Part shown: piece by piece, positions 1 through 64,000 of the stretch
Numbering within the stretch: the stretch's first letter is position 1
Layout: each line of letters starts with the position of its first letter
From: Astrocystis sublimbata
Lineage: Eukaryota; Ascomycota; Sordariomycetes; Xylariales; Xylariaceae
DNA: 64,000 nucleotides
Assembly (NCBI GenBank): GCA_022453515.1
Contig: JAJNNY010000081.1
Location: 62,001-126,000, forward strand
Direction of reading: 5' to 3'
Notes under the pieces: model-generated
Database searches by the model: none
What the model was told of the DNA's origin: nothing
The model's input: only the letters and a program-made list of their open reading frames with translations
Made by a program: the position numbers and the translations under genes

Positions 1-1025
1 AAGTAGCCGATTTGATTTTCTTACTTGATGCTATGTTCACATCAAGGATCACAGTGGACATGGCTCTGTACCAACAATGGGAGGGGATGGAAAATTTTGC
101 CTTTACCAACTACATTCATGGGAGAGAATCCGATGACAAGCGGGGGGAATCAGGAATAAGGCGTTTGTTTCAGTGGTCATGGCTGGAATGGGGTAATTGG
201 CGTTTTCGGGACGAGACGACTTCTTCTATCGTCTATGTTTGATCGGTCTATGATGAGGAATGAAATGCAATATGGTACCAAGCTACTTGAATTCAGTGCT
301 CTATGTCTCTGTCCCTTCCGACTTGTCGCTTTTGACTGGGAATTGAAATGGACACAGGCAGAGGGAGACAGATGCTGCGCGGTATTGGGTGTTCGTTGCG
401 TATGGTGTACTTGAGGTATATTTCAAAAACAGGTTCAATCGTGATCTACTTGTTTACTCGACTGACTCTCCATTGTGTTGGTGATGGTGCCACTGAGTCT
501 GAGAGAGGAGCTTCTACTAATACTAAAAGCCAAGAGGTGTGAAAGGTGCCGTGATGCTAAGCAGCTTGGGAAGGTGCCTGGCCTGGCTCCTGGTACCATA
601 TATCGAACGTGCCTGCCTTTAGCAAACAAACACCTGTCGCCTTTCTGGCGGAGGTGTTGGCTTAACAAGCTTGCAGGTGGTAATTGAGCCATAGCCATGC
701 ACCTGCCATCATCCAACTCCCACGTAAGATACTTCGAACAAACACTCTTGCGTGTGCCGACCGTCTACTGTATCGGTGCACGATTCCTATCTTTTCGCCC
801 TCCTAAACCGACATCCTCCCCATCGTGGCCGTCTCTACAACTTCTGCATCTCTAGCCACCCTCCACGCAGTAGAGCCGCTTCTTCGTCGCCTACCTACTA
901 CCAACATCACATACAAACACGCTCTTTCTCTCCCAAAACATCACTCAATAATATTATTTACAAAGACCTATTCATAGACAGCCAGGATTCGATCAGACCC
1001 GACCTGGTCTGGTCTGGTCGACACA
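1..1025. other. no gene recognised
   Basis: Only short overlapping open frames on both strands and no recognisable domain. The last 100 bases before 1026 are pyrimidine-rich with short A-runs, as expected for the leader of the following gene. Confidence 0.5.
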
Positions 1026-4025
1026 ATGTCCAACCCACGCCTCCCCCATCCCTCCCGACAACCCGGACCCTCAAACTGGCATTCGCAGCCTCACTCCCAC
1101 TCGCATCTGCTCCCTCATTCCAACGGTACGGTACAGCAAGCCAATCCACGCCTCACTCGTCCCACCTTCGACCCGATCTCCAACTTCTCCATCTGCTTCG
1201 CATGCGGCCATGCCCTGTACCGTGACGTCCGCTACCTCATCCCGTCGCATCTGCTGCAGCACCGCGGGTATAATGGATGCTTGCTATGCTGGGGCGGCAG
1301 TGGGGGGAGAGATAGGGAGAGGGAGAGGGATATGACAAGGGCAAGCTACATGGTCGAGGATGAGGGCGGAGGTGGAGGCAGAGGCAGAGGACACGCAAGG
1401 CAGATTGGGCACGTGGACGACCATCGCGGGTACGTTGACCTCGAGCGCCATGGGAACAATCACGATGCCAACAATCGGAACTATCATGATTCATTTTACT
1501 CCAGCCACGACGCAGCACCGACAGAGAGCGAGATTGGCAGTATGAGCACCAAGGCGACCAAGAGTGGTGAACAAGCGCAAGACATGGTTGACGGTCCCTC
1601 AAGCGTCTACGACACATCGACTTATGACAGTCTGCACGAGCACAGCAACGCTCTTGTGAGGAAAGCGCCCGAGAGGATGGCTCTTGTCGCCCAGACGTGC
1701 GCGGCATAGGAACCCGCCACCACGGCCCTCTCGACGCCATACACGAATCAGCTTGGAGGCGATAGCTCGATGGACCTCCCGCCTTCGCCTCCCATGTCCC
1801 CTGAGCCTGGCGCATCTTCCATCTCCTCTTCCACTCGCTTGCCTCTCCTCGATCGAGAACGACACCAGCGCGGGATTGAGGCCGGTACTGGCAGAGGTTT
1901 CAACATCAATACAAGCACAGGCCCAGGAACCAGAATGGACAGCATTGCCCCAGGGGACACGATAGCCCAAGTACACATCCGCAGATCAAGTCACGATCCA
2001 CGATATGCCGAGTTCGAAGGCGTCGTGCCGCTGAACTTGGGCGCTCGAGTCTCGCTTGAGCTTGACGTCGATCAGGCTTTGAGTTTCGAAGTTAATGCGC
2101 GCGGTCCGTCGCAGATGCACAGCCAATCCCACGCTCACGCAGGACCGTACGTGAACACTCGAACTCATACGGATTCACATCACCCACGTGCTTCCACCCT
2201 CGCGAGACGAAGTCTGCCGTGGCTCAACTCGCATCACCGTGATCGGAACAACAGGATCGGAGAAGGAGATAGGGAAGTTGTGGGACAGGATGAGGAGCGC
2301 CCGGCATCTGTTCTCGACGCGCATTTCCATCCGTGCTGTGGGCACACCCACCATTCTCATCATGATGCTGCAAGCTGCAAGATTGCGCATGGCAGAGACG
2401 GGCATACAACACCTACTCTCCCGCAGACGCCCACGATTAAGCCTGCACTGAAGAAGTCACGTCCCGTCGGCGAAGCAGCCATGGGCGCGCAAATGACCAA
2501 TCGCTATGCTATGCTGCCATCGCAACTCAACGGCACATATCCGGTTCAGGACCATGGCAATGGCGACGACCCCTTCTCATCTGCGGCTTCACTCACAACG
2601 TCCAGTCCGATGAAGAAGGCATTTGCGCAAATGCGATTACTGTCTCCGGCCAAAAAGAAAAAGGAGGTGCAGGGAAACGAACAAGCTTTGACCCCGACTA
2701 GAGCACCTAAATCGACACCCTCGAGGCTCATGGGGGACGTGGGTGAGCATCGGAGCAGCACCGACACTGATGAAAGCCCCGATACCGATATCTCGAACAC
2801 GAACGCGATTGCAAACTCGGACATGAACCTGAATGGAAACGCAAGAAATGGCGACATAGATTCAAACAAGCCCTTGCTCCCCAAGAAGCGCGTATCCTGG
2901 GATCCAAACATCGGCAAGGTTAGGACGGAAAGCGATACAAGCACTGACGATGATGTGACCGTCGGTCAGAATCCTAATCTTGATTCTGAACTTGCCGCCA
3001 ATTCGAAAGCTGATCTTGTTTCCAAATTCAACTCTACTCCTGATCCCAGAGCCAACTCCAGTGCCAAGTTCCATTACAGTGCTAAGTCTACCACGAAGTC
3101 CACACCTAAGCCTACGACCACACCCTTTTACAATCTCAATCGCAACTATGACCTCAACCCCATTCATACCATTGATGATCAGGACAGCAGCAGTCACGAA
3201 AGCTACGACCGAGGCATCGAAGACAATTACGCTCATTATACACATCACCCACACACACAGACACAGGCACATGCACATGCACTTACACCTACCCAAGAAA
3301 CACATCAGCAGACTGCGCAACGATCGCCTCAAAGACGGTTTCCCCTCGCCGGCGATCCGCGGAAACGTGAGACTCAGCGTCAGTTTGGGGTTTCAGGTCA
3401 GACTACAACTTCTGACTCAAGTTCGGATCAGATGTCAACCCGCGCCCATGCAGGGACTCCAGCTGGGCCTCGGGCTGAGATGAGTCGCGCTCGGGCTCAG
3501 AGTCTGCCTTTACCTTCGCATGTCCTTGAGGAGTATGAGGAGTACGAGGATTATGAGAGGGAGATGCAGGATGAGATCCCTAGACAGGATGGAACAGTCA
3601 CGCATGAAGATGGACATGGGCATTCAATACGCTCGAGTGAGTATGACGCCAGGGACTATGATGGCTATCATGATGCGGACTCGTACCCGTCTCATCTGCC
3701 TTACCGGCTTACTCAGACGGGACGGGCAGAGCTATCTCGGGAGCAAAGTTTTCGTGCAGGTCTTGGTGATGAGAGCGTCAGTGGGAATGGCGGTGTGAAG
3801 AGCAAGGAGGCGAAGGTGAAGGTGGACGGTGTGAAGTACCAAAAAGGTGCCAACGCGAATGTGAACGCGATTGAGTGTGCTAGACAAGAGGATAAGGATG
3901 GCCAAGGAAAGGGTAGACAGGGAAAGGCGAAAGGGGATAAGAGAGACGAGACCATGCGGTTGGCTAGTCTTGCTGTTCCGGGACGGTGGCGCGGTCGGTG
4001 GGTTGGGGGTGGGGGTGGGGGGTAG
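1026..4025 (+). CDS. hypothetical low-complexity protein, one intron
   Basis: Two open frames lie in the same reading frame, separated by one TAG at 1707-1709. A phase-0 intron at 1656-1709 (GTGAGG...CATAG, 54 bp) removes that stop, which is part of the splice acceptor, giving about 981 residues. Near residue 60 two Cys pairs (CFAC and, about 28 residues on, CLLC) could bind a metal. The rest is rich in Ser, Thr, His, Asp, Asn and Gly, with a Gly/Arg stretch near residue 115 and His/Thr/Gln runs later. No catalytic motif or membrane segment is seen and the family is not recognised. It differs in character from the enzymes downstream and is probably outside the cluster. The intron lacks an obvious branch-point sequence, so two genes or a nonsense mutation remain possible. 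Confidence 0.5.
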
Positions 4026-4275
4026 AGTTGGACTTGGTGGAGGGAGTGAGTGAGTTGGTGGGAGTGAGTTCTTTGCGAGGCAGAGAAGGGCGTTAGTCGT
4101 ACGAGAGTTGGAATGGGGTAATGACAGGCGAAAGGGGGGAGATAGGTGGAAGTAATGGGAGAGGGAGAAAGGGAAGGGGTTGGGTTGTTTATGGTTTGTG
4201 TGTGACGTAGACACTAAGGACCGAGGACTCAAGTAACTGCCGGTTGAGTCAGTCAATTGATAGTCTACCTACCTA

Positions 4276-4299
4276 ATTTACGTACCTACCTACGTAAAT
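4276..4299. repeat. perfect 9-bp inverted repeat
   Basis: ATTTACGTA at 4276-4284 and TACGTAAAT at 4291-4299 flank a 6-base loop. It lies 250 bp past the upstream gene's stop. Function unknown. Confidence 0.7.
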
Positions 4300-4467
4300 C
4301 AGGAGACTGAGGCAGTGGACTGACTATGATCGAGCGTGTCATAACTAGAGTCAAGTCATATTCGTCCGTGTTGTTTCAGTGTTCATGGATCATTCTAAAT
4401 CACAAAGCATGCATGTCGCGTAATTGCTTCTGAAAGCTGAAAGTAGATTGCAACGCAACTATTGACT

Positions 4468-4546
4468 ATGACAGTCAAGTGTTATGACAGTCAAGTGTTA
4501 TGACAGTCAAGTGTTATGACAGTCAATTGTTATGACAGACAATTAG
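4468..4546. repeat. 16-bp tandem repeat, about five copies
   Basis: Unit ATGACAGTCAAGTGTT begins at 4468, 4484 and 4500 (three exact copies), at 4516 (one change) and at 4532 (degenerate and partial). Non-coding minisatellite. Confidence 0.85.
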
Positions 4547-4799
4547 CTTTCGGATCAGATGTTGACGTTACTGTATTAGTACACTGTATCATCTAAAGTA
4601 CCGACATCCTCTGACATGAAACACTACTAGGTCCACGGTATGGTAGGTACATAGCCGACCCGCAACATTTGACGCGATCTCCATTATACCTGCCACAGTG
4701 ATTGCCCATGATTGATGATTGATGACACACCGAAATCCGAAACAGCTACAACAATTGTACCGAGCAATCGGGACAATCAAGCGCGGACTATGATTTTAG

Positions 4800-5639
4800 T
4801 CATTTCTCCGTCTCCGCCCGTAAGCTGACAATACCCCGACCCTGTCCCCGACCCTTCTCCAAGACAGCCCGTAAGCCCAAAACAGCCCCGACGAGCGGAA
4901 AAACGGAGCGCGCGACGTGCAGCCAGGCCCAGCGCGTCAGCAGGGTCTGCGCGGTGTTGAAGAGGACATCGGATTCTCCTGCCGATCCTGCCGATCCCGA
5001 TGTTAATATTGATGCCGATCCCAATGCTGATCCCGCCGATCCTAATCCCGTTCCCGTTCCCGATGCTGATAGTCCGTCTGATCCTCCCGATGCCGATAGT
5101 GCTTCTGCTTGCGCGTCCGCCAGCAAAGCAAACAACGCCTCATTCGTCGGCACCATGGCTAGCCACGTGAAGGGCACCATGGCGATTGTCGCGAAGGCGG
5201 CTAGGGCGTAGAGACGGCTTCGGGACGGGGACTCATTTCCATTTTCCTGTTGATTTTCATCGACCTGTTGATTTTGCTGTTGTTCGGACTTACTCGGGGT
5301 TGAGATGCTCGGGGTTGAGTGGGTTGAGTAAGACGCGTAAATGTACATCCCGCAGGTCCCGACGCAGATGGCCGGCATGATGATGTGCCCGTAGTGGTAT
5401 GTGCGGGCCCATTGTTGGAGGAGGTGTGAGGGGGAGGTGTTGGTGCTGGGGTTGGTGTGCGTGTCGAGGAGGACGGGCACGGTTATCATGGAGATGCCGG
5501 CCATGGCGCCTGGGTTTTTGGTGTTAGTGTTGGTGTTTGTGGCAATCCTGAAGTCCTTGATGCATAGGAGGAGGAATTCTAGTGTGGTCTTACCTGATAG
5601 AAAGGCTCCGGAGATCACGGCTGTTGCTTCTACGCCCAT
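4800..5639 (-). CDS. DUF1772 protein, anthrone-oxygenase type
   Basis: A small hydrophobic DUF1772 protein, the family of cofactor-free anthrone oxygenases (AgnL2, GedH, HypC) that turn emodin anthrone into emodin. A phase-1 84-bp intron at 5593-5510 (GTAAGA...CCCAG) joins GAFLSG to AMAGISM, restoring the usual N-terminal hydrophobic segment. The LLQQWARTYHYGHIIMP stretch and a final TM segment (VFPLVGAVLGLRAVL) fit the family. The loop before the last TM carries a Gly/Ser/Ala-rich repeat (about 40 residues) unusual for the family. I chose the Met at 5639 because the conserved part starts right after it; in-frame Mets at 5678 and 5705 are alternatives. It is divergent from the AflY-type gene at 6315. 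In the monodictyphenone cluster this domain is fused to an EthD domain; here the EthD gene is separate. Confidence 0.75.
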   Translation of the reverse strand: MGVEATAVISGAFLSGKTTLEFLLLCIKDFRIATNTNTNTKNPGAMAGISMITVPVLLDTHTNPSTNTSPSHLLQQWARTYHYGHIIMPAICVGTCGMYIYASYSTHSTPSISTPSKSEQQQNQQVDENQQENGNESPSRSRLYALAAFATIAMVPFTWLAMVPTNEALFALLADAQAEALSASGGSDGLSASGTGTGLGSAGSALGSASILTSGSAGSAGESDVLFNTAQTLLTRWAWLHVARSVFPLVGAVLGLRAVLEKGRGQGRGIVSLRAETEK

Positions 5640-6314
5640 CTTGGATGTTGGTCGGTGGTTATGGGTTTTGGTTGTCATGTTTTTGATGGTGTAACTGATG
5701 ACCACTTTGAGTGTGTGTGAGGTTGCTGGAACTATTAACTGAAATTTGGGCCTTGATACGGGCGATAATGTTGCATATATATATACTATCTTGGACGCAG
5801 CTGTCGGGCATTTGTCTCTCTTATTTATTAAGATGTTATAAGATCAAGTAACCGAACCTGATCAAGTGACTAAGCAGCTTTAATATCAGAATAACATTTG
5901 CTAAAAGTGCCGTGTGTTTATATTGAGAATTAAGTAATTAGAAACTTAAAGAAATCTTAAATGTTAATTCGATATTGTAACTATTGTGGCTCTATCCTTT
6001 ATAAGTCCAGGAAATATATGATGTTGCGTTAGGTAGTGATGGCGACCTTCTCCGAACTATGCTAGTCGTTGTCGGCAAATATAGAAATTGTTTCGAGCTG
6101 CGTGCGCAGCAATGCTATTTACCTACCACGTCCGGACCGGAGATAAATTTACAAGGTATTAAGGAGGGAGGTAGGCTTGAAATAGTTCCATTTTCCTTTA
6201 TCTTTCTAAGTTGAATCTCTATTACAATTAACCTTTACTTACCTACTCAGTTACATCAAAGGTCCATTAACACAACTACCCAAGTCAATCTTATCTCACC
6301 CAAAATCAGCAATA
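5640..6314. promoter_or_regulatory. shared divergent promoter, DUF1772 and AflY-type genes
   Basis: 675-bp AT-rich spacer between two divergent start codons. A TATATATATA run lies at about 5776 and a symmetric GTCCGGACCGGA near 6130. No AflR consensus TCGN5CGR was noticed. Promoter role inferred from layout. Confidence 0.45.
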
Positions 6315-7676
6315 ATGGCAAAACACCTCGAGTCATCCCGGGTTCGCCTATCCCCTAACCAACTAGGCCTAGCCCGCCTCGCCGCCTCACCTCCCGCCTC
6401 CCTAGAAGCCGCCAACTCGCTCCTGCAAAAGAACCACGACCTCTACCACATGTACTTCCGCGACGTGGCAGGTCACAACCACATCCCGCACTCGATCCTG
6501 ACCGTCCTCGCCATGGGCGGCGGGCCCGCGCAACTGCAACGCGCCTTCGACGACGGCGTCCCAATCCAACGCCCTCTCCCACCCCTGTCTCCCTCCATCG
6601 CCACCAGCTTCCGCGACCCAGCGAAGTTCCGCGCGCGCATGATGTCCACCGAAGACTACAGCAACTACCTCTCCTTCTTCGAGGCCGAGATCGAGACCAA
6701 AGGCTGGGAGGCCGTTGTCCAGGAACACTGCTTCAGCCGCAGTGCCAACGCCGACTACATGCTAGCGCAGCTCTTCGAGGGGGTCTTCCACCCGCTCATC
6801 CACCTCGGCTTCGGCGTCGAGTTCCAGCTACCGAGCATCGTAGCCGAAGGCCTAGCGCAGGCGGCATCGCACTACCGCGGGGACCTAGACGTCTTCTTCC
6901 TCGGGGTCGAAAAGCTGCTGCAGACAAAACCAGTGGCGCCCAGACGACTACTAGACCTGTACCACGCCGCCCGCGCCGACGAAAAAATCCGCACCGCCGC
7001 CCGCGCCAGCGACCGCGCCTTCCGCGTCCGCGATGGCGTGCTGGGGCGCGCTTTGCCGGATATCACGGCGCTGGCCGCGCAGTACCAGGTCACGCCCGAC
7101 AGCCTGGATCTCGCGATGGCGGAAATGCTGTCGTGCGCCGCGTACGTGGCGGCTACGACTGTCACAAAACCCGGCAAGCGGCGCCGCATCGACTTCTACG
7201 TCATGCACAACGTGACGAGCGCGGTGGCGCTCGTCGTGCTACTGCGGCGCGCGCCGTGGCTGGCTGTTGCGGAGAAGGTGCGGCTGCTAGAGTGGAAGGG
7301 GAGGCTGGACCTGGTCATGTACGCCGCGATTGCGTGTCCGGAGCTGAGGGAGGAGAATTTGCTGGGGTACGAGGCTACGTTGAGTCAGGGGTGGGATTGG
7401 GAGGGGTTGTATCGGGCTGTGTGTGGGGTTAGGGACGATGGGCATATTGCGAAGTTCGTGAGGGCGTTGAGGGTTGGGGAGGAGGTTGAGAGGGGGTTGG
7501 AGGGGGAGGGGGATGGGGATTGGAATGCGAGGTTGCCGGTGAAGGGGGACTTGTGGTTTAGGGTCGCGCAGTTGTGCTTTGATACTACGTCGCGGAGCGA
7601 TGGGATTGAGGCTGAGGAGAAGTGGGTGATGGGCGCGGGGTTCGAGCCTATGTGGGCGATGGTGCCTGATGAGTGA
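6315..7676 (+). CDS. questin oxidase-like / AflY-family Baeyer-Villiger oxidase
   Basis: Single-exon, 453 residues, matching the questin oxidase-like family (DUF4243; AflY, MdpL, GedK, AgnL3). Family hallmarks are visible: NHDLYHMYF and HNHIPHSILTVLAMGG in the first 80 residues, FEGVFHPLIHLGFGVEF near residue 155, and a His-containing DFYVMHNVTSAVAL near residue 295. These enzymes lack a classical flavin-binding fold motif, and none is seen. Known members open the middle ring of anthraquinones oxidatively, giving benzophenones that lead to xanthones or seco-products. Its divergent pairing with the anthrone-oxygenase gene points to successive action on the same ring system. The coding sequence is very GC-rich at its 5' half and G-rich/less GC at the 3' end. 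Confidence 0.85.
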   Translation: MAKHLESSRVRLSPNQLGLARLAASPPASLEAANSLLQKNHDLYHMYFRDVAGHNHIPHSILTVLAMGGGPAQLQRAFDDGVPIQRPLPPLSPSIATSFRDPAKFRARMMSTEDYSNYLSFFEAEIETKGWEAVVQEHCFSRSANADYMLAQLFEGVFHPLIHLGFGVEFQLPSIVAEGLAQAASHYRGDLDVFFLGVEKLLQTKPVAPRRLLDLYHAARADEKIRTAARASDRAFRVRDGVLGRALPDITALAAQYQVTPDSLDLAMAEMLSCAAYVAATTVTKPGKRRRIDFYVMHNVTSAVALVVLLRRAPWLAVAEKVRLLEWKGRLDLVMYAAIACPELREENLLGYEATLSQGWDWEGLYRAVCGVRDDGHIAKFVRALRVGEEVERGLEGEGDGDWNARLPVKGDLWFRVAQLCFDTTSRSDGIEAEEKWVMGAGFEPMWAMVPDE

Positions 7677-8442
7677 GTAGGAATGGAATGGAAATCACTT
7701 TGGATGAGTATAAGGTGCTTTTCTCACGAGATGCACGATTTTATTTATTTACTTTACGCAATAGCATAGTTGCAGATGCAATATTAGTATTGCTCTCACA
7801 GTGCGTTATCTAATACTGATGGGTTCTACGTTCCAACAGGCTAGCGTCCGCACAGACCTGGCCCACCCACATGGGCTCCCTTACAAGGGGCGGCTTCGCC
7901 CAGGTCCCACGCGAGGGTTCTTTTCCTTGTCACCTTTTTTTTCCACTTCCTACAAAGGGGGTGGTTTTTAAGGTGGTCGGAGGTTCTTTAATACCTTCCC
8001 ATAGCCTTAAGGCCTCGTATGACCTATGAGACCTTAAGGCACCCCCCATCTTTAAAGAATTCTAAACACCGTATGGGCATAAGGGTTGGGGTGGGTATTC
8101 GAGACCTAGTCGCGGAAGGCACGTACTACTCCCCTCCGGGTAGCGGGTAGTATGTTTTGCCTATACTTCGAGGCTTTGTATACGGCTCATGCCCTTTCCC
8201 CTAATGCACGCGTTTAAACTATTCTCTTTTTACAAGCCTATTGAAAGCGTAGATGTCGCAGTTCTGTATCCAAGTGTGCAGACAGTCAACCCTCCGAGTT
8301 GACAATGTTGTATCTTTTGACCATGTAGTGGCGTAGAGTTGCAGACGTGAACTGTCACAAACAAGGACCCATTACTTCAATGTTTATCACTCCTTTTTGT
8401 CTACATCATGTAGCTTTATCATCTCTCTACCAAACATTCCAT
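7677..8442. other. intergenic region with possible degraded repeat
   Basis: No gene. Bases about 7830-8200 are a GC-skewed stretch with G- and C-runs and a strong hairpin, unlike the surrounding spacers. It looks like a decayed repeat insertion, but no terminal repeats or target duplication were found. Confidence 0.4.
8004..8040. repeat. 12-bp hairpin-forming inverted repeat
   Basis: GCCTTAAGG at 8004-8012 pairs with CCTTAAGGC at 8032-8040. After one mismatch, a further CTC/GAG pairing extends the stem around an 11-base loop. Function unknown. Confidence 0.7.
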
Positions 8443-9230
8443 TCAGAAGCCGAAAACCGACTTGCCGCCCAAGCTGCTATCGAGTTCATTCCACCCCTTA
8501 TCCGGCTCGAGACCTGCAAATTTCCACGTCCCGTCCACCTTGCGGTACCAGACGGTGCTCCTCCCGTGCGCGTGCATCTTGGCCTCGACCGTGGTCTCCT
8601 GACTATCGCTGTAGCGAATGTGCGCCACTCGCATCTGCTGATGGCTTGCCATCTCGTCGTTGCTGATCTTGACCCATTTGATTGCGCCGACCAAGTGCTT
8701 CGGGGCCATACGTCAGCTAGAGGTCCTTTCACATGTTTCATCTTTACTCGTCGCTAAACCATTTCCAGACAATGCGTTCAACAATAAGGTGCATGTGACA
8801 ATGATAACTCTAGGGTTGTGAATGAATGATTAGGGCGATTGACTCGACTCACCTGGGTCTTAAGCAGTGGGTTGCCCAGGAACTTCGGGTCAAACGCCAT
8901 CTTGATAAGGTCGTCTGCGGGCATATTCTCCCAGACCTTGCCCATAACGGACGTATAATTAATCTATAACACAAAAGGTTAGGTAAGTATTACTAAAGTT
9001 GAAAGAAATATTATCTGAAATAATAAAAAACACCCTACCTTTAGGGTGGGCGCAATGCATTTGGCCAGGCGGACGGGGTCCTTCATGTCGTAGCTCTCGG
9101 CCCATTCGTAGAGCGCGGCTTGACAGCCGAGGACATCTAGTTATTTTTGCATGTTAGTAATTACACATGCTAGTGATGACTATTGAAATGTTAATTGGTA
9201 CAAACCTTCGTAATTGGGTAACTCGGCCAT
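8443..9230 (-). CDS. scytalone dehydratase-like dehydratase (MdpB type)
   Basis: Four exons on the minus strand: 9230-9206, 9136-9039, 8963-8853 and 8697-8443, giving about 162 residues, close to scytalone dehydratase. The first exon encodes only eight codons. Visible signature residues are SYDMKD (catalytic Tyr-Asp), LKINYTS (second Tyr), KTQH at the exon 3/4 junction and RVAHIRY (two catalytic His). Where melanin-pathway enzymes have HAHSAN, this one reads HAHGRS, so the active-site Ser/Asn pair differs. In anthraquinone clusters this enzyme works with a THN-reductase-like SDR to remove a hydroxyl from emodin-type intermediates. That SDR is the divergent neighbour at 9712. The last intron (155 bp) is long for this cluster and its acceptor is inferred from the protein match. 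Confidence 0.8.
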
Positions 9231-9711
9231 TGGATTATTGATCTGGTCCAGGTAAAGATAGGGGCAAAGGTATCACACGGAAGAGGGAAGTGGTATCGCA
9301 TTCGCATGGGAACAATGCCATTTCGGAGGCGTATAATTACTATGTATGTATTCCGCAAGATTCGTAACATTGAACCGGATGTTTCCCGATCCCCTTGAAA
9401 TGACCGGACAATGTTTCGGAACGATGCATCTCACACACTATCCGAGTCCGGGGATCAGCTGAAGGGAGCTGGGATGGACAGTTCGGACAACTCCAGTCCA
9501 TGTATCATTGATGCAGTAATGGTGTCTGCTGACGGGCCCGACCCAAACTTCCGACAACGGGCATCTCGGAGCTCAATTATTAGCATATAACAGACCTAAT
9601 CACAAGCGATTTCTCACGACAAAACACCTTTCCAATCCTCACTATCACTATCTCAGCATCTAGCTCTGTCCTACTACCTCTAACTCTCTCCCAACTGAAC
9701 ATCCCCCCAAA
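9231..9711. promoter_or_regulatory. shared divergent promoter, dehydratase and SDR
   Basis: 481 bp. Contains CGGACAA at 9405-9411, TCCGAGTCCG at 9441-9450, TTCGGACAA at 9482-9490, ATGTTTCCCGAT at 9379-9390 and the block CCATGTATCATTGATGC at 9498-9514. The last two recur in the same order upstream of the SnoaL-like gene (13400 and 13578), suggesting common regulation. Binding by the cluster's AflR-like protein is inference. Confidence 0.5.
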
Positions 9712-10791
9712 ATGTCCCCCCTACACATCCCCTACCGCCTCGACGGCCGCGTGGCCCTAGTAACAGGCTCAGGCCGCGGCATTGGGGCGGCCATCGCGAT
9801 CGAATTCGGCCGACTCGGCGCCAAGGTCGTCGTCAACTACGCCAACTCGAGCGCCGCGGCCGAAAAAGTCGTCGCCACGATCAAAGGCCTGGGGTCCGAC
9901 GCCGTCGCCTTCAAAGCGGATGTCCGCGACGTGGCGCAGACGGTCAAGCTGATGGACAACGCCGTCAAGCACTTTGGCGGGCTCGATATCGTGTACAGCA
10001 ATTCGGGGGTTGTGAGTTTCGGGCATTTGGGCGAGATTAGTGAGGTGAGTGACTGCTTTATTCTCCCGAGCAATTTTTTTCCCTTCATTTCACGTCCTGG
10101 AAGTGCTCTGAATCTGATTTGACTTGTCTCGCTTGTGATTAACTATTATGTAGGAAGAGTTCGACCGCGTGATCAGCCTCAACACGCGCGCGCAGTTCTT
10201 CGTCGCGCGCGAGGCGTACCGGCACCTGAACGAAGGCGGCCGCATCATCCTCATGTCGTCCAACACGGCGAATGCCTTCACCGTGCCGAAGCACGCCCTC
10301 TACGTACGTAATTATCGAGATCATTGACACTATAGAAATGGGAGCTGACAGACAGTCACAAAACAGTCCGGCTCCAAAGGCGCCATCGAGTCCTTCGTCC
10401 GCGGCTTCGCCAAAGACGCCGGCGACAAGCGCATCACCGTCAACGCGCTCGCACCGGGCGGCACCGTGACCGACATGTTCCACGACGTGTCGGCCAACTA
10501 CATCCCCAACGGCGAGTCGTACAGCGCCGCGCAGCGCCAGGAAGTAAGTCGCTGCCTCCCCCCCTTTTCGCGAGCACATCACTATGTCAACTACCTATTT
10601 AACCTCTGATCTTTAATGTCTGATTCTAATCTCTAACTAACACTCAATTACCCCAGATGGCAGCGAACGCCTCGCCTTTGCGTCGCAACGGATTCCCTGT
10701 TGATATCGCGCACGTGGCGTGCTTTCTGGCCAGCAAGGAAGGGGAGTGGATCAATGGCAAGACTATCGTTCTGGATGGGGGAGGTGCCTAA
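9712..10791 (+). CDS. SDR ketoreductase, tetrahydroxynaphthalene/versicolorin reductase type
   Basis: Exons 9712-10044, 10154-10303, 10367-10543 and 10657-10791, all phase 0, give 264 residues, the normal SDR length. The NADP-binding motif TGSGRGIG lies at about residue 19, with catalytic Ser in LMSSNT and the YSGSK (YxxxK) motif split by the second intron. The overall sequence is of the THN-reductase/Ver-1 class (AflM, MdpC, AgnL4), which reduces a hydroxyanthraquinone in its hydroquinone form with NADPH before dehydration. Pairing with the dehydratase at 8443 supports an emodin-to-chrysophanol-type deoxygenation. A shift to GC-rich codons compared with the flanking DNA is typical of expressed fungal genes. 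Confidence 0.88.
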
Positions 10792-11365
10792 GCTTGCTGC
10801 TTTTGCTGGGTCTTGGCAGGACTAGTGTCATAGTTTAGTGTTATGTAGTCGCAGCTGCTTATACTAGAGATCTTGGAAACTTAGGTATAAGCTTGAATAT
10901 TCGATGGTTCGCTCTTGAAGTTGCCATGGGTCTTCTAGTGCTCTTGTGATCGATGTGGACTAAATTCCTTTGGAAGGGGGACTATCGGAGGATAGAAAAA
11001 AGTGTTTAGTTTTCAAGATAAACATTAAACGCAAGCTGTGATAGTTTAAACATAACGGGTGGTTTAGTTGTATATGCGTAAAATACACGAGAAGACTGGC
11101 CACCTTGACTGTAACACTCCATAGCCTGTGTGGCAAAGGGTTCTGGAGCTTTTGAACAATGGGTAGCATTGGCCGTGGCATGTCATTTGCTAACATGATT
11201 CGGCCTCTGGGATACTTTGCGACAAGATAACCCTTCGTTTAGGTAGAGCCGAGAGCATATGCAAGGCGTGTTCAGTGTACTAGCTATTACCCCTATCTTA
11301 AGCGTATCACTAATACAAGTTGCGTAAATTAGAAAGCCCTAAGATTGAATCTAACAGAATTGAAC
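10792..11365. other. convergent 3' spacer
   Basis: Between the stops of the SDR (+) and the AvfA-like gene (-). AT-rich, no gene recognised. Confidence 0.5.
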
Positions 11366-12175
11366 TCATGCCGGCCCCGTACTAGGTAGATAAGGGAACA
11401 AGAAGGGGAAGAAATGGCTGATGAGTCCCACGACAATCGTCATAGGCGTGCCCCTGGGGAACTTAGCCGCGCCATTAGTGTTGGCGACCCCGATATTTCG
11501 CATGTCGTACCGGCCCTCCTCCTCGTCCGCAGCCTCGATCATAGCCGCCGCAAGATCGAGGTACGAGAGCGGGCGTCCCTCAGGCTCCATGCTCAAGGCA
11601 TGGCCCCGCTGCACGTCCAGCGACAGCGGGCCCGGCTTGACAAAGACTGTCGTCAGCCAGTCCCGTTGCGCGCGCAGCATTCTCTCCGTCACTTCCAGAT
11701 CTGCGTAGACGTTCGAGGCAGAGAGGTGCAGGACCCACCGCAGGAGCCAGGGCGTGCCGCTCGCCAGCTGGTCGTCGAGGAGCGCAGACGAGAGAAGCAC
11801 GAGTCGGGGCAGCGCTTTCGTGGCGTTAGGGGCTTGCGTCTGTGTCTGTGTCTGCCGGAGGCCATCCAGGGCGCGGATCACGCTCGCCGCCGTGTCCTGG
11901 CTGGCGCGCAGGCCCGGGATGTTGTCCGCCGTAGATATGACCAGGAACACGGCGTGGCAGTCGCTGATGCATTTGGTCAGCAGTTCGACGTCCTGGATGC
12001 TGCCCTCAAAGATGGCGACCTGCGAACTGGACTCGATCTCGGGGAGGAGACGCAAGAGCTTCATCCGATTGCGACAGTACGCCCGGATCTGGGCGTTCGG
12101 ACGACATGATAATAGGTTCTTGATCAGAGCGGTACCGCAGTTTCCGGTTGAACCTAGGACGGCGTAATTTTTCAT
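11366..12175 (-). CDS. NmrA-like NAD(P)-binding oxidoreductase, AvfA/AflX/MdpK type
   Basis: Uninterrupted frame; I start at the Met at 12175 ([14 protein letters not shown]) because the Rossmann glycine motif begins six residues later and the upstream open stretch is not protein-like. About 269 residues. It is an atypical SDR/NmrA-like protein lacking the YxxxK site, as in the AvfA/AflX family, whose members assist oxidative ring rearrangement in aflatoxin-type pathways (role not fully settled). A QTQTQTQ run near residue 125 is a small low-complexity insert. A TCCGAA/TTCGG inverted pair at 12364-12376 lies 190 bp upstream of the start. MdpK and AgnL6 are the comparable cluster members. Confidence 0.75.
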
Positions 12176-12725
12176 CGCGAGGGATTGGGTCCTTGTACGG
12201 CAAAGTATCTCGTGGCCAATTTCACGAGCGATGCCTTGAGGATGGATCAGAATTATTGATACGAGATGGCCATTGGAGGTGGAAGCAAGAGACAACGTAT
12301 GTGAACGATCACTTGACACTTAAAGTAACGATTAACTACTTTACACTATATACCTACCAATGCTCCGAATTTTCGGGACTGATTCGGTACATGGTCTGGG
12401 GTTGCCGATGAGTCGCAAATGGAATTCCCGCACTACACGACACCGCCAGTATGGCAAAGTTACATCATGTGAGATGGACTGGAGATTGAACTTTGTCAAA
12501 AAAAGAAAGATTTTTCGAATTACCACCAAGAACATAGCTAGTTATAATTATTCTACTCTCGCGAAGGCGTGCGAGTGATGAAGTGGTGTCTCCCTGAGTG
12601 GTATAGAAGCCAACAAGAATCTTGCTGCAAGATGCAAGTGAGACTATCTATAGAGCACACAAATTTCATTTTTTGCAATGTTATCTAGAGTAGCTATATT
12701 TTGTTGTGTTCACAGCAGAGTGTTA
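12176..12725. promoter_or_regulatory. upstream region of the AvfA-like gene
   Basis: 550 bp between the AvfA-like start and the SnoaL-like stop. The only structured element seen is the TCCGAA-TT-TTCGG pair at 12364-12376, a possible Zn-cluster-type site. The rest is AT-rich without a gene. Confidence 0.35.
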
Positions 12726-13279
12726 CTACAAGGCCCCCTGGCTTCGCAGATATCCTTCGAACTTGGGCCAGAACACTCGGAAGAAGTCCGTGTCTACCAT
12801 TTCCTCGAGTTTGTTTATTTGCCGCCCGTCGTCGGTGAACGTTATGATGACAGAATACTCATTAGTCCACTTGAAATCACCGAAGATGGTGTCGGCGGTT
12901 GAAGTAGCGTAAATGAACGCCTTTCCCCTGGTGCTGTCATGAACGACCTGGTGAAAGTTGACCTAAGTCCGGTGAGTCAGCTCTTGATCTGATTGAGGTA
13001 GATGACAGCCACCTCTAGTTACGAATGGGGTGGTTTGAGTAACTCTGAGATGGATATAATGTAATTAATTACCTCATAGTTCTTCAGCGTTTCCATGAGT
13101 TTCGTCAAACGGGCTAATGCTTGGCCCCTGGGTTGAGGTGGAACGCGTAGGTTGAAAGGCAACATCTGTTGCTGAAAGTCTTCAGACCATTGCTCGGTCC
13201 ATGACTGTGGCGTGAACTGTTTCCACCCTGCCAGGAACTGTTCAAGTGTAGCGGCTTGGATTTGGGCGGTATCAGGCAT
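12726..13279 (-). CDS. SnoaL/NTF2-fold small protein
   Basis: Two exons, 13279-13073 and 12962-12726, separated by a phase-0 110-bp intron (GTAATT...CTTAG), give 147 residues. The second half (TWO beta-rich stretches ending FFRVFWPKFEGYL) and the overall length fit the SnoaL-like/NTF2 fold seen in small proteins of fungal xanthone and anthraquinone clusters. Some of these catalyse cyclisations or stabilise reactive intermediates. No unambiguous catalytic residue can be named. Sequence similarity to the dehydratase at 8443 is not apparent, although both have this fold and their upstream regions share blocks. Start is the first Met of the frame, followed directly by a plausible helix. Confidence 0.65.
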
Positions 13280-14161
13280 GCTGTGCAGTGTTGGGCTCTG
13301 ATAGGGACAACTGTTCCGACGAAAACCTTGGAGAAAACCCCTCTACTCACTCTCTATGTAAGATGTTATGACGTTTTCGGATTATATCTGAGACCAAGCA
13401 TGTTTCCCGATAATCACTTGAAGTCCTGAGAATTCCTAGACAGCAACACGGTATATTCAGAACCAAACCTTGTCAAAAGTTTCGATAGAAGCCGAATCCG
13501 ATTCGCGCAAGCTATGCGAGCGCCTATAGTCCGAGACCTAGTGGTCCTAGTCGGACAACATTCGGACTCCGTTGCTACCATGGATCAATGATGCGATAAC
13601 TTCCCGCATTCCCGTTGCTTGGCCATCTGATGTAAGATCTGTTCCACGGATCTAGGCATCTAGGTAGAAGATGACAACTGCCTGCTGACACATGAATGAT
13701 TCACCATTCTCGGATCCTATTGAGGAGGGCTGATTGGAGTAGGGTCTACGAGGGTTAAGGATGACAAGGATCCAGTGGCTTTGCCAGTTATGGCTTCGTA
13801 GTTGGTTCTTGGGAGTTCTAGGCGAGCATGGGACCCTCATTATCCTTGCTCGACTACCTCACAGAGGATGCTAGCCAAAAAGGATCAAGCGCTCCCCCAA
13901 TGCCGAGAATGCATGCAGTACAGACAATACCTTAGTGTATGGTGTATCCACACCAGCTATGTTTAGCTCGTTCCACTCGTGCATTACGTTACGTATGAGC
14001 CTATGAGGACGCGAGCCTATTCGCCTGCGGCAGAGGACTTTTTTTACTGCAGCCCCCGCATGTGCGATATCCTCATATACAAACAAACACGTGAAGCGGG
14101 GGGAAACAAATGACATGCTTGCTTATTTCTGTGTGGAATTCTATACTGGGCAATCATTCGC
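13280..14161. promoter_or_regulatory. upstream region of the SnoaL-like gene
   Basis: TCGGACAA at 13551-13558, TTCGGAC at 13561-13567 (as TCGGACTCCG) and two blocks shared with the 9231-9711 promoter: ATGTTTCCCGAT at 13400-13411 and CCATGGATCAATGATGC at 13578-13594. The remaining 13650-14161 is 3' spacer of the methyltransferase with no gene. Confidence 0.5.
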
Positions 14162-15085
14162 TCAACGCCGAGTTGCAAGAATGACGGTAGCTGGCCAGTA
14201 ACCTTGGACGACTTTTCCATCTCCCATGATTTCCTCCAGCTCTCCAAACAGGGTTGCGAAAGCAGATGGGTCCTCGGAGACAAAAGGAAACGAATTGATG
14301 TGCTCCTTGACCCCTTCTAAGTCTGCAGTGAAGCTCCATCCCTCCTCGTCTTCGTAGATCTCAACATCGTTCGGGCCCACATAGTCGGGCTCGGCATTCA
14401 TGTGTTGCTCTTCTGGTGGAATCAGGGCAGGGATGCCTCCCTGGTCCATGTTTAGATGAAAGCGCGTGGCACCAGGGGTGAAGAGATCTGGATCCAGGGG
14501 TGCCACATTATAGTGATCCGCAGTCCGTGCTAGGATGCCCAGGGTTTGCTCACGCGTTTCGGTCTTGCGCAACAGTAGACGCCCACCCTGATGATTGATC
14601 CTCGTCCAGATGTCTTGGACTTTGTCGTCGACAAAACGAGCAGCTCCAAATGCGCTACAGACAAAGGTCCCACCCGGTTTCAGCTGCCTAGCGACCGCTG
14701 CCATGGCCGCTTTTTGGTCGCAAAAGTGCATCACATTCGTGGCGAAAACCATGTCGACGCTGGCCGGCTCGATATCGTCCGCATCTTCCATCTTGGCGAC
14801 TCGATAGGTAAAGCCATCCGTTCCGAGACGGCTTTCGGCCAAGACTACATTCTTGGCAACAACATCAGAGACGACAACGTGAGAAAACCGAGTTCTTAGC
14901 TTTTGGGCGTATGGGCCGTTTCCAGCGCCGACGTCATGCACAGTGCCGAAACCAACGCTGCCATGAGTCTGGTGATAGGTAAAGATGCGATCGAAGAATG
15001 CCTGGGGTGGGCTAGGTCGGCCCTTGAGGTAGTTATTCCAAAACTCATTGCTTTGCGCGAAGAATTCCTGTCCGTTGAGGCCCAT
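14162..15085 (-). CDS. class I SAM-dependent methyltransferase
   Basis: Intronless, 307 residues from the Met at 15085 (the upstream Met at 15109 adds eight residues and is less likely). SAM-binding motif I is DVGAGNG at about residues 51-57, followed by VVVSDVV (acidic strand-2 end), ATNVMHF (motif near strand 4) and LKPGGTF (post-motif III). It resembles the UbiE/Tam-like small-molecule methyltransferases rather than the larger winged-helix O-methyltransferases of aflatoxin. Substrate cannot be read; in seco-anthraquinone clusters such enzymes commonly methylate the carboxylate or a phenol of the benzophenone/xanthone. It lies between the SnoaL-like gene and the regulator genes, in the same orientation. 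Confidence 0.8.
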   Translation of the reverse strand: MGLNGQEFFAQSNEFWNNYLKGRPSPPQAFFDRIFTYHQTHGSVGFGTVHDVGAGNGPYAQKLRTRFSHVVVSDVVAKNVVLAESRLGTDGFTYRVAKMEDADDIEPASVDMVFATNVMHFCDQKAAMAAVARQLKPGGTFVCSAFGAARFVDDKVQDIWTRINHQGGRLLLRKTETREQTLGILARTADHYNVAPLDPDLFTPGATRFHLNMDQGGIPALIPPEEQHMNAEPDYVGPNDVEIYEDEEGWSFTADLEGVKEHINSFPFVSEDPSAFATLFGELEEIMGDGKVVQGYWPATVILATRR

Positions 15086-15369
15086 TTTGAGTGAAAACAC
15101 GTGGTGCAAGTTGAAAGCTTACGAGAAAACTAAAGCTCACGAAGAAAAAGCCACCAAGCACCTGGGGTACGACAAGTTCTATAGATAACTCATTGACTTG
15201 CTAGAACGTAGACGACTGCACAGCTAGCATACCGACCTCTAATCGGTTGTTCGCTGACATTGGTATCAACCGGGTCGCGTTTCCTCGGAATGTAATCGTG
15301 CTTACAAAGTCAAATACATGAGTCAACGTTTTATTTGAATTAGCAGAATGCGTCTATTGCTAAGGTGGC

Positions 15370-16877
15370 TCAAAACTGAATGTTGACGTGTTCCTCCTGC
15401 CACTTCACGATCAGAGCGGTTACGGCGTTGTTGCTTGACAACAACTTCCTAGAGACAACTAATCTTCCCGAGCCGTCCTTAACGGTGTCAATAAGATCCA
15501 AGACCTCTGTCAGTTCCAATTCTCTCTCATTGGCTAGTTGAAGGTAGGTAAGATCACGCGATCGAGCGACAGCTTCAGCCACAAGGTTGCATTCATCCCC
15601 CGATTTCGGTAGAAGATGTGCGGTGGGGATAAGCATCACGCTGTTATTCGCTCGTAGAATGCCACAGTGGGCTTGTAACTCGGAACAAATCGTCTCGGGA
15701 GAGGAAGACGGTATGTGGAAGATGTAGACGCCCGCATCGGTGACTGTCTGCCTGGTTCCGAGGGCTCGGGGCAAAACTTTGAGATTAGGGGGTAACATAA
15801 CCGACTCAAAATCAGGGGTCTCGGCCACTAAGAAAGGTGGGGGGTCCAGAGTCTGCACAACGAACTGAAGAGATGGATATGTATTCGCAAGCTTCTGAGC
15901 TGTTGTCTTGGTCTGGGCCCCCACCTTGGTGCAGTCTGTCAGCACTAGCTCCTTTAATCATAGTAGAAATAAGCGTGGAACGGGTAGGACTACGTGAACG
16001 TATGTACCTCTACAACGCGGGGGTTGCGTAGCTTAGACCAGTTCAGTTGTGTAAGAGTGTCAGACAACGCGTCGTTCACACGGAGCCCGGCGGCATGGAG
16101 CAGATAAGCGCGGTATTGGCGACTGAGTCTCGGCACTTTCTCACACGCCACACGGAACGGGTCCGTCGTTGCCACCGCCAGGTTATACGCGGTCTGACCC
16201 GCACGACTGGGGTCGTTCACGCTAAGGGCCTCCATCTTTAAGGCAGCAGGGGCCGCCGATTCAGCCACAAATATTGTCGCGTCCAGTAGCGAGGGGTTAT
16301 CAAAGAAGGCGTTTGACAATAACGTATCTGAACAGGTAAGCCCATAGTCCAAGCATTGCAGGGTATCAGAAGTCCTACGACCAACGGAGCCATGCGGTTC
16401 TTCTCGCAGGAATCCTGCAGTGGCTGTCATCCGGATCACCCGGCGAAGCTGGCTCTCGGGAACGTGAGCCAAGTCTGCCACATCCTTTATGGGAACGGTA
16501 TCTGCATGAGGTATGCATGCCAGGATCTGGGTCTTCCCCAGCCATCGCAAACACGCAAGCATCTGATTCTGCTAAAGATTCAACGACAAATGCCGTAAGC
16601 CGAGGGGAGGACATGTAGGTACCTGTGTACTGAGGTGCTCTAGAAAGTCTGTTGGCCCATAGACCAAGATTTGGATCTTGGCAACCATCGACAGAATATT
16701 GCTGCGAGCCTGGTCTATCTCCACTGTGCTCTGAGAACCAGTGAGAGAGCTGGGTCCATGACCATCGCTTTCCCGTATGTGACGGGACACGTGCTGAACA
16801 GCTGTGACTAGCGCAGATGCGGATGATTCCAGCTGAGCTAGAATGTCCATGGCAGTATTACTTATTTGAGACGTCAT
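15370..16877 (-). CDS. AflS/AflJ-like pathway co-activator
   Basis: Exons 16877-16623, 16568-16008 and 15948-15370, all phase 0, give about 464 residues. It is an O-methyltransferase-like protein: NQMLACLRWLGKTQILACIP and a winged-helix-type segment VPIKDVADLAHVPESQ follow the first intron, but the SAM glycine motif is not visible, as in AflS (AflJ, MdpA). In the aflatoxin pathway AflS binds AflR and boosts transcription. The adjacent divergent aflR-like gene (17894) is exactly the expected arrangement. The third exon begins at an acceptor within GGAGCTAG; the neighbouring AG would put a stop in frame. Confidence 0.8.
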
Positions 16878-17893
16878 TCATGTAGGGACATGAGCCTTTG
16901 CAAAGAACGAGGACTGGGTCTACAAGGATTACTGCCAAAATAGTACCGCGTAGGCGGCAAGTAGCCACTTATATATATCTATTCCAACGCCTTCAAGTAC
17001 CCGCAATCAATGTTACGCCAAATTGTCCAGTTGAGATCATACAGCTTGTACAAGGCTTGCGGTTCGGGAAAGCCTGCCTATGTGAATGCATAATTTCTAG
17101 TTCAGAATGTAATCGCTTACATAGGATCCCCCAGGGTCTTGCAGTTGTAAGAATACTTATGAAGGATGTATCAACAATTTCACTTTAGAGGATTCAACAG
17201 ATACCAGGCGATTTTAGATTCGACTCTTTCGTGAACCCTTAGATGCTTAAAGCCTTCCTTAACGACCCTTAAACCTATTTGGTTTTGCTAATCCTCTTTC
17301 ATTTCAGCCTAGGTATATAATAATTAGTAATATGATCTATTGGATTGCCAGGTGAAGCGATGGGCTAGGCGTTCGAACCTGTCCCACTGGCGCTACTCAT
17401 CGTTTCATATCACTCCTTGAAAGGAAGTGGTGGTCTTCCTTCAAACTCCCAAGTCTCACATCAGCTACTGAGCGTGCAAGATAAGCAATCAAAGTGGCGG
17501 TGAGGAATTCGAAGACGCCTGATAGGCCGAACTGGTGTTAGTCCACGCCACATGCGCTTATCACTCATCCGCCTTCTCATATCGTATAGGTCTAAGCTGA
17601 CGACATTAGGTGTGGAATCTGGAGAAAGAGGCTCTAACACGCAATTCCACTCAATGTGAGTCTATACGGGGTTGAGTGAGACGAGCATGGAATTGAAATA
17701 TCCTGGTGGGATCTAATAAGACGATGAATGGAGTGCGTAGACAAAAGGGCGCAACTTGGAAAATGCCCCGACGGCGTGATTATAACGATCGTTCCATGTG
17801 ACTTATTATCCCTTGCCAATCAATCCGTTAACGTACGGATCTGAGTACAGTTCATTATACTTTTCAAAAACGTCAGCCAAATCAACCCTACTC
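16878..17893. promoter_or_regulatory. divergent promoter between AflS-like and AflR-like genes
   Basis: About 1 kb. A TATATATAT stretch lies near 16971, about 95 bp upstream of the AflS-like start. No gene recognised. A tRNA-like T-loop at 17371 was examined and rejected. Confidence 0.45.
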
Positions 17894-19336
17894 ATGGCTG
17901 ACGAAAGAAGCGCCAAGTCAAGGCCATCGCCCACCTATGCTTCATCCTCATCGGGTCTGAAGCTACGAGGCAGCTGTCGAGAGTGTGCCGTATCCAAAGT
18001 CAAGTGCCATAAAGAGAAGCCAATATGCTCACGGTGCGCCAAGCGTAATACCAGCGTATGCGAGTTCTCTCCCTCATTTTTTGCAGCGCGATTTAAAAAT
18101 CCATCTGTTCGTGCCTAATTCACGGTTTTGCAGTGTGAATACTTCGCCGCCAAACGTCCGGGCCGAGCCCGACGCCCCAAGGACCAAGAGACTACAAACA
18201 ATGATAACGCCGATTGTATTGTTGTGCCACCGGCGGCGTTGAAGATACCAGCCGACCTAGGGGCATCGGATATTGCATCGATGGTCGACAATTCACTCAA
18301 AGATATTGTATATCTCAACCCTTTTGGCCTAAGTCCGGAATCTATCGGGCCGGATCAGGGGTCTGGTGTCGGAACCTTCGAATCTTCCGATTTTTTCTCT
18401 GGCCTATCGACGGATTTTCAGGAGTCTCCATTCCCTGACCTTGGAGGCATTCAAAGCGATTTCGATGAATTTCTTAGCTCAGAGTTCTCCGAGGTCAATG
18501 CTCTGGCAGCATGTGATTTCAGCCCGGAAACCGGTGGCATGGCGATACTTCCCGCATACGATCAGATAAACTGCCACCCAGCATCAAAAGCACCAGTACT
18601 GACGCCGTCCCCAACCATCTCCTCAAATAGTCGGACGCAAGCGATGATTGACACAGAAATGAGCGACGCAAAGGATCCCACATGCTGCTGTCTATCTAAG
18701 CTACTTGGTGCTTTGGAGAAACTTCTGAGGGATAGGTCAAGATCTCGTAGACTATCGAAGAATGTTGACGATCTAACGACATCAACTCGAAACTGTTTAG
18801 GAGGCAGCACCAAGACTCAGCTTGTGGTAGTTGATAATCAGCAGGTGATCAACTCCTTGAGGAGTGTACTACAATGTCCCTGTGAAAAGGATGACTACAT
18901 GCTGACCCTGTTGGCTATGATTGTGACGAAGCTATTGAGCCGCTACTCGGAAGTGGTACCTGGAGTGCTCCGAAACGAAGGAGCGAGCAAGGCCAGATCT
19001 TCGCTATTGGCCTCAAAACCGGTCCTACCCCAACAGCCTGGTCACGGCTCTGTTGGACACGGAGGTGTCGAGAGGCTGGCGGCTCAGAAGATCCTGAGTG
19101 AGCTGCATCGTGTACAGCGATTGATAAACGAGCTCTGCCCCCAGCTACTGACCCAGAAGGAGTTTGCAGGTGCAGGAGACAGTCGCCACTGCCAGGTGCT
19201 GCGACCACTTATCTCGCAAAATGGGACTTTAGAGCGGCCGTTTTCCGCAGTTACTTTGGACGGGATAGGAAAGGATATGCGTTCGGGACTTAGCGCTCTC
19301 TCTAAGGGACTCATTGGTATGCTTCAAGAGACATAG
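17894..19336 (+). CDS. AflR-like Zn2Cys6 transcription factor
   Basis: Exons 17894-18055 and 18134-19336 (78-bp phase-0 intron, GTATGC...TTGCAG) give 454 residues. The binuclear zinc cluster is C28-x2-C31-x6-C38-x6-C45-x2-C48-x6-C55; the sixth Cys is supplied by exon 2 (CEYFAAKRPGRARRP), which also brings the basic linker typical of AflR. Reading through the intron would give a different sixth Cys and then a stop. The C-terminal half has the AflR-type domain (CCCLSKLLGALEKLL, then QPGHG...LHRVQRLINELC). It is the likely pathway activator (MdpE, GedR type), working with the divergent AflS-like protein. Known AflR sites read TCGN5CGR; one exact match lies at 35545-35555. Confidence 0.88.
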
Positions 19337-19993
19337 AGTTAGAATTCTAAAGAACAGGTTGGCGTATGCGCCGCACAAACCGCAGTGAAATGGAGGTCGA
19401 GAACTAGCACCCATATATCAGAAGCAAATAGACATTGCCATGGCACCATGACCTTGATTGAACATGTGATACACAACCATTGCATAATGTATACACAACG
19501 ACTGAGAAAATATAGTCACTTGTCTAGGCTGCCCAAATCAACGTGCAATAGACCAGGCAGGCGCTTACCGAAGATTCGTCAATTCCACCGATTGAGTTTG
19601 CTCTCACGCCTAGTCCTAGGAAATATAACAAGCCGTAGTAAGCAATTTGATATCCCATCTCGGCGCTAAATGTACATGACTTATTTCCGTGGTTTGCGAC
19701 AGCTTCTTTAGCTACAAATGTTGAGTTGTTAGGGGCAGAGAGGCGTACTCATCTAAAGTGAAGTAATTTTGTAGTTGTGTACTGGATTAGGACGAGTTGC
19801 ATGCGACCTGGCATGTATTGCATGTTTGCTAACAACTAAAAATGACCTTTAGTTAATCTCTCATATATTGGGTTGGTTATCGTTGCGATAAGATAATAAG
19901 TATTATTATGCTCGAAGTTTGAAATTTCAGATTAACCGTACTGGCAACGCATGTTGGAGGGCCAGGAAACTTGCTAGCTAGATGCGTGCTTGA
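19337..19993. other. convergent 3' spacer
   Basis: Between the stops of the aflR-like gene (+) and the MDR gene (-). No gene recognised. Confidence 0.5.
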
Positions 19994-21170
19994 CTAAGAT
20001 TTGTAAGTTACGTTTCCTTTGCTGAAGTCTGTCTCTTCAATCCTGAAGATATATTTAAAGCCACTGGCCTTTCCATCGCGTAGATTTCTCAGCCCCGTCA
20101 AGACTCCGCCAAGACCACCAGGTACAACCTGGTGAGGGTGCCCCTTGAACCTCTCATTCTCAAGAACTTTGCCAAAATAGCGTAACCAGAGATACGCAAA
20201 GTCCTTATGTGTCGACAAGACTTGAGGCGCGGCAGTGTTGATCGAAGTAACTCCGGGCGGGTACTTGAAGTTTTCCGGGTCTTTAGCAAACATCTGAGGG
20301 GGTAGCATAGTGCTGATGGATCCATTTGGGTCAATCAACCGAAGGCCCGCCTCAAGGGATCCCTCCTCGCTGACAGCATCGAAAATATAGGGAATCTTTC
20401 TACCCAATCCTTCCTTTTTCAGAATTCCCTCGACTGCCTCGACGATAGCATCTTCACCGTTGCGGTAGTCAATGACATAATCGACCAAAGTGTTAGCGAA
20501 GTCGGCCGCTCGCCCTGCGACGCCAATGATGAGCTGGAACCCCGAGAGCCGTGCCAACTTGGCTGCGAATGCGCCGACAGAAGTTGTTACGCCGTAGATC
20601 AGAAAAGGTACCCTTCTCCACTCGTCCCTGGTGCTTTGGGATGCCCACGGTGGGGGGAACTGTAGATCGCTGAAAAGGGCCAGTGCAGTAGTCAGACCTG
20701 CAGTTGGGATAGTAGCAGCCTCTTCAAAGGACACATGGTGGGGGACGTGAAAGGTCAAATAGTCTGCGGCAACAGTGTATTCGGCGAAGCCTCCGTTTTC
20801 ATTTCCAGGTTCGTGCATGGCGGCCACTCGGTCACCTGGCTTGAACTCGTGAACATTCTCGCCAACCGAATGGACGATACCGGCAACATCATCGCCACTG
20901 TTGTGGGCAGACGAGTTATGTGGTACCTGAGCTGCTACCTCTGCAGGAATTTTGCCGGTTGCAATCCATTCGTCCCTATTGTTATCTTAGTATTACGTAG
21001 TTGCAATCTGAGTCTGCTTGAATGTACCACATATAGAATTTCCAGTCCTTAGGGTTGGTCCCAGCGACAGAGACCTTGATAACCACCTCCTTGGGCCCGG
21101 GGGTGGGAATAGGGGTCTCGACAATCTCCACCGCCTCTAAACGAGGATAAACAATTGCTTGCTTTGGCAT
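19994..21170 (-). CDS. MDR-family oxidoreductase (quinone/enoyl reductase type)
   Basis: Exons 21170-21028 and 20975-19994, joined across a 52-bp phase-2 intron (GTACAT...CAATAG with a TACTAAG branch-like sequence), give 374 residues. N-terminal GroES-like domain (GTNPKDWK, then NSGDDVAG and FKPGDRVA) and a Rossmann domain with GVTTSVGAFAAKLA. The zinc-liganding GHE and four-Cys loop of alcohol dehydrogenases are absent, so it is of the zinc-independent TOXD/LovC-like class. It probably uses NADPH to reduce an enone or a quinone. Its role in this cluster is not known. An alternative donor (GTGGTA) two bases earlier would change one residue. Confidence 0.78.
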
Positions 21171-23386
21171 TTTGACAAGAAATAGTTCGTCTGTTTGTTG
21201 CTCGTTACTGGGCATACACTTCGTACATTATCACCGTTATCGTCGTGGTACTTATATCTCCTTTCAAGTCCATCTAAGGCAACATAAAGGGTCCAACACT
21301 GACTAGCCAATGCACAAAAGTCGGTCGAATTCTTTAATGCCGAATTCCGTAAGAATTTCAATCTGTGCTTAGCAATTGGACCGAAGTGCTGGCCCGAGCC
21401 CCGGATGCGAGTCTTACGCGCCCACAGTTTGTCCTACCCCTATTCAGCCGAGACCCACCAATCGACTGTATCATTCTCGTCCGCAACAACGAGATACATT
21501 ACAGATCATGTACAATGACGCAATTTCTGTTGCTTGTATAGAGAGAAGTCAGTCGCTCATTTCAAGGAATATTTCCAAGAATGATCTTCTTTCCCAACCT
21601 GTTCCCCCTTAAGACTGAGCGGATCCTACCATGTTTCACACCGACAAGAGTTGGGATGAGGGCTTGCGTGCATTGGAGAATATTGGAATGCGTGAACATT
21701 CACTCATCTGCAGCCTGTGTCAACGCAATTCCTGCACTGCCTTCTCACAACATATAGCTACCACCCTTGTTAGCTCGCCTTTCCTCAAAAATGAGACGCA
21801 TATGGGAAACACTCAAGCCAGTGAATGAATTATAGATGATTAGGGAATATAACGCTCGAGACAAACCCGGTTTCGTATCTATTAACCCTATAATAAGTAC
21901 AGATCTCCTATCTGTAGCAGAGACAATATGCGATTGAATGAATCTATTAAATGGGCTAGCGCTAGAGTGACAAAGTCAAGTCAAGTCGGCTCGTAGCCAT
22001 GTAGTCACAGTAATCGTTTAAGGTAAGGTGCTAATTGTATCGGCTTCCGGGCCCTCCTATAAAGCTGGAAGACGCCTAGCTCATATATAGCGAATTCTAC
22101 TCCTATAGTTGGCCCTTGCTGGGGTAGGTCCTAGCTGAGAGGCTTTGGCACCTGACAGAATCTTACAACATGCTCGTGCCTACCTCTACCAATCTCACCC
22201 TATGCTACTCTACAGTGGCCCTGCTTACTCTAGATACATTGGCTCCTAAGAGCTTCCTCTCCGTTGATACCGCTAGTGGGCCTCACTACTACGATAAGGC
22301 AAAGGGCTAGCCCTCTTCCATTTTCTACCATCCCCCTCTCCCTTTACTTTCCCTTTCCTCCTTCTTTTCTTCTTCTCTTTCTTTCTTCCTTTCGTGCTCA
22401 ATGGGAGTTCAACAACTTTGAAATGGTGGGTGTTAATCCTAGCTAAAGTAGTCCATACGGGTGTTGGCTTACTCATCCTTCTTGGGTGACATACCTATAG
22501 CAGCTCTTTTACGCGTGTCTGTGTCTAAAAATACCAAATTGGCATCCTCGGCAAAATTCCAAATCCCATGGTCACTTCCGTGTCTTCTTTCGGTGATGCA
22601 TTATCAGCCACGTGTGACTACACATTCCTCCAAGCCCTCTTTTTGTTCAGCCGCACACTTTTAACCTTACCAAATAGCAAGCTTAGCTCAATGGTCTTTA
22701 CTCACCACGGTACGTGCACCATACCACAAGGCTAACGGTCACTTGATCGTTTGTATCTATTATTGGATATCGGAATGTAAGAGAATAGTTCATACTACGG
22801 TATGTTCCCAGTGCCCTTTTCACTACCAATTCGACTTATCGCAAACTCAATAGTAACACAACTGTGGCGTATCTAGATATCGGTCATGCCGGACGAGCCA
22901 ACTACGCACTTTGACTTGGTGTAGTCTGATGGAAGGATTCAAGCCATGCGGCTGGGTGCTTGATTCCTTCAACTTATCGTGAGTGCTCCCATCCGGGGAT
23001 CCTACGAGAGCTGTAGAAGAGGTTCTAGCCCTTAGAGTCATCAGTCAAGCTCGAATTCATAGCCATTTGGGGCGAAGCTATCGTGGCAAGCCATTGTATC
23101 CGTGTCGCTGCGCCTTCGAAGGCAGCTAAATGCTATTTCGAGATACAAGTTCTAGTTATATATAAACGCTTCAATGCCCTGTGTCGATGATGAATCAATT
23201 TATTATGTCCATGCACAATCTACAGTGCTGAATCGACTTGTAGCGTATCAAGCATTCTTCCGACGCTGCAAAGGCTTCTTATTATTCACGATCTTTCTTT
23301 TCAGAGAGCTAGAAGGATATTGGTTGATCTGTTTCGTTTCATCCCCTTATCAAATCACTAGTTAGCCAGATTGGCCCATCGAAACA
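21171..23386. other. 2.2-kb gene-poor region
   Basis: No convincing gene. It contains the MDR promoter on the left, a pyrimidine-rich tract at about 22305-22396 and, at 23159-23166, TATATAAA 221 bp before the GMC start. The 22050-22700 part has short low-complexity runs and may be a decayed repeat. Confidence 0.45.
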
Positions 23387-25333
23387 ATGTGGTATCAACT
23401 TATAGCTGCATGTCTTGCCTTTTTGGCGACGGGTGTAGACAGCGCCGCACTCAAGCAACTTCAACCACCCGTGGGCCGCCGCGGGTTTGACTCCGACGTA
23501 CTCCTCTCTTCGTCATTTGGTGTTCCTGGGCGGGACGCTACGTATGATTACGTCGTCGTCGGCGGCGGCAATGCGGGCTTGGCTTTGGCGACTCGCCTTG
23601 TGGAACAGGGAGTCGGTAGTGTTGCTGTGGTTGAAGCTGGGACTTTCTATGAGCTCAGTACCGGAAACATCTCTGATGTACCGGCGACCTCGGCAACATG
23701 GGCTGGGAAGTCGGTCACTGACTGGCAACCTTTGGCGGATTGGGGCTATATAACCACACCACAAGCTGTAAGGACACAATCACCTATCTTCAAGTTTCGC
23801 CTAAACTGCCATCTAACGTTTCTTAAGGGGGCCAACAATGATTCTATCCATTATCCCCGGGGCAAGATGCTTGGGGGATCTTCTGCACGCAATTTCATGA
23901 TTTACCAGCGAGGCAGCGTAGGATCTTACCAAAGATGGGCAGACGCCGTTGGCGACGATAGCTACACATTCAAGAAGTTCTTGCCCTACTTCGAAAAAAG
24001 TACGAAATTCACCGCACCTAGAAACGACATAAGACTACAGAATGCAACCCCGCAATTCAATGCCGCAGAATGGGGCCAGGATGGACCTGTTTCTATCATA
24101 TACCCGAACTGGGCATACGCCTTCGGTACATGGGCTGTTAAAGCTTTCTCCGCTATTGGAATTCCCTTGAGAAAGGAAGGTTTCAACAGCGGAGGTCTGC
24201 TAGGATATGCGTATACAACCTTCACTATTGATGCCAAAAAGCAGATCCGGTCCTCTTCTGAAACGTACCTTCGAAAAACCATTGGAGACCCGAACTATTT
24301 TGTCTACCCACTTACCTTGGCTAAGAAAATCATCTTCGATCAATCCAAAACGGCAAAGGGCGTTCGAGTTGACACACAAGGCGCCAGCTATACTCTCTCT
24401 GCTCGTAAGGAAGTGATTTTAGCAGCAGGCGTATTCGGCTCACCCCAGTTGCTTCAAGTATCTGGTGTGGGACCGGCTAAGCTTCTGAAATCTGTTGGGG
24501 TTCCCGTCGTTAGTGATAGACCGGGTGTGGGTCAAAATATGGAAGATCACATCTTCTTCGGCGTCACCCACGCCGTGAACTTGATCACAACTTCATCACT
24601 GGGCAATCCTGATGTTCTGTATGAACAGGAAACTCTCTTTGACACAAAAGCTGAGGGTCTCCTAACAAGCCCCGCTGCGGATGTCCTTGGATGGGAGAAA
24701 CTCCCTCGCAAGACTCGTTCAATCTTGAGCAATTCCACGCTGACAGCGCTAGCGACATACCCAGCTGACTGGCCCGAGGTCGAGTATGTCACCTTTTCCA
24801 CGTTTTCTGGCAACAACAGTGTGTTTACGACAACGGATCCTAACGACGGCAAGAACTACGCCTCGATCGGTGTCGCACTCATTACCCCACGGTCCAGAGG
24901 AACTGTAATGATAACTTCTAAGGATACAAGCGTGGCGCCAGCCATCAACCCGATGTTCCTCACCGATCGTGCTGATATCGAGGTTTCGATTGGTGGCTTC
25001 AAGCGCGCGAGGGAGTTTTGGAAGTCCAAGGTTCTGCGCGACATCGTCCTGGGAGATGAGGCCTTCCCGGGTCTCGATGTGCAGACAGACAGTGAGATTG
25101 AGGCTTCCATCAGGGAGAACTTCCAAACAGTCTTTCATGGTGCATGCACTTGTGCTATGGGTAAGAAGACGGATACCAATGCCGTGGTTGACTCGAAGGC
25201 TCGTGTCTATGGCGTTAAGGGCTTACGGGTTGTTGATGCGTCCGCGTTTCCGTTGTTGCCACCTGGCCACCCAATGTCGACAGTGTATGCATTGGCTGAG
25301 AAGATCGCCTGTGATATTTCAGGCAAGTGTTAA
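23387..25333 (+). CDS. secreted GMC-family FAD oxidoreductase
   Basis: The frame is open throughout but contains a 60-bp phase-0 intron at 23768-23827 (GTAAGG...CTTAAG); its removal joins TTPQA to GANNDS and gives 628 residues. Signal peptide at residues 1-21 (hydrophobic core LIAACLAFLATG). The FAD motif YDYVVVGGGNAGLALATRL lies near residue 53, the GMC signature YPRGKMLGGSSARNFM near 134, and the C-terminal catalytic His regions HGACTCAMG and LPPGHPMSTVYALAEK follow. Such enzymes oxidise alcohols or aryl alcohols with FAD; PatE of patulin is a secreted cluster example. Substrate unknown. Its presence suggests a late oxidation outside the cytosol, or simply a neighbouring gene. Confidence 0.85.
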   Translation: MWYQLIAACLAFLATGVDSAALKQLQPPVGRRGFDSDVLLSSSFGVPGRDATYDYVVVGGGNAGLALATRLVEQGVGSVAVVEAGTFYELSTGNISDVPATSATWAGKSVTDWQPLADWGYITTPQAVRTQSPIFKFRLNCHLTFLKGANNDSIHYPRGKMLGGSSARNFMIYQRGSVGSYQRWADAVGDDSYTFKKFLPYFEKSTKFTAPRNDIRLQNATPQFNAAEWGQDGPVSIIYPNWAYAFGTWAVKAFSAIGIPLRKEGFNSGGLLGYAYTTFTIDAKKQIRSSSETYLRKTIGDPNYFVYPLTLAKKIIFDQSKTAKGVRVDTQGASYTLSARKEVILAAGVFGSPQLLQVSGVGPAKLLKSVGVPVVSDRPGVGQNMEDHIFFGVTHAVNLITTSSLGNPDVLYEQETLFDTKAEGLLTSPAADVLGWEKLPRKTRSILSNSTLTALATYPADWPEVEYVTFSTFSGNNSVFTTTDPNDGKNYASIGVALITPRSRGTVMITSKDTSVAPAINPMFLTDRADIEVSIGGFKRAREFWKSKVLRDIVLGDEAFPGLDVQTDSEIEASIRENFQTVFHGACTCAMGKKTDTNAVVDSKARVYGVKGLRVVDASAFPLLPPGHPMSTVYALAEKIACDISGKC

Positions 25334-26293
25334 AACTTTTGGGATTTCTTCCGGTGTTCGGAAGTGCCACACTTTTAGGGGGTTGATCTGCTTCCAATGC
25401 ACTAGACGATAGAGACTGCCGGGTGCTGTTATGTTAGATTGTAGCCATGGCATATTATTCTTCATGTAAATAGTTTTATTTCTTATATGGTCTGTTAAAC
25501 AATATTCTATATTTCTCTTGTCTTACTCTTCTGATGGGACCTTTTACCTCTACTTGGCTATTTTATGATATCCTTTAAGATCTATAATTAGCTCGAAGTA
25601 CTAGATGAATATGGGGTACTTAACCTGTTTATGTGTAGACATGGATAGTGTTTATCTACCCCTGGAACCATATTAGCACTATTAATGCGATTGAAGTGAC
25701 CGGCTTACATCAATAGTCATTCCTATCAAACTGGAATATGCTGCATGGGATACTATCCCGGCCGTTTGCCTTTCTTCTCGCAGGATGACAAGAAGCATAG
25801 CGCATATCATAATATGTTAGTTATTCATTAGTACTGACGTTGCGTGCTGACCAGCGCCGCAGTAGTAAAGTCATTGTTCGGGTAAATACAATCGATGTAC
25901 AAACTAGCGCTAATCCATCAGTAGGTACAATGTGATGGCGCACACTAATTTAAAGGAACAGCTTACCCTATCAGCTGAGCTGCTGTCAGCGTCGCGGCCC
26001 CCATTCATACCCAGCTGAGAGCGAACACATGAAACATCGAAGGTCAAGAACTAGTCGGCCTAAATTTTTTGATTTCTAATCTGATAAATGATCGGTATTA
26101 TAGTGTGGCCGATTATCCGCTCGAGTGACACAGCATCCAACCAATACCAGGGCTGCCCATAGGAATAAAAGGAGCAGTGGTCCTTGACATTGATGGTCAA
26201 CTCTTCTTTTTAACGCTTATTGCGCACTTCAAGCTTCAGCACTTGGTAACTTCATCTTTTCAAATTTCAAGGCAGATCTTCCGGAGAATCACA
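25334..26293. other. intergenic spacer
   Basis: AT-rich spacer between the GMC and AKR genes; no gene or strong motif recognised. Confidence 0.5.
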
Positions 26294-27439
26294 ATGGCAC
26301 CAACCAACGTCCCTGTCAGAAAGCTAGGCCGAAACGGGCCCAAGGTACCGGCACTTGGCTTTGGCTTGATGGGCATGTCCACGTTATACGGAGTGGCTCC
26401 TAGCGACGAAGAGCGCTTTGCAGTACTCGACCGTGCCCTTGAACTTGGTGCAACACACTGGGACACCTCCGAGTAAGTCATCAGACCGCATTTCTAACTT
26501 ATACTAGCATTGGCTCATCCTTCCAACAGTCTGTATGGGGATAATGAAGAGTTTTTGGGCAAGTGGTTCAAGAAGACTGGGAAGAGAAACCAGGTTTTCC
26601 TCGCCACCAAGTTTGCCTTCGTGAAAGGTTCCGCAAACTGGGCGCTCGACTCTTCATACGGTTATGCTAAGAAGGCCTGCGACGAGAGTCTGAGAATTCT
26701 TGGAACAGACTATATCGATCTCTATTACATGCATCGAGCCAATTACGAGACTCCAATCGAGGAAACTATGAAAGCACTTGCCGAACTCAAAGCGTAAGCA
26801 TTGCCCACCCTGCCCTTCCTCTCAGGGATTACCAATAGCTGATGGCGTTTTAGCGAAGGAAAGATTAAGTATATTGGGCTGTCTGAGGTCAGTTCCAAGA
26901 CGCTGCGCCGTGCATGCGCGGTTGCGCACGTCGATGCCGTCCAACTGGAGTACTCCGTCTTCGAGCGGGAGCCTGAGGGGCCGGGTGGCACCCACATTCT
27001 CCGGACTGCGCGCGAGCTCGGTGTCGCCATCGTATGCTACTCGCCGCTTGGGCAGGGCCTGCTCACGGGGACCCTAACCCAGAAAGGCGCAGTCGCGAAG
27101 GAGGGCGATATGCGAGCTGGATTTCCCCGGTTCGCAGGCGAGAACTTTGACGCCAACGTCCAACTGGTTAACAAATTCAAGGCGATCGCCGACAGGAAGC
27201 ACATCACGCCTGGCCAATTGGCTCTAGCTTGGCTCCTGAAACAAGGCGACGACATTATTCCCATCCCGGGCACCAAGCGCATCAAGTACTTGGAGGAGAA
27301 TTGGGGTACCCTTGATGTCGACCTTACGGATGCTGAGGTGGCTGAGGTTCGGACACTCGTAGAGACGACCGATGTGTCTGGCGCGAGGCATGTTGACGCA
27401 GCTTTGTCGCAATGCTACGCTGACACGCGCGAGTTGTAG
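26294..27439 (+). CDS. aldo-keto reductase
   Basis: Exons 26294-26472, 26530-26793 and 26854-27439 (57- and 60-bp introns) give 342 residues. The catalytic tetrad is readable: Asp and Tyr in HWDTSDLYG (formed across intron 1), Lys in FLATKFAF, His in YYMHRAN. The late GQLALAWLLKQG and IPGTKRIKYLEEN segments bind the cofactor phosphate in AKR8/13-type enzymes. It would reduce an aldehyde or ketone with NADPH. Comparable AKRs occur in several polyketide clusters; the substrate here cannot be inferred. Confidence 0.88.
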
Positions 27440-28682
27440 ACGACGTCTAACGAAACATTGTCTACCAAGTTAGGAAGTTTTGGTTGCCCCCTTGATTCTT
27501 CTAGATCAAGCTAGTAATAAAAAATGACTTTGGAAGCTATTCGTACAGGCACTGCTCGGTATCCTTGAATGCTGATAAAGGATAACGATATTAATCCTAA
27601 GAGTATAATTATGTCGTATGCTTTTGCGTTGACACTCTTATCACGCGTTGTAATAAAGTGCAGTTAACTAGTCGTACTTATTATGTCAAATTGACGCGAG
27701 TTTGGGCTATGAAATACCGCGTTGGGCTTGACCAGCACCACTTTGTTTATCCAAGACCAGACATTCCGCCTACCATGTATAGTAAAACTCCTAATCGGAC
27801 AGCAGTCTTCATAGGAAAACGGTGACCTCTACCAAATGATGAACAAAGAATAGAAAATCAACAGTCACAGGCTTTTGCCTTCCGTCAGCGCTGACAAGAT
27901 TCTGACTATGGCCTTTCCATTTGTCCCACCTGTAGAATAATTGGAGTAATGGTGTTTATGCACAAATGGTTAGTTGGGTTAATTCTTAACAGCGCTCGCT
28001 ATTGGTGTATTAAGACTCAGCTATTTTGGTCATTTACGTACCTAGGTATATTTGGTGGGTAGGTACATAGGTCCTCATGTAATACCTTTCGGACAATTCG
28101 GACAATTCGGACAATAAGCAACACAAAACCCGATCACATCATACGTGCAGCCGCCTGCATTCCTTCGGATACCCTCCGGAAAACTCGGACAGTCGCAGCA
28201 ACAAGCCTCATTGAGGCACATCACATGCGCCCCGCATTGCTTTTTCCCCTGGGCAGCCCCCAACTGGGTACACTTATGCTGTCAGCAATTACTTTGTGGC
28301 TGATTCAGTACCCCTCTCGCCCCTCAAGCTTCTTGCTATATTCAATTCGTTCGGACTTTGGCGATTATAGATGAAATAGTCCGATACTATCATCATGCGT
28401 AGAACCGTCTATCCATTACGTGTTCAGTAACCTCGACGTAATATGCATTTGGTAGCAGGCGGTGTTATGAATCATCTCTAGCCGGAGGAACCGGGCTACT
28501 TGCATTCAATGTGAAAAGGAAAGGGTACAGTCCGATTGATCGAACATGAGGTTGACTGCCTTCAGTTCTCGGAAGCTAGCGTTCTGGTCTTCATCTTTCT
28601 GTCTAATAGTCTGTCTTTGTTATTCCCATATTGATAGAACAAACCTCATCTTTGACTACCTAGGTAGATTAAACTGCTCAAC
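27440..28682. promoter_or_regulatory. upstream region of the DUF4267-like gene, rich in TCGGAC motifs
   Basis: No convincing gene. TCGGAC-type motifs occur at 28088-28114 (three in tandem), 28185-28190 and 28350-28356, with TTCGGAT at 28164. They fall 330-600 bp before the start at 28683. Regulatory role inferred. Confidence 0.45.
28088..28114 (+). promoter_or_regulatory. three tandem TTCGGACAA motifs
   Basis: Exact back-to-back copies at 28088-28096, 28097-28105 and 28106-28114. The same 9-mer is at 9482 and close variants at 13551 and 9405, all upstream of cluster genes. Candidate operator of the AflR-like protein, unproven. Confidence 0.5.
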
Positions 28683-29148
28683 ATGGCAGCATCAAGTCTG
28701 CCATACTTCTACTCGCTTTTTCTAGACTCATTTAGTGGGCTGATAGGGTCCCTTCTTGTCTACTCTGGGATCAAAGGGACTTTCATCGACCCACTGCAAT
28801 GTATTTCCATCCTTCAATCGAGGCGCGTCGACCTTTTGCTGACATTTTATTGCAGGGTCTGTGGTCTTTGGGCTTCCCCATGCAACCGCTGATACATCCA
28901 CGTTGATGCCTTCTGCAACCGGTCGTAATCTTGGCGCCGGAATCTTCGTTTATACCTTACTGTTGCAAAGAGAGAGGAAGGTTTTGGGCATATTCCTGTT
29001 ATGTTGGACTTGGGCTGGGATCGCCGATACAAAAGTTCTATTTGAGCATCCACAAGGCACGAATACAGCAGCTCATATGAGGAATATCGTGCTGTTGTTG
29101 GTAATAGGTTCACTCCTGATATATGATGAAGCTGGAACAACTACTTAG
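28683..29148 (+). CDS. DUF4267-like small integral membrane protein
   Basis: Exons 28683-28800 and 28856-29148 (55-bp phase-1 intron, GTATTT...TTGCAG) give 136 residues. Four hydrophobic segments are seen (around FSGLIGSLLVYSG, GAGIFVYTLLL, VLGIFLLCWTWAGI and NIVLLLVIGSLLI), and the conserved core GRNLGAGIFVYTLL with a short polar loop between segments 2 and 3 fits DUF4267. The function of this family is not established; small membrane proteins of this kind are found near fungal polyketide clusters. It is the last gene before the inverted repeat and has the densest set of putative operator motifs in the window. Confidence 0.72.
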
Positions 29149-29749
29149 AGAGGCTTGACGAGCAAATTGCAGGATCTTCGACAGTGCAGCGAGAAGTGTT
29201 GAAGTGGTTTTAGGTCAAGGGGTCACTACACTGTCACGGGCTCATTATGTACATAAGAAGGTCCTTCCCATCTCTCATCTTTCCATAGATTCTAGTCACT
29301 CAACTGAATAGTACGCTCATATATCTCATACTTCACTAAGAAGTTGTTATTCAAAACTACATTTTTAACAAATGAGGTACATAATAATCAAAATTAAAGG
29401 TTTCTTATAGCTCGGTCTACTTGGCGCTTTTTATCTCTGTCATACTGTATTTTGTAGTGGGTTAGCCTACTCCTGTGTTGCGGGAGTTGCTTAATTGTAG
29501 AAGCCCCCATTAATTTCTACAACACCCCGGACTTCTAACTGTGAAAAACAGTAGAGCAATATATAGGTAATGTCTATATTCATAGAAAGTTGTAAAAGCA
29601 GAAAGATCCCAAGAGCTCCGTGGGAGTCTACATTCATTCTTTCGAGGGATGTGAAATGAATCAACTACCCCTATTTCGACACATGCGTATGTAAAACAGC
29701 AGCTTCCTTGTCCTCTTTATCATGGATATTCTAAACAGTGGATTCTACC
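29149..29749. other. spacer crossing the left limit of the visible inverted repeat
   Basis: No gene. The base pairing with the window end (64000) is 29523; whether the repeat begins there or further left cannot be seen. Confidence 0.5.
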
Positions 29750-31486
29750 TCACAAACCGAGGAGTTCGTTTCTCTTGGCCTCTCCATCTATCTTTGCTTG
29801 CGCAATTGCTTCTTTCGTGTCTTGTGTGCGAGGTACAAAAGCGACCTTGAACGGCTTTGCTTGCAACACAGTTGACGGAAGATAACCCGATGAGGGGTTC
29901 GTATCTAATGTGTCGGTGGGCTTGATATCAAATGCCCACAAAATGAGAGCGAAAACAATTTTGATGTTTTGATAGAAATAATCTTTGCCGAGGCATTCTC
30001 TGGATCCCATGCCGAATGAATATGTGGCTTTCCTGTGGGGCTGCGAAACACCAGGTTTGGCACCAACTGGATCCTTGAGCCAGCGCTCTGGTTTGAAGGA
30101 TGAGGGGTCGTCATAGAACTTTTCGTCGTGTGCGATAGACCACTGGTTGATTACGACGGTGGTCCCTTTGGGAATGTGGTAGCCCGAGACAATCATATCC
30201 TCTGTCGTCTCGCGTGGAAGCCCAAAGGGCCCAAAGACATAGGAACTGAGAGGTCGCCACCGTAGCACCTCCATAACGCAGGCACTGAGATAAGGCATTC
30301 TCTCGATTCTGATATGTTCCGGGAGGGCCAAAGGGCTGCCACCATCCTGGGCGAAGACGCTCTCTATCTCATCCTGTACTTTACCCTGAACTTCGGGGTG
30401 GCTTGCTAGTGCCTGAACCAGGTTGTTGACACTCATGACGGTGGATGTCCAGGTGGCGTCACTTAACGTGTAAGCGCGTGTTCATATGAGGAAGAAATAC
30501 AAAAGCATAACCAGAAGAATGGAGAAACATACAATAAACCGCCGATGAACACATTGACTTCATCATCGGTAAAGTTAACTGATGGATCGGCCGCTTGTGC
30601 TAGAACTTTCGACGAGAATGGCGTCATGGAGCCTTTTCTTCCACTTCTGCCCGCGTCCATCACGGGTTTCCAAGTATCAAGCAGGGCTTGGCGTGTGACC
30701 TTAGCTTTGCGTTTGTTCTCGGAAAGAAGCCAGGGCACCCAACGCAGGACGGGAAAAATGTCAGCCCTTGGTGACTGGTCCGGGTCAAGATAACCAAGAA
30801 ACATTCTTTGTGCAGCTTGATACCGCCGAATCCAATCTTCACCTAGATCCTGAGGCCTAACTCCAGCCATGAACCAGGTCGGTGTAGATAAGGACCTATA
30901 CAAACGCGTGAGCCAGATGAGTCCATTAGTCTTAGCTTCGCTATACATACCAATCCAAGACTTTCTGAAACCACTCATCACCAGCGTCGACCAGATTATC
31001 TAGAAGTCGCGTGCCGGCGACTTTCTGCATGGGTCCCAGCTTCAGGAGGCCCGCGCCAGTGATGTACTCCTTTCCCATCGTCCGTAACATTTTACTTTCT
31101 CTCGGAGGTGATAGTAAACTGTACGGCTTCCATAGATCTGGTAATACATGTCTTTGGGCCATGTAGACCTCTGGTCTAGCATTCACGAGCGCAGACCTTT
31201 TGACCAGGAACTCGTGTACAAGCTCAGCGTTGTTGACTATTACCATGTTTTTGGTGCCAATCTTGAGGCCCGTGATGGCACCGTACTCCTGGGCCCATTC
31301 ATGGACCTTAGTAAAGTTGTAGGCCGCTGGAATTTGGTGAAAGTTTCCCAAGCCTAGCCTGGTAGGAGGACCAGGGGGGAAGTTCGGTGGGCGCCGCGTA
31401 GCACGAAGCCATCGTACTATCAGAATGAAGAGGATCGGGAGGCCAACTCCTATGAAAGATGTGACTATGAGATTGTAAAGGGCCAT
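29750..31486 (-). CDS. cytochrome P450 A (left copy)
   Basis: Exons 31486-30951, 30895-30533 and 30461-29750 give 536 residues. N-terminal membrane anchor (residues 5-26) followed by the proline-rich hinge PPNFPPGPP. ExxR is E364-V-L-R367 and the heme-binding loop is FGMGSRECLG with Cys456. The I-helix reads GGLFDATWTST instead of the usual A/G-G-x-D/E-T-T, so the acid-alcohol pair that delivers protons is altered. ER-bound monooxygenase of the CYP620/OrdA-like open-chain type; in these clusters P450s hydroxylate or couple phenolic units, but the reaction here is unknown. Divergent from P450 B at 32376. An identical copy lies at 62037-63773. Confidence 0.85.
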
Positions 31487-32375
31487 TTTCTAACAGAATC
31501 TTTCAAAACAACCAGAAATATTCAACATACTCTGCATTATACGCTGCAACTCCTGAAACTAGTTAAGAAACAACTTCGATATTTAGAGGCTTGCGCCAGT
31601 TCCATGATCACCTGATTTTGTTTTCCCACTCCGAGTTGTTACATGATTTCTTTCTATGCTCTAGTAAAATAAGGCGAGTTGGCCCGCGTAGCTTGATTGT
31701 CATCAAAGGCCGATAGTGTGTACGAAGATAACCAGGCCTGGCTCGGAAGGGATCGAACCAACCGAGACTCGATAGTCCTATATTCCCGAGCAGACACATT
31801 TTACCAGCCACTGCTGATTCTGGTTTTGTTTCGTGAGCTCGGACTCCGCACCCCTCTCAGTAATACCCCGATTTGGTGTAGTTGATTATGGCATGATGAG
31901 CAGTTCACTGAGACTTGGATACGGATCGCGCGATTAGAACCCCGAATCACCCACTGTCCTGCATTTTGGTGGCTGTGGGTCATGCATAGCTAGAATCTTT
32001 TTCAGATATGACAATTTCTACAGTAGACTATGACGCGGGTTGCTGGCTGTGATGTAAGCGCTCACGTCAGCGACCACAGAAGCTACGATTACTTGTTTCG
32101 ACTGTTACTTCTTCATGTGCGCAGTGTTTGGCCCCGCACAATTTGGCAGCGTCGCGGTGCTACAGCGCACTCTCGCATGTTCCGGCTGACCTTGACTCGT
32201 AGAACTTCTCACCTGCCAACTTCAATGTTGAGTTATTACGGAACGTCACTTAAACCACTTGTGTCGAACTTTATCTGGGCACGTCAATCTTGGCTGATAC
32301 AAGTTCACTGATCCAGTAGCCCGAGTAACCATTTTTCCGCTAAACATCCTCGCCAAAAAGCTTCCCCAATTCGCC
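31487..32375. promoter_or_regulatory. divergent promoter between the two P450 genes (left)
   Basis: About 890 bp. TCGGACTCCG at 31839-31848 is identical to the ten bases at 13562-13571 upstream of the SnoaL-like gene. No other gene recognised. Mirror copy at 61148-62036. Confidence 0.4.
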
Positions 32376-34182
32376 ATGTACAGCTCTGGTAACATCCAGT
32401 ATGCATTGATTGCCAACGCCATCGTGCTGGCACTGATTGTAGTACGGCCCCTTATTACCCTCCCTGACTTGTGTACCTATATATGTGGCGCTAATTGGTT
32501 TCAAGTGGATTTATAACGTGTTCAGGAGTCCCATAGCAAAGTTTCCAGGGCCGTGGTACACCATTCTGACGGACGCCATTATTCAATACACCACTGTCAA
32601 AGGAACCAAGATATTATACGTGAACAAACTCCACGAAAAATATGGTAAGCGTCATGATTGCTTGGGCGATCCGAGCTCTGCTCCAGGTAGCTGATGGTCA
32701 ATTTCAGGACCTATAGTCCGCATAAGTCCCCAGGAGCTCAGCCTTCGGGACCCGAGCGTGACACGCAAGGTATACAGCGTGAAGGGCGAGTTTCCAAAGG
32801 CAGAATTCTACGACAGGCTCTTGAATGGCACACCAAACGTATTCAGCACACGTGATATCGACGTCCACAGGCACTACAGAAGGCTCCTTTCATCAGGGCT
32901 TGCGGAGTCCAGCTTGTCAACACACTTGCCGATAATTGAGAGCAAGCTTCAACTAGCGATTGAGCGGATGAGCGATGAGGCCCATAGGCGTGGTGCAACT
33001 GTCAGTGTCTTGAACCGACTTGAAAGACGGGATTCTAACCGTGGGACAGGACGTGTTTCATTGGTTTCTTGCCATGGCCACAGATGTGATTGGCGAACTG
33101 AGCTTCGGTCAGGGGTTCCAGATGCTGGAAACGGGAGAGGTTCGAATTTTGGAGATCCCCGAAGAGTGTTTGTCGCTTACTTGAGTTTACAGAAAAACCA
33201 ATACATACGTGATCTCGAAACGGTTAATAAGCTCGGCGGTATCCGTGTGACCTTCCCGTTTCTCGTCCAGCTAGGGCACTATATTTACATCCCCTTCATC
33301 AAAGCGGCAAATGAGCATCGTCGTCGTACAGTGAAGTACGCCGAGCAGTCTATTGCACGTCACTACCGCATTGTAGAGGAGGAAGGCGAAAGCGCCAAAC
33401 CAACACTGCTTTCAAAATTGTATAAAGCCGGCGACGATGGTATGGCCTTTGATGAAGTTAGATCAAACGCGATGGGGTATGTCATTGCAGGGTCTGACAC
33501 AACAGTACGTCTTGACTTTCGATTGTTGTTGAAACCAGATAAGTAGAAGCTAAGTCTATCGACACAGGCTAATACACTGACCTATACTATATGGTCTGTG
33601 TGTAAACATCCGGAAGTCAAAGCGAGATTATTAGAGGAACTTCAGAAACTTCCTGATCCATATGACTATACAAATGTAAAGTCACTGGACTATCTCAACC
33701 TCGTTATCGAAGAGGTCCTACGGCTATATCCCGCTGCGCCCGCTGGACTTCCGCGTGACGTGCCAGCTGGAGGCACGGAAATTCTTGGGTATCATATTCC
33801 CGCAGGCTACACTGTCAGTATTGGAGCTTATAACATGCACCGCAATTCAGCTGTTTTTGCAAATCCTGAGACGTTCGATCCCTTGCGCTGGGAGAATCCG
33901 ACAAAGAATATGAAGGAAGCATTCGTGCCCTTCGGGGGTGGCAGCCGTGGTAAGCTTATCATACACTGTTAAATATGTCTTGACTTCTCTGACCAGGAAG
34001 TAGTTTGTCTGGGAATCCATCTCGCTCGTATGGAGCTCCGCATGGCTACAGCTATCTTCTTTCGGACTTTTCCAAACGCCAAAGTCTCACCTGCAGAGGG
34101 CTTCTGCGACGAAGACATGGAACCAGAAATGTTCTTCCTTTTAGGGCCAAAGTCAAAGCGATGCTTGATCGATCTATTCTAA
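32376..34182 (+). CDS. cytochrome P450 B, seven exons (left copy)
   Basis: Exons 32376-32438, 32506-32644, 32708-33000, 33050-33139, 33193-33504, 33568-33949 and 34004-34182 give about 485 residues. Splice sites were chosen to keep P450 motifs in frame: hydrophobic N-terminus MYSSGNIQYALIANAIVLAL, FPGPWY, DVFHWFLAMATDVIGELSFG (C helix region), I-helix AGSDTT at about 294-299, EEVLR (ExxR), and heme loop FGGGSRVCLG with Cys428. The fourth donor (GTTCGA) and the last acceptor (after GAAGTAG) are non-consensus and least certain. Class E fungal monooxygenase with a standard oxygen-activating I-helix, unlike its neighbour P450 A. Identical copy at 59341-61147. Confidence 0.8.
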
Positions 34183-34636
34183 GATGGGTAGACCATTTGT
34201 CTCGAGTTCCTAGAGTTAACCGTAAGACTGTCGAGATTTAGTCGAATTGTAACATGAAACGTATAAACGTCACTCTTCATTGTACCCAAGCTAGCTACAC
34301 ACGTGAGAAGTGCATGTGAAGTGGCGTGCTGGTCATTCTCTCCACTATCTCGCTTCATGACTGCTAGATATTACAACTCAATTCAGCTTATTCTCTCTAC
34401 TATCTGGTCTATGCCATGATCTAATACCCAATTTTCTCACTTTCCTCGTGTCAAAGCAGTTAGAATGAACTGCCCTCCAAAGGCCAGACTTAAAGTCTAG
34501 ATTGTCAATTTCAAGGTTCAAGTATCGTGATTTATTTGGCACCAAAATCATCACATGTATGAGCTTTAGCCACGAGTTTTAGGGATATTTGGCAATCCGT
34601 AAGCCGCTACTGCGACTTCCTCAGATGCACAAACGC
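34183..34636. other. convergent 3' spacer
   Basis: Between stops of P450 B (+) and the EthD gene (-); AT-rich, no gene. Confidence 0.5.
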
Positions 34637-35199
34637 TTAATCAAACTCTAGTCCGTTGACAGGCTTCCCATCTTTGATCCATTCCTCGATCCAGCCGATA
34701 GTCATTCTAACTTGAGTTAACCAGCTACTTTGTCAAAGGATATAAGATAAAACCGTGTTTACTTACTTGCTCCTCTTAGTATCTGCAAACTTTTCATGGT
34801 CTCCAATCAAATGCTCCTTGTACCAAGGATCCTGCTTGATCCGTTTGTAGTCTTCTAGACTCTCAAACACGACTTGACTGAAGCAATCAAAGTCGGCAAC
34901 CACTGTCATCTGAGGATCGAAAAGCTCTGACATCAACGAGCGTGTAGCTTCAGGGTTATGGATCTTCATTCCATGTCAATGGTTGTGACAAGTCAAGTAT
35001 ACACATGGTCGCTTACCATCGTCCATCTTTTGATGCCATATTTCGCCATCAGATCCTTCGTCATTGGTACAGATACCTGAGTCATGTGGTATCTATAGTC
35101 TTCTTCGCTCATTCCGGGCTTACGATAGCCGCAAATCGTCAAACACAAGTATTTGCATGGCTCTAAGCCTGGGGGGGACTTGGGCGGGATCTGTGACAT
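34637..35199 (-). CDS. EthD-domain decarboxylase (left copy)
   Basis: Exons 35199-35017, 34963-34767 and 34706-34637 give about 149 residues. An EthD/dimeric alpha-beta barrel protein: [20 protein letters not shown] near the N-terminus, then [20 protein letters not shown] and the C-terminal [11 protein letters not shown]. In related clusters (AgnL1, GedI, N-terminal half of MdpH) this protein removes the carboxyl of atrochrysone carboxylic acid after release from the PKS. Here it is a separate gene next to the thioesterase and PKS, matching that order of action. A TCGN5CGG site lies 346 bp upstream of the start. Identical copy at 58324-58886. Confidence 0.85.
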
Positions 35200-35544
35200 G
35201 GCTGTCCAATCGAGTAAAGTTATTTGAGATGGAATCGAGTAAGATGGTTGCGCTAATGCGCATAATTGTTTATTTTTTTCTTGTATGTTGTTCGAATTAT
35301 TTTAGAGTCAGACTATACGCATGATGTCAAATCTGCTTGTTACGAAAGCCGTTCCCCATACGAGTTGTTGATGCCGATGAAACTTCTTAGTTAAACGTGA
35401 GCTCTATTTGGCGCGAGAATCTCGGTCTTTTCGACTCAATCTTCCGTGCCCCAAGCCCGATAAGTATCGTACTAGAGGGGTGTTATGTTAGTGCTCAATC
35501 CCCAAAGTGTTAAACGGCCTTACATCATCGCCGACGATACCTCT

Positions 35545-35555
35545 TCGGACTTCGG
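35545..35555 (+). promoter_or_regulatory. exact AflR-type consensus TCGN5CGG
   Basis: TCG-GACTT-CGG, formed by two tandem TTCGGAC units at 35544-35557, lies 346 bp upstream of the EthD start. It fits the published AflR consensus TCGN5CGR. Mirror copy at 57968-57978. Confidence 0.5.
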
Positions 35556-35997
35556 ACCAATCTTATACATAATATTTTTCATGTGACACATAGTAAGGCG
35601 ACCGAGACTAATGTTTTTGTAAAAATGCATCGGTCTAATTGATGCAGTGTTCTCACCCACATCCCAGCCCCACCAAGAGAAAAGTATATTCCTCCGAACT
35701 GCTGGCCCCGCAGGTCTATAAGCATCAAGACAGCCCAGATTTCATGCACGATTCCTCGAAACCCCTAGCTATGGCGCATGATAAGCGGCAAGAAAATGAG
35801 TGCTGGATATGGTATATACCGACAATGTGAAATAGCTATAGAAGAGAAAAAGAGTGTGTGCGCTAGAAAGGCCCGGGGATGGCTGCGAAGGTGGGTGATA
35901 GTGCTAAGCACCTATAACAATGGCTAGGTAATACTATTCTATCAGAAGAAAGCATAGCTTGCAAGTCGAACAGTAATTACCACCTTGAACTCGATAT

Positions 35998-36175
35998 TAG
36001 GGTTTACAGACCCGGCCCATCTCTTGGCGGCCTACGGCCCAAGTGAGCCCATGGGTACCCAAACTAAATACTTGGCATAGGCTTGGCAACTACCCACGGC
36101 CCATGGGCTTTTTTTAGGGGTTTTAAAAAACCCGTGGGCTAGGACGTAAGGGGCCCAAGCATACAGCGTCTCAGG
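35998..36175. mobile_element. relic of the hAT-like element family
   Basis: Begins TAGGGTTTACAGACCCGGCC, close to the ends of the fold-back element at the palindrome axis, and shares the block CCCACGGCCCATGG (36093-36106) followed by T- and A-runs. No matching opposite end was found, so it looks truncated. Family assignment is tentative. Mirror at 57348-57525. Confidence 0.45.
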
Positions 36176-36327
36176 TGTTCTCCCCTAATATTGTAAGAAT
36201 TTTAGATGAGGCGGTAGGTCTATATTGAAATTCTGTCTAATGGGCAAAAGGAAGCTCTCCAGAAAGTCCATACCCTAGCGGATGGCATGCAGCTATCTAG
36301 TGGTCGGAGGACATTTACAGCACGACT

Positions 36328-37331
36328 CTAAAGAGCGGCAATAGCAAACCATTTCTTCTCACCAGCTCTAATCTCAAAGGCCACTTTATCATCCTCAGTC
36401 AACTTCCTTAATACCTCGTCAATGAACGGTTCCAGTGCCTGCTCTCTCATCTGCTGGTCCGTCTCGCCATACATCTCCGTGACCAGGCTCTTGACAGTCA
36501 CGCTGCCTTTCCCACGTTGCTCCTTCTTTATGCGATTCAATGTCTGTAGAACCTGTCTCTCGCGTCTTTCCTTTGACTCGAGCTCCCCCGATATCTTGGC
36601 GTTGAGGTCGGGGATGACTTCACCATGGGCGGGATATCCCCTACCACAATTGTGCGATTGCATCAGACGCAAGGTCCCCATCCAGAGACTTAAGACCTCT
36701 ACTGCCGCCGTCCCGTGACCGAGAACATTGTCGCCGGTAAACATGGCATTTTCTTCTTCGATAATAAAGCACATGTGATCGTGCGAATGGCCAGGGGCGT
36801 GCACCGCTCGAACGGTGGCCCCTTCGACTTTGAAAATCTGACCATCTGTTATGGCCTGTTGTCCCTTGCCAGGAGTGTGTTTGTATATACGGTTCGGGAG
36901 GCTCGGGTAGAGACGAAGGAGGTCGGGCACTCCGCCGGTATGGTCCCCGTGCCAATGCGACAGCAGCACAGCTGAAATGGTCACAGCAGAGTCGGCCAGA
37001 ACCGAAGATATCAAGTCTGCCCAATCAGGGATTCCTTGACCGGTATCAATGAGGAGTCTCTGTTTCCCTGTGCCTATGATATACGTATTCGTACCCTGAA
37101 GTGTGAACTGTGGTCAAGTGATCAGTTTCTATAGAGGAAACTAAGAATTGAGTTCCGCGAATGATTTCTTACCTTTCCTGGATTTTGGCCCAGGATGCGG
37201 ACAACACGAGGACTTAGTTGGGCTACATCGTCGAGGGGTGGAAGGCTTCTCTGTTGACCATCGAGGTAATCTTCGAAGGCGCAGATATTCAACGCTTTGT
37301 TGATTTGGCGATAGCCCCCCTCTCCAACCAT
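36328..37331 (-). CDS. metallo-beta-lactamase thioesterase, ACTE type (left copy)
   Basis: Exons 37331-37173 and 37107-36328 with a 65-bp phase-0 intron give 312 residues (318 from the Met at 37349). Metal-binding motif SHWHGDHTGG at about residue 95 (HxHxDH), further ligands in HAPGHSHDH and TGDNVLGHG, so a di-zinc hydrolase. The N-terminus GGYRQINKALNICAFEDYL and the QGTNTYIIGTG stretch are typical of the discrete thioesterases (MdpF, GedB, AgnL7) that release the chain from TE-less NR-PKSs, yielding atrochrysone carboxylic acid. It is divergent from the PKS at 37869, the standard pairing. Identical copy at 56192-57195. Confidence 0.9.
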
Positions 37332-37868
37332 TTCGAAGTGTCTACTCAAAGAATCTGCTCAAGGAAGAGCGCCTGGAGAAAATATGCGCGGGTAATTGGA
37401 GAGGTATGCAGGGAGCCTAGGTTTTTCAGTGTTGTGTTAGACGTATATGTCAGACCCGCGGTTGCGCACTAGGTTATAGCTACCGCTATTATGTCTTCTG
37501 TTCCCTTTTGGGTGCCCGGTCTTGTGCATACACTGCGTGTTATTCCCTCTGGTAACGCGTCATTTCGGATCCGGGTGGTGAGAATCGGGTCAGAGTGGAT
37601 TGCTCACATCGCGCCGAGGAGTCAGCTCTCTCGGTTGATTACCACCCTTGTCTGTTTCATGGCTTACTTGAAGTGAGAATGTTATCCCAGTGAGATGAAG
37701 TGGCCGACGGCTGTTTGCAGACGGCTCGGAAAAGAGCCGCAAACACAGGGGCCATTGTTCCTCTGTTAGATTTATTAAATACTCATAACTTACATCAAAC
37801 AATATTTCGCACTTCAAGAGTTTTATTTGCTTGCAGTACAGACTATCTACTTCAGTCCTATCTTCAAT
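37332..37868. promoter_or_regulatory. divergent promoter between thioesterase and PKS (left)
   Basis: 537 bp. Contains TCGGATCCGG at about 37564 (palindromic CGGATCCG) and a perfect 6-bp inverted repeat CGGCTC/GAGCCG around a 6-base loop at about 37721-37738. No exact TCGN5CGR noticed. Mirror at 55655-56191. Confidence 0.45.
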
Positions 37869-40800
37869 ATGTCAGCCCAATCCGGCACAAGTTGGGTCTC
37901 CCTGAAAACACCCGGGGAACCACCAAGAATCACATTAGGGTATTTCAGCAATGAGTTCCCTTCTGATGACTTGAGTGGCCTTTTTCGGCAGATATTGAGT
38001 CACAGCAAGTCGAGACAACACTCGATTCTCAGTCGATTTATCGACGAAGCAACTTTGGCTGTCCGGGAGGAGATACGCAAACTTCCAAACGAGACACGAG
38101 CATTGATCCCAGTATTCAAAACCATTTTTGACTTCGCAGGACATGCCGAGTTGAGAACCGGCCCTCTGTGTGGCTCTATAGATGGAATTCTGCTCTGCGC
38201 CTTTGAGATCGCCACTTTCATCGGGTATGTGATTCCCACCATCGTCAAGACAAGGATACTTACATGCATTCAAAGATACCACGAAACATCTGATCGTCAG
38301 TTTTGTCCTGCCTCACCAAGCTACTGTCTTGCTGGTTTGGGAATTGGCTTGGTAGCAGCCGCTGCAATCTCCACTTCCCCAAGTATTGCAGACCTCCCCC
38401 TCGCAGGAGCGGAGGCTGTTCGTATCGCATTCCGTCTCGGTGTCCTTGTCAACAACGTTTCCCAGAACTTACAGCCGCCTGATTCCTCATCTACCGGGAA
38501 GCCTGACTCGTGGGCCTATGTCGTTCCCGACGTGGCACCGGTAGATGTTCAGAAAGAGCTAGATGAGCTACACACACGAGAGGTGAGTCATCGTATGGTG
38601 TAGCAACAAAGGGGTACAAGTACTAACAGAATATTAGCCATGTGCCATCTCTAGCGAAATATTCATCAGTGCTCTGAGCAGGACATCCGTTACAATAAGT
38701 GGTCCACCGAACAGATTGAAGAGCCTCCTTCGTCTTTCTGATTTCTTCAGGGATCGAAAACTGGTGAGTTTGCCAGTCTATGGCGGGTTATGCCATGCAC
38801 GACACGTCTATGATGAGACGCACGTGCACGAGGTTGTCGGACGGAGCGTGCTCGACAATTTGGGCAAAGGATACTCCCCAACCATCCGACTCTTCTCCAC
38901 GAGTACGGGGGAACCGTTTTGTGCCACGACAGTGACCGATCTCTTTGAGGAAGTCGTCACTGAGATATTGACCCAGAAAATCGAGTGGGACAATGTCATC
39001 AATCGAATCGTTCACTGTGCGAAAGATTCAGGGACAACCGAAGCGGAAGTGCTTGTCTTTCGAAACTCATTACCGGTGCATGAGCTCCTGAAGGCCTTGG
39101 ATGCCAGTGGGGCCGATTCCCGAACTACCACAGTGGACTTGATGCATTGGATTTCCCAGAGCAACAACAGCCTGCCTGGTCCTCGGGGGTCATTGCAATC
39201 CAAAATTGCAATAATTGGCATGTCATGCCGCATGCCCAGTGGCGCAACTGATACCGAGAAATTCTGGGAGCTGTTAGAAAAGGGGCTGGATGTGCACCGA
39301 AAAGTCCCTGCAGATCGTTTCGATGTGGAAACGCATCATGACCCTACCGGCAAAAGAATAAATACCAGCATTACGCCTTACGGTTGTTTTATTGACGAAC
39401 CTGGTCTGTTCGATGCTGGCTTCTTCAATATGAGCCCCCGAGAAGCACAACAGACTGACCCAATGCAGAGGCTCGCCTTGGTGACAGCTCATGAAGCTCT
39501 TGAAAGGGCTGGCTACGTGGCTGACAGGACCGCTGCTACGAACCTACATCGTATCGGTACATTTTACGGTCAGGCGTCAGACGATTATAGGGAGGTCAAC
39601 ACAGCCCAAGAAATCAGCACGTACTTCATTCCCGGGGTTGTCGTGCCTTTGGTCCCGGAAGAATCAATTATTTCTTCAAGTTCTCCGGTCCAAGTTATAG
39701 CATTGATACTGCCTGCTCATCAAGTTTGGCGACGATTCAAGTATGTTAGATCTATTCCGATGCCTGGTTATTTTTCGCTAATACATTCTCATAGGCAGCG
39801 TGTACTTCTTTATGGAATGGAGATACCGACACTGTCGTGGCGGGAGGGATGAACGTTCTTACCAATTCGGACGCTTTCGCCGGGTTAGGAAATGGGCACT
39901 TTCTTTCTAAAACCCCTAACGCCTGCAAAACATGGGATGCAACAGCGGATGGCTACTGTCGCGCTGACGGCATTGGATCCATTGTTATGAAGAGGTAAGC
40001 AGATTTCGGAGCCATCCAACACTAATTATTTCGCTATTATCCTCAATGTAATCGACCGCTATCCGGCTGAGTCTTGAATATGCCCACTGCTTTTCTATAA
40101 GTTCTCTAGACACGGTTTAATACCCTTTTTCATCTGAACATTGACATAACTAACTCCGAATATGATGCAGACTCCAAGACGCCGAGGCCGACAACGACAA
40201 TATTCTCGGCGTGATCCTGGGCGCCGGAACCAATCATTCAGCAGAGGCAGTCTCAATTACGCACCCGCACGCTCCATCGCAAGCCTTTCTTTCCAGGGAG
40301 GTCTTGCGGGATTCCGGGCTCGATCCTCTCGATGTGAGCTTTGTTGAAATGCACGGCACTGGCACGCAGGCAGGCGACTCGGAAGAGATGCAGTCTGTGA
40401 GCGAAGTCTTCGCACCGATCACCAAAAGGCGTAGCAGCAAGAACCCACTGTACATTGGTGCAGTGAAGTCAAATGTTGGCCACGGCGAGGCTGTGGCGGG
40501 GGTCACAGCTTTGATCAAAGTATTGCTGATGTTCGAAAAGGGGGCCATCCCACCCCATGTGGGCATTAAAGACAAGATTAACCCCGGCTTCCCCAGTGAT
40601 CTGGGGAAACGCAACTTGAACATTCCTTACCAAAAGACACCATGGATTCGGAACTCAGAAAGAAGGCGTATTGCAATGGTGAATAACTTCAGCGCGGCTG
40701 GGGGCAACACTACTATAGCGCTTGAAGAGGGACCTATCCATGAAGTTGTTGGGGTGGACACTCGACCGGCGCCTATCATTGCTATCTCCGCTAAAAGCAA

Positions 40801-43713
40801 GAACTCGCTTAAGGGGAATCTAGAGCGGCTCCTAGCATATCTGGACGCCCATCCAGATGTTTCACTGTCCGACCTGTCATACACCACTACCGCAAGACGC
40901 CACCACTATAACCACCGAGTGGCCATCACAGCCTCAGACGCTTCACATCTCAAGAAGCAACTATTGTCCCAGCTTGACTCGTTGGATTCGCACAAGTCGA
41001 TCCCTGCCACCGGACCTCCGTCTGTTGCCTTCGCCTTCACCGGTCAAGGGGCTTCTAACAACAGCATGGACTTAGAACTCTACCGAGAATCGCCATATTT
41101 CAAAGCGCAGATCGACCAGCTAGACTCAATTGCCCAAAATCAAGGCTACCCTGCCTTCATTCCGGCAATCGACGGCAGTTTTCCCAAAGAGCATATCCAT
41201 CGCCCTCTTGTTACACAGCTAGCACTAGTCTGTGTTGAGATTGCGCTGGCCAAATATTGGGCTTCCCTGGGCGTCAAGCCTGACATCGTTGTCGGGCACA
41301 GTCTTGGGGAGTACGCCGCCCTTTGCACAGCTGGAGTTCTCTCGGCTAGCGACGCCATTTTCCTAGTTGGGCAAAGGGCCTTGATGCTGGAGAAGAAATG
41401 TCAAGTTGGCAGCCACAAGATGCTTGCGGTTCGTGCCTCGCTAGCTCAGGTCCAAGATGCTGGTCATGGCATGCATTTCGAAGTCGCCTGCATCAATGGG
41501 CCGAAAGACACAGTCCTAAGTGCGACCAAGGAAGATGTCGAAGCCCTTGCAAAGGTTCTCGAGGCGGCCGGCTACAAGTGTTTCACTCTTGATGTTGCTT
41601 TCGCATTTCATTCAGCACAGACAGATGAGATTCTTGATGATTTTGAAAGGATCTCAAAGTCGGGTGCTATTTTCCAAGCCCCAAATCTGCCAGTGATTTC
41701 CCCCTTGTTAGGTAAAGTGGTTTTCGATGATAAGACTATCAACGCCAACTATGTCCGACAGGCAACTCGCAAAACCGTTGATTTTGTTTCCGGGATCGAG
41801 GCTGCGCAAAAGATATCCCTCATTGACAAGTCAACCGCTTGGGTTGAGATCGGACCCCATCCGGTGTGCATGGGGTTCGTCAAAAGCATTGTCGCGGGGA
41901 CTAGTGTCACAACACCGTCAATCCGTCGGGGCGAGAACAACTGGCAGACATTGGTCCAGGCGCTTGGTGCCCTGCATCTTGCGGGGGTTCCGATCGCCTG
42001 GAATGAATACCACCGCCCTTTCGAGCCAGCTCTTCGCCTGCTCGATCTCCCAACGTATAGCTGGAATGATAAGACTTACTGGCTCCAATATAATGGTGAT
42101 TGGGCACTAACAAAGGGCAACACTTTCTACGCCAAGGAAAAAGCCAGCCAGGTTCTTGAGACAAGCGGTGCCCCACCTTCGTCACCCATCAGTACCTCGA
42201 CCGTTCAACGTGTTATCAGCGAAATTTTCAACGGCTCTGCTGGTACAGTCACGATTCGATCCGACCTTATGCAAAAGGACTTCCACGATGCCGCATACGG
42301 ACACAAAATGAACAATTGCGGTGTGGTGACTTCAGTACGTACATTTTATTTAACAAAATACTAAAGGTTAGAGATGGCAACTAACGTGGTCCCACACAGT
42401 CCATTCATGCGGATATAGTGTACACTATTGGCCAGTATTTGTACTCAAAACTAAAGCCGGGAAGTAAGGACATTGCTATTAATATCACCAACCTGGAAGT
42501 GACCAAGGGGTTGGTTGCCCAGAAGAACCGTGATGTACCGCAGACGATCCAGGTATCAATATCGACCGACGACATCAACTCTAGAGAAGCCCAAGTCATT
42601 TGGCACAACGTTGACGTCGACGGCACTCTGGACGAACATTTCGCCACTGCTACTGTCATATATGGCAACCCGACAGAGTGGCTGGGGTCCTGGACCCCAG
42701 CCGCCCATCTCGTGCTGGGACGCATCCAAGACCTCCAACGCCTCGCCGAACAAGGTATAGCCAACAGGTTCAGTCGCAAGATGGCGTACGGTCTCTTTGC
42801 ACGTAACCTTGTAGACTACGCCGACAAGTACCGCGGCATGCAATCCGTGGTTCTTCACGAGCTTGAGGCTTATGCCGACATCAAGTTGTCCCAGGATAAA
42901 AGCGGCCATTGGACTGTGCCTCCTTATTTCATCGACAGCGTCGCGCATCTGGCCGGCTTCGTCATGAATGTCTCGGACGCGATGGACGTGGGAACGCACT
43001 TCTGCGTCACCCCTGGATGGAAGTCAATGCGCTTTGCCCGGCCCCTGACGGCAGGATCAACATACCGTTCCTACGTCAAGATGATACCGACACACGAAGA
43101 CGCCGGTGTGTTTTTGGGTGATGTGTACATCCTCCAGGACGACACTATCATAGGCCAGGTGGGAGATATCAAGTTCCGCAAGTAGTAAGTAATCCCGCGA
43201 GGAAAGCATCGTTGGGAGAATAATGCTAACAAGCCCGAAAGCCCACGACTCCTGCTCGATCGCTTTTTCTCTGCCCCTGACTCGACGAAAGGTGCCGCCA
43301 CTCACAAGCCGGCCGATGCAAGGCCAATAATAGCTCCTGCCTTGCAGCCCCCGGTAGCACAGGTCAGAGCAGACAAATTGACAGTCGTATCAGTTCCAGT
43401 GCCGCCCGACGCTAGTCCCGAAGCGAGAAAACCACAGCCAGTCACAGAAGTTCCTGTGACGGAAACCTCACCAATACCTGAGGATAGCATCACAACGAAA
43501 GCAATGCTGCTCATTGCTACCGAAACTGCGCTCGATGCATCTGAGCTCCAAGATGGCGTTTCATTTGCCAATGTAGGAGTTGACAGCTTGATGAGTTTGG
43601 TCGTCGCAGAGAAGCTGCGCGAGGTCCTTGGTGTCACTATCAGTGGTAGTCTGTTTTTGGAGTATCCAACTGTTGGAGACTTGAGAGCCTGGCTTTTGGA
43701 GTATTATGGCTAG
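37869..43713 (+). pseudogene. non-reducing PKS, left copy, frameshifted in KS as sequenced
   Basis: Same gene as 49809-55654. Exons 37869-38582, 38638-39740, 39795-39994, 40171-42334, 42400-43184 and 43242-43713. Exon 2 here is 1103 bp, one short of the in-frame length: a run of four G at 39634-39637 where the right arm has five. The shift falls in the KS domain about 20 codons before the active-site Cys region, so as written the product would be cut short in KS. Everything else matches the right copy. Either this copy is inactivated or the missing G is a consensus error; the flanking CCC-GGGG context is error-prone. The in-frame Met at 37827 is an alternative start (14 residues longer). Confidence 0.85.
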
Positions 43714-44462
43714 ATGAAAGAGATAAGGGGGCTCACGGGACTCTTTCTGGGAGGATTGGACATATGCGGGCTTGTATAAAGGCTTGCTGTCGTTGGCTCC
43801 GTCAAAATGAAAATAAGAGAGCTGTCTCCTAATTTTCTGTTTCTGGGTTCGAGACTGTCGAGGGGTTGATATCGCTGCATTGACTGAATGCGAGGTTGTG
43901 CCTCATGTTATTCCCTCCGCAATGTAAGCTTTTTCGTGTTTGAAAAGAAGCCAGTTTGCGCCTCATGCGTCTTGAAAGTTAAAACAGTCAAACGTGTACC
44001 CACCATCTCCTCTCTTCCAACCAAGCTCGACTTAAGCAATAACCAAACATGTATACACATACCTAAGTAAAGTTTCGTTCGGTATGTGAGTCGCCATATT
44101 TCATGAGGGGCCATATCTTGCACCACCTGTACTGTGCCTTCCCATTAAGTACTTAATCAGACACGTCGTAGCTAGTACGGATGTCATTCTTCCACTCTAC
44201 ATACTTCAACAACAGACACGCATTGACCCAGATTCACTGCTACTATCACAGGGTCCTAACTAACCTCCCTTAGATAACCTGAAGGTAGTCATAATCTGTG
44301 CCGCCCCATCTCTGCTACGTACTCCGCCTACCTGTGTTTCAATCAGCCTTCGTTAATACTCCCTCTCCTTACCCGCCGGAGCGCCGTCAAATCAATCAAT
44401 ACTCTTCTTCTCTCCACCTGCATACCGTCGATTCACCTCCTACCTTCTTTGGCCCAGCACCC
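43714..44462. other. spacer between PKS and unknown gene (left)
   Basis: Contains PKS 3' flank and the pyrimidine-rich leader (44200-44460) of the next gene. No gene recognised. Mirror at 49060-49808. Confidence 0.5.
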
Positions 44463-45467
44463 ATGGCTTCTCCACTACGCCCGCGAAGCAGATCGTCCAT
44501 CGAAAGGCTTGCCAAAGACTTATGGGTGCGGACTGCGACGCAAGAAGAAGAGCTATGGGTTCTGCGCACGGCGGGGGAGTCACAGCATCGCGAGGAGATG
44601 TATCGGCAAGGCGTAGTTCGTGCCTACCGCATGGAGTTTGGCAAACCACTGCGGGAGATGGACTTCCCCGCTTTCATTGATACATGCAACAAGTCGGTGC
44701 CGATTTATATCTTGAGAGGCGATTCCTATCGTTCACTGGGAGTGGAGCTCCATAATTACATCTACCGCGGCTGGTTCCGCCCCTACCGCAGCGAGATTGA
44801 ACATGAACGCTTCTTGTGCAAGTTCATTCACGTCTACGGCTTCCCCCAAGACACCAAGCTTTCACTTCCCATCACTGCTGCTGCCATGACTATGGTGAAT
44901 CAAGACGTCTGCGCCGAGGCGGAAAAGACTCGCCGCAGAATTCACCACATGATTGTTTCTCGCAATCTTGGTCGAACTTGGAACACCGACCACCTCGAAC
45001 GGACCAGGTTTCACATTATCCAACCATTGTTCCGCGCAATACTTATCCTGGTTGCCGGGTGGGACTACCAGCTCCAGGACTCCAGTGCCGTGGGCCCAAT
45101 TCCTGCCCATCTAGTTCTTACCGGCATAACCGACGGTCTGAGTGCGCCCATCACCTTCGAATCTATCTCGGGGAAAATAGACGCCGACGTAAGAGACGCG
45201 TCCGGGACAGTCAAAACCACACTGGAGACAGCGGTTGATTTCGTCATGGGTTTGGAGGAGAGAGAAGCTGCAGCATTCGGCCTCCGGCCTGACCCAGTCA
45301 CGACGTGCAAACCTCCCGGGTTGAATGGAACGCTTCCGGTGGGGCCTACCTCTCGGTTCGTCGACACGGAGAGATTTCCGCATTGGGGGGGGGGGGGGCC
45401 CGGGCATGACGCAGATACCCGGCTAATGATGGGTTGGGAAAAAAGAGCGTTCTCATCAACTAGATAG
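44463..45467 (+). CDS. unknown protein, left copy, C-terminus set by a G14 run
   Basis: Single exon; I start at MASPLRPRSRS (44463), because the 55 codons upstream look like a pyrimidine-rich leader, giving about 334 residues. The family is not recognised. N-terminal basic segment, then a helical, charged stretch (TQEEELWVLRTAGES, FGKPLREMDFPAFIDTC), a hydrophobic ILILVAGW near residue 200 and a Thr/Pro-rich tail. The frame runs through a 14-G run (45385-45398) that becomes a Gly run; the right copy has 13 and ends in a different tail. Which C-terminus is real is unclear. It lies next to the PKS in the same orientation with about 750 bp between. A membership in the cluster is only suggested by position. 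Confidence 0.55.
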   Translation: MASPLRPRSRSSIERLAKDLWVRTATQEEELWVLRTAGESQHREEMYRQGVVRAYRMEFGKPLREMDFPAFIDTCNKSVPIYILRGDSYRSLGVELHNYIYRGWFRPYRSEIEHERFLCKFIHVYGFPQDTKLSLPITAAAMTMVNQDVCAEAEKTRRRIHHMIVSRNLGRTWNTDHLERTRFHIIQPLFRAILILVAGWDYQLQDSSAVGPIPAHLVLTGITDGLSAPITFESISGKIDADVRDASGTVKTTLETAVDFVMGLEEREAAAFGLRPDPVTTCKPPGLNGTLPVGPTSRFVDTERFPHWGGGGPGHDADTRLMMGWEKRAFSSTR

Positions 45468-45485
45468 ACCTGGCCCTCTGGGTTA

Positions 45486-45699
45486 GAATTTGGTGACTAA
45501 TTATTATTATTATTATTCTATTTAACGCCCGGGAAAGGCCCATGAAATGGGGTAGTAATCAGTCGAGGTTCCTTTCCGAAGCCTCCCATAGGGCATAGGG
45601 GCGTGTCTGGCTGTAAGAGCAGCTCCCACATCAGACAAATCTAGCCAACAGGCGCCGTGGTGTTCTCGTAGGGGGTCCCTTCCTGAATTTGGTGACTAA
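45486..45699. repeat. 15-bp direct repeat flanking about 184 bp (left)
   Basis: GAATTTGGTGACTAA occurs at 45486-45500 and 45685-45699. A short TTA microsatellite follows the first copy. Could be a target duplication around a small insertion. Mirror at 47824-48037. Confidence 0.6.
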
Positions 45700-46055
45700 G
45701 GGGGTCTAACAACACATACTTACTATGATAGTTAATATCAGGGTTTTGAAACTCGCTTTAGGGCTTCGATAGCCTATCCTTTCCTTATCCCGAGTGTGAC
45801 TTCTAATTATAGCATATAGCTAACTCACATCCAGTCCACCTCGGGCAACACTCGCTTGCCACTTTCCACTATTACAAATGCGGATAGAGAGGCAACTGCC
45901 ACTAGATATGCAGGCAAAAGCGATGAATATCAAAGGACCGCCTACCAACCGTTAATACCTACATCTAAGGCCAGATGAAGTGGGGCGAGGCAGTCATTTA
46001 ATGCTCATTCCACGGGGCAAGGTAGACGCTTTTTATACGTACGTAGATTATCCAC

Positions 46056-46562
46056 CTAAGAAGCCATAATGCTTCTGCCCCTATCTGCCGTTATGCGCAA
46101 CCCCGCAATGACCCTTAAAACATGGGACACCAACTTCTTCGAGATGGCCTTTAATCCGTGCCGATGCATGCTTTGCCTATCGAGTGCCACCGCAGCGCTT
46201 GGGGCGAACACCAAGGCCTGGCCTGTTTTCATTTCAACGATCTGAGTGGATAGGTCGGATATATGATCGTCTGTCAACACGGAAGTCAGTCCGTCCAAGC
46301 TAAGCCGTGGGCAATAACATTTCTCCTCGTCATGTCCAGTTGTGTTAGGCCGATTTATCACCACGCTCGCGACCTTGGAAATGCCCGCGAGATGCTTTGT
46401 TAGGGCCGACAGCTAGCAGTAGGGCGAGCTGAACCGATGCACGATGGCCACGCTGCACAGGTCGCGCCGCTTTGGGGAAAGGAAATCGTCGGCTATTGTG
46501 CTGTTGTGCGTGGAAATGACGACACGCACTCGAAGGTGGCGCTGTAATCTGATTACGCGCAG
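46056..46562 (-). pseudogene. P-loop ATPase gene fragment (left copy)
   Basis: Reading leftward from 46562, one frame encodes a segment typical of a fungal P-loop NTPase family: IRLQRHLRVRVVIST, then LCSVAIVHRFSSP, an in-frame TAG, then a frame to 46056 including EMKTGQALVFAP. The N-terminal part with the Walker motifs is missing because the frame runs straight into the hAT-like end at 46563-46572. A premature stop plus truncation make it a pseudogene. It has no link to the pathway and probably marks older flanking DNA. The family name rests on recall of the pattern and needs a database check. Identical copy at 46961-47467. Confidence 0.6.
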
Positions 46563-46960
46563 CTAGGGTTTACAAGGGGTTGCCCATAGGCCATGGGCTT
46601 TTCGGCCCACGGCCCATGGTCCAATAGATTTTTTAAAAAACTTTTTTTCTAATCTGTCGTAAATCTTAAAAATTCAAAAAACTTCATATTTAAAATAAAT
46701 AAATATCTAAAAATAAAACAAAAATTAAATTAAAAAACCTAAAAAATAAATTTGATTTGATATCAAAATCAAATTTATTTTTTAGGTTTTTTTAATTTAT
46801 TTTTGTTTTATTTTTAGATATTTATTTATTTTAAATATGAAGTTTTTTGAATTTTTAAGATTTACGACAGATTAGAAAAAAGTTTTTTAAAAAATCTATT
46901 GGACCATGGGCCGTGGGCCGAAAAGCCCATGGCCTATGGGCAACCCCTTGTAAACCCTAG
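46563..46960. mobile_element. fold-back element with hAT-like ends at the palindrome axis
   Basis: Each end is CTAGGGTTTACAAGGGGTTG in inverted orientation (46563-46582, 46941-46960), followed inward by GGCCCATGG-type blocks, T/A runs and an AT-rich core meeting at GATATC (46759-46764). Its two halves are about 199 bp each, complementary except for four 1-base homopolymer indels. It interrupts the ATPase frame on both sides. There is no target-site duplication: the flanks are inverted copies. So either one half-element was folded back when the palindrome formed, or the element was a palindromic MITE before. hAT assignment is tentative. Confidence 0.55.
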
Positions 46961-47467
46961 CTGCGCGTAATCAGATTACAGCGCCACCTTCGAGTGCGTG
47001 TCGTCATTTCCACGCACAACAGCACAATAGCCGACGATTTCCTTTCCCCAAAGCGGCGCGACCTGTGCAGCGTGGCCATCGTGCATCGGTTCAGCTCGCC
47101 CTACTGCTAGCTGTCGGCCCTAACAAAGCATCTCGCGGGCATTTCCAAGGTCGCGAGCGTGGTGATAAATCGGCCTAACACAACTGGACATGACGAGGAG
47201 AAATGTTATTGCCCACGGCTTAGCTTGGACGGACTGACTTCCGTGTTGACAGACGATCATATATCCGACCTATCCACTCAGATCGTTGAAATGAAAACAG
47301 GCCAGGCCTTGGTGTTCGCCCCAAGCGCTGCGGTGGCACTCGATAGGCAAAGCATGCATCGGCACGGATTAAAGGCCATCTCGAAGAAGTTGGTGTCCCA
47401 TGTTTTAAGGGTCATTGCGGGGTTGCGCATAACGGCAGATAGGGGCAGAAGCATTATGGCTTCTTAG
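46961..47467 (+). pseudogene. P-loop ATPase gene fragment (right copy)
   Basis: Mirror of 46056-46562: frame opens directly after the element end with LRVIRLQRHL, carries an in-frame TAG near 47108 and ends at 47467. The 102-residue open part begins MVINRPNTTG. No difference from the left copy was seen. Confidence 0.6.
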
Positions 47468-47823
47468 GTGGATAATCTACGTACGTATAAAAAGCGTCTA
47501 CCTTGCCCCGTGGAATGAGCATTAAATGACTGCCTCGCCCCACTTCATCTGGCCTTAGATGTAGGTATTAACGGTTGGTAGGCGGTCCTTTGATATTCAT
47601 CGCTTTTGCCTGCATATCTAGTGGCAGTTGCCTCTCTATCCGCATTTGTAATAGTGGAAAGTGGCAAGCGAGTGTTGCCCGAGGTGGACTGGATGTGAGT
47701 TAGCTATATGCTATAATTAGAAGTCACACTCGGGATAAGGAAAGGATAGGCTATCGAAGCCCTAAAGCGAGTTTCAAAACCCTGATATTAACTATCATAG
47801 TAAGTATGTGTTGTTAGACCCCC

Positions 47824-48037
47824 TTAGTCACCAAATTCAGGAAGGGACCCCCTACGAGAACACCACGGCGCCTGTTGGCTAGATTTGTCTGATGTGGGAG
47901 CTGCTCTTACAGCCAGACACGCCCCTATGCCCTATGGGAGGCTTCGGAAAGGAACCTCGACTGATTACTACCCCATTTCATGGGCCTTTCCCGGGCGTTA
48001 AATAGAATAATAATAATAATAATTAGTCACCAAATTC
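47824..48037. repeat. 15-bp direct repeat flanking about 184 bp (right)
   Basis: Mirror of 45486-45699: TTAGTCACCAAATTC at both ends. Confidence 0.6.
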
Positions 48038-48096
48038 TAACCCAGAGGGCCAGGTCTATCTAGTTGATGAGAACGCTCTTTTTTCCCAACCCATCA

Positions 48097-49059
48097 TTAG
48101 CCGGGTATCTGCGTCATGCCCGGGCCCCCCCCCCCCCAATGCGGAAATCTCTCCGTGTCGACGAACCGAGAGGTAGGCCCCACCGGAAGCGTTCCATTCA
48201 ACCCGGGAGGTTTGCACGTCGTGACTGGGTCAGGCCGGAGGCCGAATGCTGCAGCTTCTCTCTCCTCCAAACCCATGACGAAATCAACCGCTGTCTCCAG
48301 TGTGGTTTTGACTGTCCCGGACGCGTCTCTTACGTCGGCGTCTATTTTCCCCGAGATAGATTCGAAGGTGATGGGCGCACTCAGACCGTCGGTTATGCCG
48401 GTAAGAACTAGATGGGCAGGAATTGGGCCCACGGCACTGGAGTCCTGGAGCTGGTAGTCCCACCCGGCAACCAGGATAAGTATTGCGCGGAACAATGGTT
48501 GGATAATGTGAAACCTGGTCCGTTCGAGGTGGTCGGTGTTCCAAGTTCGACCAAGATTGCGAGAAACAATCATGTGGTGAATTCTGCGGCGAGTCTTTTC
48601 CGCCTCGGCGCAGACGTCTTGATTCACCATAGTCATGGCAGCAGCAGTGATGGGAAGTGAAAGCTTGGTGTCTTGGGGGAAGCCGTAGACGTGAATGAAC
48701 TTGCACAAGAAGCGTTCATGTTCAATCTCGCTGCGGTAGGGGCGGAACCAGCCGCGGTAGATGTAATTATGGAGCTCCACTCCCAGTGAACGATAGGAAT
48801 CGCCTCTCAAGATATAAATCGGCACCGACTTGTTGCATGTATCAATGAAAGCGGGGAAGTCCATCTCCCGCAGTGGTTTGCCAAACTCCATGCGGTAGGC
48901 ACGAACTACGCCTTGCCGATACATCTCCTCGCGATGCTGTGACTCCCCCGCCGTGCGCAGAACCCATAGCTCTTCTTCTTGCGTCGCAGTCCGCACCCAT
49001 AAGTCTTTGGCAAGCCTTTCGATGGACGATCTGCTTCGCGGGCGTAGTGGAGAAGCCAT
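48097..49059 (-). CDS. unknown protein, right copy, shorter tail
   Basis: Same gene as 44463-45467 up to the homopolymer. Here the run is C13 (48125-48137) instead of 14, so after the Gly run the product ends nine codons later (GPGMTQIPG-type tail) and is about 320 residues, against 334 on the left. The difference is a length change in a mononucleotide run, so it may be a slippage mutation or a sequencing error. Confidence 0.55.
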   Translation of the reverse strand: MASPLRPRSRSSIERLAKDLWVRTATQEEELWVLRTAGESQHREEMYRQGVVRAYRMEFGKPLREMDFPAFIDTCNKSVPIYILRGDSYRSLGVELHNYIYRGWFRPYRSEIEHERFLCKFIHVYGFPQDTKLSLPITAAAMTMVNQDVCAEAEKTRRRIHHMIVSRNLGRTWNTDHLERTRFHIIQPLFRAILILVAGWDYQLQDSSAVGPIPAHLVLTGITDGLSAPITFESISGKIDADVRDASGTVKTTLETAVDFVMGLEEREAAAFGLRPDPVTTCKPPGLNGTLPVGPTSRFVDTERFPHWGGGGPGMTQIPG

Positions 49060-49808
49060 GGGTGCTGGGCCAAAGAAGGTAGGAGGTGAATCGACGGTAT
49101 GCAGGTGGAGAGAAGAAGAGTATTGATTGATTTGACGGCGCTCCGGCGGGTAAGGAGAGGGAGTATTAACGAAGGCTGATTGAAACACAGGTAGGCGGAG
49201 TACGTAGCAGAGATGGGGCGGCACAGATTATGACTACCTTCAGGTTATCTAAGGGAGGTTAGTTAGGACCCTGTGATAGTAGCAGTGAATCTGGGTCAAT
49301 GCGTGTCTGTTGTTGAAGTATGTAGAGTGGAAGAATGACATCCGTACTAGCTACGACGTGTCTGATTAAGTACTTAATGGGAAGGCACAGTACAGGTGGT
49401 GCAAGATATGGCCCCTCATGAAATATGGCGACTCACATACCGAACGAAACTTTACTTAGGTATGTGTATACATGTTTGGTTATTGCTTAAGTCGAGCTTG
49501 GTTGGAAGAGAGGAGATGGTGGGTACACGTTTGACTGTTTTAACTTTCAAGACGCATGAGGCGCAAACTGGCTTCTTTTCAAACACGAAAAAGCTTACAT
49601 TGCGGAGGGAATAACATGAGGCACAACCTCGCATTCAGTCAATGCAGCGATATCAACCCCTCGACAGTCTCGAACCCAGAAACAGAAAATTAGGAGACAG
49701 CTCTCTTATTTTCATTTTGACGGAGCCAACGACAGCAAGCCTTTATACAAGCCCGCATATGTCCAATCCTCCCAGAAAGAGTCCCGTGAGCCCCCTTATC
49801 TCTTTCAT

Positions 49809-52800
49809 CTAGCCATAATACTCCAAAAGCCAGGCTCTCAAGTCTCCAACAGTTGGATACTCCAAAAACAGACTACCACTGATAGTGACACCAAGGACCT
49901 CGCGCAGCTTCTCTGCGACGACCAAACTCATCAAGCTGTCAACTCCTACATTGGCAAATGAAACGCCATCTTGGAGCTCAGATGCATCGAGCGCAGTTTC
50001 GGTAGCAATGAGCAGCATTGCTTTCGTTGTGATGCTATCCTCAGGTATTGGTGAGGTTTCCGTCACAGGAACTTCTGTGACTGGCTGTGGTTTTCTCGCT
50101 TCGGGACTAGCGTCGGGCGGCACTGGAACTGATACGACTGTCAATTTGTCTGCTCTGACCTGTGCTACCGGGGGCTGCAAGGCAGGAGCTATTATTGGCC
50201 TTGCATCGGCCGGCTTGTGAGTGGCGGCACCTTTCGTCGAGTCAGGGGCAGAGAAAAAGCGATCGAGCAGGAGTCGTGGGCTTTCGGGCTTGTTAGCATT
50301 ATTCTCCCAACGATGCTTTCCTCGCGGGATTACTTACTACTTGCGGAACTTGATATCTCCCACCTGGCCTATGATAGTGTCGTCCTGGAGGATGTACACA
50401 TCACCCAAAAACACACCGGCGTCTTCGTGTGTCGGTATCATCTTGACGTAGGAACGGTATGTTGATCCTGCCGTCAGGGGCCGGGCAAAGCGCATTGACT
50501 TCCATCCAGGGGTGACGCAGAAGTGCGTTCCCACGTCCATCGCGTCCGAGACATTCATGACGAAGCCGGCCAGATGCGCGACGCTGTCGATGAAATAAGG
50601 AGGCACAGTCCAATGGCCGCTTTTATCCTGGGACAACTTGATGTCGGCATAAGCCTCAAGCTCGTGAAGAACCACGGATTGCATGCCGCGGTACTTGTCG
50701 GCGTAGTCTACAAGGTTACGTGCAAAGAGACCGTACGCCATCTTGCGACTGAACCTGTTGGCTATACCTTGTTCGGCGAGGCGTTGGAGGTCTTGGATGC
50801 GTCCCAGCACGAGATGGGCGGCTGGGGTCCAGGACCCCAGCCACTCTGTCGGGTTGCCATATATGACAGTAGCAGTGGCGAAATGTTCGTCCAGAGTGCC
50901 GTCGACGTCAACGTTGTGCCAAATGACTTGGGCTTCTCTAGAGTTGATGTCGTCGGTCGATATTGATACCTGGATCGTCTGCGGTACATCACGGTTCTTC
51001 TGGGCAACCAACCCCTTGGTCACTTCCAGGTTGGTGATATTAATAGCAATGTCCTTACTTCCCGGCTTTAGTTTTGAGTACAAATACTGGCCAATAGTGT
51101 ACACTATATCCGCATGAATGGACTGTGTGGGACCACGTTAGTTGCCATCTCTAACCTTTAGTATTTTGTTAAATAAAATGTACGTACTGAAGTCACCACA
51201 CCGCAATTGTTCATTTTGTGTCCGTATGCGGCATCGTGGAAGTCCTTTTGCATAAGGTCGGATCGAATCGTGACTGTACCAGCAGAGCCGTTGAAAATTT
51301 CGCTGATAACACGTTGAACGGTCGAGGTACTGATGGGTGACGAAGGTGGGGCACCGCTTGTCTCAAGAACCTGGCTGGCTTTTTCCTTGGCGTAGAAAGT
51401 GTTGCCCTTTGTTAGTGCCCAATCACCATTATATTGGAGCCAGTAAGTCTTATCATTCCAGCTATACGTTGGGAGATCGAGCAGGCGAAGAGCTGGCTCG
51501 AAAGGGCGGTGGTATTCATTCCAGGCGATCGGAACCCCCGCAAGATGCAGGGCACCAAGCGCCTGGACCAATGTCTGCCAGTTGTTCTCGCCCCGACGGA
51601 TTGACGGTGTTGTGACACTAGTCCCCGCGACAATGCTTTTGACGAACCCCATGCACACCGGATGGGGTCCGATCTCAACCCAAGCGGTTGACTTGTCAAT
51701 GAGGGATATCTTTTGCGCAGCCTCGATCCCGGAAACAAAATCAACGGTTTTGCGAGTTGCCTGTCGGACATAGTTGGCGTTGATAGTCTTATCATCGAAA
51801 ACCACTTTACCTAACAAGGGGGAAATCACTGGCAGATTTGGGGCTTGGAAAATAGCACCCGACTTTGAGATCCTTTCAAAATCATCAAGAATCTCATCTG
51901 TCTGTGCTGAATGAAATGCGAAAGCAACATCAAGAGTGAAACACTTGTAGCCGGCCGCCTCGAGAACCTTTGCAAGGGCTTCGACATCTTCCTTGGTCGC
52001 ACTTAGGACTGTGTCTTTCGGCCCATTGATGCAGGCGACTTCGAAATGCATGCCATGACCAGCATCTTGGACCTGAGCTAGCGAGGCACGAACCGCAAGC
52101 ATCTTGTGGCTGCCAACTTGACATTTCTTCTCCAGCATCAAGGCCCTTTGCCCAACTAGGAAAATGGCGTCGCTAGCCGAGAGAACTCCAGCTGTGCAAA
52201 GGGCGGCGTACTCCCCAAGACTGTGCCCGACAACGATGTCAGGCTTGACGCCCAGGGAAGCCCAATATTTGGCCAGCGCAATCTCAACACAGACTAGTGC
52301 TAGCTGTGTAACAAGAGGGCGATGGATATGCTCTTTGGGAAAACTGCCGTCGATTGCCGGAATGAAGGCAGGGTAGCCTTGATTTTGGGCAATTGAGTCT
52401 AGCTGGTCGATCTGCGCTTTGAAATATGGCGATTCTCGGTAGAGTTCTAAGTCCATGCTGTTGTTAGAAGCCCCTTGACCGGTGAAGGCGAAGGCAACAG
52501 ACGGAGGTCCGGTGGCAGGGATCGACTTGTGCGAATCCAACGAGTCAAGCTGGGACAATAGTTGCTTCTTGAGATGTGAAGCGTCTGAGGCTGTGATGGC
52601 CACTCGGTGGTTATAGTGGTGGCGTCTTGCGGTAGTGGTGTATGACAGGTCGGACAGTGAAACATCTGGATGGGCGTCCAGATATGCTAGGAGCCGCTCT
52701 AGATTCCCCTTAAGCGAGTTCTTGCTTTTAGCGGAGATAGCAATGATAGGCGCCGGTCGAGTGTCCACCCCAACAACTTCATGGATAGGTCCCTCTTCAA

Positions 52801-55654
52801 GCGCTATAGTAGTGTTGCCCCCAGCCGCGCTGAAGTTATTCACCATTGCAATACGCCTTCTTTCTGAGTTCCGAATCCATGGTGTCTTTTGGTAAGGAAT
52901 GTTCAAGTTGCGTTTCCCCAGATCACTGGGGAAGCCGGGGTTAATCTTGTCTTTAATGCCCACATGGGGTGGGATGGCCCCCTTTTCGAACATCAGCAAT
53001 ACTTTGATCAAAGCTGTGACCCCCGCCACAGCCTCGCCGTGGCCAACATTTGACTTCACTGCACCAATGTACAGTGGGTTCTTGCTGCTACGCCTTTTGG
53101 TGATCGGTGCGAAGACTTCGCTCACAGACTGCATCTCTTCCGAGTCGCCTGCCTGCGTGCCAGTGCCGTGCATTTCAACAAAGCTCACATCGAGAGGATC
53201 GAGCCCGGAATCCCGCAAGACCTCCCTGGAAAGAAAGGCTTGCGATGGAGCGTGCGGGTGCGTAATTGAGACTGCCTCTGCTGAATGATTGGTTCCGGCG
53301 CCCAGGATCACGCCGAGAATATTGTCGTTGTCGGCCTCGGCGTCTTGGAGTCTGCATCATATTCGGAGTTAGTTATGTCAATGTTCAGATGAAAAAGGGT
53401 ATTAAACCGTGTCTAGAGAACTTATAGAAAAGCAGTGGGCATATTCAAGACTCAGCCGGATAGCGGTCGATTACATTGAGGATAATAGCGAAATAATTAG
53501 TGTTGGATGGCTCCGAAATCTGCTTACCTCTTCATAACAATGGATCCAATGCCGTCAGCGCGACAGTAGCCATCCGCTGTTGCATCCCATGTTTTGCAGG
53601 CGTTAGGGGTTTTAGAAAGAAAGTGCCCATTTCCTAACCCGGCGAAAGCGTCCGAATTGGTAAGAACGTTCATCCCTCCCGCCACGACAGTGTCGGTATC
53701 TCCATTCCATAAAGAAGTACACGCTGCCTATGAGAATGTATTAGCGAAAAATAACCAGGCATCGGAATAGATCTAACATACTTGAATCGTCGCCAAACTT
53801 GATGAGCAGGCAGTATCAATGCTATAACTTGGACCGGAGAACTTGAAGAAATAATTGATTCTTCCGGGACCAAAGGCACGACAACCCCCGGGAATGAAGT
53901 ACGTGCTGATTTCTTGGGCTGTGTTGACCTCCCTATAATCGTCTGACGCCTGACCGTAAAATGTACCGATACGATGTAGGTTCGTAGCAGCGGTCCTGTC
54001 AGCCACGTAGCCAGCCCTTTCAAGAGCTTCATGAGCTGTCACCAAGGCGAGCCTCTGCATTGGGTCAGTCTGTTGTGCTTCTCGGGGGCTCATATTGAAG
54101 AAGCCAGCATCGAACAGACCAGGTTCGTCAATAAAACAACCGTAAGGCGTAATGCTGGTATTTATTCTTTTGCCGGTAGGGTCATGATGCGTTTCCACAT
54201 CGAAACGATCTGCAGGGACTTTTCGGTGCACATCCAGCCCCTTTTCTAACAGCTCCCAGAATTTCTCGGTATCAGTTGCGCCACTGGGCATGCGGCATGA
54301 CATGCCAATTATTGCAATTTTGGATTGCAATGACCCCCGAGGACCAGGCAGGCTGTTGTTGCTCTGGGAAATCCAATGCATCAAGTCCACTGTGGTAGTT
54401 CGGGAATCGGCCCCACTGGCATCCAAGGCCTTCAGGAGCTCATGCACCGGTAATGAGTTTCGAAAGACAAGCACTTCCGCTTCGGTTGTCCCTGAATCTT
54501 TCGCACAGTGAACGATTCGATTGATGACATTGTCCCACTCGATTTTCTGGGTCAATATCTCAGTGACGACTTCCTCAAAGAGATCGGTCACTGTCGTGGC
54601 ACAAAACGGTTCCCCCGTACTCGTGGAGAAGAGTCGGATGGTTGGGGAGTATCCTTTGCCCAAATTGTCGAGCACGCTCCGTCCGACAACCTCGTGCACG
54701 TGCGTCTCATCATAGACGTGTCGTGCATGGCATAACCCGCCATAGACTGGCAAACTCACCAGTTTTCGATCCCTGAAGAAATCAGAAAGACGAAGGAGGC
54801 TCTTCAATCTGTTCGGTGGACCACTTATTGTAACGGATGTCCTGCTCAGAGCACTGATGAATATTTCGCTAGAGATGGCACATGGCTAATATTCTGTTAG
54901 TACTTGTACCCCTTTGTTGCTACACCATACGATGACTCACCTCTCGTGTGTGTAGCTCATCTAGCTCTTTCTGAACATCTACCGGTGCCACGTCGGGAAC
55001 GACATAGGCCCACGAGTCAGGCTTCCCGGTAGATGAGGAATCAGGCGGCTGTAAGTTCTGGGAAACGTTGTTGACAAGGACACCGAGACGGAATGCGATA
55101 CGAACAGCCTCCGCTCCTGCGAGGGGGAGGTCTGCAATACTTGGGGAAGTGGAGATTGCAGCGGCTGCTACCAAGCCAATTCCCAAACCAGCAAGACAGT
55201 AGCTTGGTGAGGCAGGACAAAACTGACGATCAGATGTTTCGTGGTATCTTTGAATGCATGTAAGTATCCTTGTCTTGACGATGGTGGGAATCACATACCC
55301 GATGAAAGTGGCGATCTCAAAGGCGCAGAGCAGAATTCCATCTATAGAGCCACACAGAGGGCCGGTTCTCAACTCGGCATGTCCTGCGAAGTCAAAAATG
55401 GTTTTGAATACTGGGATCAATGCTCGTGTCTCGTTTGGAAGTTTGCGTATCTCCTCCCGGACAGCCAAAGTTGCTTCGTCGATAAATCGACTGAGAATCG
55501 AGTGTTGTCTCGACTTGCTGTGACTCAATATCTGCCGAAAAAGGCCACTCAAGTCATCAGAAGGGAACTCATTGCTGAAATACCCTAATGTGATTCTTGG
55601 TGGTTCCCCGGGTGTTTTCAGGGAGACCCAACTTGTGCCGGATTGGGCTGACAT
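49809..55654 (-). CDS. non-reducing PKS SAT-KS-MAT-PT-ACP, right copy, open frame
   Basis: Exons 55654-54941, 54885-53782, 53727-53528, 53351-51188, 51122-50338 and 50280-49809 give about 1812 residues. SAT domain 1-380, with GLGIG where acyl-selecting SATs have GxCxG. KS 425-860 with DTACSSS (Cys about 595) and late HGTGTQAGD and [13 protein letters not shown] 955-1270 with GHSLGEY (Ser about 1050). PT 1345-1660 with catalytic His in YGHKMNN (about 1384) and Asp in IDSVAH (about 1573). A single ACP with GVDSLM (Ser about 1769). No TE/CLC follows, so a separate thioesterase is needed; it is the divergent gene at 56192. This is the architecture of atrochrysone carboxylic acid synthases (MdpG, GedC, AgnPKS1). 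Exon 3 to 4 is joined by an unusually long 176-bp intron. Left copy is frameshifted. Confidence 0.92.
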
Positions 55655-56191
55655 ATTGAAGATAGGACTGAAGTAGATAGTCTGTACTGCAAGCAAATAA
55701 AACTCTTGAAGTGCGAAATATTGTTTGATGTAAGTTATGAGTATTTAATAAATCTAACAGAGGAACAATGGCCCCTGTGTTTGCGGCTCTTTTCCGAGCC
55801 GTCTGCAAACAGCCGTCGGCCACTTCATCTCACTGGGATAACATTCTCACTTCAAGTAAGCCATGAAACAGACAAGGGTGGTAATCAACCGAGAGAGCTG
55901 ACTCCTCGGCGCGATGTGAGCAATCCACTCTGACCCGATTCTCACCACCCGGATCCGAAATGACGCGTTACCAGAGGGAATAACACGCAGTGTATGCACA
56001 AGACCGGGCACCCAAAAGGGAACAGAAGACATAATAGCGGTAGCTATAACCTAGTGCGCAACCGCGGGTCTGACATATACGTCTAACACAACACTGAAAA
56101 ACCTAGGCTCCCTGCATACCTCTCCAATTACCCGCGCATATTTTCTCCAGGCGCTCTTCCTTGAGCAGATTCTTTGAGTAGACACTTCGAA
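55655..56191. promoter_or_regulatory. divergent promoter between PKS and thioesterase (right)
   Basis: Mirror of 37332-37868, including the CGGATCCG site and the CGGCTC/GAGCCG hairpin (about 55785-55802). Confidence 0.45.
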
Positions 56192-57195
56192 ATGGTTGGA
56201 GAGGGGGGCTATCGCCAAATCAACAAAGCGTTGAATATCTGCGCCTTCGAAGATTACCTCGATGGTCAACAGAGAAGCCTTCCACCCCTCGACGATGTAG
56301 CCCAACTAAGTCCTCGTGTTGTCCGCATCCTGGGCCAAAATCCAGGAAAGGTAAGAAATCATTCGCGGAACTCAATTCTTAGTTTCCTCTATAGAAACTG
56401 ATCACTTGACCACAGTTCACACTTCAGGGTACGAATACGTATATCATAGGCACAGGGAAACAGAGACTCCTCATTGATACCGGTCAAGGAATCCCTGATT
56501 GGGCAGACTTGATATCTTCGGTTCTGGCCGACTCTGCTGTGACCATTTCAGCTGTGCTGCTGTCGCATTGGCACGGGGACCATACCGGCGGAGTGCCCGA
56601 CCTCCTTCGTCTCTACCCGAGCCTCCCGAACCGTATATACAAACACACTCCTGGCAAGGGACAACAGGCCATAACAGATGGTCAGATTTTCAAAGTCGAA
56701 GGGGCCACCGTTCGAGCGGTGCACGCCCCTGGCCATTCGCACGATCACATGTGCTTTATTATCGAAGAAGAAAATGCCATGTTTACCGGCGACAATGTTC
56801 TCGGTCACGGGACGGCGGCAGTAGAGGTCTTAAGTCTCTGGATGGGGACCTTGCGTCTGATGCAATCGCACAATTGTGGTAGGGGATATCCCGCCCATGG
56901 TGAAGTCATCCCCGACCTCAACGCCAAGATATCGGGGGAGCTCGAGTCAAAGGAAAGACGCGAGAGACAGGTTCTACAGACATTGAATCGCATAAAGAAG
57001 GAGCAACGTGGGAAAGGCAGCGTGACTGTCAAGAGCCTGGTCACGGAGATGTATGGCGAGACGGACCAGCAGATGAGAGAGCAGGCACTGGAACCGTTCA
57101 TTGACGAGGTATTAAGGAAGTTGACTGAGGATGATAAAGTGGCCTTTGAGATTAGAGCTGGTGAGAAGAAATGGTTTGCTATTGCCGCTCTTTAG
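56192..57195 (+). CDS. metallo-beta-lactamase thioesterase (right copy)
   Basis: Exons 56192-56350 and 56416-57195; identical to 36328-37331. Motif SHWHGDHTGG present. In-frame Met at 56174 is an alternative start. Two acceptor AGs occur 12 bases apart (56415 and 56427); the first keeps the conserved FTLQGTNTY. Confidence 0.9.
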
Positions 57196-57347
57196 AGTCG
57201 TGCTGTAAATGTCCTCCGACCACTAGATAGCTGCATGCCATCCGCTAGGGTATGGACTTTCTGGAGAGCTTCCTTTTGCCCATTAGACAGAATTTCAATA
57301 TAGACCTACCGCCTCATCTAAAATTCTTACAATATTAGGGGAGAACA

Positions 57348-57525
57348 CCTGAGACGCTGTATGCTTGGGCCCCTTACGTCCTAGCCCACGGGTTTTTTAA
57401 AACCCCTAAAAAAAGCCCATGGGCCGTGGGTAGTTGCCAAGCCTATGCCAAGTATTTAGTTTGGGTACCCATGGGCTCACTTGGGCCGTAGGCCGCCAAG
57501 AGATGGGCCGGGTCTGTAAACCCTA
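57348..57525. mobile_element. relic of the hAT-like element family (right copy)
   Basis: Mirror of 35998-36175, ending in GTAAACCCTA. Confidence 0.45.
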
Positions 57526-58323
57526 ATATCGAGTTCAAGGTGGTAATTACTGTTCGACTTGCAAGCTATGCTTTCTTCTGATAGAATAGTATTACCTAGC
57601 CATTGTTATAGGTGCTTAGCACTATCACCCACCTTCGCAGCCATCCCCGGGCCTTTCTAGCGCACACACTCTTTTTCTCTTCTATAGCTATTTCACATTG
57701 TCGGTATATACCATATCCAGCACTCATTTTCTTGCCGCTTATCATGCGCCATAGCTAGGGGTTTCGAGGAATCGTGCATGAAATCTGGGCTGTCTTGATG
57801 CTTATAGACCTGCGGGGCCAGCAGTTCGGAGGAATATACTTTTCTCTTGGTGGGGCTGGGATGTGGGTGAGAACACTGCATCAATTAGACCGATGCATTT
57901 TTACAAAAACATTAGTCTCGGTCGCCTTACTATGTGTCACATGAAAAATATTATGTATAAGATTGGTCCGAAGTCCGAAGAGGTATCGTCGGCGATGATG
58001 TAAGGCCGTTTAACACTTTGGGGATTGAGCACTAACATAACACCCCTCTAGTACGATACTTATCGGGCTTGGGGCACGGAAGATTGAGTCGAAAAGACCG
58101 AGATTCTCGCGCCAAATAGAGCTCACGTTTAACTAAGAAGTTTCATCGGCATCAACAACTCGTATGGGGAACGGCTTTCGTAACAAGCAGATTTGACATC
58201 ATGCGTATAGTCTGACTCTAAAATAATTCGAACAACATACAAGAAAAAAATAAACAATTATGCGCATTAGCGCAACCATCTTACTCGATTCCATCTCAAA
58301 TAACTTTACTCGATTGGACAGCC

Positions 58324-58886
58324 ATGTCACAGATCCCGCCCAAGTCCCCCCCAGGCTTAGAGCCATGCAAATACTTGTGTTTGACGATTTGCGGCTATCG
58401 TAAGCCCGGAATGAGCGAAGAAGACTATAGATACCACATGACTCAGGTATCTGTACCAATGACGAAGGATCTGATGGCGAAATATGGCATCAAAAGATGG
58501 ACGATGGTAAGCGACCATGTGTATACTTGACTTGTCACAACCATTGACATGGAATGAAGATCCATAACCCTGAAGCTACACGCTCGTTGATGTCAGAGCT
58601 TTTCGATCCTCAGATGACAGTGGTTGCCGACTTTGATTGCTTCAGTCAAGTCGTGTTTGAGAGTCTAGAAGACTACAAACGGATCAAGCAGGATCCTTGG
58701 TACAAGGAGCATTTGATTGGAGACCATGAAAAGTTTGCAGATACTAAGAGGAGCAAGTAAGTAAACACGGTTTTATCTTATATCCTTTGACAAAGTAGCT
58801 GGTTAACTCAAGTTAGAATGACTATCGGCTGGATCGAGGAATGGATCAAAGATGGGAAGCCTGTCAACGGACTAGAGTTTGATTAA
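58324..58886 (+). CDS. EthD-domain decarboxylase (right copy)
   Basis: Exons 58324-58506, 58560-58756 and 58817-58886; identical to the gene at 34637-35199, with the same upstream TCGN5CGG site (57968-57978). Confidence 0.85.
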
Positions 58887-59340
58887 GCGTTTGTGCATCT
58901 GAGGAAGTCGCAGTAGCGGCTTACGGATTGCCAAATATCCCTAAAACTCGTGGCTAAAGCTCATACATGTGATGATTTTGGTGCCAAATAAATCACGATA
59001 CTTGAACCTTGAAATTGACAATCTAGACTTTAAGTCTGGCCTTTGGAGGGCAGTTCATTCTAACTGCTTTGACACGAGGAAAGTGAGAAAATTGGGTATT
59101 AGATCATGGCATAGACCAGATAGTAGAGAGAATAAGCTGAATTGAGTTGTAATATCTAGCAGTCATGAAGCGAGATAGTGGAGAGAATGACCAGCACGCC
59201 ACTTCACATGCACTTCTCACGTGTGTAGCTAGCTTGGGTACAATGAAGAGTGACGTTTATACGTTTCATGTTACAATTCGACTAAATCTCGACAGTCTTA
59301 CGGTTAACTCTAGGAACTCGAGACAAATGGTCTACCCATC

Positions 59341-61147
59341 TTAGAATAGATCGATCAAGCATCGCTTTGACTTTGGCCCTAAAAGGAAGAACATTTCTGG
59401 TTCCATGTCTTCGTCGCAGAAGCCCTCTGCAGGTGAGACTTTGGCGTTTGGAAAAGTCCGAAAGAAGATAGCTGTAGCCATGCGGAGCTCCATACGAGCG
59501 AGATGGATTCCCAGACAAACTACTTCCTGGTCAGAGAAGTCAAGACATATTTAACAGTGTATGATAAGCTTACCACGGCTGCCACCCCCGAAGGGCACGA
59601 ATGCTTCCTTCATATTCTTTGTCGGATTCTCCCAGCGCAAGGGATCGAACGTCTCAGGATTTGCAAAAACAGCTGAATTGCGGTGCATGTTATAAGCTCC
59701 AATACTGACAGTGTAGCCTGCGGGAATATGATACCCAAGAATTTCCGTGCCTCCAGCTGGCACGTCACGCGGAAGTCCAGCGGGCGCAGCGGGATATAGC
59801 CGTAGGACCTCTTCGATAACGAGGTTGAGATAGTCCAGTGACTTTACATTTGTATAGTCATATGGATCAGGAAGTTTCTGAAGTTCCTCTAATAATCTCG
59901 CTTTGACTTCCGGATGTTTACACACAGACCATATAGTATAGGTCAGTGTATTAGCCTGTGTCGATAGACTTAGCTTCTACTTATCTGGTTTCAACAACAA
60001 TCGAAAGTCAAGACGTACTGTTGTGTCAGACCCTGCAATGACATACCCCATCGCGTTTGATCTAACTTCATCAAAGGCCATACCATCGTCGCCGGCTTTA
60101 TACAATTTTGAAAGCAGTGTTGGTTTGGCGCTTTCGCCTTCCTCCTCTACAATGCGGTAGTGACGTGCAATAGACTGCTCGGCGTACTTCACTGTACGAC
60201 GACGATGCTCATTTGCCGCTTTGATGAAGGGGATGTAAATATAGTGCCCTAGCTGGACGAGAAACGGGAAGGTCACACGGATACCGCCGAGCTTATTAAC
60301 CGTTTCGAGATCACGTATGTATTGGTTTTTCTGTAAACTCAAGTAAGCGACAAACACTCTTCGGGGATCTCCAAAATTCGAACCTCTCCCGTTTCCAGCA
60401 TCTGGAACCCCTGACCGAAGCTCAGTTCGCCAATCACATCTGTGGCCATGGCAAGAAACCAATGAAACACGTCCTGTCCCACGGTTAGAATCCCGTCTTT
60501 CAAGTCGGTTCAAGACACTGACAGTTGCACCACGCCTATGGGCCTCATCGCTCATCCGCTCAATCGCTAGTTGAAGCTTGCTCTCAATTATCGGCAAGTG
60601 TGTTGACAAGCTGGACTCCGCAAGCCCTGATGAAAGGAGCCTTCTGTAGTGCCTGTGGACGTCGATATCACGTGTGCTGAATACGTTTGGTGTGCCATTC
60701 AAGAGCCTGTCGTAGAATTCTGCCTTTGGAAACTCGCCCTTCACGCTGTATACCTTGCGTGTCACGCTCGGGTCCCGAAGGCTGAGCTCCTGGGGACTTA
60801 TGCGGACTATAGGTCCTGAAATTGACCATCAGCTACCTGGAGCAGAGCTCGGATCGCCCAAGCAATCATGACGCTTACCATATTTTTCGTGGAGTTTGTT
60901 CACGTATAATATCTTGGTTCCTTTGACAGTGGTGTATTGAATAATGGCGTCCGTCAGAATGGTGTACCACGGCCCTGGAAACTTTGCTATGGGACTCCTG
61001 AACACGTTATAAATCCACTTGAAACCAATTAGCGCCACATATATAGGTACACAAGTCAGGGAGGGTAATAAGGGGCCGTACTACAATCAGTGCCAGCACG
61101 ATGGCGTTGGCAATCAATGCATACTGGATGTTACCAGAGCTGTACAT
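59341..61147 (-). CDS. cytochrome P450 B (right copy)
   Basis: Mirror of 32376-34182 with all seven exons (first exon 61147-61085, last 59519-59341). No difference from the left copy was seen. Confidence 0.8.
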
Positions 61148-62036
61148 GGCGAATTGGGGAAGCTTTTTGGCGAGGATGTTTAGCGGAAAAATGGTTACTC
61201 GGGCTACTGGATCAGTGAACTTGTATCAGCCAAGATTGACGTGCCCAGATAAAGTTCGACACAAGTGGTTTAAGTGACGTTCCGTAATAACTCAACATTG
61301 AAGTTGGCAGGTGAGAAGTTCTACGAGTCAAGGTCAGCCGGAACATGCGAGAGTGCGCTGTAGCACCGCGACGCTGCCAAATTGTGCGGGGCCAAACACT
61401 GCGCACATGAAGAAGTAACAGTCGAAACAAGTAATCGTAGCTTCTGTGGTCGCTGACGTGAGCGCTTACATCACAGCCAGCAACCCGCGTCATAGTCTAC
61501 TGTAGAAATTGTCATATCTGAAAAAGATTCTAGCTATGCATGACCCACAGCCACCAAAATGCAGGACAGTGGGTGATTCGGGGTTCTAATCGCGCGATCC
61601 GTATCCAAGTCTCAGTGAACTGCTCATCATGCCATAATCAACTACACCAAATCGGGGTATTACTGAGAGGGGTGCGGAGTCCGAGCTCACGAAACAAAAC
61701 CAGAATCAGCAGTGGCTGGTAAAATGTGTCTGCTCGGGAATATAGGACTATCGAGTCTCGGTTGGTTCGATCCCTTCCGAGCCAGGCCTGGTTATCTTCG
61801 TACACACTATCGGCCTTTGATGACAATCAAGCTACGCGGGCCAACTCGCCTTATTTTACTAGAGCATAGAAAGAAATCATGTAACAACTCGGAGTGGGAA
61901 AACAAAATCAGGTGATCATGGAACTGGCGCAAGCCTCTAAATATCGAAGTTGTTTCTTAACTAGTTTCAGGAGTTGCAGCGTATAATGCAGAGTATGTTG
62001 AATATTTCTGGTTGTTTTGAAAGATTCTGTTAGAAA
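61148..62036. promoter_or_regulatory. divergent promoter between the two P450 genes (right)
   Basis: Mirror of 31487-32375, including the TCGGACTCCG motif (61675-61684, reverse orientation). Confidence 0.4.
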
Positions 62037-63773
62037 ATGGCCCTTTACAATCTCATAGTCACATCTTTCATAGGAGTTGGCCTCCCGATCCTCTTCATTC
62101 TGATAGTACGATGGCTTCGTGCTACGCGGCGCCCACCGAACTTCCCCCCTGGTCCTCCTACCAGGCTAGGCTTGGGAAACTTTCACCAAATTCCAGCGGC
62201 CTACAACTTTACTAAGGTCCATGAATGGGCCCAGGAGTACGGTGCCATCACGGGCCTCAAGATTGGCACCAAAAACATGGTAATAGTCAACAACGCTGAG
62301 CTTGTACACGAGTTCCTGGTCAAAAGGTCTGCGCTCGTGAATGCTAGACCAGAGGTCTACATGGCCCAAAGACATGTATTACCAGATCTATGGAAGCCGT
62401 ACAGTTTACTATCACCTCCGAGAGAAAGTAAAATGTTACGGACGATGGGAAAGGAGTACATCACTGGCGCGGGCCTCCTGAAGCTGGGACCCATGCAGAA
62501 AGTCGCCGGCACGCGACTTCTAGATAATCTGGTCGACGCTGGTGATGAGTGGTTTCAGAAAGTCTTGGATTGGTATGTATAGCGAAGCTAAGACTAATGG
62601 ACTCATCTGGCTCACGCGTTTGTATAGGTCCTTATCTACACCGACCTGGTTCATGGCTGGAGTTAGGCCTCAGGATCTAGGTGAAGATTGGATTCGGCGG
62701 TATCAAGCTGCACAAAGAATGTTTCTTGGTTATCTTGACCCGGACCAGTCACCAAGGGCTGACATTTTTCCCGTCCTGCGTTGGGTGCCCTGGCTTCTTT
62801 CCGAGAACAAACGCAAAGCTAAGGTCACACGCCAAGCCCTGCTTGATACTTGGAAACCCGTGATGGACGCGGGCAGAAGTGGAAGAAAAGGCTCCATGAC
62901 GCCATTCTCGTCGAAAGTTCTAGCACAAGCGGCCGATCCATCAGTTAACTTTACCGATGATGAAGTCAATGTGTTCATCGGCGGTTTATTGTATGTTTCT
63001 CCATTCTTCTGGTTATGCTTTTGTATTTCTTCCTCATATGAACACGCGCTTACACGTTAAGTGACGCCACCTGGACATCCACCGTCATGAGTGTCAACAA
63101 CCTGGTTCAGGCACTAGCAAGCCACCCCGAAGTTCAGGGTAAAGTACAGGATGAGATAGAGAGCGTCTTCGCCCAGGATGGTGGCAGCCCTTTGGCCCTC
63201 CCGGAACATATCAGAATCGAGAGAATGCCTTATCTCAGTGCCTGCGTTATGGAGGTGCTACGGTGGCGACCTCTCAGTTCCTATGTCTTTGGGCCCTTTG
63301 GGCTTCCACGCGAGACGACAGAGGATATGATTGTCTCGGGCTACCACATTCCCAAAGGGACCACCGTCGTAATCAACCAGTGGTCTATCGCACACGACGA
63401 AAAGTTCTATGACGACCCCTCATCCTTCAAACCAGAGCGCTGGCTCAAGGATCCAGTTGGTGCCAAACCTGGTGTTTCGCAGCCCCACAGGAAAGCCACA
63501 TATTCATTCGGCATGGGATCCAGAGAATGCCTCGGCAAAGATTATTTCTATCAAAACATCAAAATTGTTTTCGCTCTCATTTTGTGGGCATTTGATATCA
63601 AGCCCACCGACACATTAGATACGAACCCCTCATCGGGTTATCTTCCGTCAACTGTGTTGCAAGCAAAGCCGTTCAAGGTCGCTTTTGTACCTCGCACACA
63701 AGACACGAAAGAAGCAATTGCGCAAGCAAAGATAGATGGAGAGGCCAAGAGAAACGAACTCCTCGGTTTGTGA
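62037..63773 (+). CDS. cytochrome P450 A (right copy)
   Basis: Exons 62037-62572, 62628-62990 and 63062-63773; identical to 29750-31486. The downstream 227 bases to the window edge still match the left arm exactly, so the repeat continues beyond. Confidence 0.85.
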
Positions 63774-64000
63774 GGTAGAATCCACTGTTTAGAATATCCA
63801 TGATAAAGAGGACAAGGAAGCTGCTGTTTTACATACGCATGTGTCGAAATAGGGGTAGTTGATTCATTTCACATCCCTCGAAAGAATGAATGTAGACTCC
63901 CACGGAGCTCTTGGGATCTTTCTGCTTTTACAACTTTCTATGAATATAGACATTACCTATATATTGCTCTACTGTTTTTCACAGTTAGAAGTCCGGGGTG

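Follow-up and report, generated by a model that had tools for sequence, protein, structure and literature searches.

A spacer-less palindrome over the core of a polyketide cluster in Astrocystis sublimbata is very probably a fold-back artefact

It is very probable that the palindrome which duplicates the core of a polyketide cluster in contig C170 is a fold-back artefact of sequencing or assembly, and that the cluster core is present in a single copy. The sequence that truly lies to the right of position 46761 is most likely missing from the contig, not mirrored in it. Positions are those of the window, i.e., the whole stretch of 64,000 nucleotides that was analysed (C170:62001-126000), unless a contig is named; the source assembly comprises 42.59 Mb in 189 contigs.

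Results

Alignment of one arm against the other placed the axis of the palindrome at 46761/46762, with a spacer of zero, and a self-BLAST of C170:42001-129385 returned a single inverted match of 41,254 columns at 99.961%, which spans C170:88137-129385 and reaches the last base of the contig (129,385 bp). The original prediction of a spacer-less palindrome with arms of at least 17.2 kb is thus borne out for the assembled sequence, the arms being 20.6 kb long and the left edge lying at 26137. The pairing of position x with 93523-x, which had been proposed for the whole structure, proved free of mismatches over 29523-39637; over the next ~5.8 kb it is off by one base because of indels. Since the arms extend to the last base of the contig, C170 has a left flank alone and no right flank, and the contig terminates before the palindrome does, which leaves the latter open-ended. 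A real inverted duplication is expected to be bordered by two different unique flanks, although a real palindrome within which the contig happened to stop would look like C170.

Near the axis the arms differ in 4 columns within the first 4 bases and by 3 substitutions at 31-36 bp. Farther than 36 bp from the axis, there are 0 substitutions and 4 single-base indels across 20.6 kb (arm positions 114, 1364, 7124, and 19105), an absence of divergence that a very young duplication would also present. The axis is embedded in an AT-rich tract; among the 66,661 100-mers on the left side (66.7 kb), none has a GC content below that of the 100-bp segment at the axis. A telomere at this point was considered and rejected, as no TTAGGG repeats were seen when the axis sequence was inspected by eye, and the same inspection of the axis sequence revealed no sequencing adapter. 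Perfect four-unit TTAGGG arrays gave 145 matches, with C15, C132, C143, and C156 among the matches listed.

The features of both arms are collected in Table 1. The gene calls made earlier are supported for the PKS domains, the thioesterase and both P450s, but only weakly for the EthD-like gene, which falls just under the Pfam cut-off. Within the KS exon of the PKS, a G-run at 39638 differs by one base between the arms, and because of this difference the PKS frame is shifted in the left arm and open in the right; such a one-base homopolymer difference looks like a sequencing error. In the protein collection that was searched, the gene without assigned function represents three member sequences; these presumably come from the false arms and from contig C42. 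A halogenase elsewhere was considered as a hint of a missing half of the cluster and was dropped, since the tryptophan-halogenase family had no match in the assembly at an E-value of 0.001.

Table 1. Features of the palindrome and of the genes on its arms (window positions)
Feature	Position	Strand	Remarks
Left arm	26137..46761	+	Presumably the genomic copy; continuous with unique sequence at left; inverted self-match
Right arm	46762..64000	-	Mirror copy; extends beyond the window as far as the end of the contig (C170:129385)
AT-rich tract	46611..46910	.	GC 0.09-0.21 in 100-bp steps; contains the axis
Aldo/keto reductase exon	26843..27439	+	PF00248, E 7e-32; within left arm
Cytochrome P450, first	29750..31489	-	PF00067 matches in open frames 29750-30481 and 30941-31489
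Cytochrome P450, second	32695..33972	+	PF00067 match in 33547-33972; adjoining open frame 32695-33546 without Pfam match
EthD-like exon	34993..35301	-	PF07110, 21.9 bits against a cut-off of 22
Metallo-beta-lactamase-type thioesterase	36328..37113	-	Top match outside source organism: Pestalotiopsis fici PFICI_10825, 85%
Non-reducing polyketide synthase (PKS)	37779..43713	+	SAT, KS, AT, product template/dehydratase, ACP
Gene without assigned function	44295..45467	+	Relatives in Xylariaceae (Nemania 57-63%); no Pfam match
Mirror copy, gene without assigned function	48097..49227	-	
Mirror copy, PKS	49809..55744	-	
Mirror copy, thioesterase	56410..57195	+	
Mirror copy, first P450	62034..63773	+	

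Palindromes of this kind were found in seven contigs of the assembly (C170, C42, C94, C96, C100, C132, and C182), the one in C182 having been seen at its axis, with one paired probe and at the contig end. When five small contigs of 12.0-14.4 kb were chosen blind and read whole, two were palindromic (C96 and C100) and three were not (C90, C92, and C98). The palindrome reaches the end of the contig in C132 and C100 and its start in C96. That of C100 is 100% identical, the arms of C94 differ solely within 500 bp of the axis, and those of C96 show 0 substitutions and only scattered indels. Near the axis of C132 the arms differ by 154 transitions, which are RIP-like, and 2 transversions; hence not every palindrome in this assembly is a simple fold of a single molecule. 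The axes of C170, C94, C100, and C182 are AT-rich (for C182, the fold at ~97,701 lies in a tract with a GC of 0.10), while the fold of C96 lies in GC-balanced sequence and that of C132 in sequence that is only moderately AT-rich. A 19.9-kb probe also detected paired opposite matches in C56, and a stretch of C1 is alike with similar spacing; this arrangement suggests the ends of a mobile element, and C56 was left out of the palindrome count.

For two of the five fold points compared (C96 and C100), the assembly also holds the locus in its unfolded form. The fold of C96 falls on a natural 20-bp palindrome at C173:45240-45259, where C173 reads on into sequence absent from C96, and at the fold point of C100, C182 reads through at ~82,320 into sequence absent from C100. 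No unfolded version was found in the assembly for the fold points of C94 and C132, nor for that of C170, where a 762-bp probe beside the axis gave two matches in C170, two in C42 and none elsewhere; the C182 fold at 97,701 is not part of this count. The copy count at the C170 locus rests on this 762-bp probe, as the 19.9-kb probe listed dispersed repeats and weaker matches, not the source contigs. The caution voiced at the outset, that a nearly perfect palindrome with zero spacer is what fold-back reads produce, gains force from these seven palindromic contigs and from the two fold points that can be compared with an unfolded locus.

The palindrome of C96 also bears on whether the assembler could have joined a contig and its reverse complement at an AT-rich tract, with no folded molecule involved. 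Some contigs do stop at such tracts (the first 100 bp had a GC below 0.3 in 5 of 20 sampled contig starts); C96, however, was folded where C173 offers an unbroken path, and its arms differ in the manner of sequence that was read separately. We regard this purely computational join as the least probable of the explanations weighed here.

Contig C42 lies entirely within the palindrome of C170, and by eye the two contigs turn at the same point. The bases beside the turning point disagree between them, with ~180 bp of noise in C42, as if few molecules backed this point. In both contigs, the indel at arm position 7124 sets the left arm apart from the right. We treated it as an error because it sits close to the end of C42 (~112 bp away), in a part of that contig with other deletions, and because the labels left and right are interchangeable between contigs; it is weak evidence of two real, different arms. 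This indel, the common turning point and the failure to find the unfolded C170 locus are among the points that speak against an artefact.

The last two of these would also suit a real inverted duplication of the core, very young and fixed in the isolate, for which breakage-fusion or a template switch during replication at the AT-rich tract are examples of an origin. A real palindrome could account for the shared turning point, and breakage is plausible at inverted repeats rich in AT. We nevertheless consider such a duplication very unlikely: C170 has no right flank, the spacer is zero and substitutions are lacking beyond 36 bp, the same structure recurs at unrelated loci of which two were also assembled unfolded, the homopolymer difference in the PKS has the appearance of a reading error, and long spacer-less palindromes are unstable in vivo. 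The suggestion that the cluster core is physically doubled, with a raised dosage of its enzymes, is not supported and was set aside as very improbable, though not strictly disproved, given the absence of the flank, the lack of substitutions and the recurrence of the pattern.

Recurrence of the fold sites themselves (C42 with C170, and C100 with C182, the last 480 bases of which fold again at the C100 fold point), the presence of two folds in C182 and the unfolded versions lying side by side would likewise be expected if the living fungus produced hairpin-capped or dumbbell molecules between inverted repeats rich in AT, beside an intact chromosome. A replication model that invokes extrachromosomal DNA with hairpin caps has been put forward, as outlined in the portion of PMC10766183 cited here. 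Against this origin, the same signature is reported from library preparation and whole-genome amplification in the passages of PMC12870357 and PMC6218980 drawn upon, the 20-bp palindrome at which C96 folds lies in sequence of balanced GC content, and nothing here places the folds before DNA extraction; we find it even less likely than a young duplication. Just as improbable is the broader proposition that DNA with hairpin ends forms in vivo in the fungus or the harvested mycelium, chiefly where AT-rich inverted repeats lie, such that recurrent, site-specific folds would record real breakage and capping, not library chemistry, and a biosynthetic cluster would be one of the loci affected.

Discussion

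The palindrome most likely arose from long molecules that folded back before or during sequencing, and the fungus therefore probably carries the cluster once. The true chromosome would enter the AT-rich tract from the left, and the long-read assembly would have broken there. DNA ends or displaced strands may have folded back at the tract on a short self-complementary stretch and been extended, giving hairpin molecules whose long reads would traverse the same 20.6 kb twice, once in each direction. Without reads crossing the tract, the assembler would then have extended C170 with hairpin reads and emitted C42 from the same fold. We infer snap-back priming as the physical step, a lack of reads crossing the tract, and a fold in C170 that is false in the manner of those in C96 and C100.

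Taken at face value, C170 would back claims of cluster duplication, gene dosage and inverted gene pairs. An inexpensive safeguard is to screen an assembly for palindromes of zero spacer that reach the end of a contig, and to ask whether another contig carries the same locus unfolded. Users of this sequence should be warned that the region to the right of the polyketide cluster is very probably missing, not mirrored. Names of source proteins among the thioesterase matches include ptaB, tpcB, AgnL7, and atrochrysone carboxyl ACP thioesterase. Like the fungal clusters with a separate metallo-beta-lactamase-type thioesterase (ptaB, tpcB, AgnL7), C170 has a non-reducing PKS adjoining such a thioesterase; unlike in those clusters, only the part to the left of the axis is visible.

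As in the yeast inverted-duplication junctions described in the part of PMC7229812 considered here, inverted copies meet in C170 and base calls are poor after the junction. Because real inverted junctions also give poor nanopore calls in that account, the noise at the axis does not decide between an artefact and a real structure. The yeast junctions were backed by independent short-read data, whereas the C170 junction has neither a right flank nor independent support. The repeated folding in C182 resembles that of amplified DNA, for which repeated folding and palindromic chimeric fragments are described in the cited section of PMC6218980.

Fold-back reads have been characterised in long-read data, and the sections of PMC12870357 cited here report that both halves of such a read align to one locus but on opposite strands, that many have no sequence between the halves, that some recur at one place, and that library preparation is thought to be their origin. 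According to the same sections, foldbacks were virtually absent from PacBio HiFi data, and recurrent fold sites were few in recent nanopore reads of genomic DNA; given this rarity, the high fold rate of the present assembly would need a particular library or method. With the foldback reads of that portion of PMC12870357, the palindromes reported here share opposite-strand halves, the absence of a spacer and recurring fold points; they differ in that the folds stand in assembled contigs, occur at a high rate among small ones, and have several AT-rich axes and, in one case, a natural 20-bp palindrome at the point of folding.

The palindrome in contig C170

The assembly consists of 42,594,959 bases in 189 contigs, and C170, the contig from which the window was taken (C170:62001–126000), accounts for 129,385 of these. 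Alignment of C170:42001–129385 with itself returned a single inverted match, 41,254 columns long and 99.961% identical, ending at the final base of the contig. Hence, the spacer-less palindrome of the original prediction exists as a string and its extent could be enlarged. Farther than 36 bp from the axis, the two arms differ by no substitutions and by four one-base indels. The predicted pairing of position x with 93523-x is free of mismatches over 29523–39637, but is one base out for the following 5.8 kb or so.

Coordinates of the features discussed (positions in the window unless a contig is named)
Feature	Position	Remarks
Palindrome axis	46761/46762	
Palindrome arms	left edge at 26137	20,625 and 20,624 bases
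One-base G-run difference, KS of the PKS	39638	mirror 53885
Dispersed repeat, about 185 bp	45492–45684	query 18593–18785
Dispersed repeat, about 145 bp	29189–29340	query 2290–2441
Palindrome of contig C132, stretch read around the axis	C132:273001–283000	axis C132:277747; interstitial telomere repeats adjoin

A domain search was run on the left arm, and the content of the right arm was deduced from the identity of the arms. Each arm contains an aldo/keto reductase exon, two P450s, a metallo-beta-lactamase-type thioesterase, a non-reducing polyketide synthase (PKS) with SAT, KS, AT, product template and ACP domains, a weak EthD-like exon (21.9 bits against a cut-off of 22) and one gene without known domains, which has 57–63% relatives in Nemania. 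The open frame of the thioesterase is 100% identical to an Astrocystis sublimbata protein, the next match being from Pestalotiopsis fici (85%). Because one G-run in the exon encoding KS differs in length, the PKS frame is open in the right arm and shifted in the left, and genes predicted on one arm would not agree with those on the other.

Searching with an arm probe also revealed two short dispersed repeats that look like small mobile elements. The longer showed 90–98% matches on at least nine contigs and the shorter 72–95% matches on at least 13, both counts being lower bounds. Matches to the shorter repeat occur as opposite-strand pairs approximately 9 kb apart at C56:1421–1552 and 10234–10366 and at C1:1535904–1536036 and 1545120–1545252, which may be mobile-element ends or a fold.

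Folds in other contigs

C94 and C132 were not blind choices, both having given paired matches in opposite orientation in searches. The palindrome of C94 spans 12,985 of its 13,122 bases; in C132, where 9.5 kb surrounding the axis were read, the arms match over that stretch, and the final kilobase of the contig is a 99.9% match to its own mirror. As a fairer sample, five small contigs were chosen blind and read whole. Two were palindromic, a proportion that applies to small contigs and is not a genome-wide rate: C100 carries a terminal palindrome of 2,492 bases (100%), and the first 8,524 bases of C96 form a palindrome with no substitutions, all differences being indels. No palindrome was found in C90, C92 or C98, nor in the first 10 kb of C102 (1.34 Mb). 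Among 20 contig starts of 600 bases each, one gave an inverted match, which was left out of the count; this loose, 77% self-match at an AT-rich start (C41:211–600) is possibly another noisy fold.

Comparison of folds with other contigs revealed that fold points recur, that one contig can fold twice and that a locus folded in one contig can appear unfolded in another. C96 matches C173 as far as base 45,259 and then turns back along it; a natural 20-bp palindrome lies at 45240–45259 of C173, which continues beyond into sequence absent from C96. The fold site of C100 is crossed unfolded by C182 at about 82,320; C182 has a fold of its own at about 97,701, within a tract whose GC is 0.10, and a second one in its last 480 bases, which turn at the C100 fold point. 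Read at 81301–83300, 97201–98200 and 112901–113380, C182 gives the impression of a single stretch with a hairpin at either end. Overall, an unfolded version was present for two of the five fold points tested (C96 and C100), and none was found in the assembly for C170, C94 or C132.

Origin of the C170 palindrome

It is very probable that the C170 palindrome is a fold-back artefact, i.e., the product of DNA molecules folded back on themselves and read out and back along the same stretch. The physically doubled polyketide cluster that had been proposed is not supported, since the fold-back pattern recurs in other contigs and two of the folds are also assembled unfolded.

Several observations were counted against the artefact, among them the lack of an unfolded copy of the C170 locus in the assembly. 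A further one is that the turning point is common to a second contig, C42 (27,383 bases), which matches C170 at 99.8% along its entire length, lies wholly within the palindrome and, as judged by eye, turns at the same place. In both contigs an indel at arm position 7124 distinguishes the left arm from the right, and this too was counted against the artefact. The axis of C42 is noisy for about 180 bases on one side, where it conflicts with C170; farther away, a handful of single-base indels are the only differences. A 762-base probe adjoining the C170 axis gave two matches in each of these contigs and none elsewhere in the assembly. A real young inverted duplication at C170 is considered very unlikely.

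Base composition was extreme at several axes. The 100 bases left of the C170 axis have a GC of 0.10, and none of the 66,661 100-base steps on the left side was lower. The axes of C94 and C100 are similar (11 of 6,393 and 9 of 10,633 steps lower), that of C132 is less extreme (171 of 4,645) and that of C96 shows no AT extreme (2,628 of 8,394). DNA ends or displaced strands might snap back on short self-complementary stretches, of which AT-rich tracts would supply many, and the assembler would fail to cross those same tracts. A purely computational join is scarcely credible, and hairpin-ended DNA made in vivo is extremely unlikely.

Between the arms of C132 there are 154 transitions and 2 transversions, of which a single one lies farther than ~2.5 kb from the axis; between 3 kb and 4.7 kb, and again in the last kilobase, single-base indels are the sole differences. 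Loss of a C that precedes A is enriched (69 of 154 transitions versus 123 of the 765 C that stayed unchanged at 500–2,600 bp), and the transitions look like repeat-induced point mutation (RIP). Such RIP-like changes were likewise counted against the artefact, and the divergence is at odds with a simple fold of one molecule. It would fit a consensus pulling in reads from other chromosome ends, and could also be that of a real old, subtelomeric inverted repeat.

Comparison with reported fold-backs

That foldbacks are rare with some sequencing methods was also held against the artefact: in PMC12870357, PacBio HiFi data were virtually free of them, and recent nanopore data from genomic DNA showed few recurrent sites. 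Nanopore base calls are also poor after inverted junctions, according to PMC7229812, so that noise at an axis is not decisive alone. PMC12870357 also describes long-read foldback reads, some of them recurrent, that have no sequence between their halves and are blamed on library preparation, and PMC6218980 reports that palindromic fragments, some folded several times, arise in whole-genome amplification.
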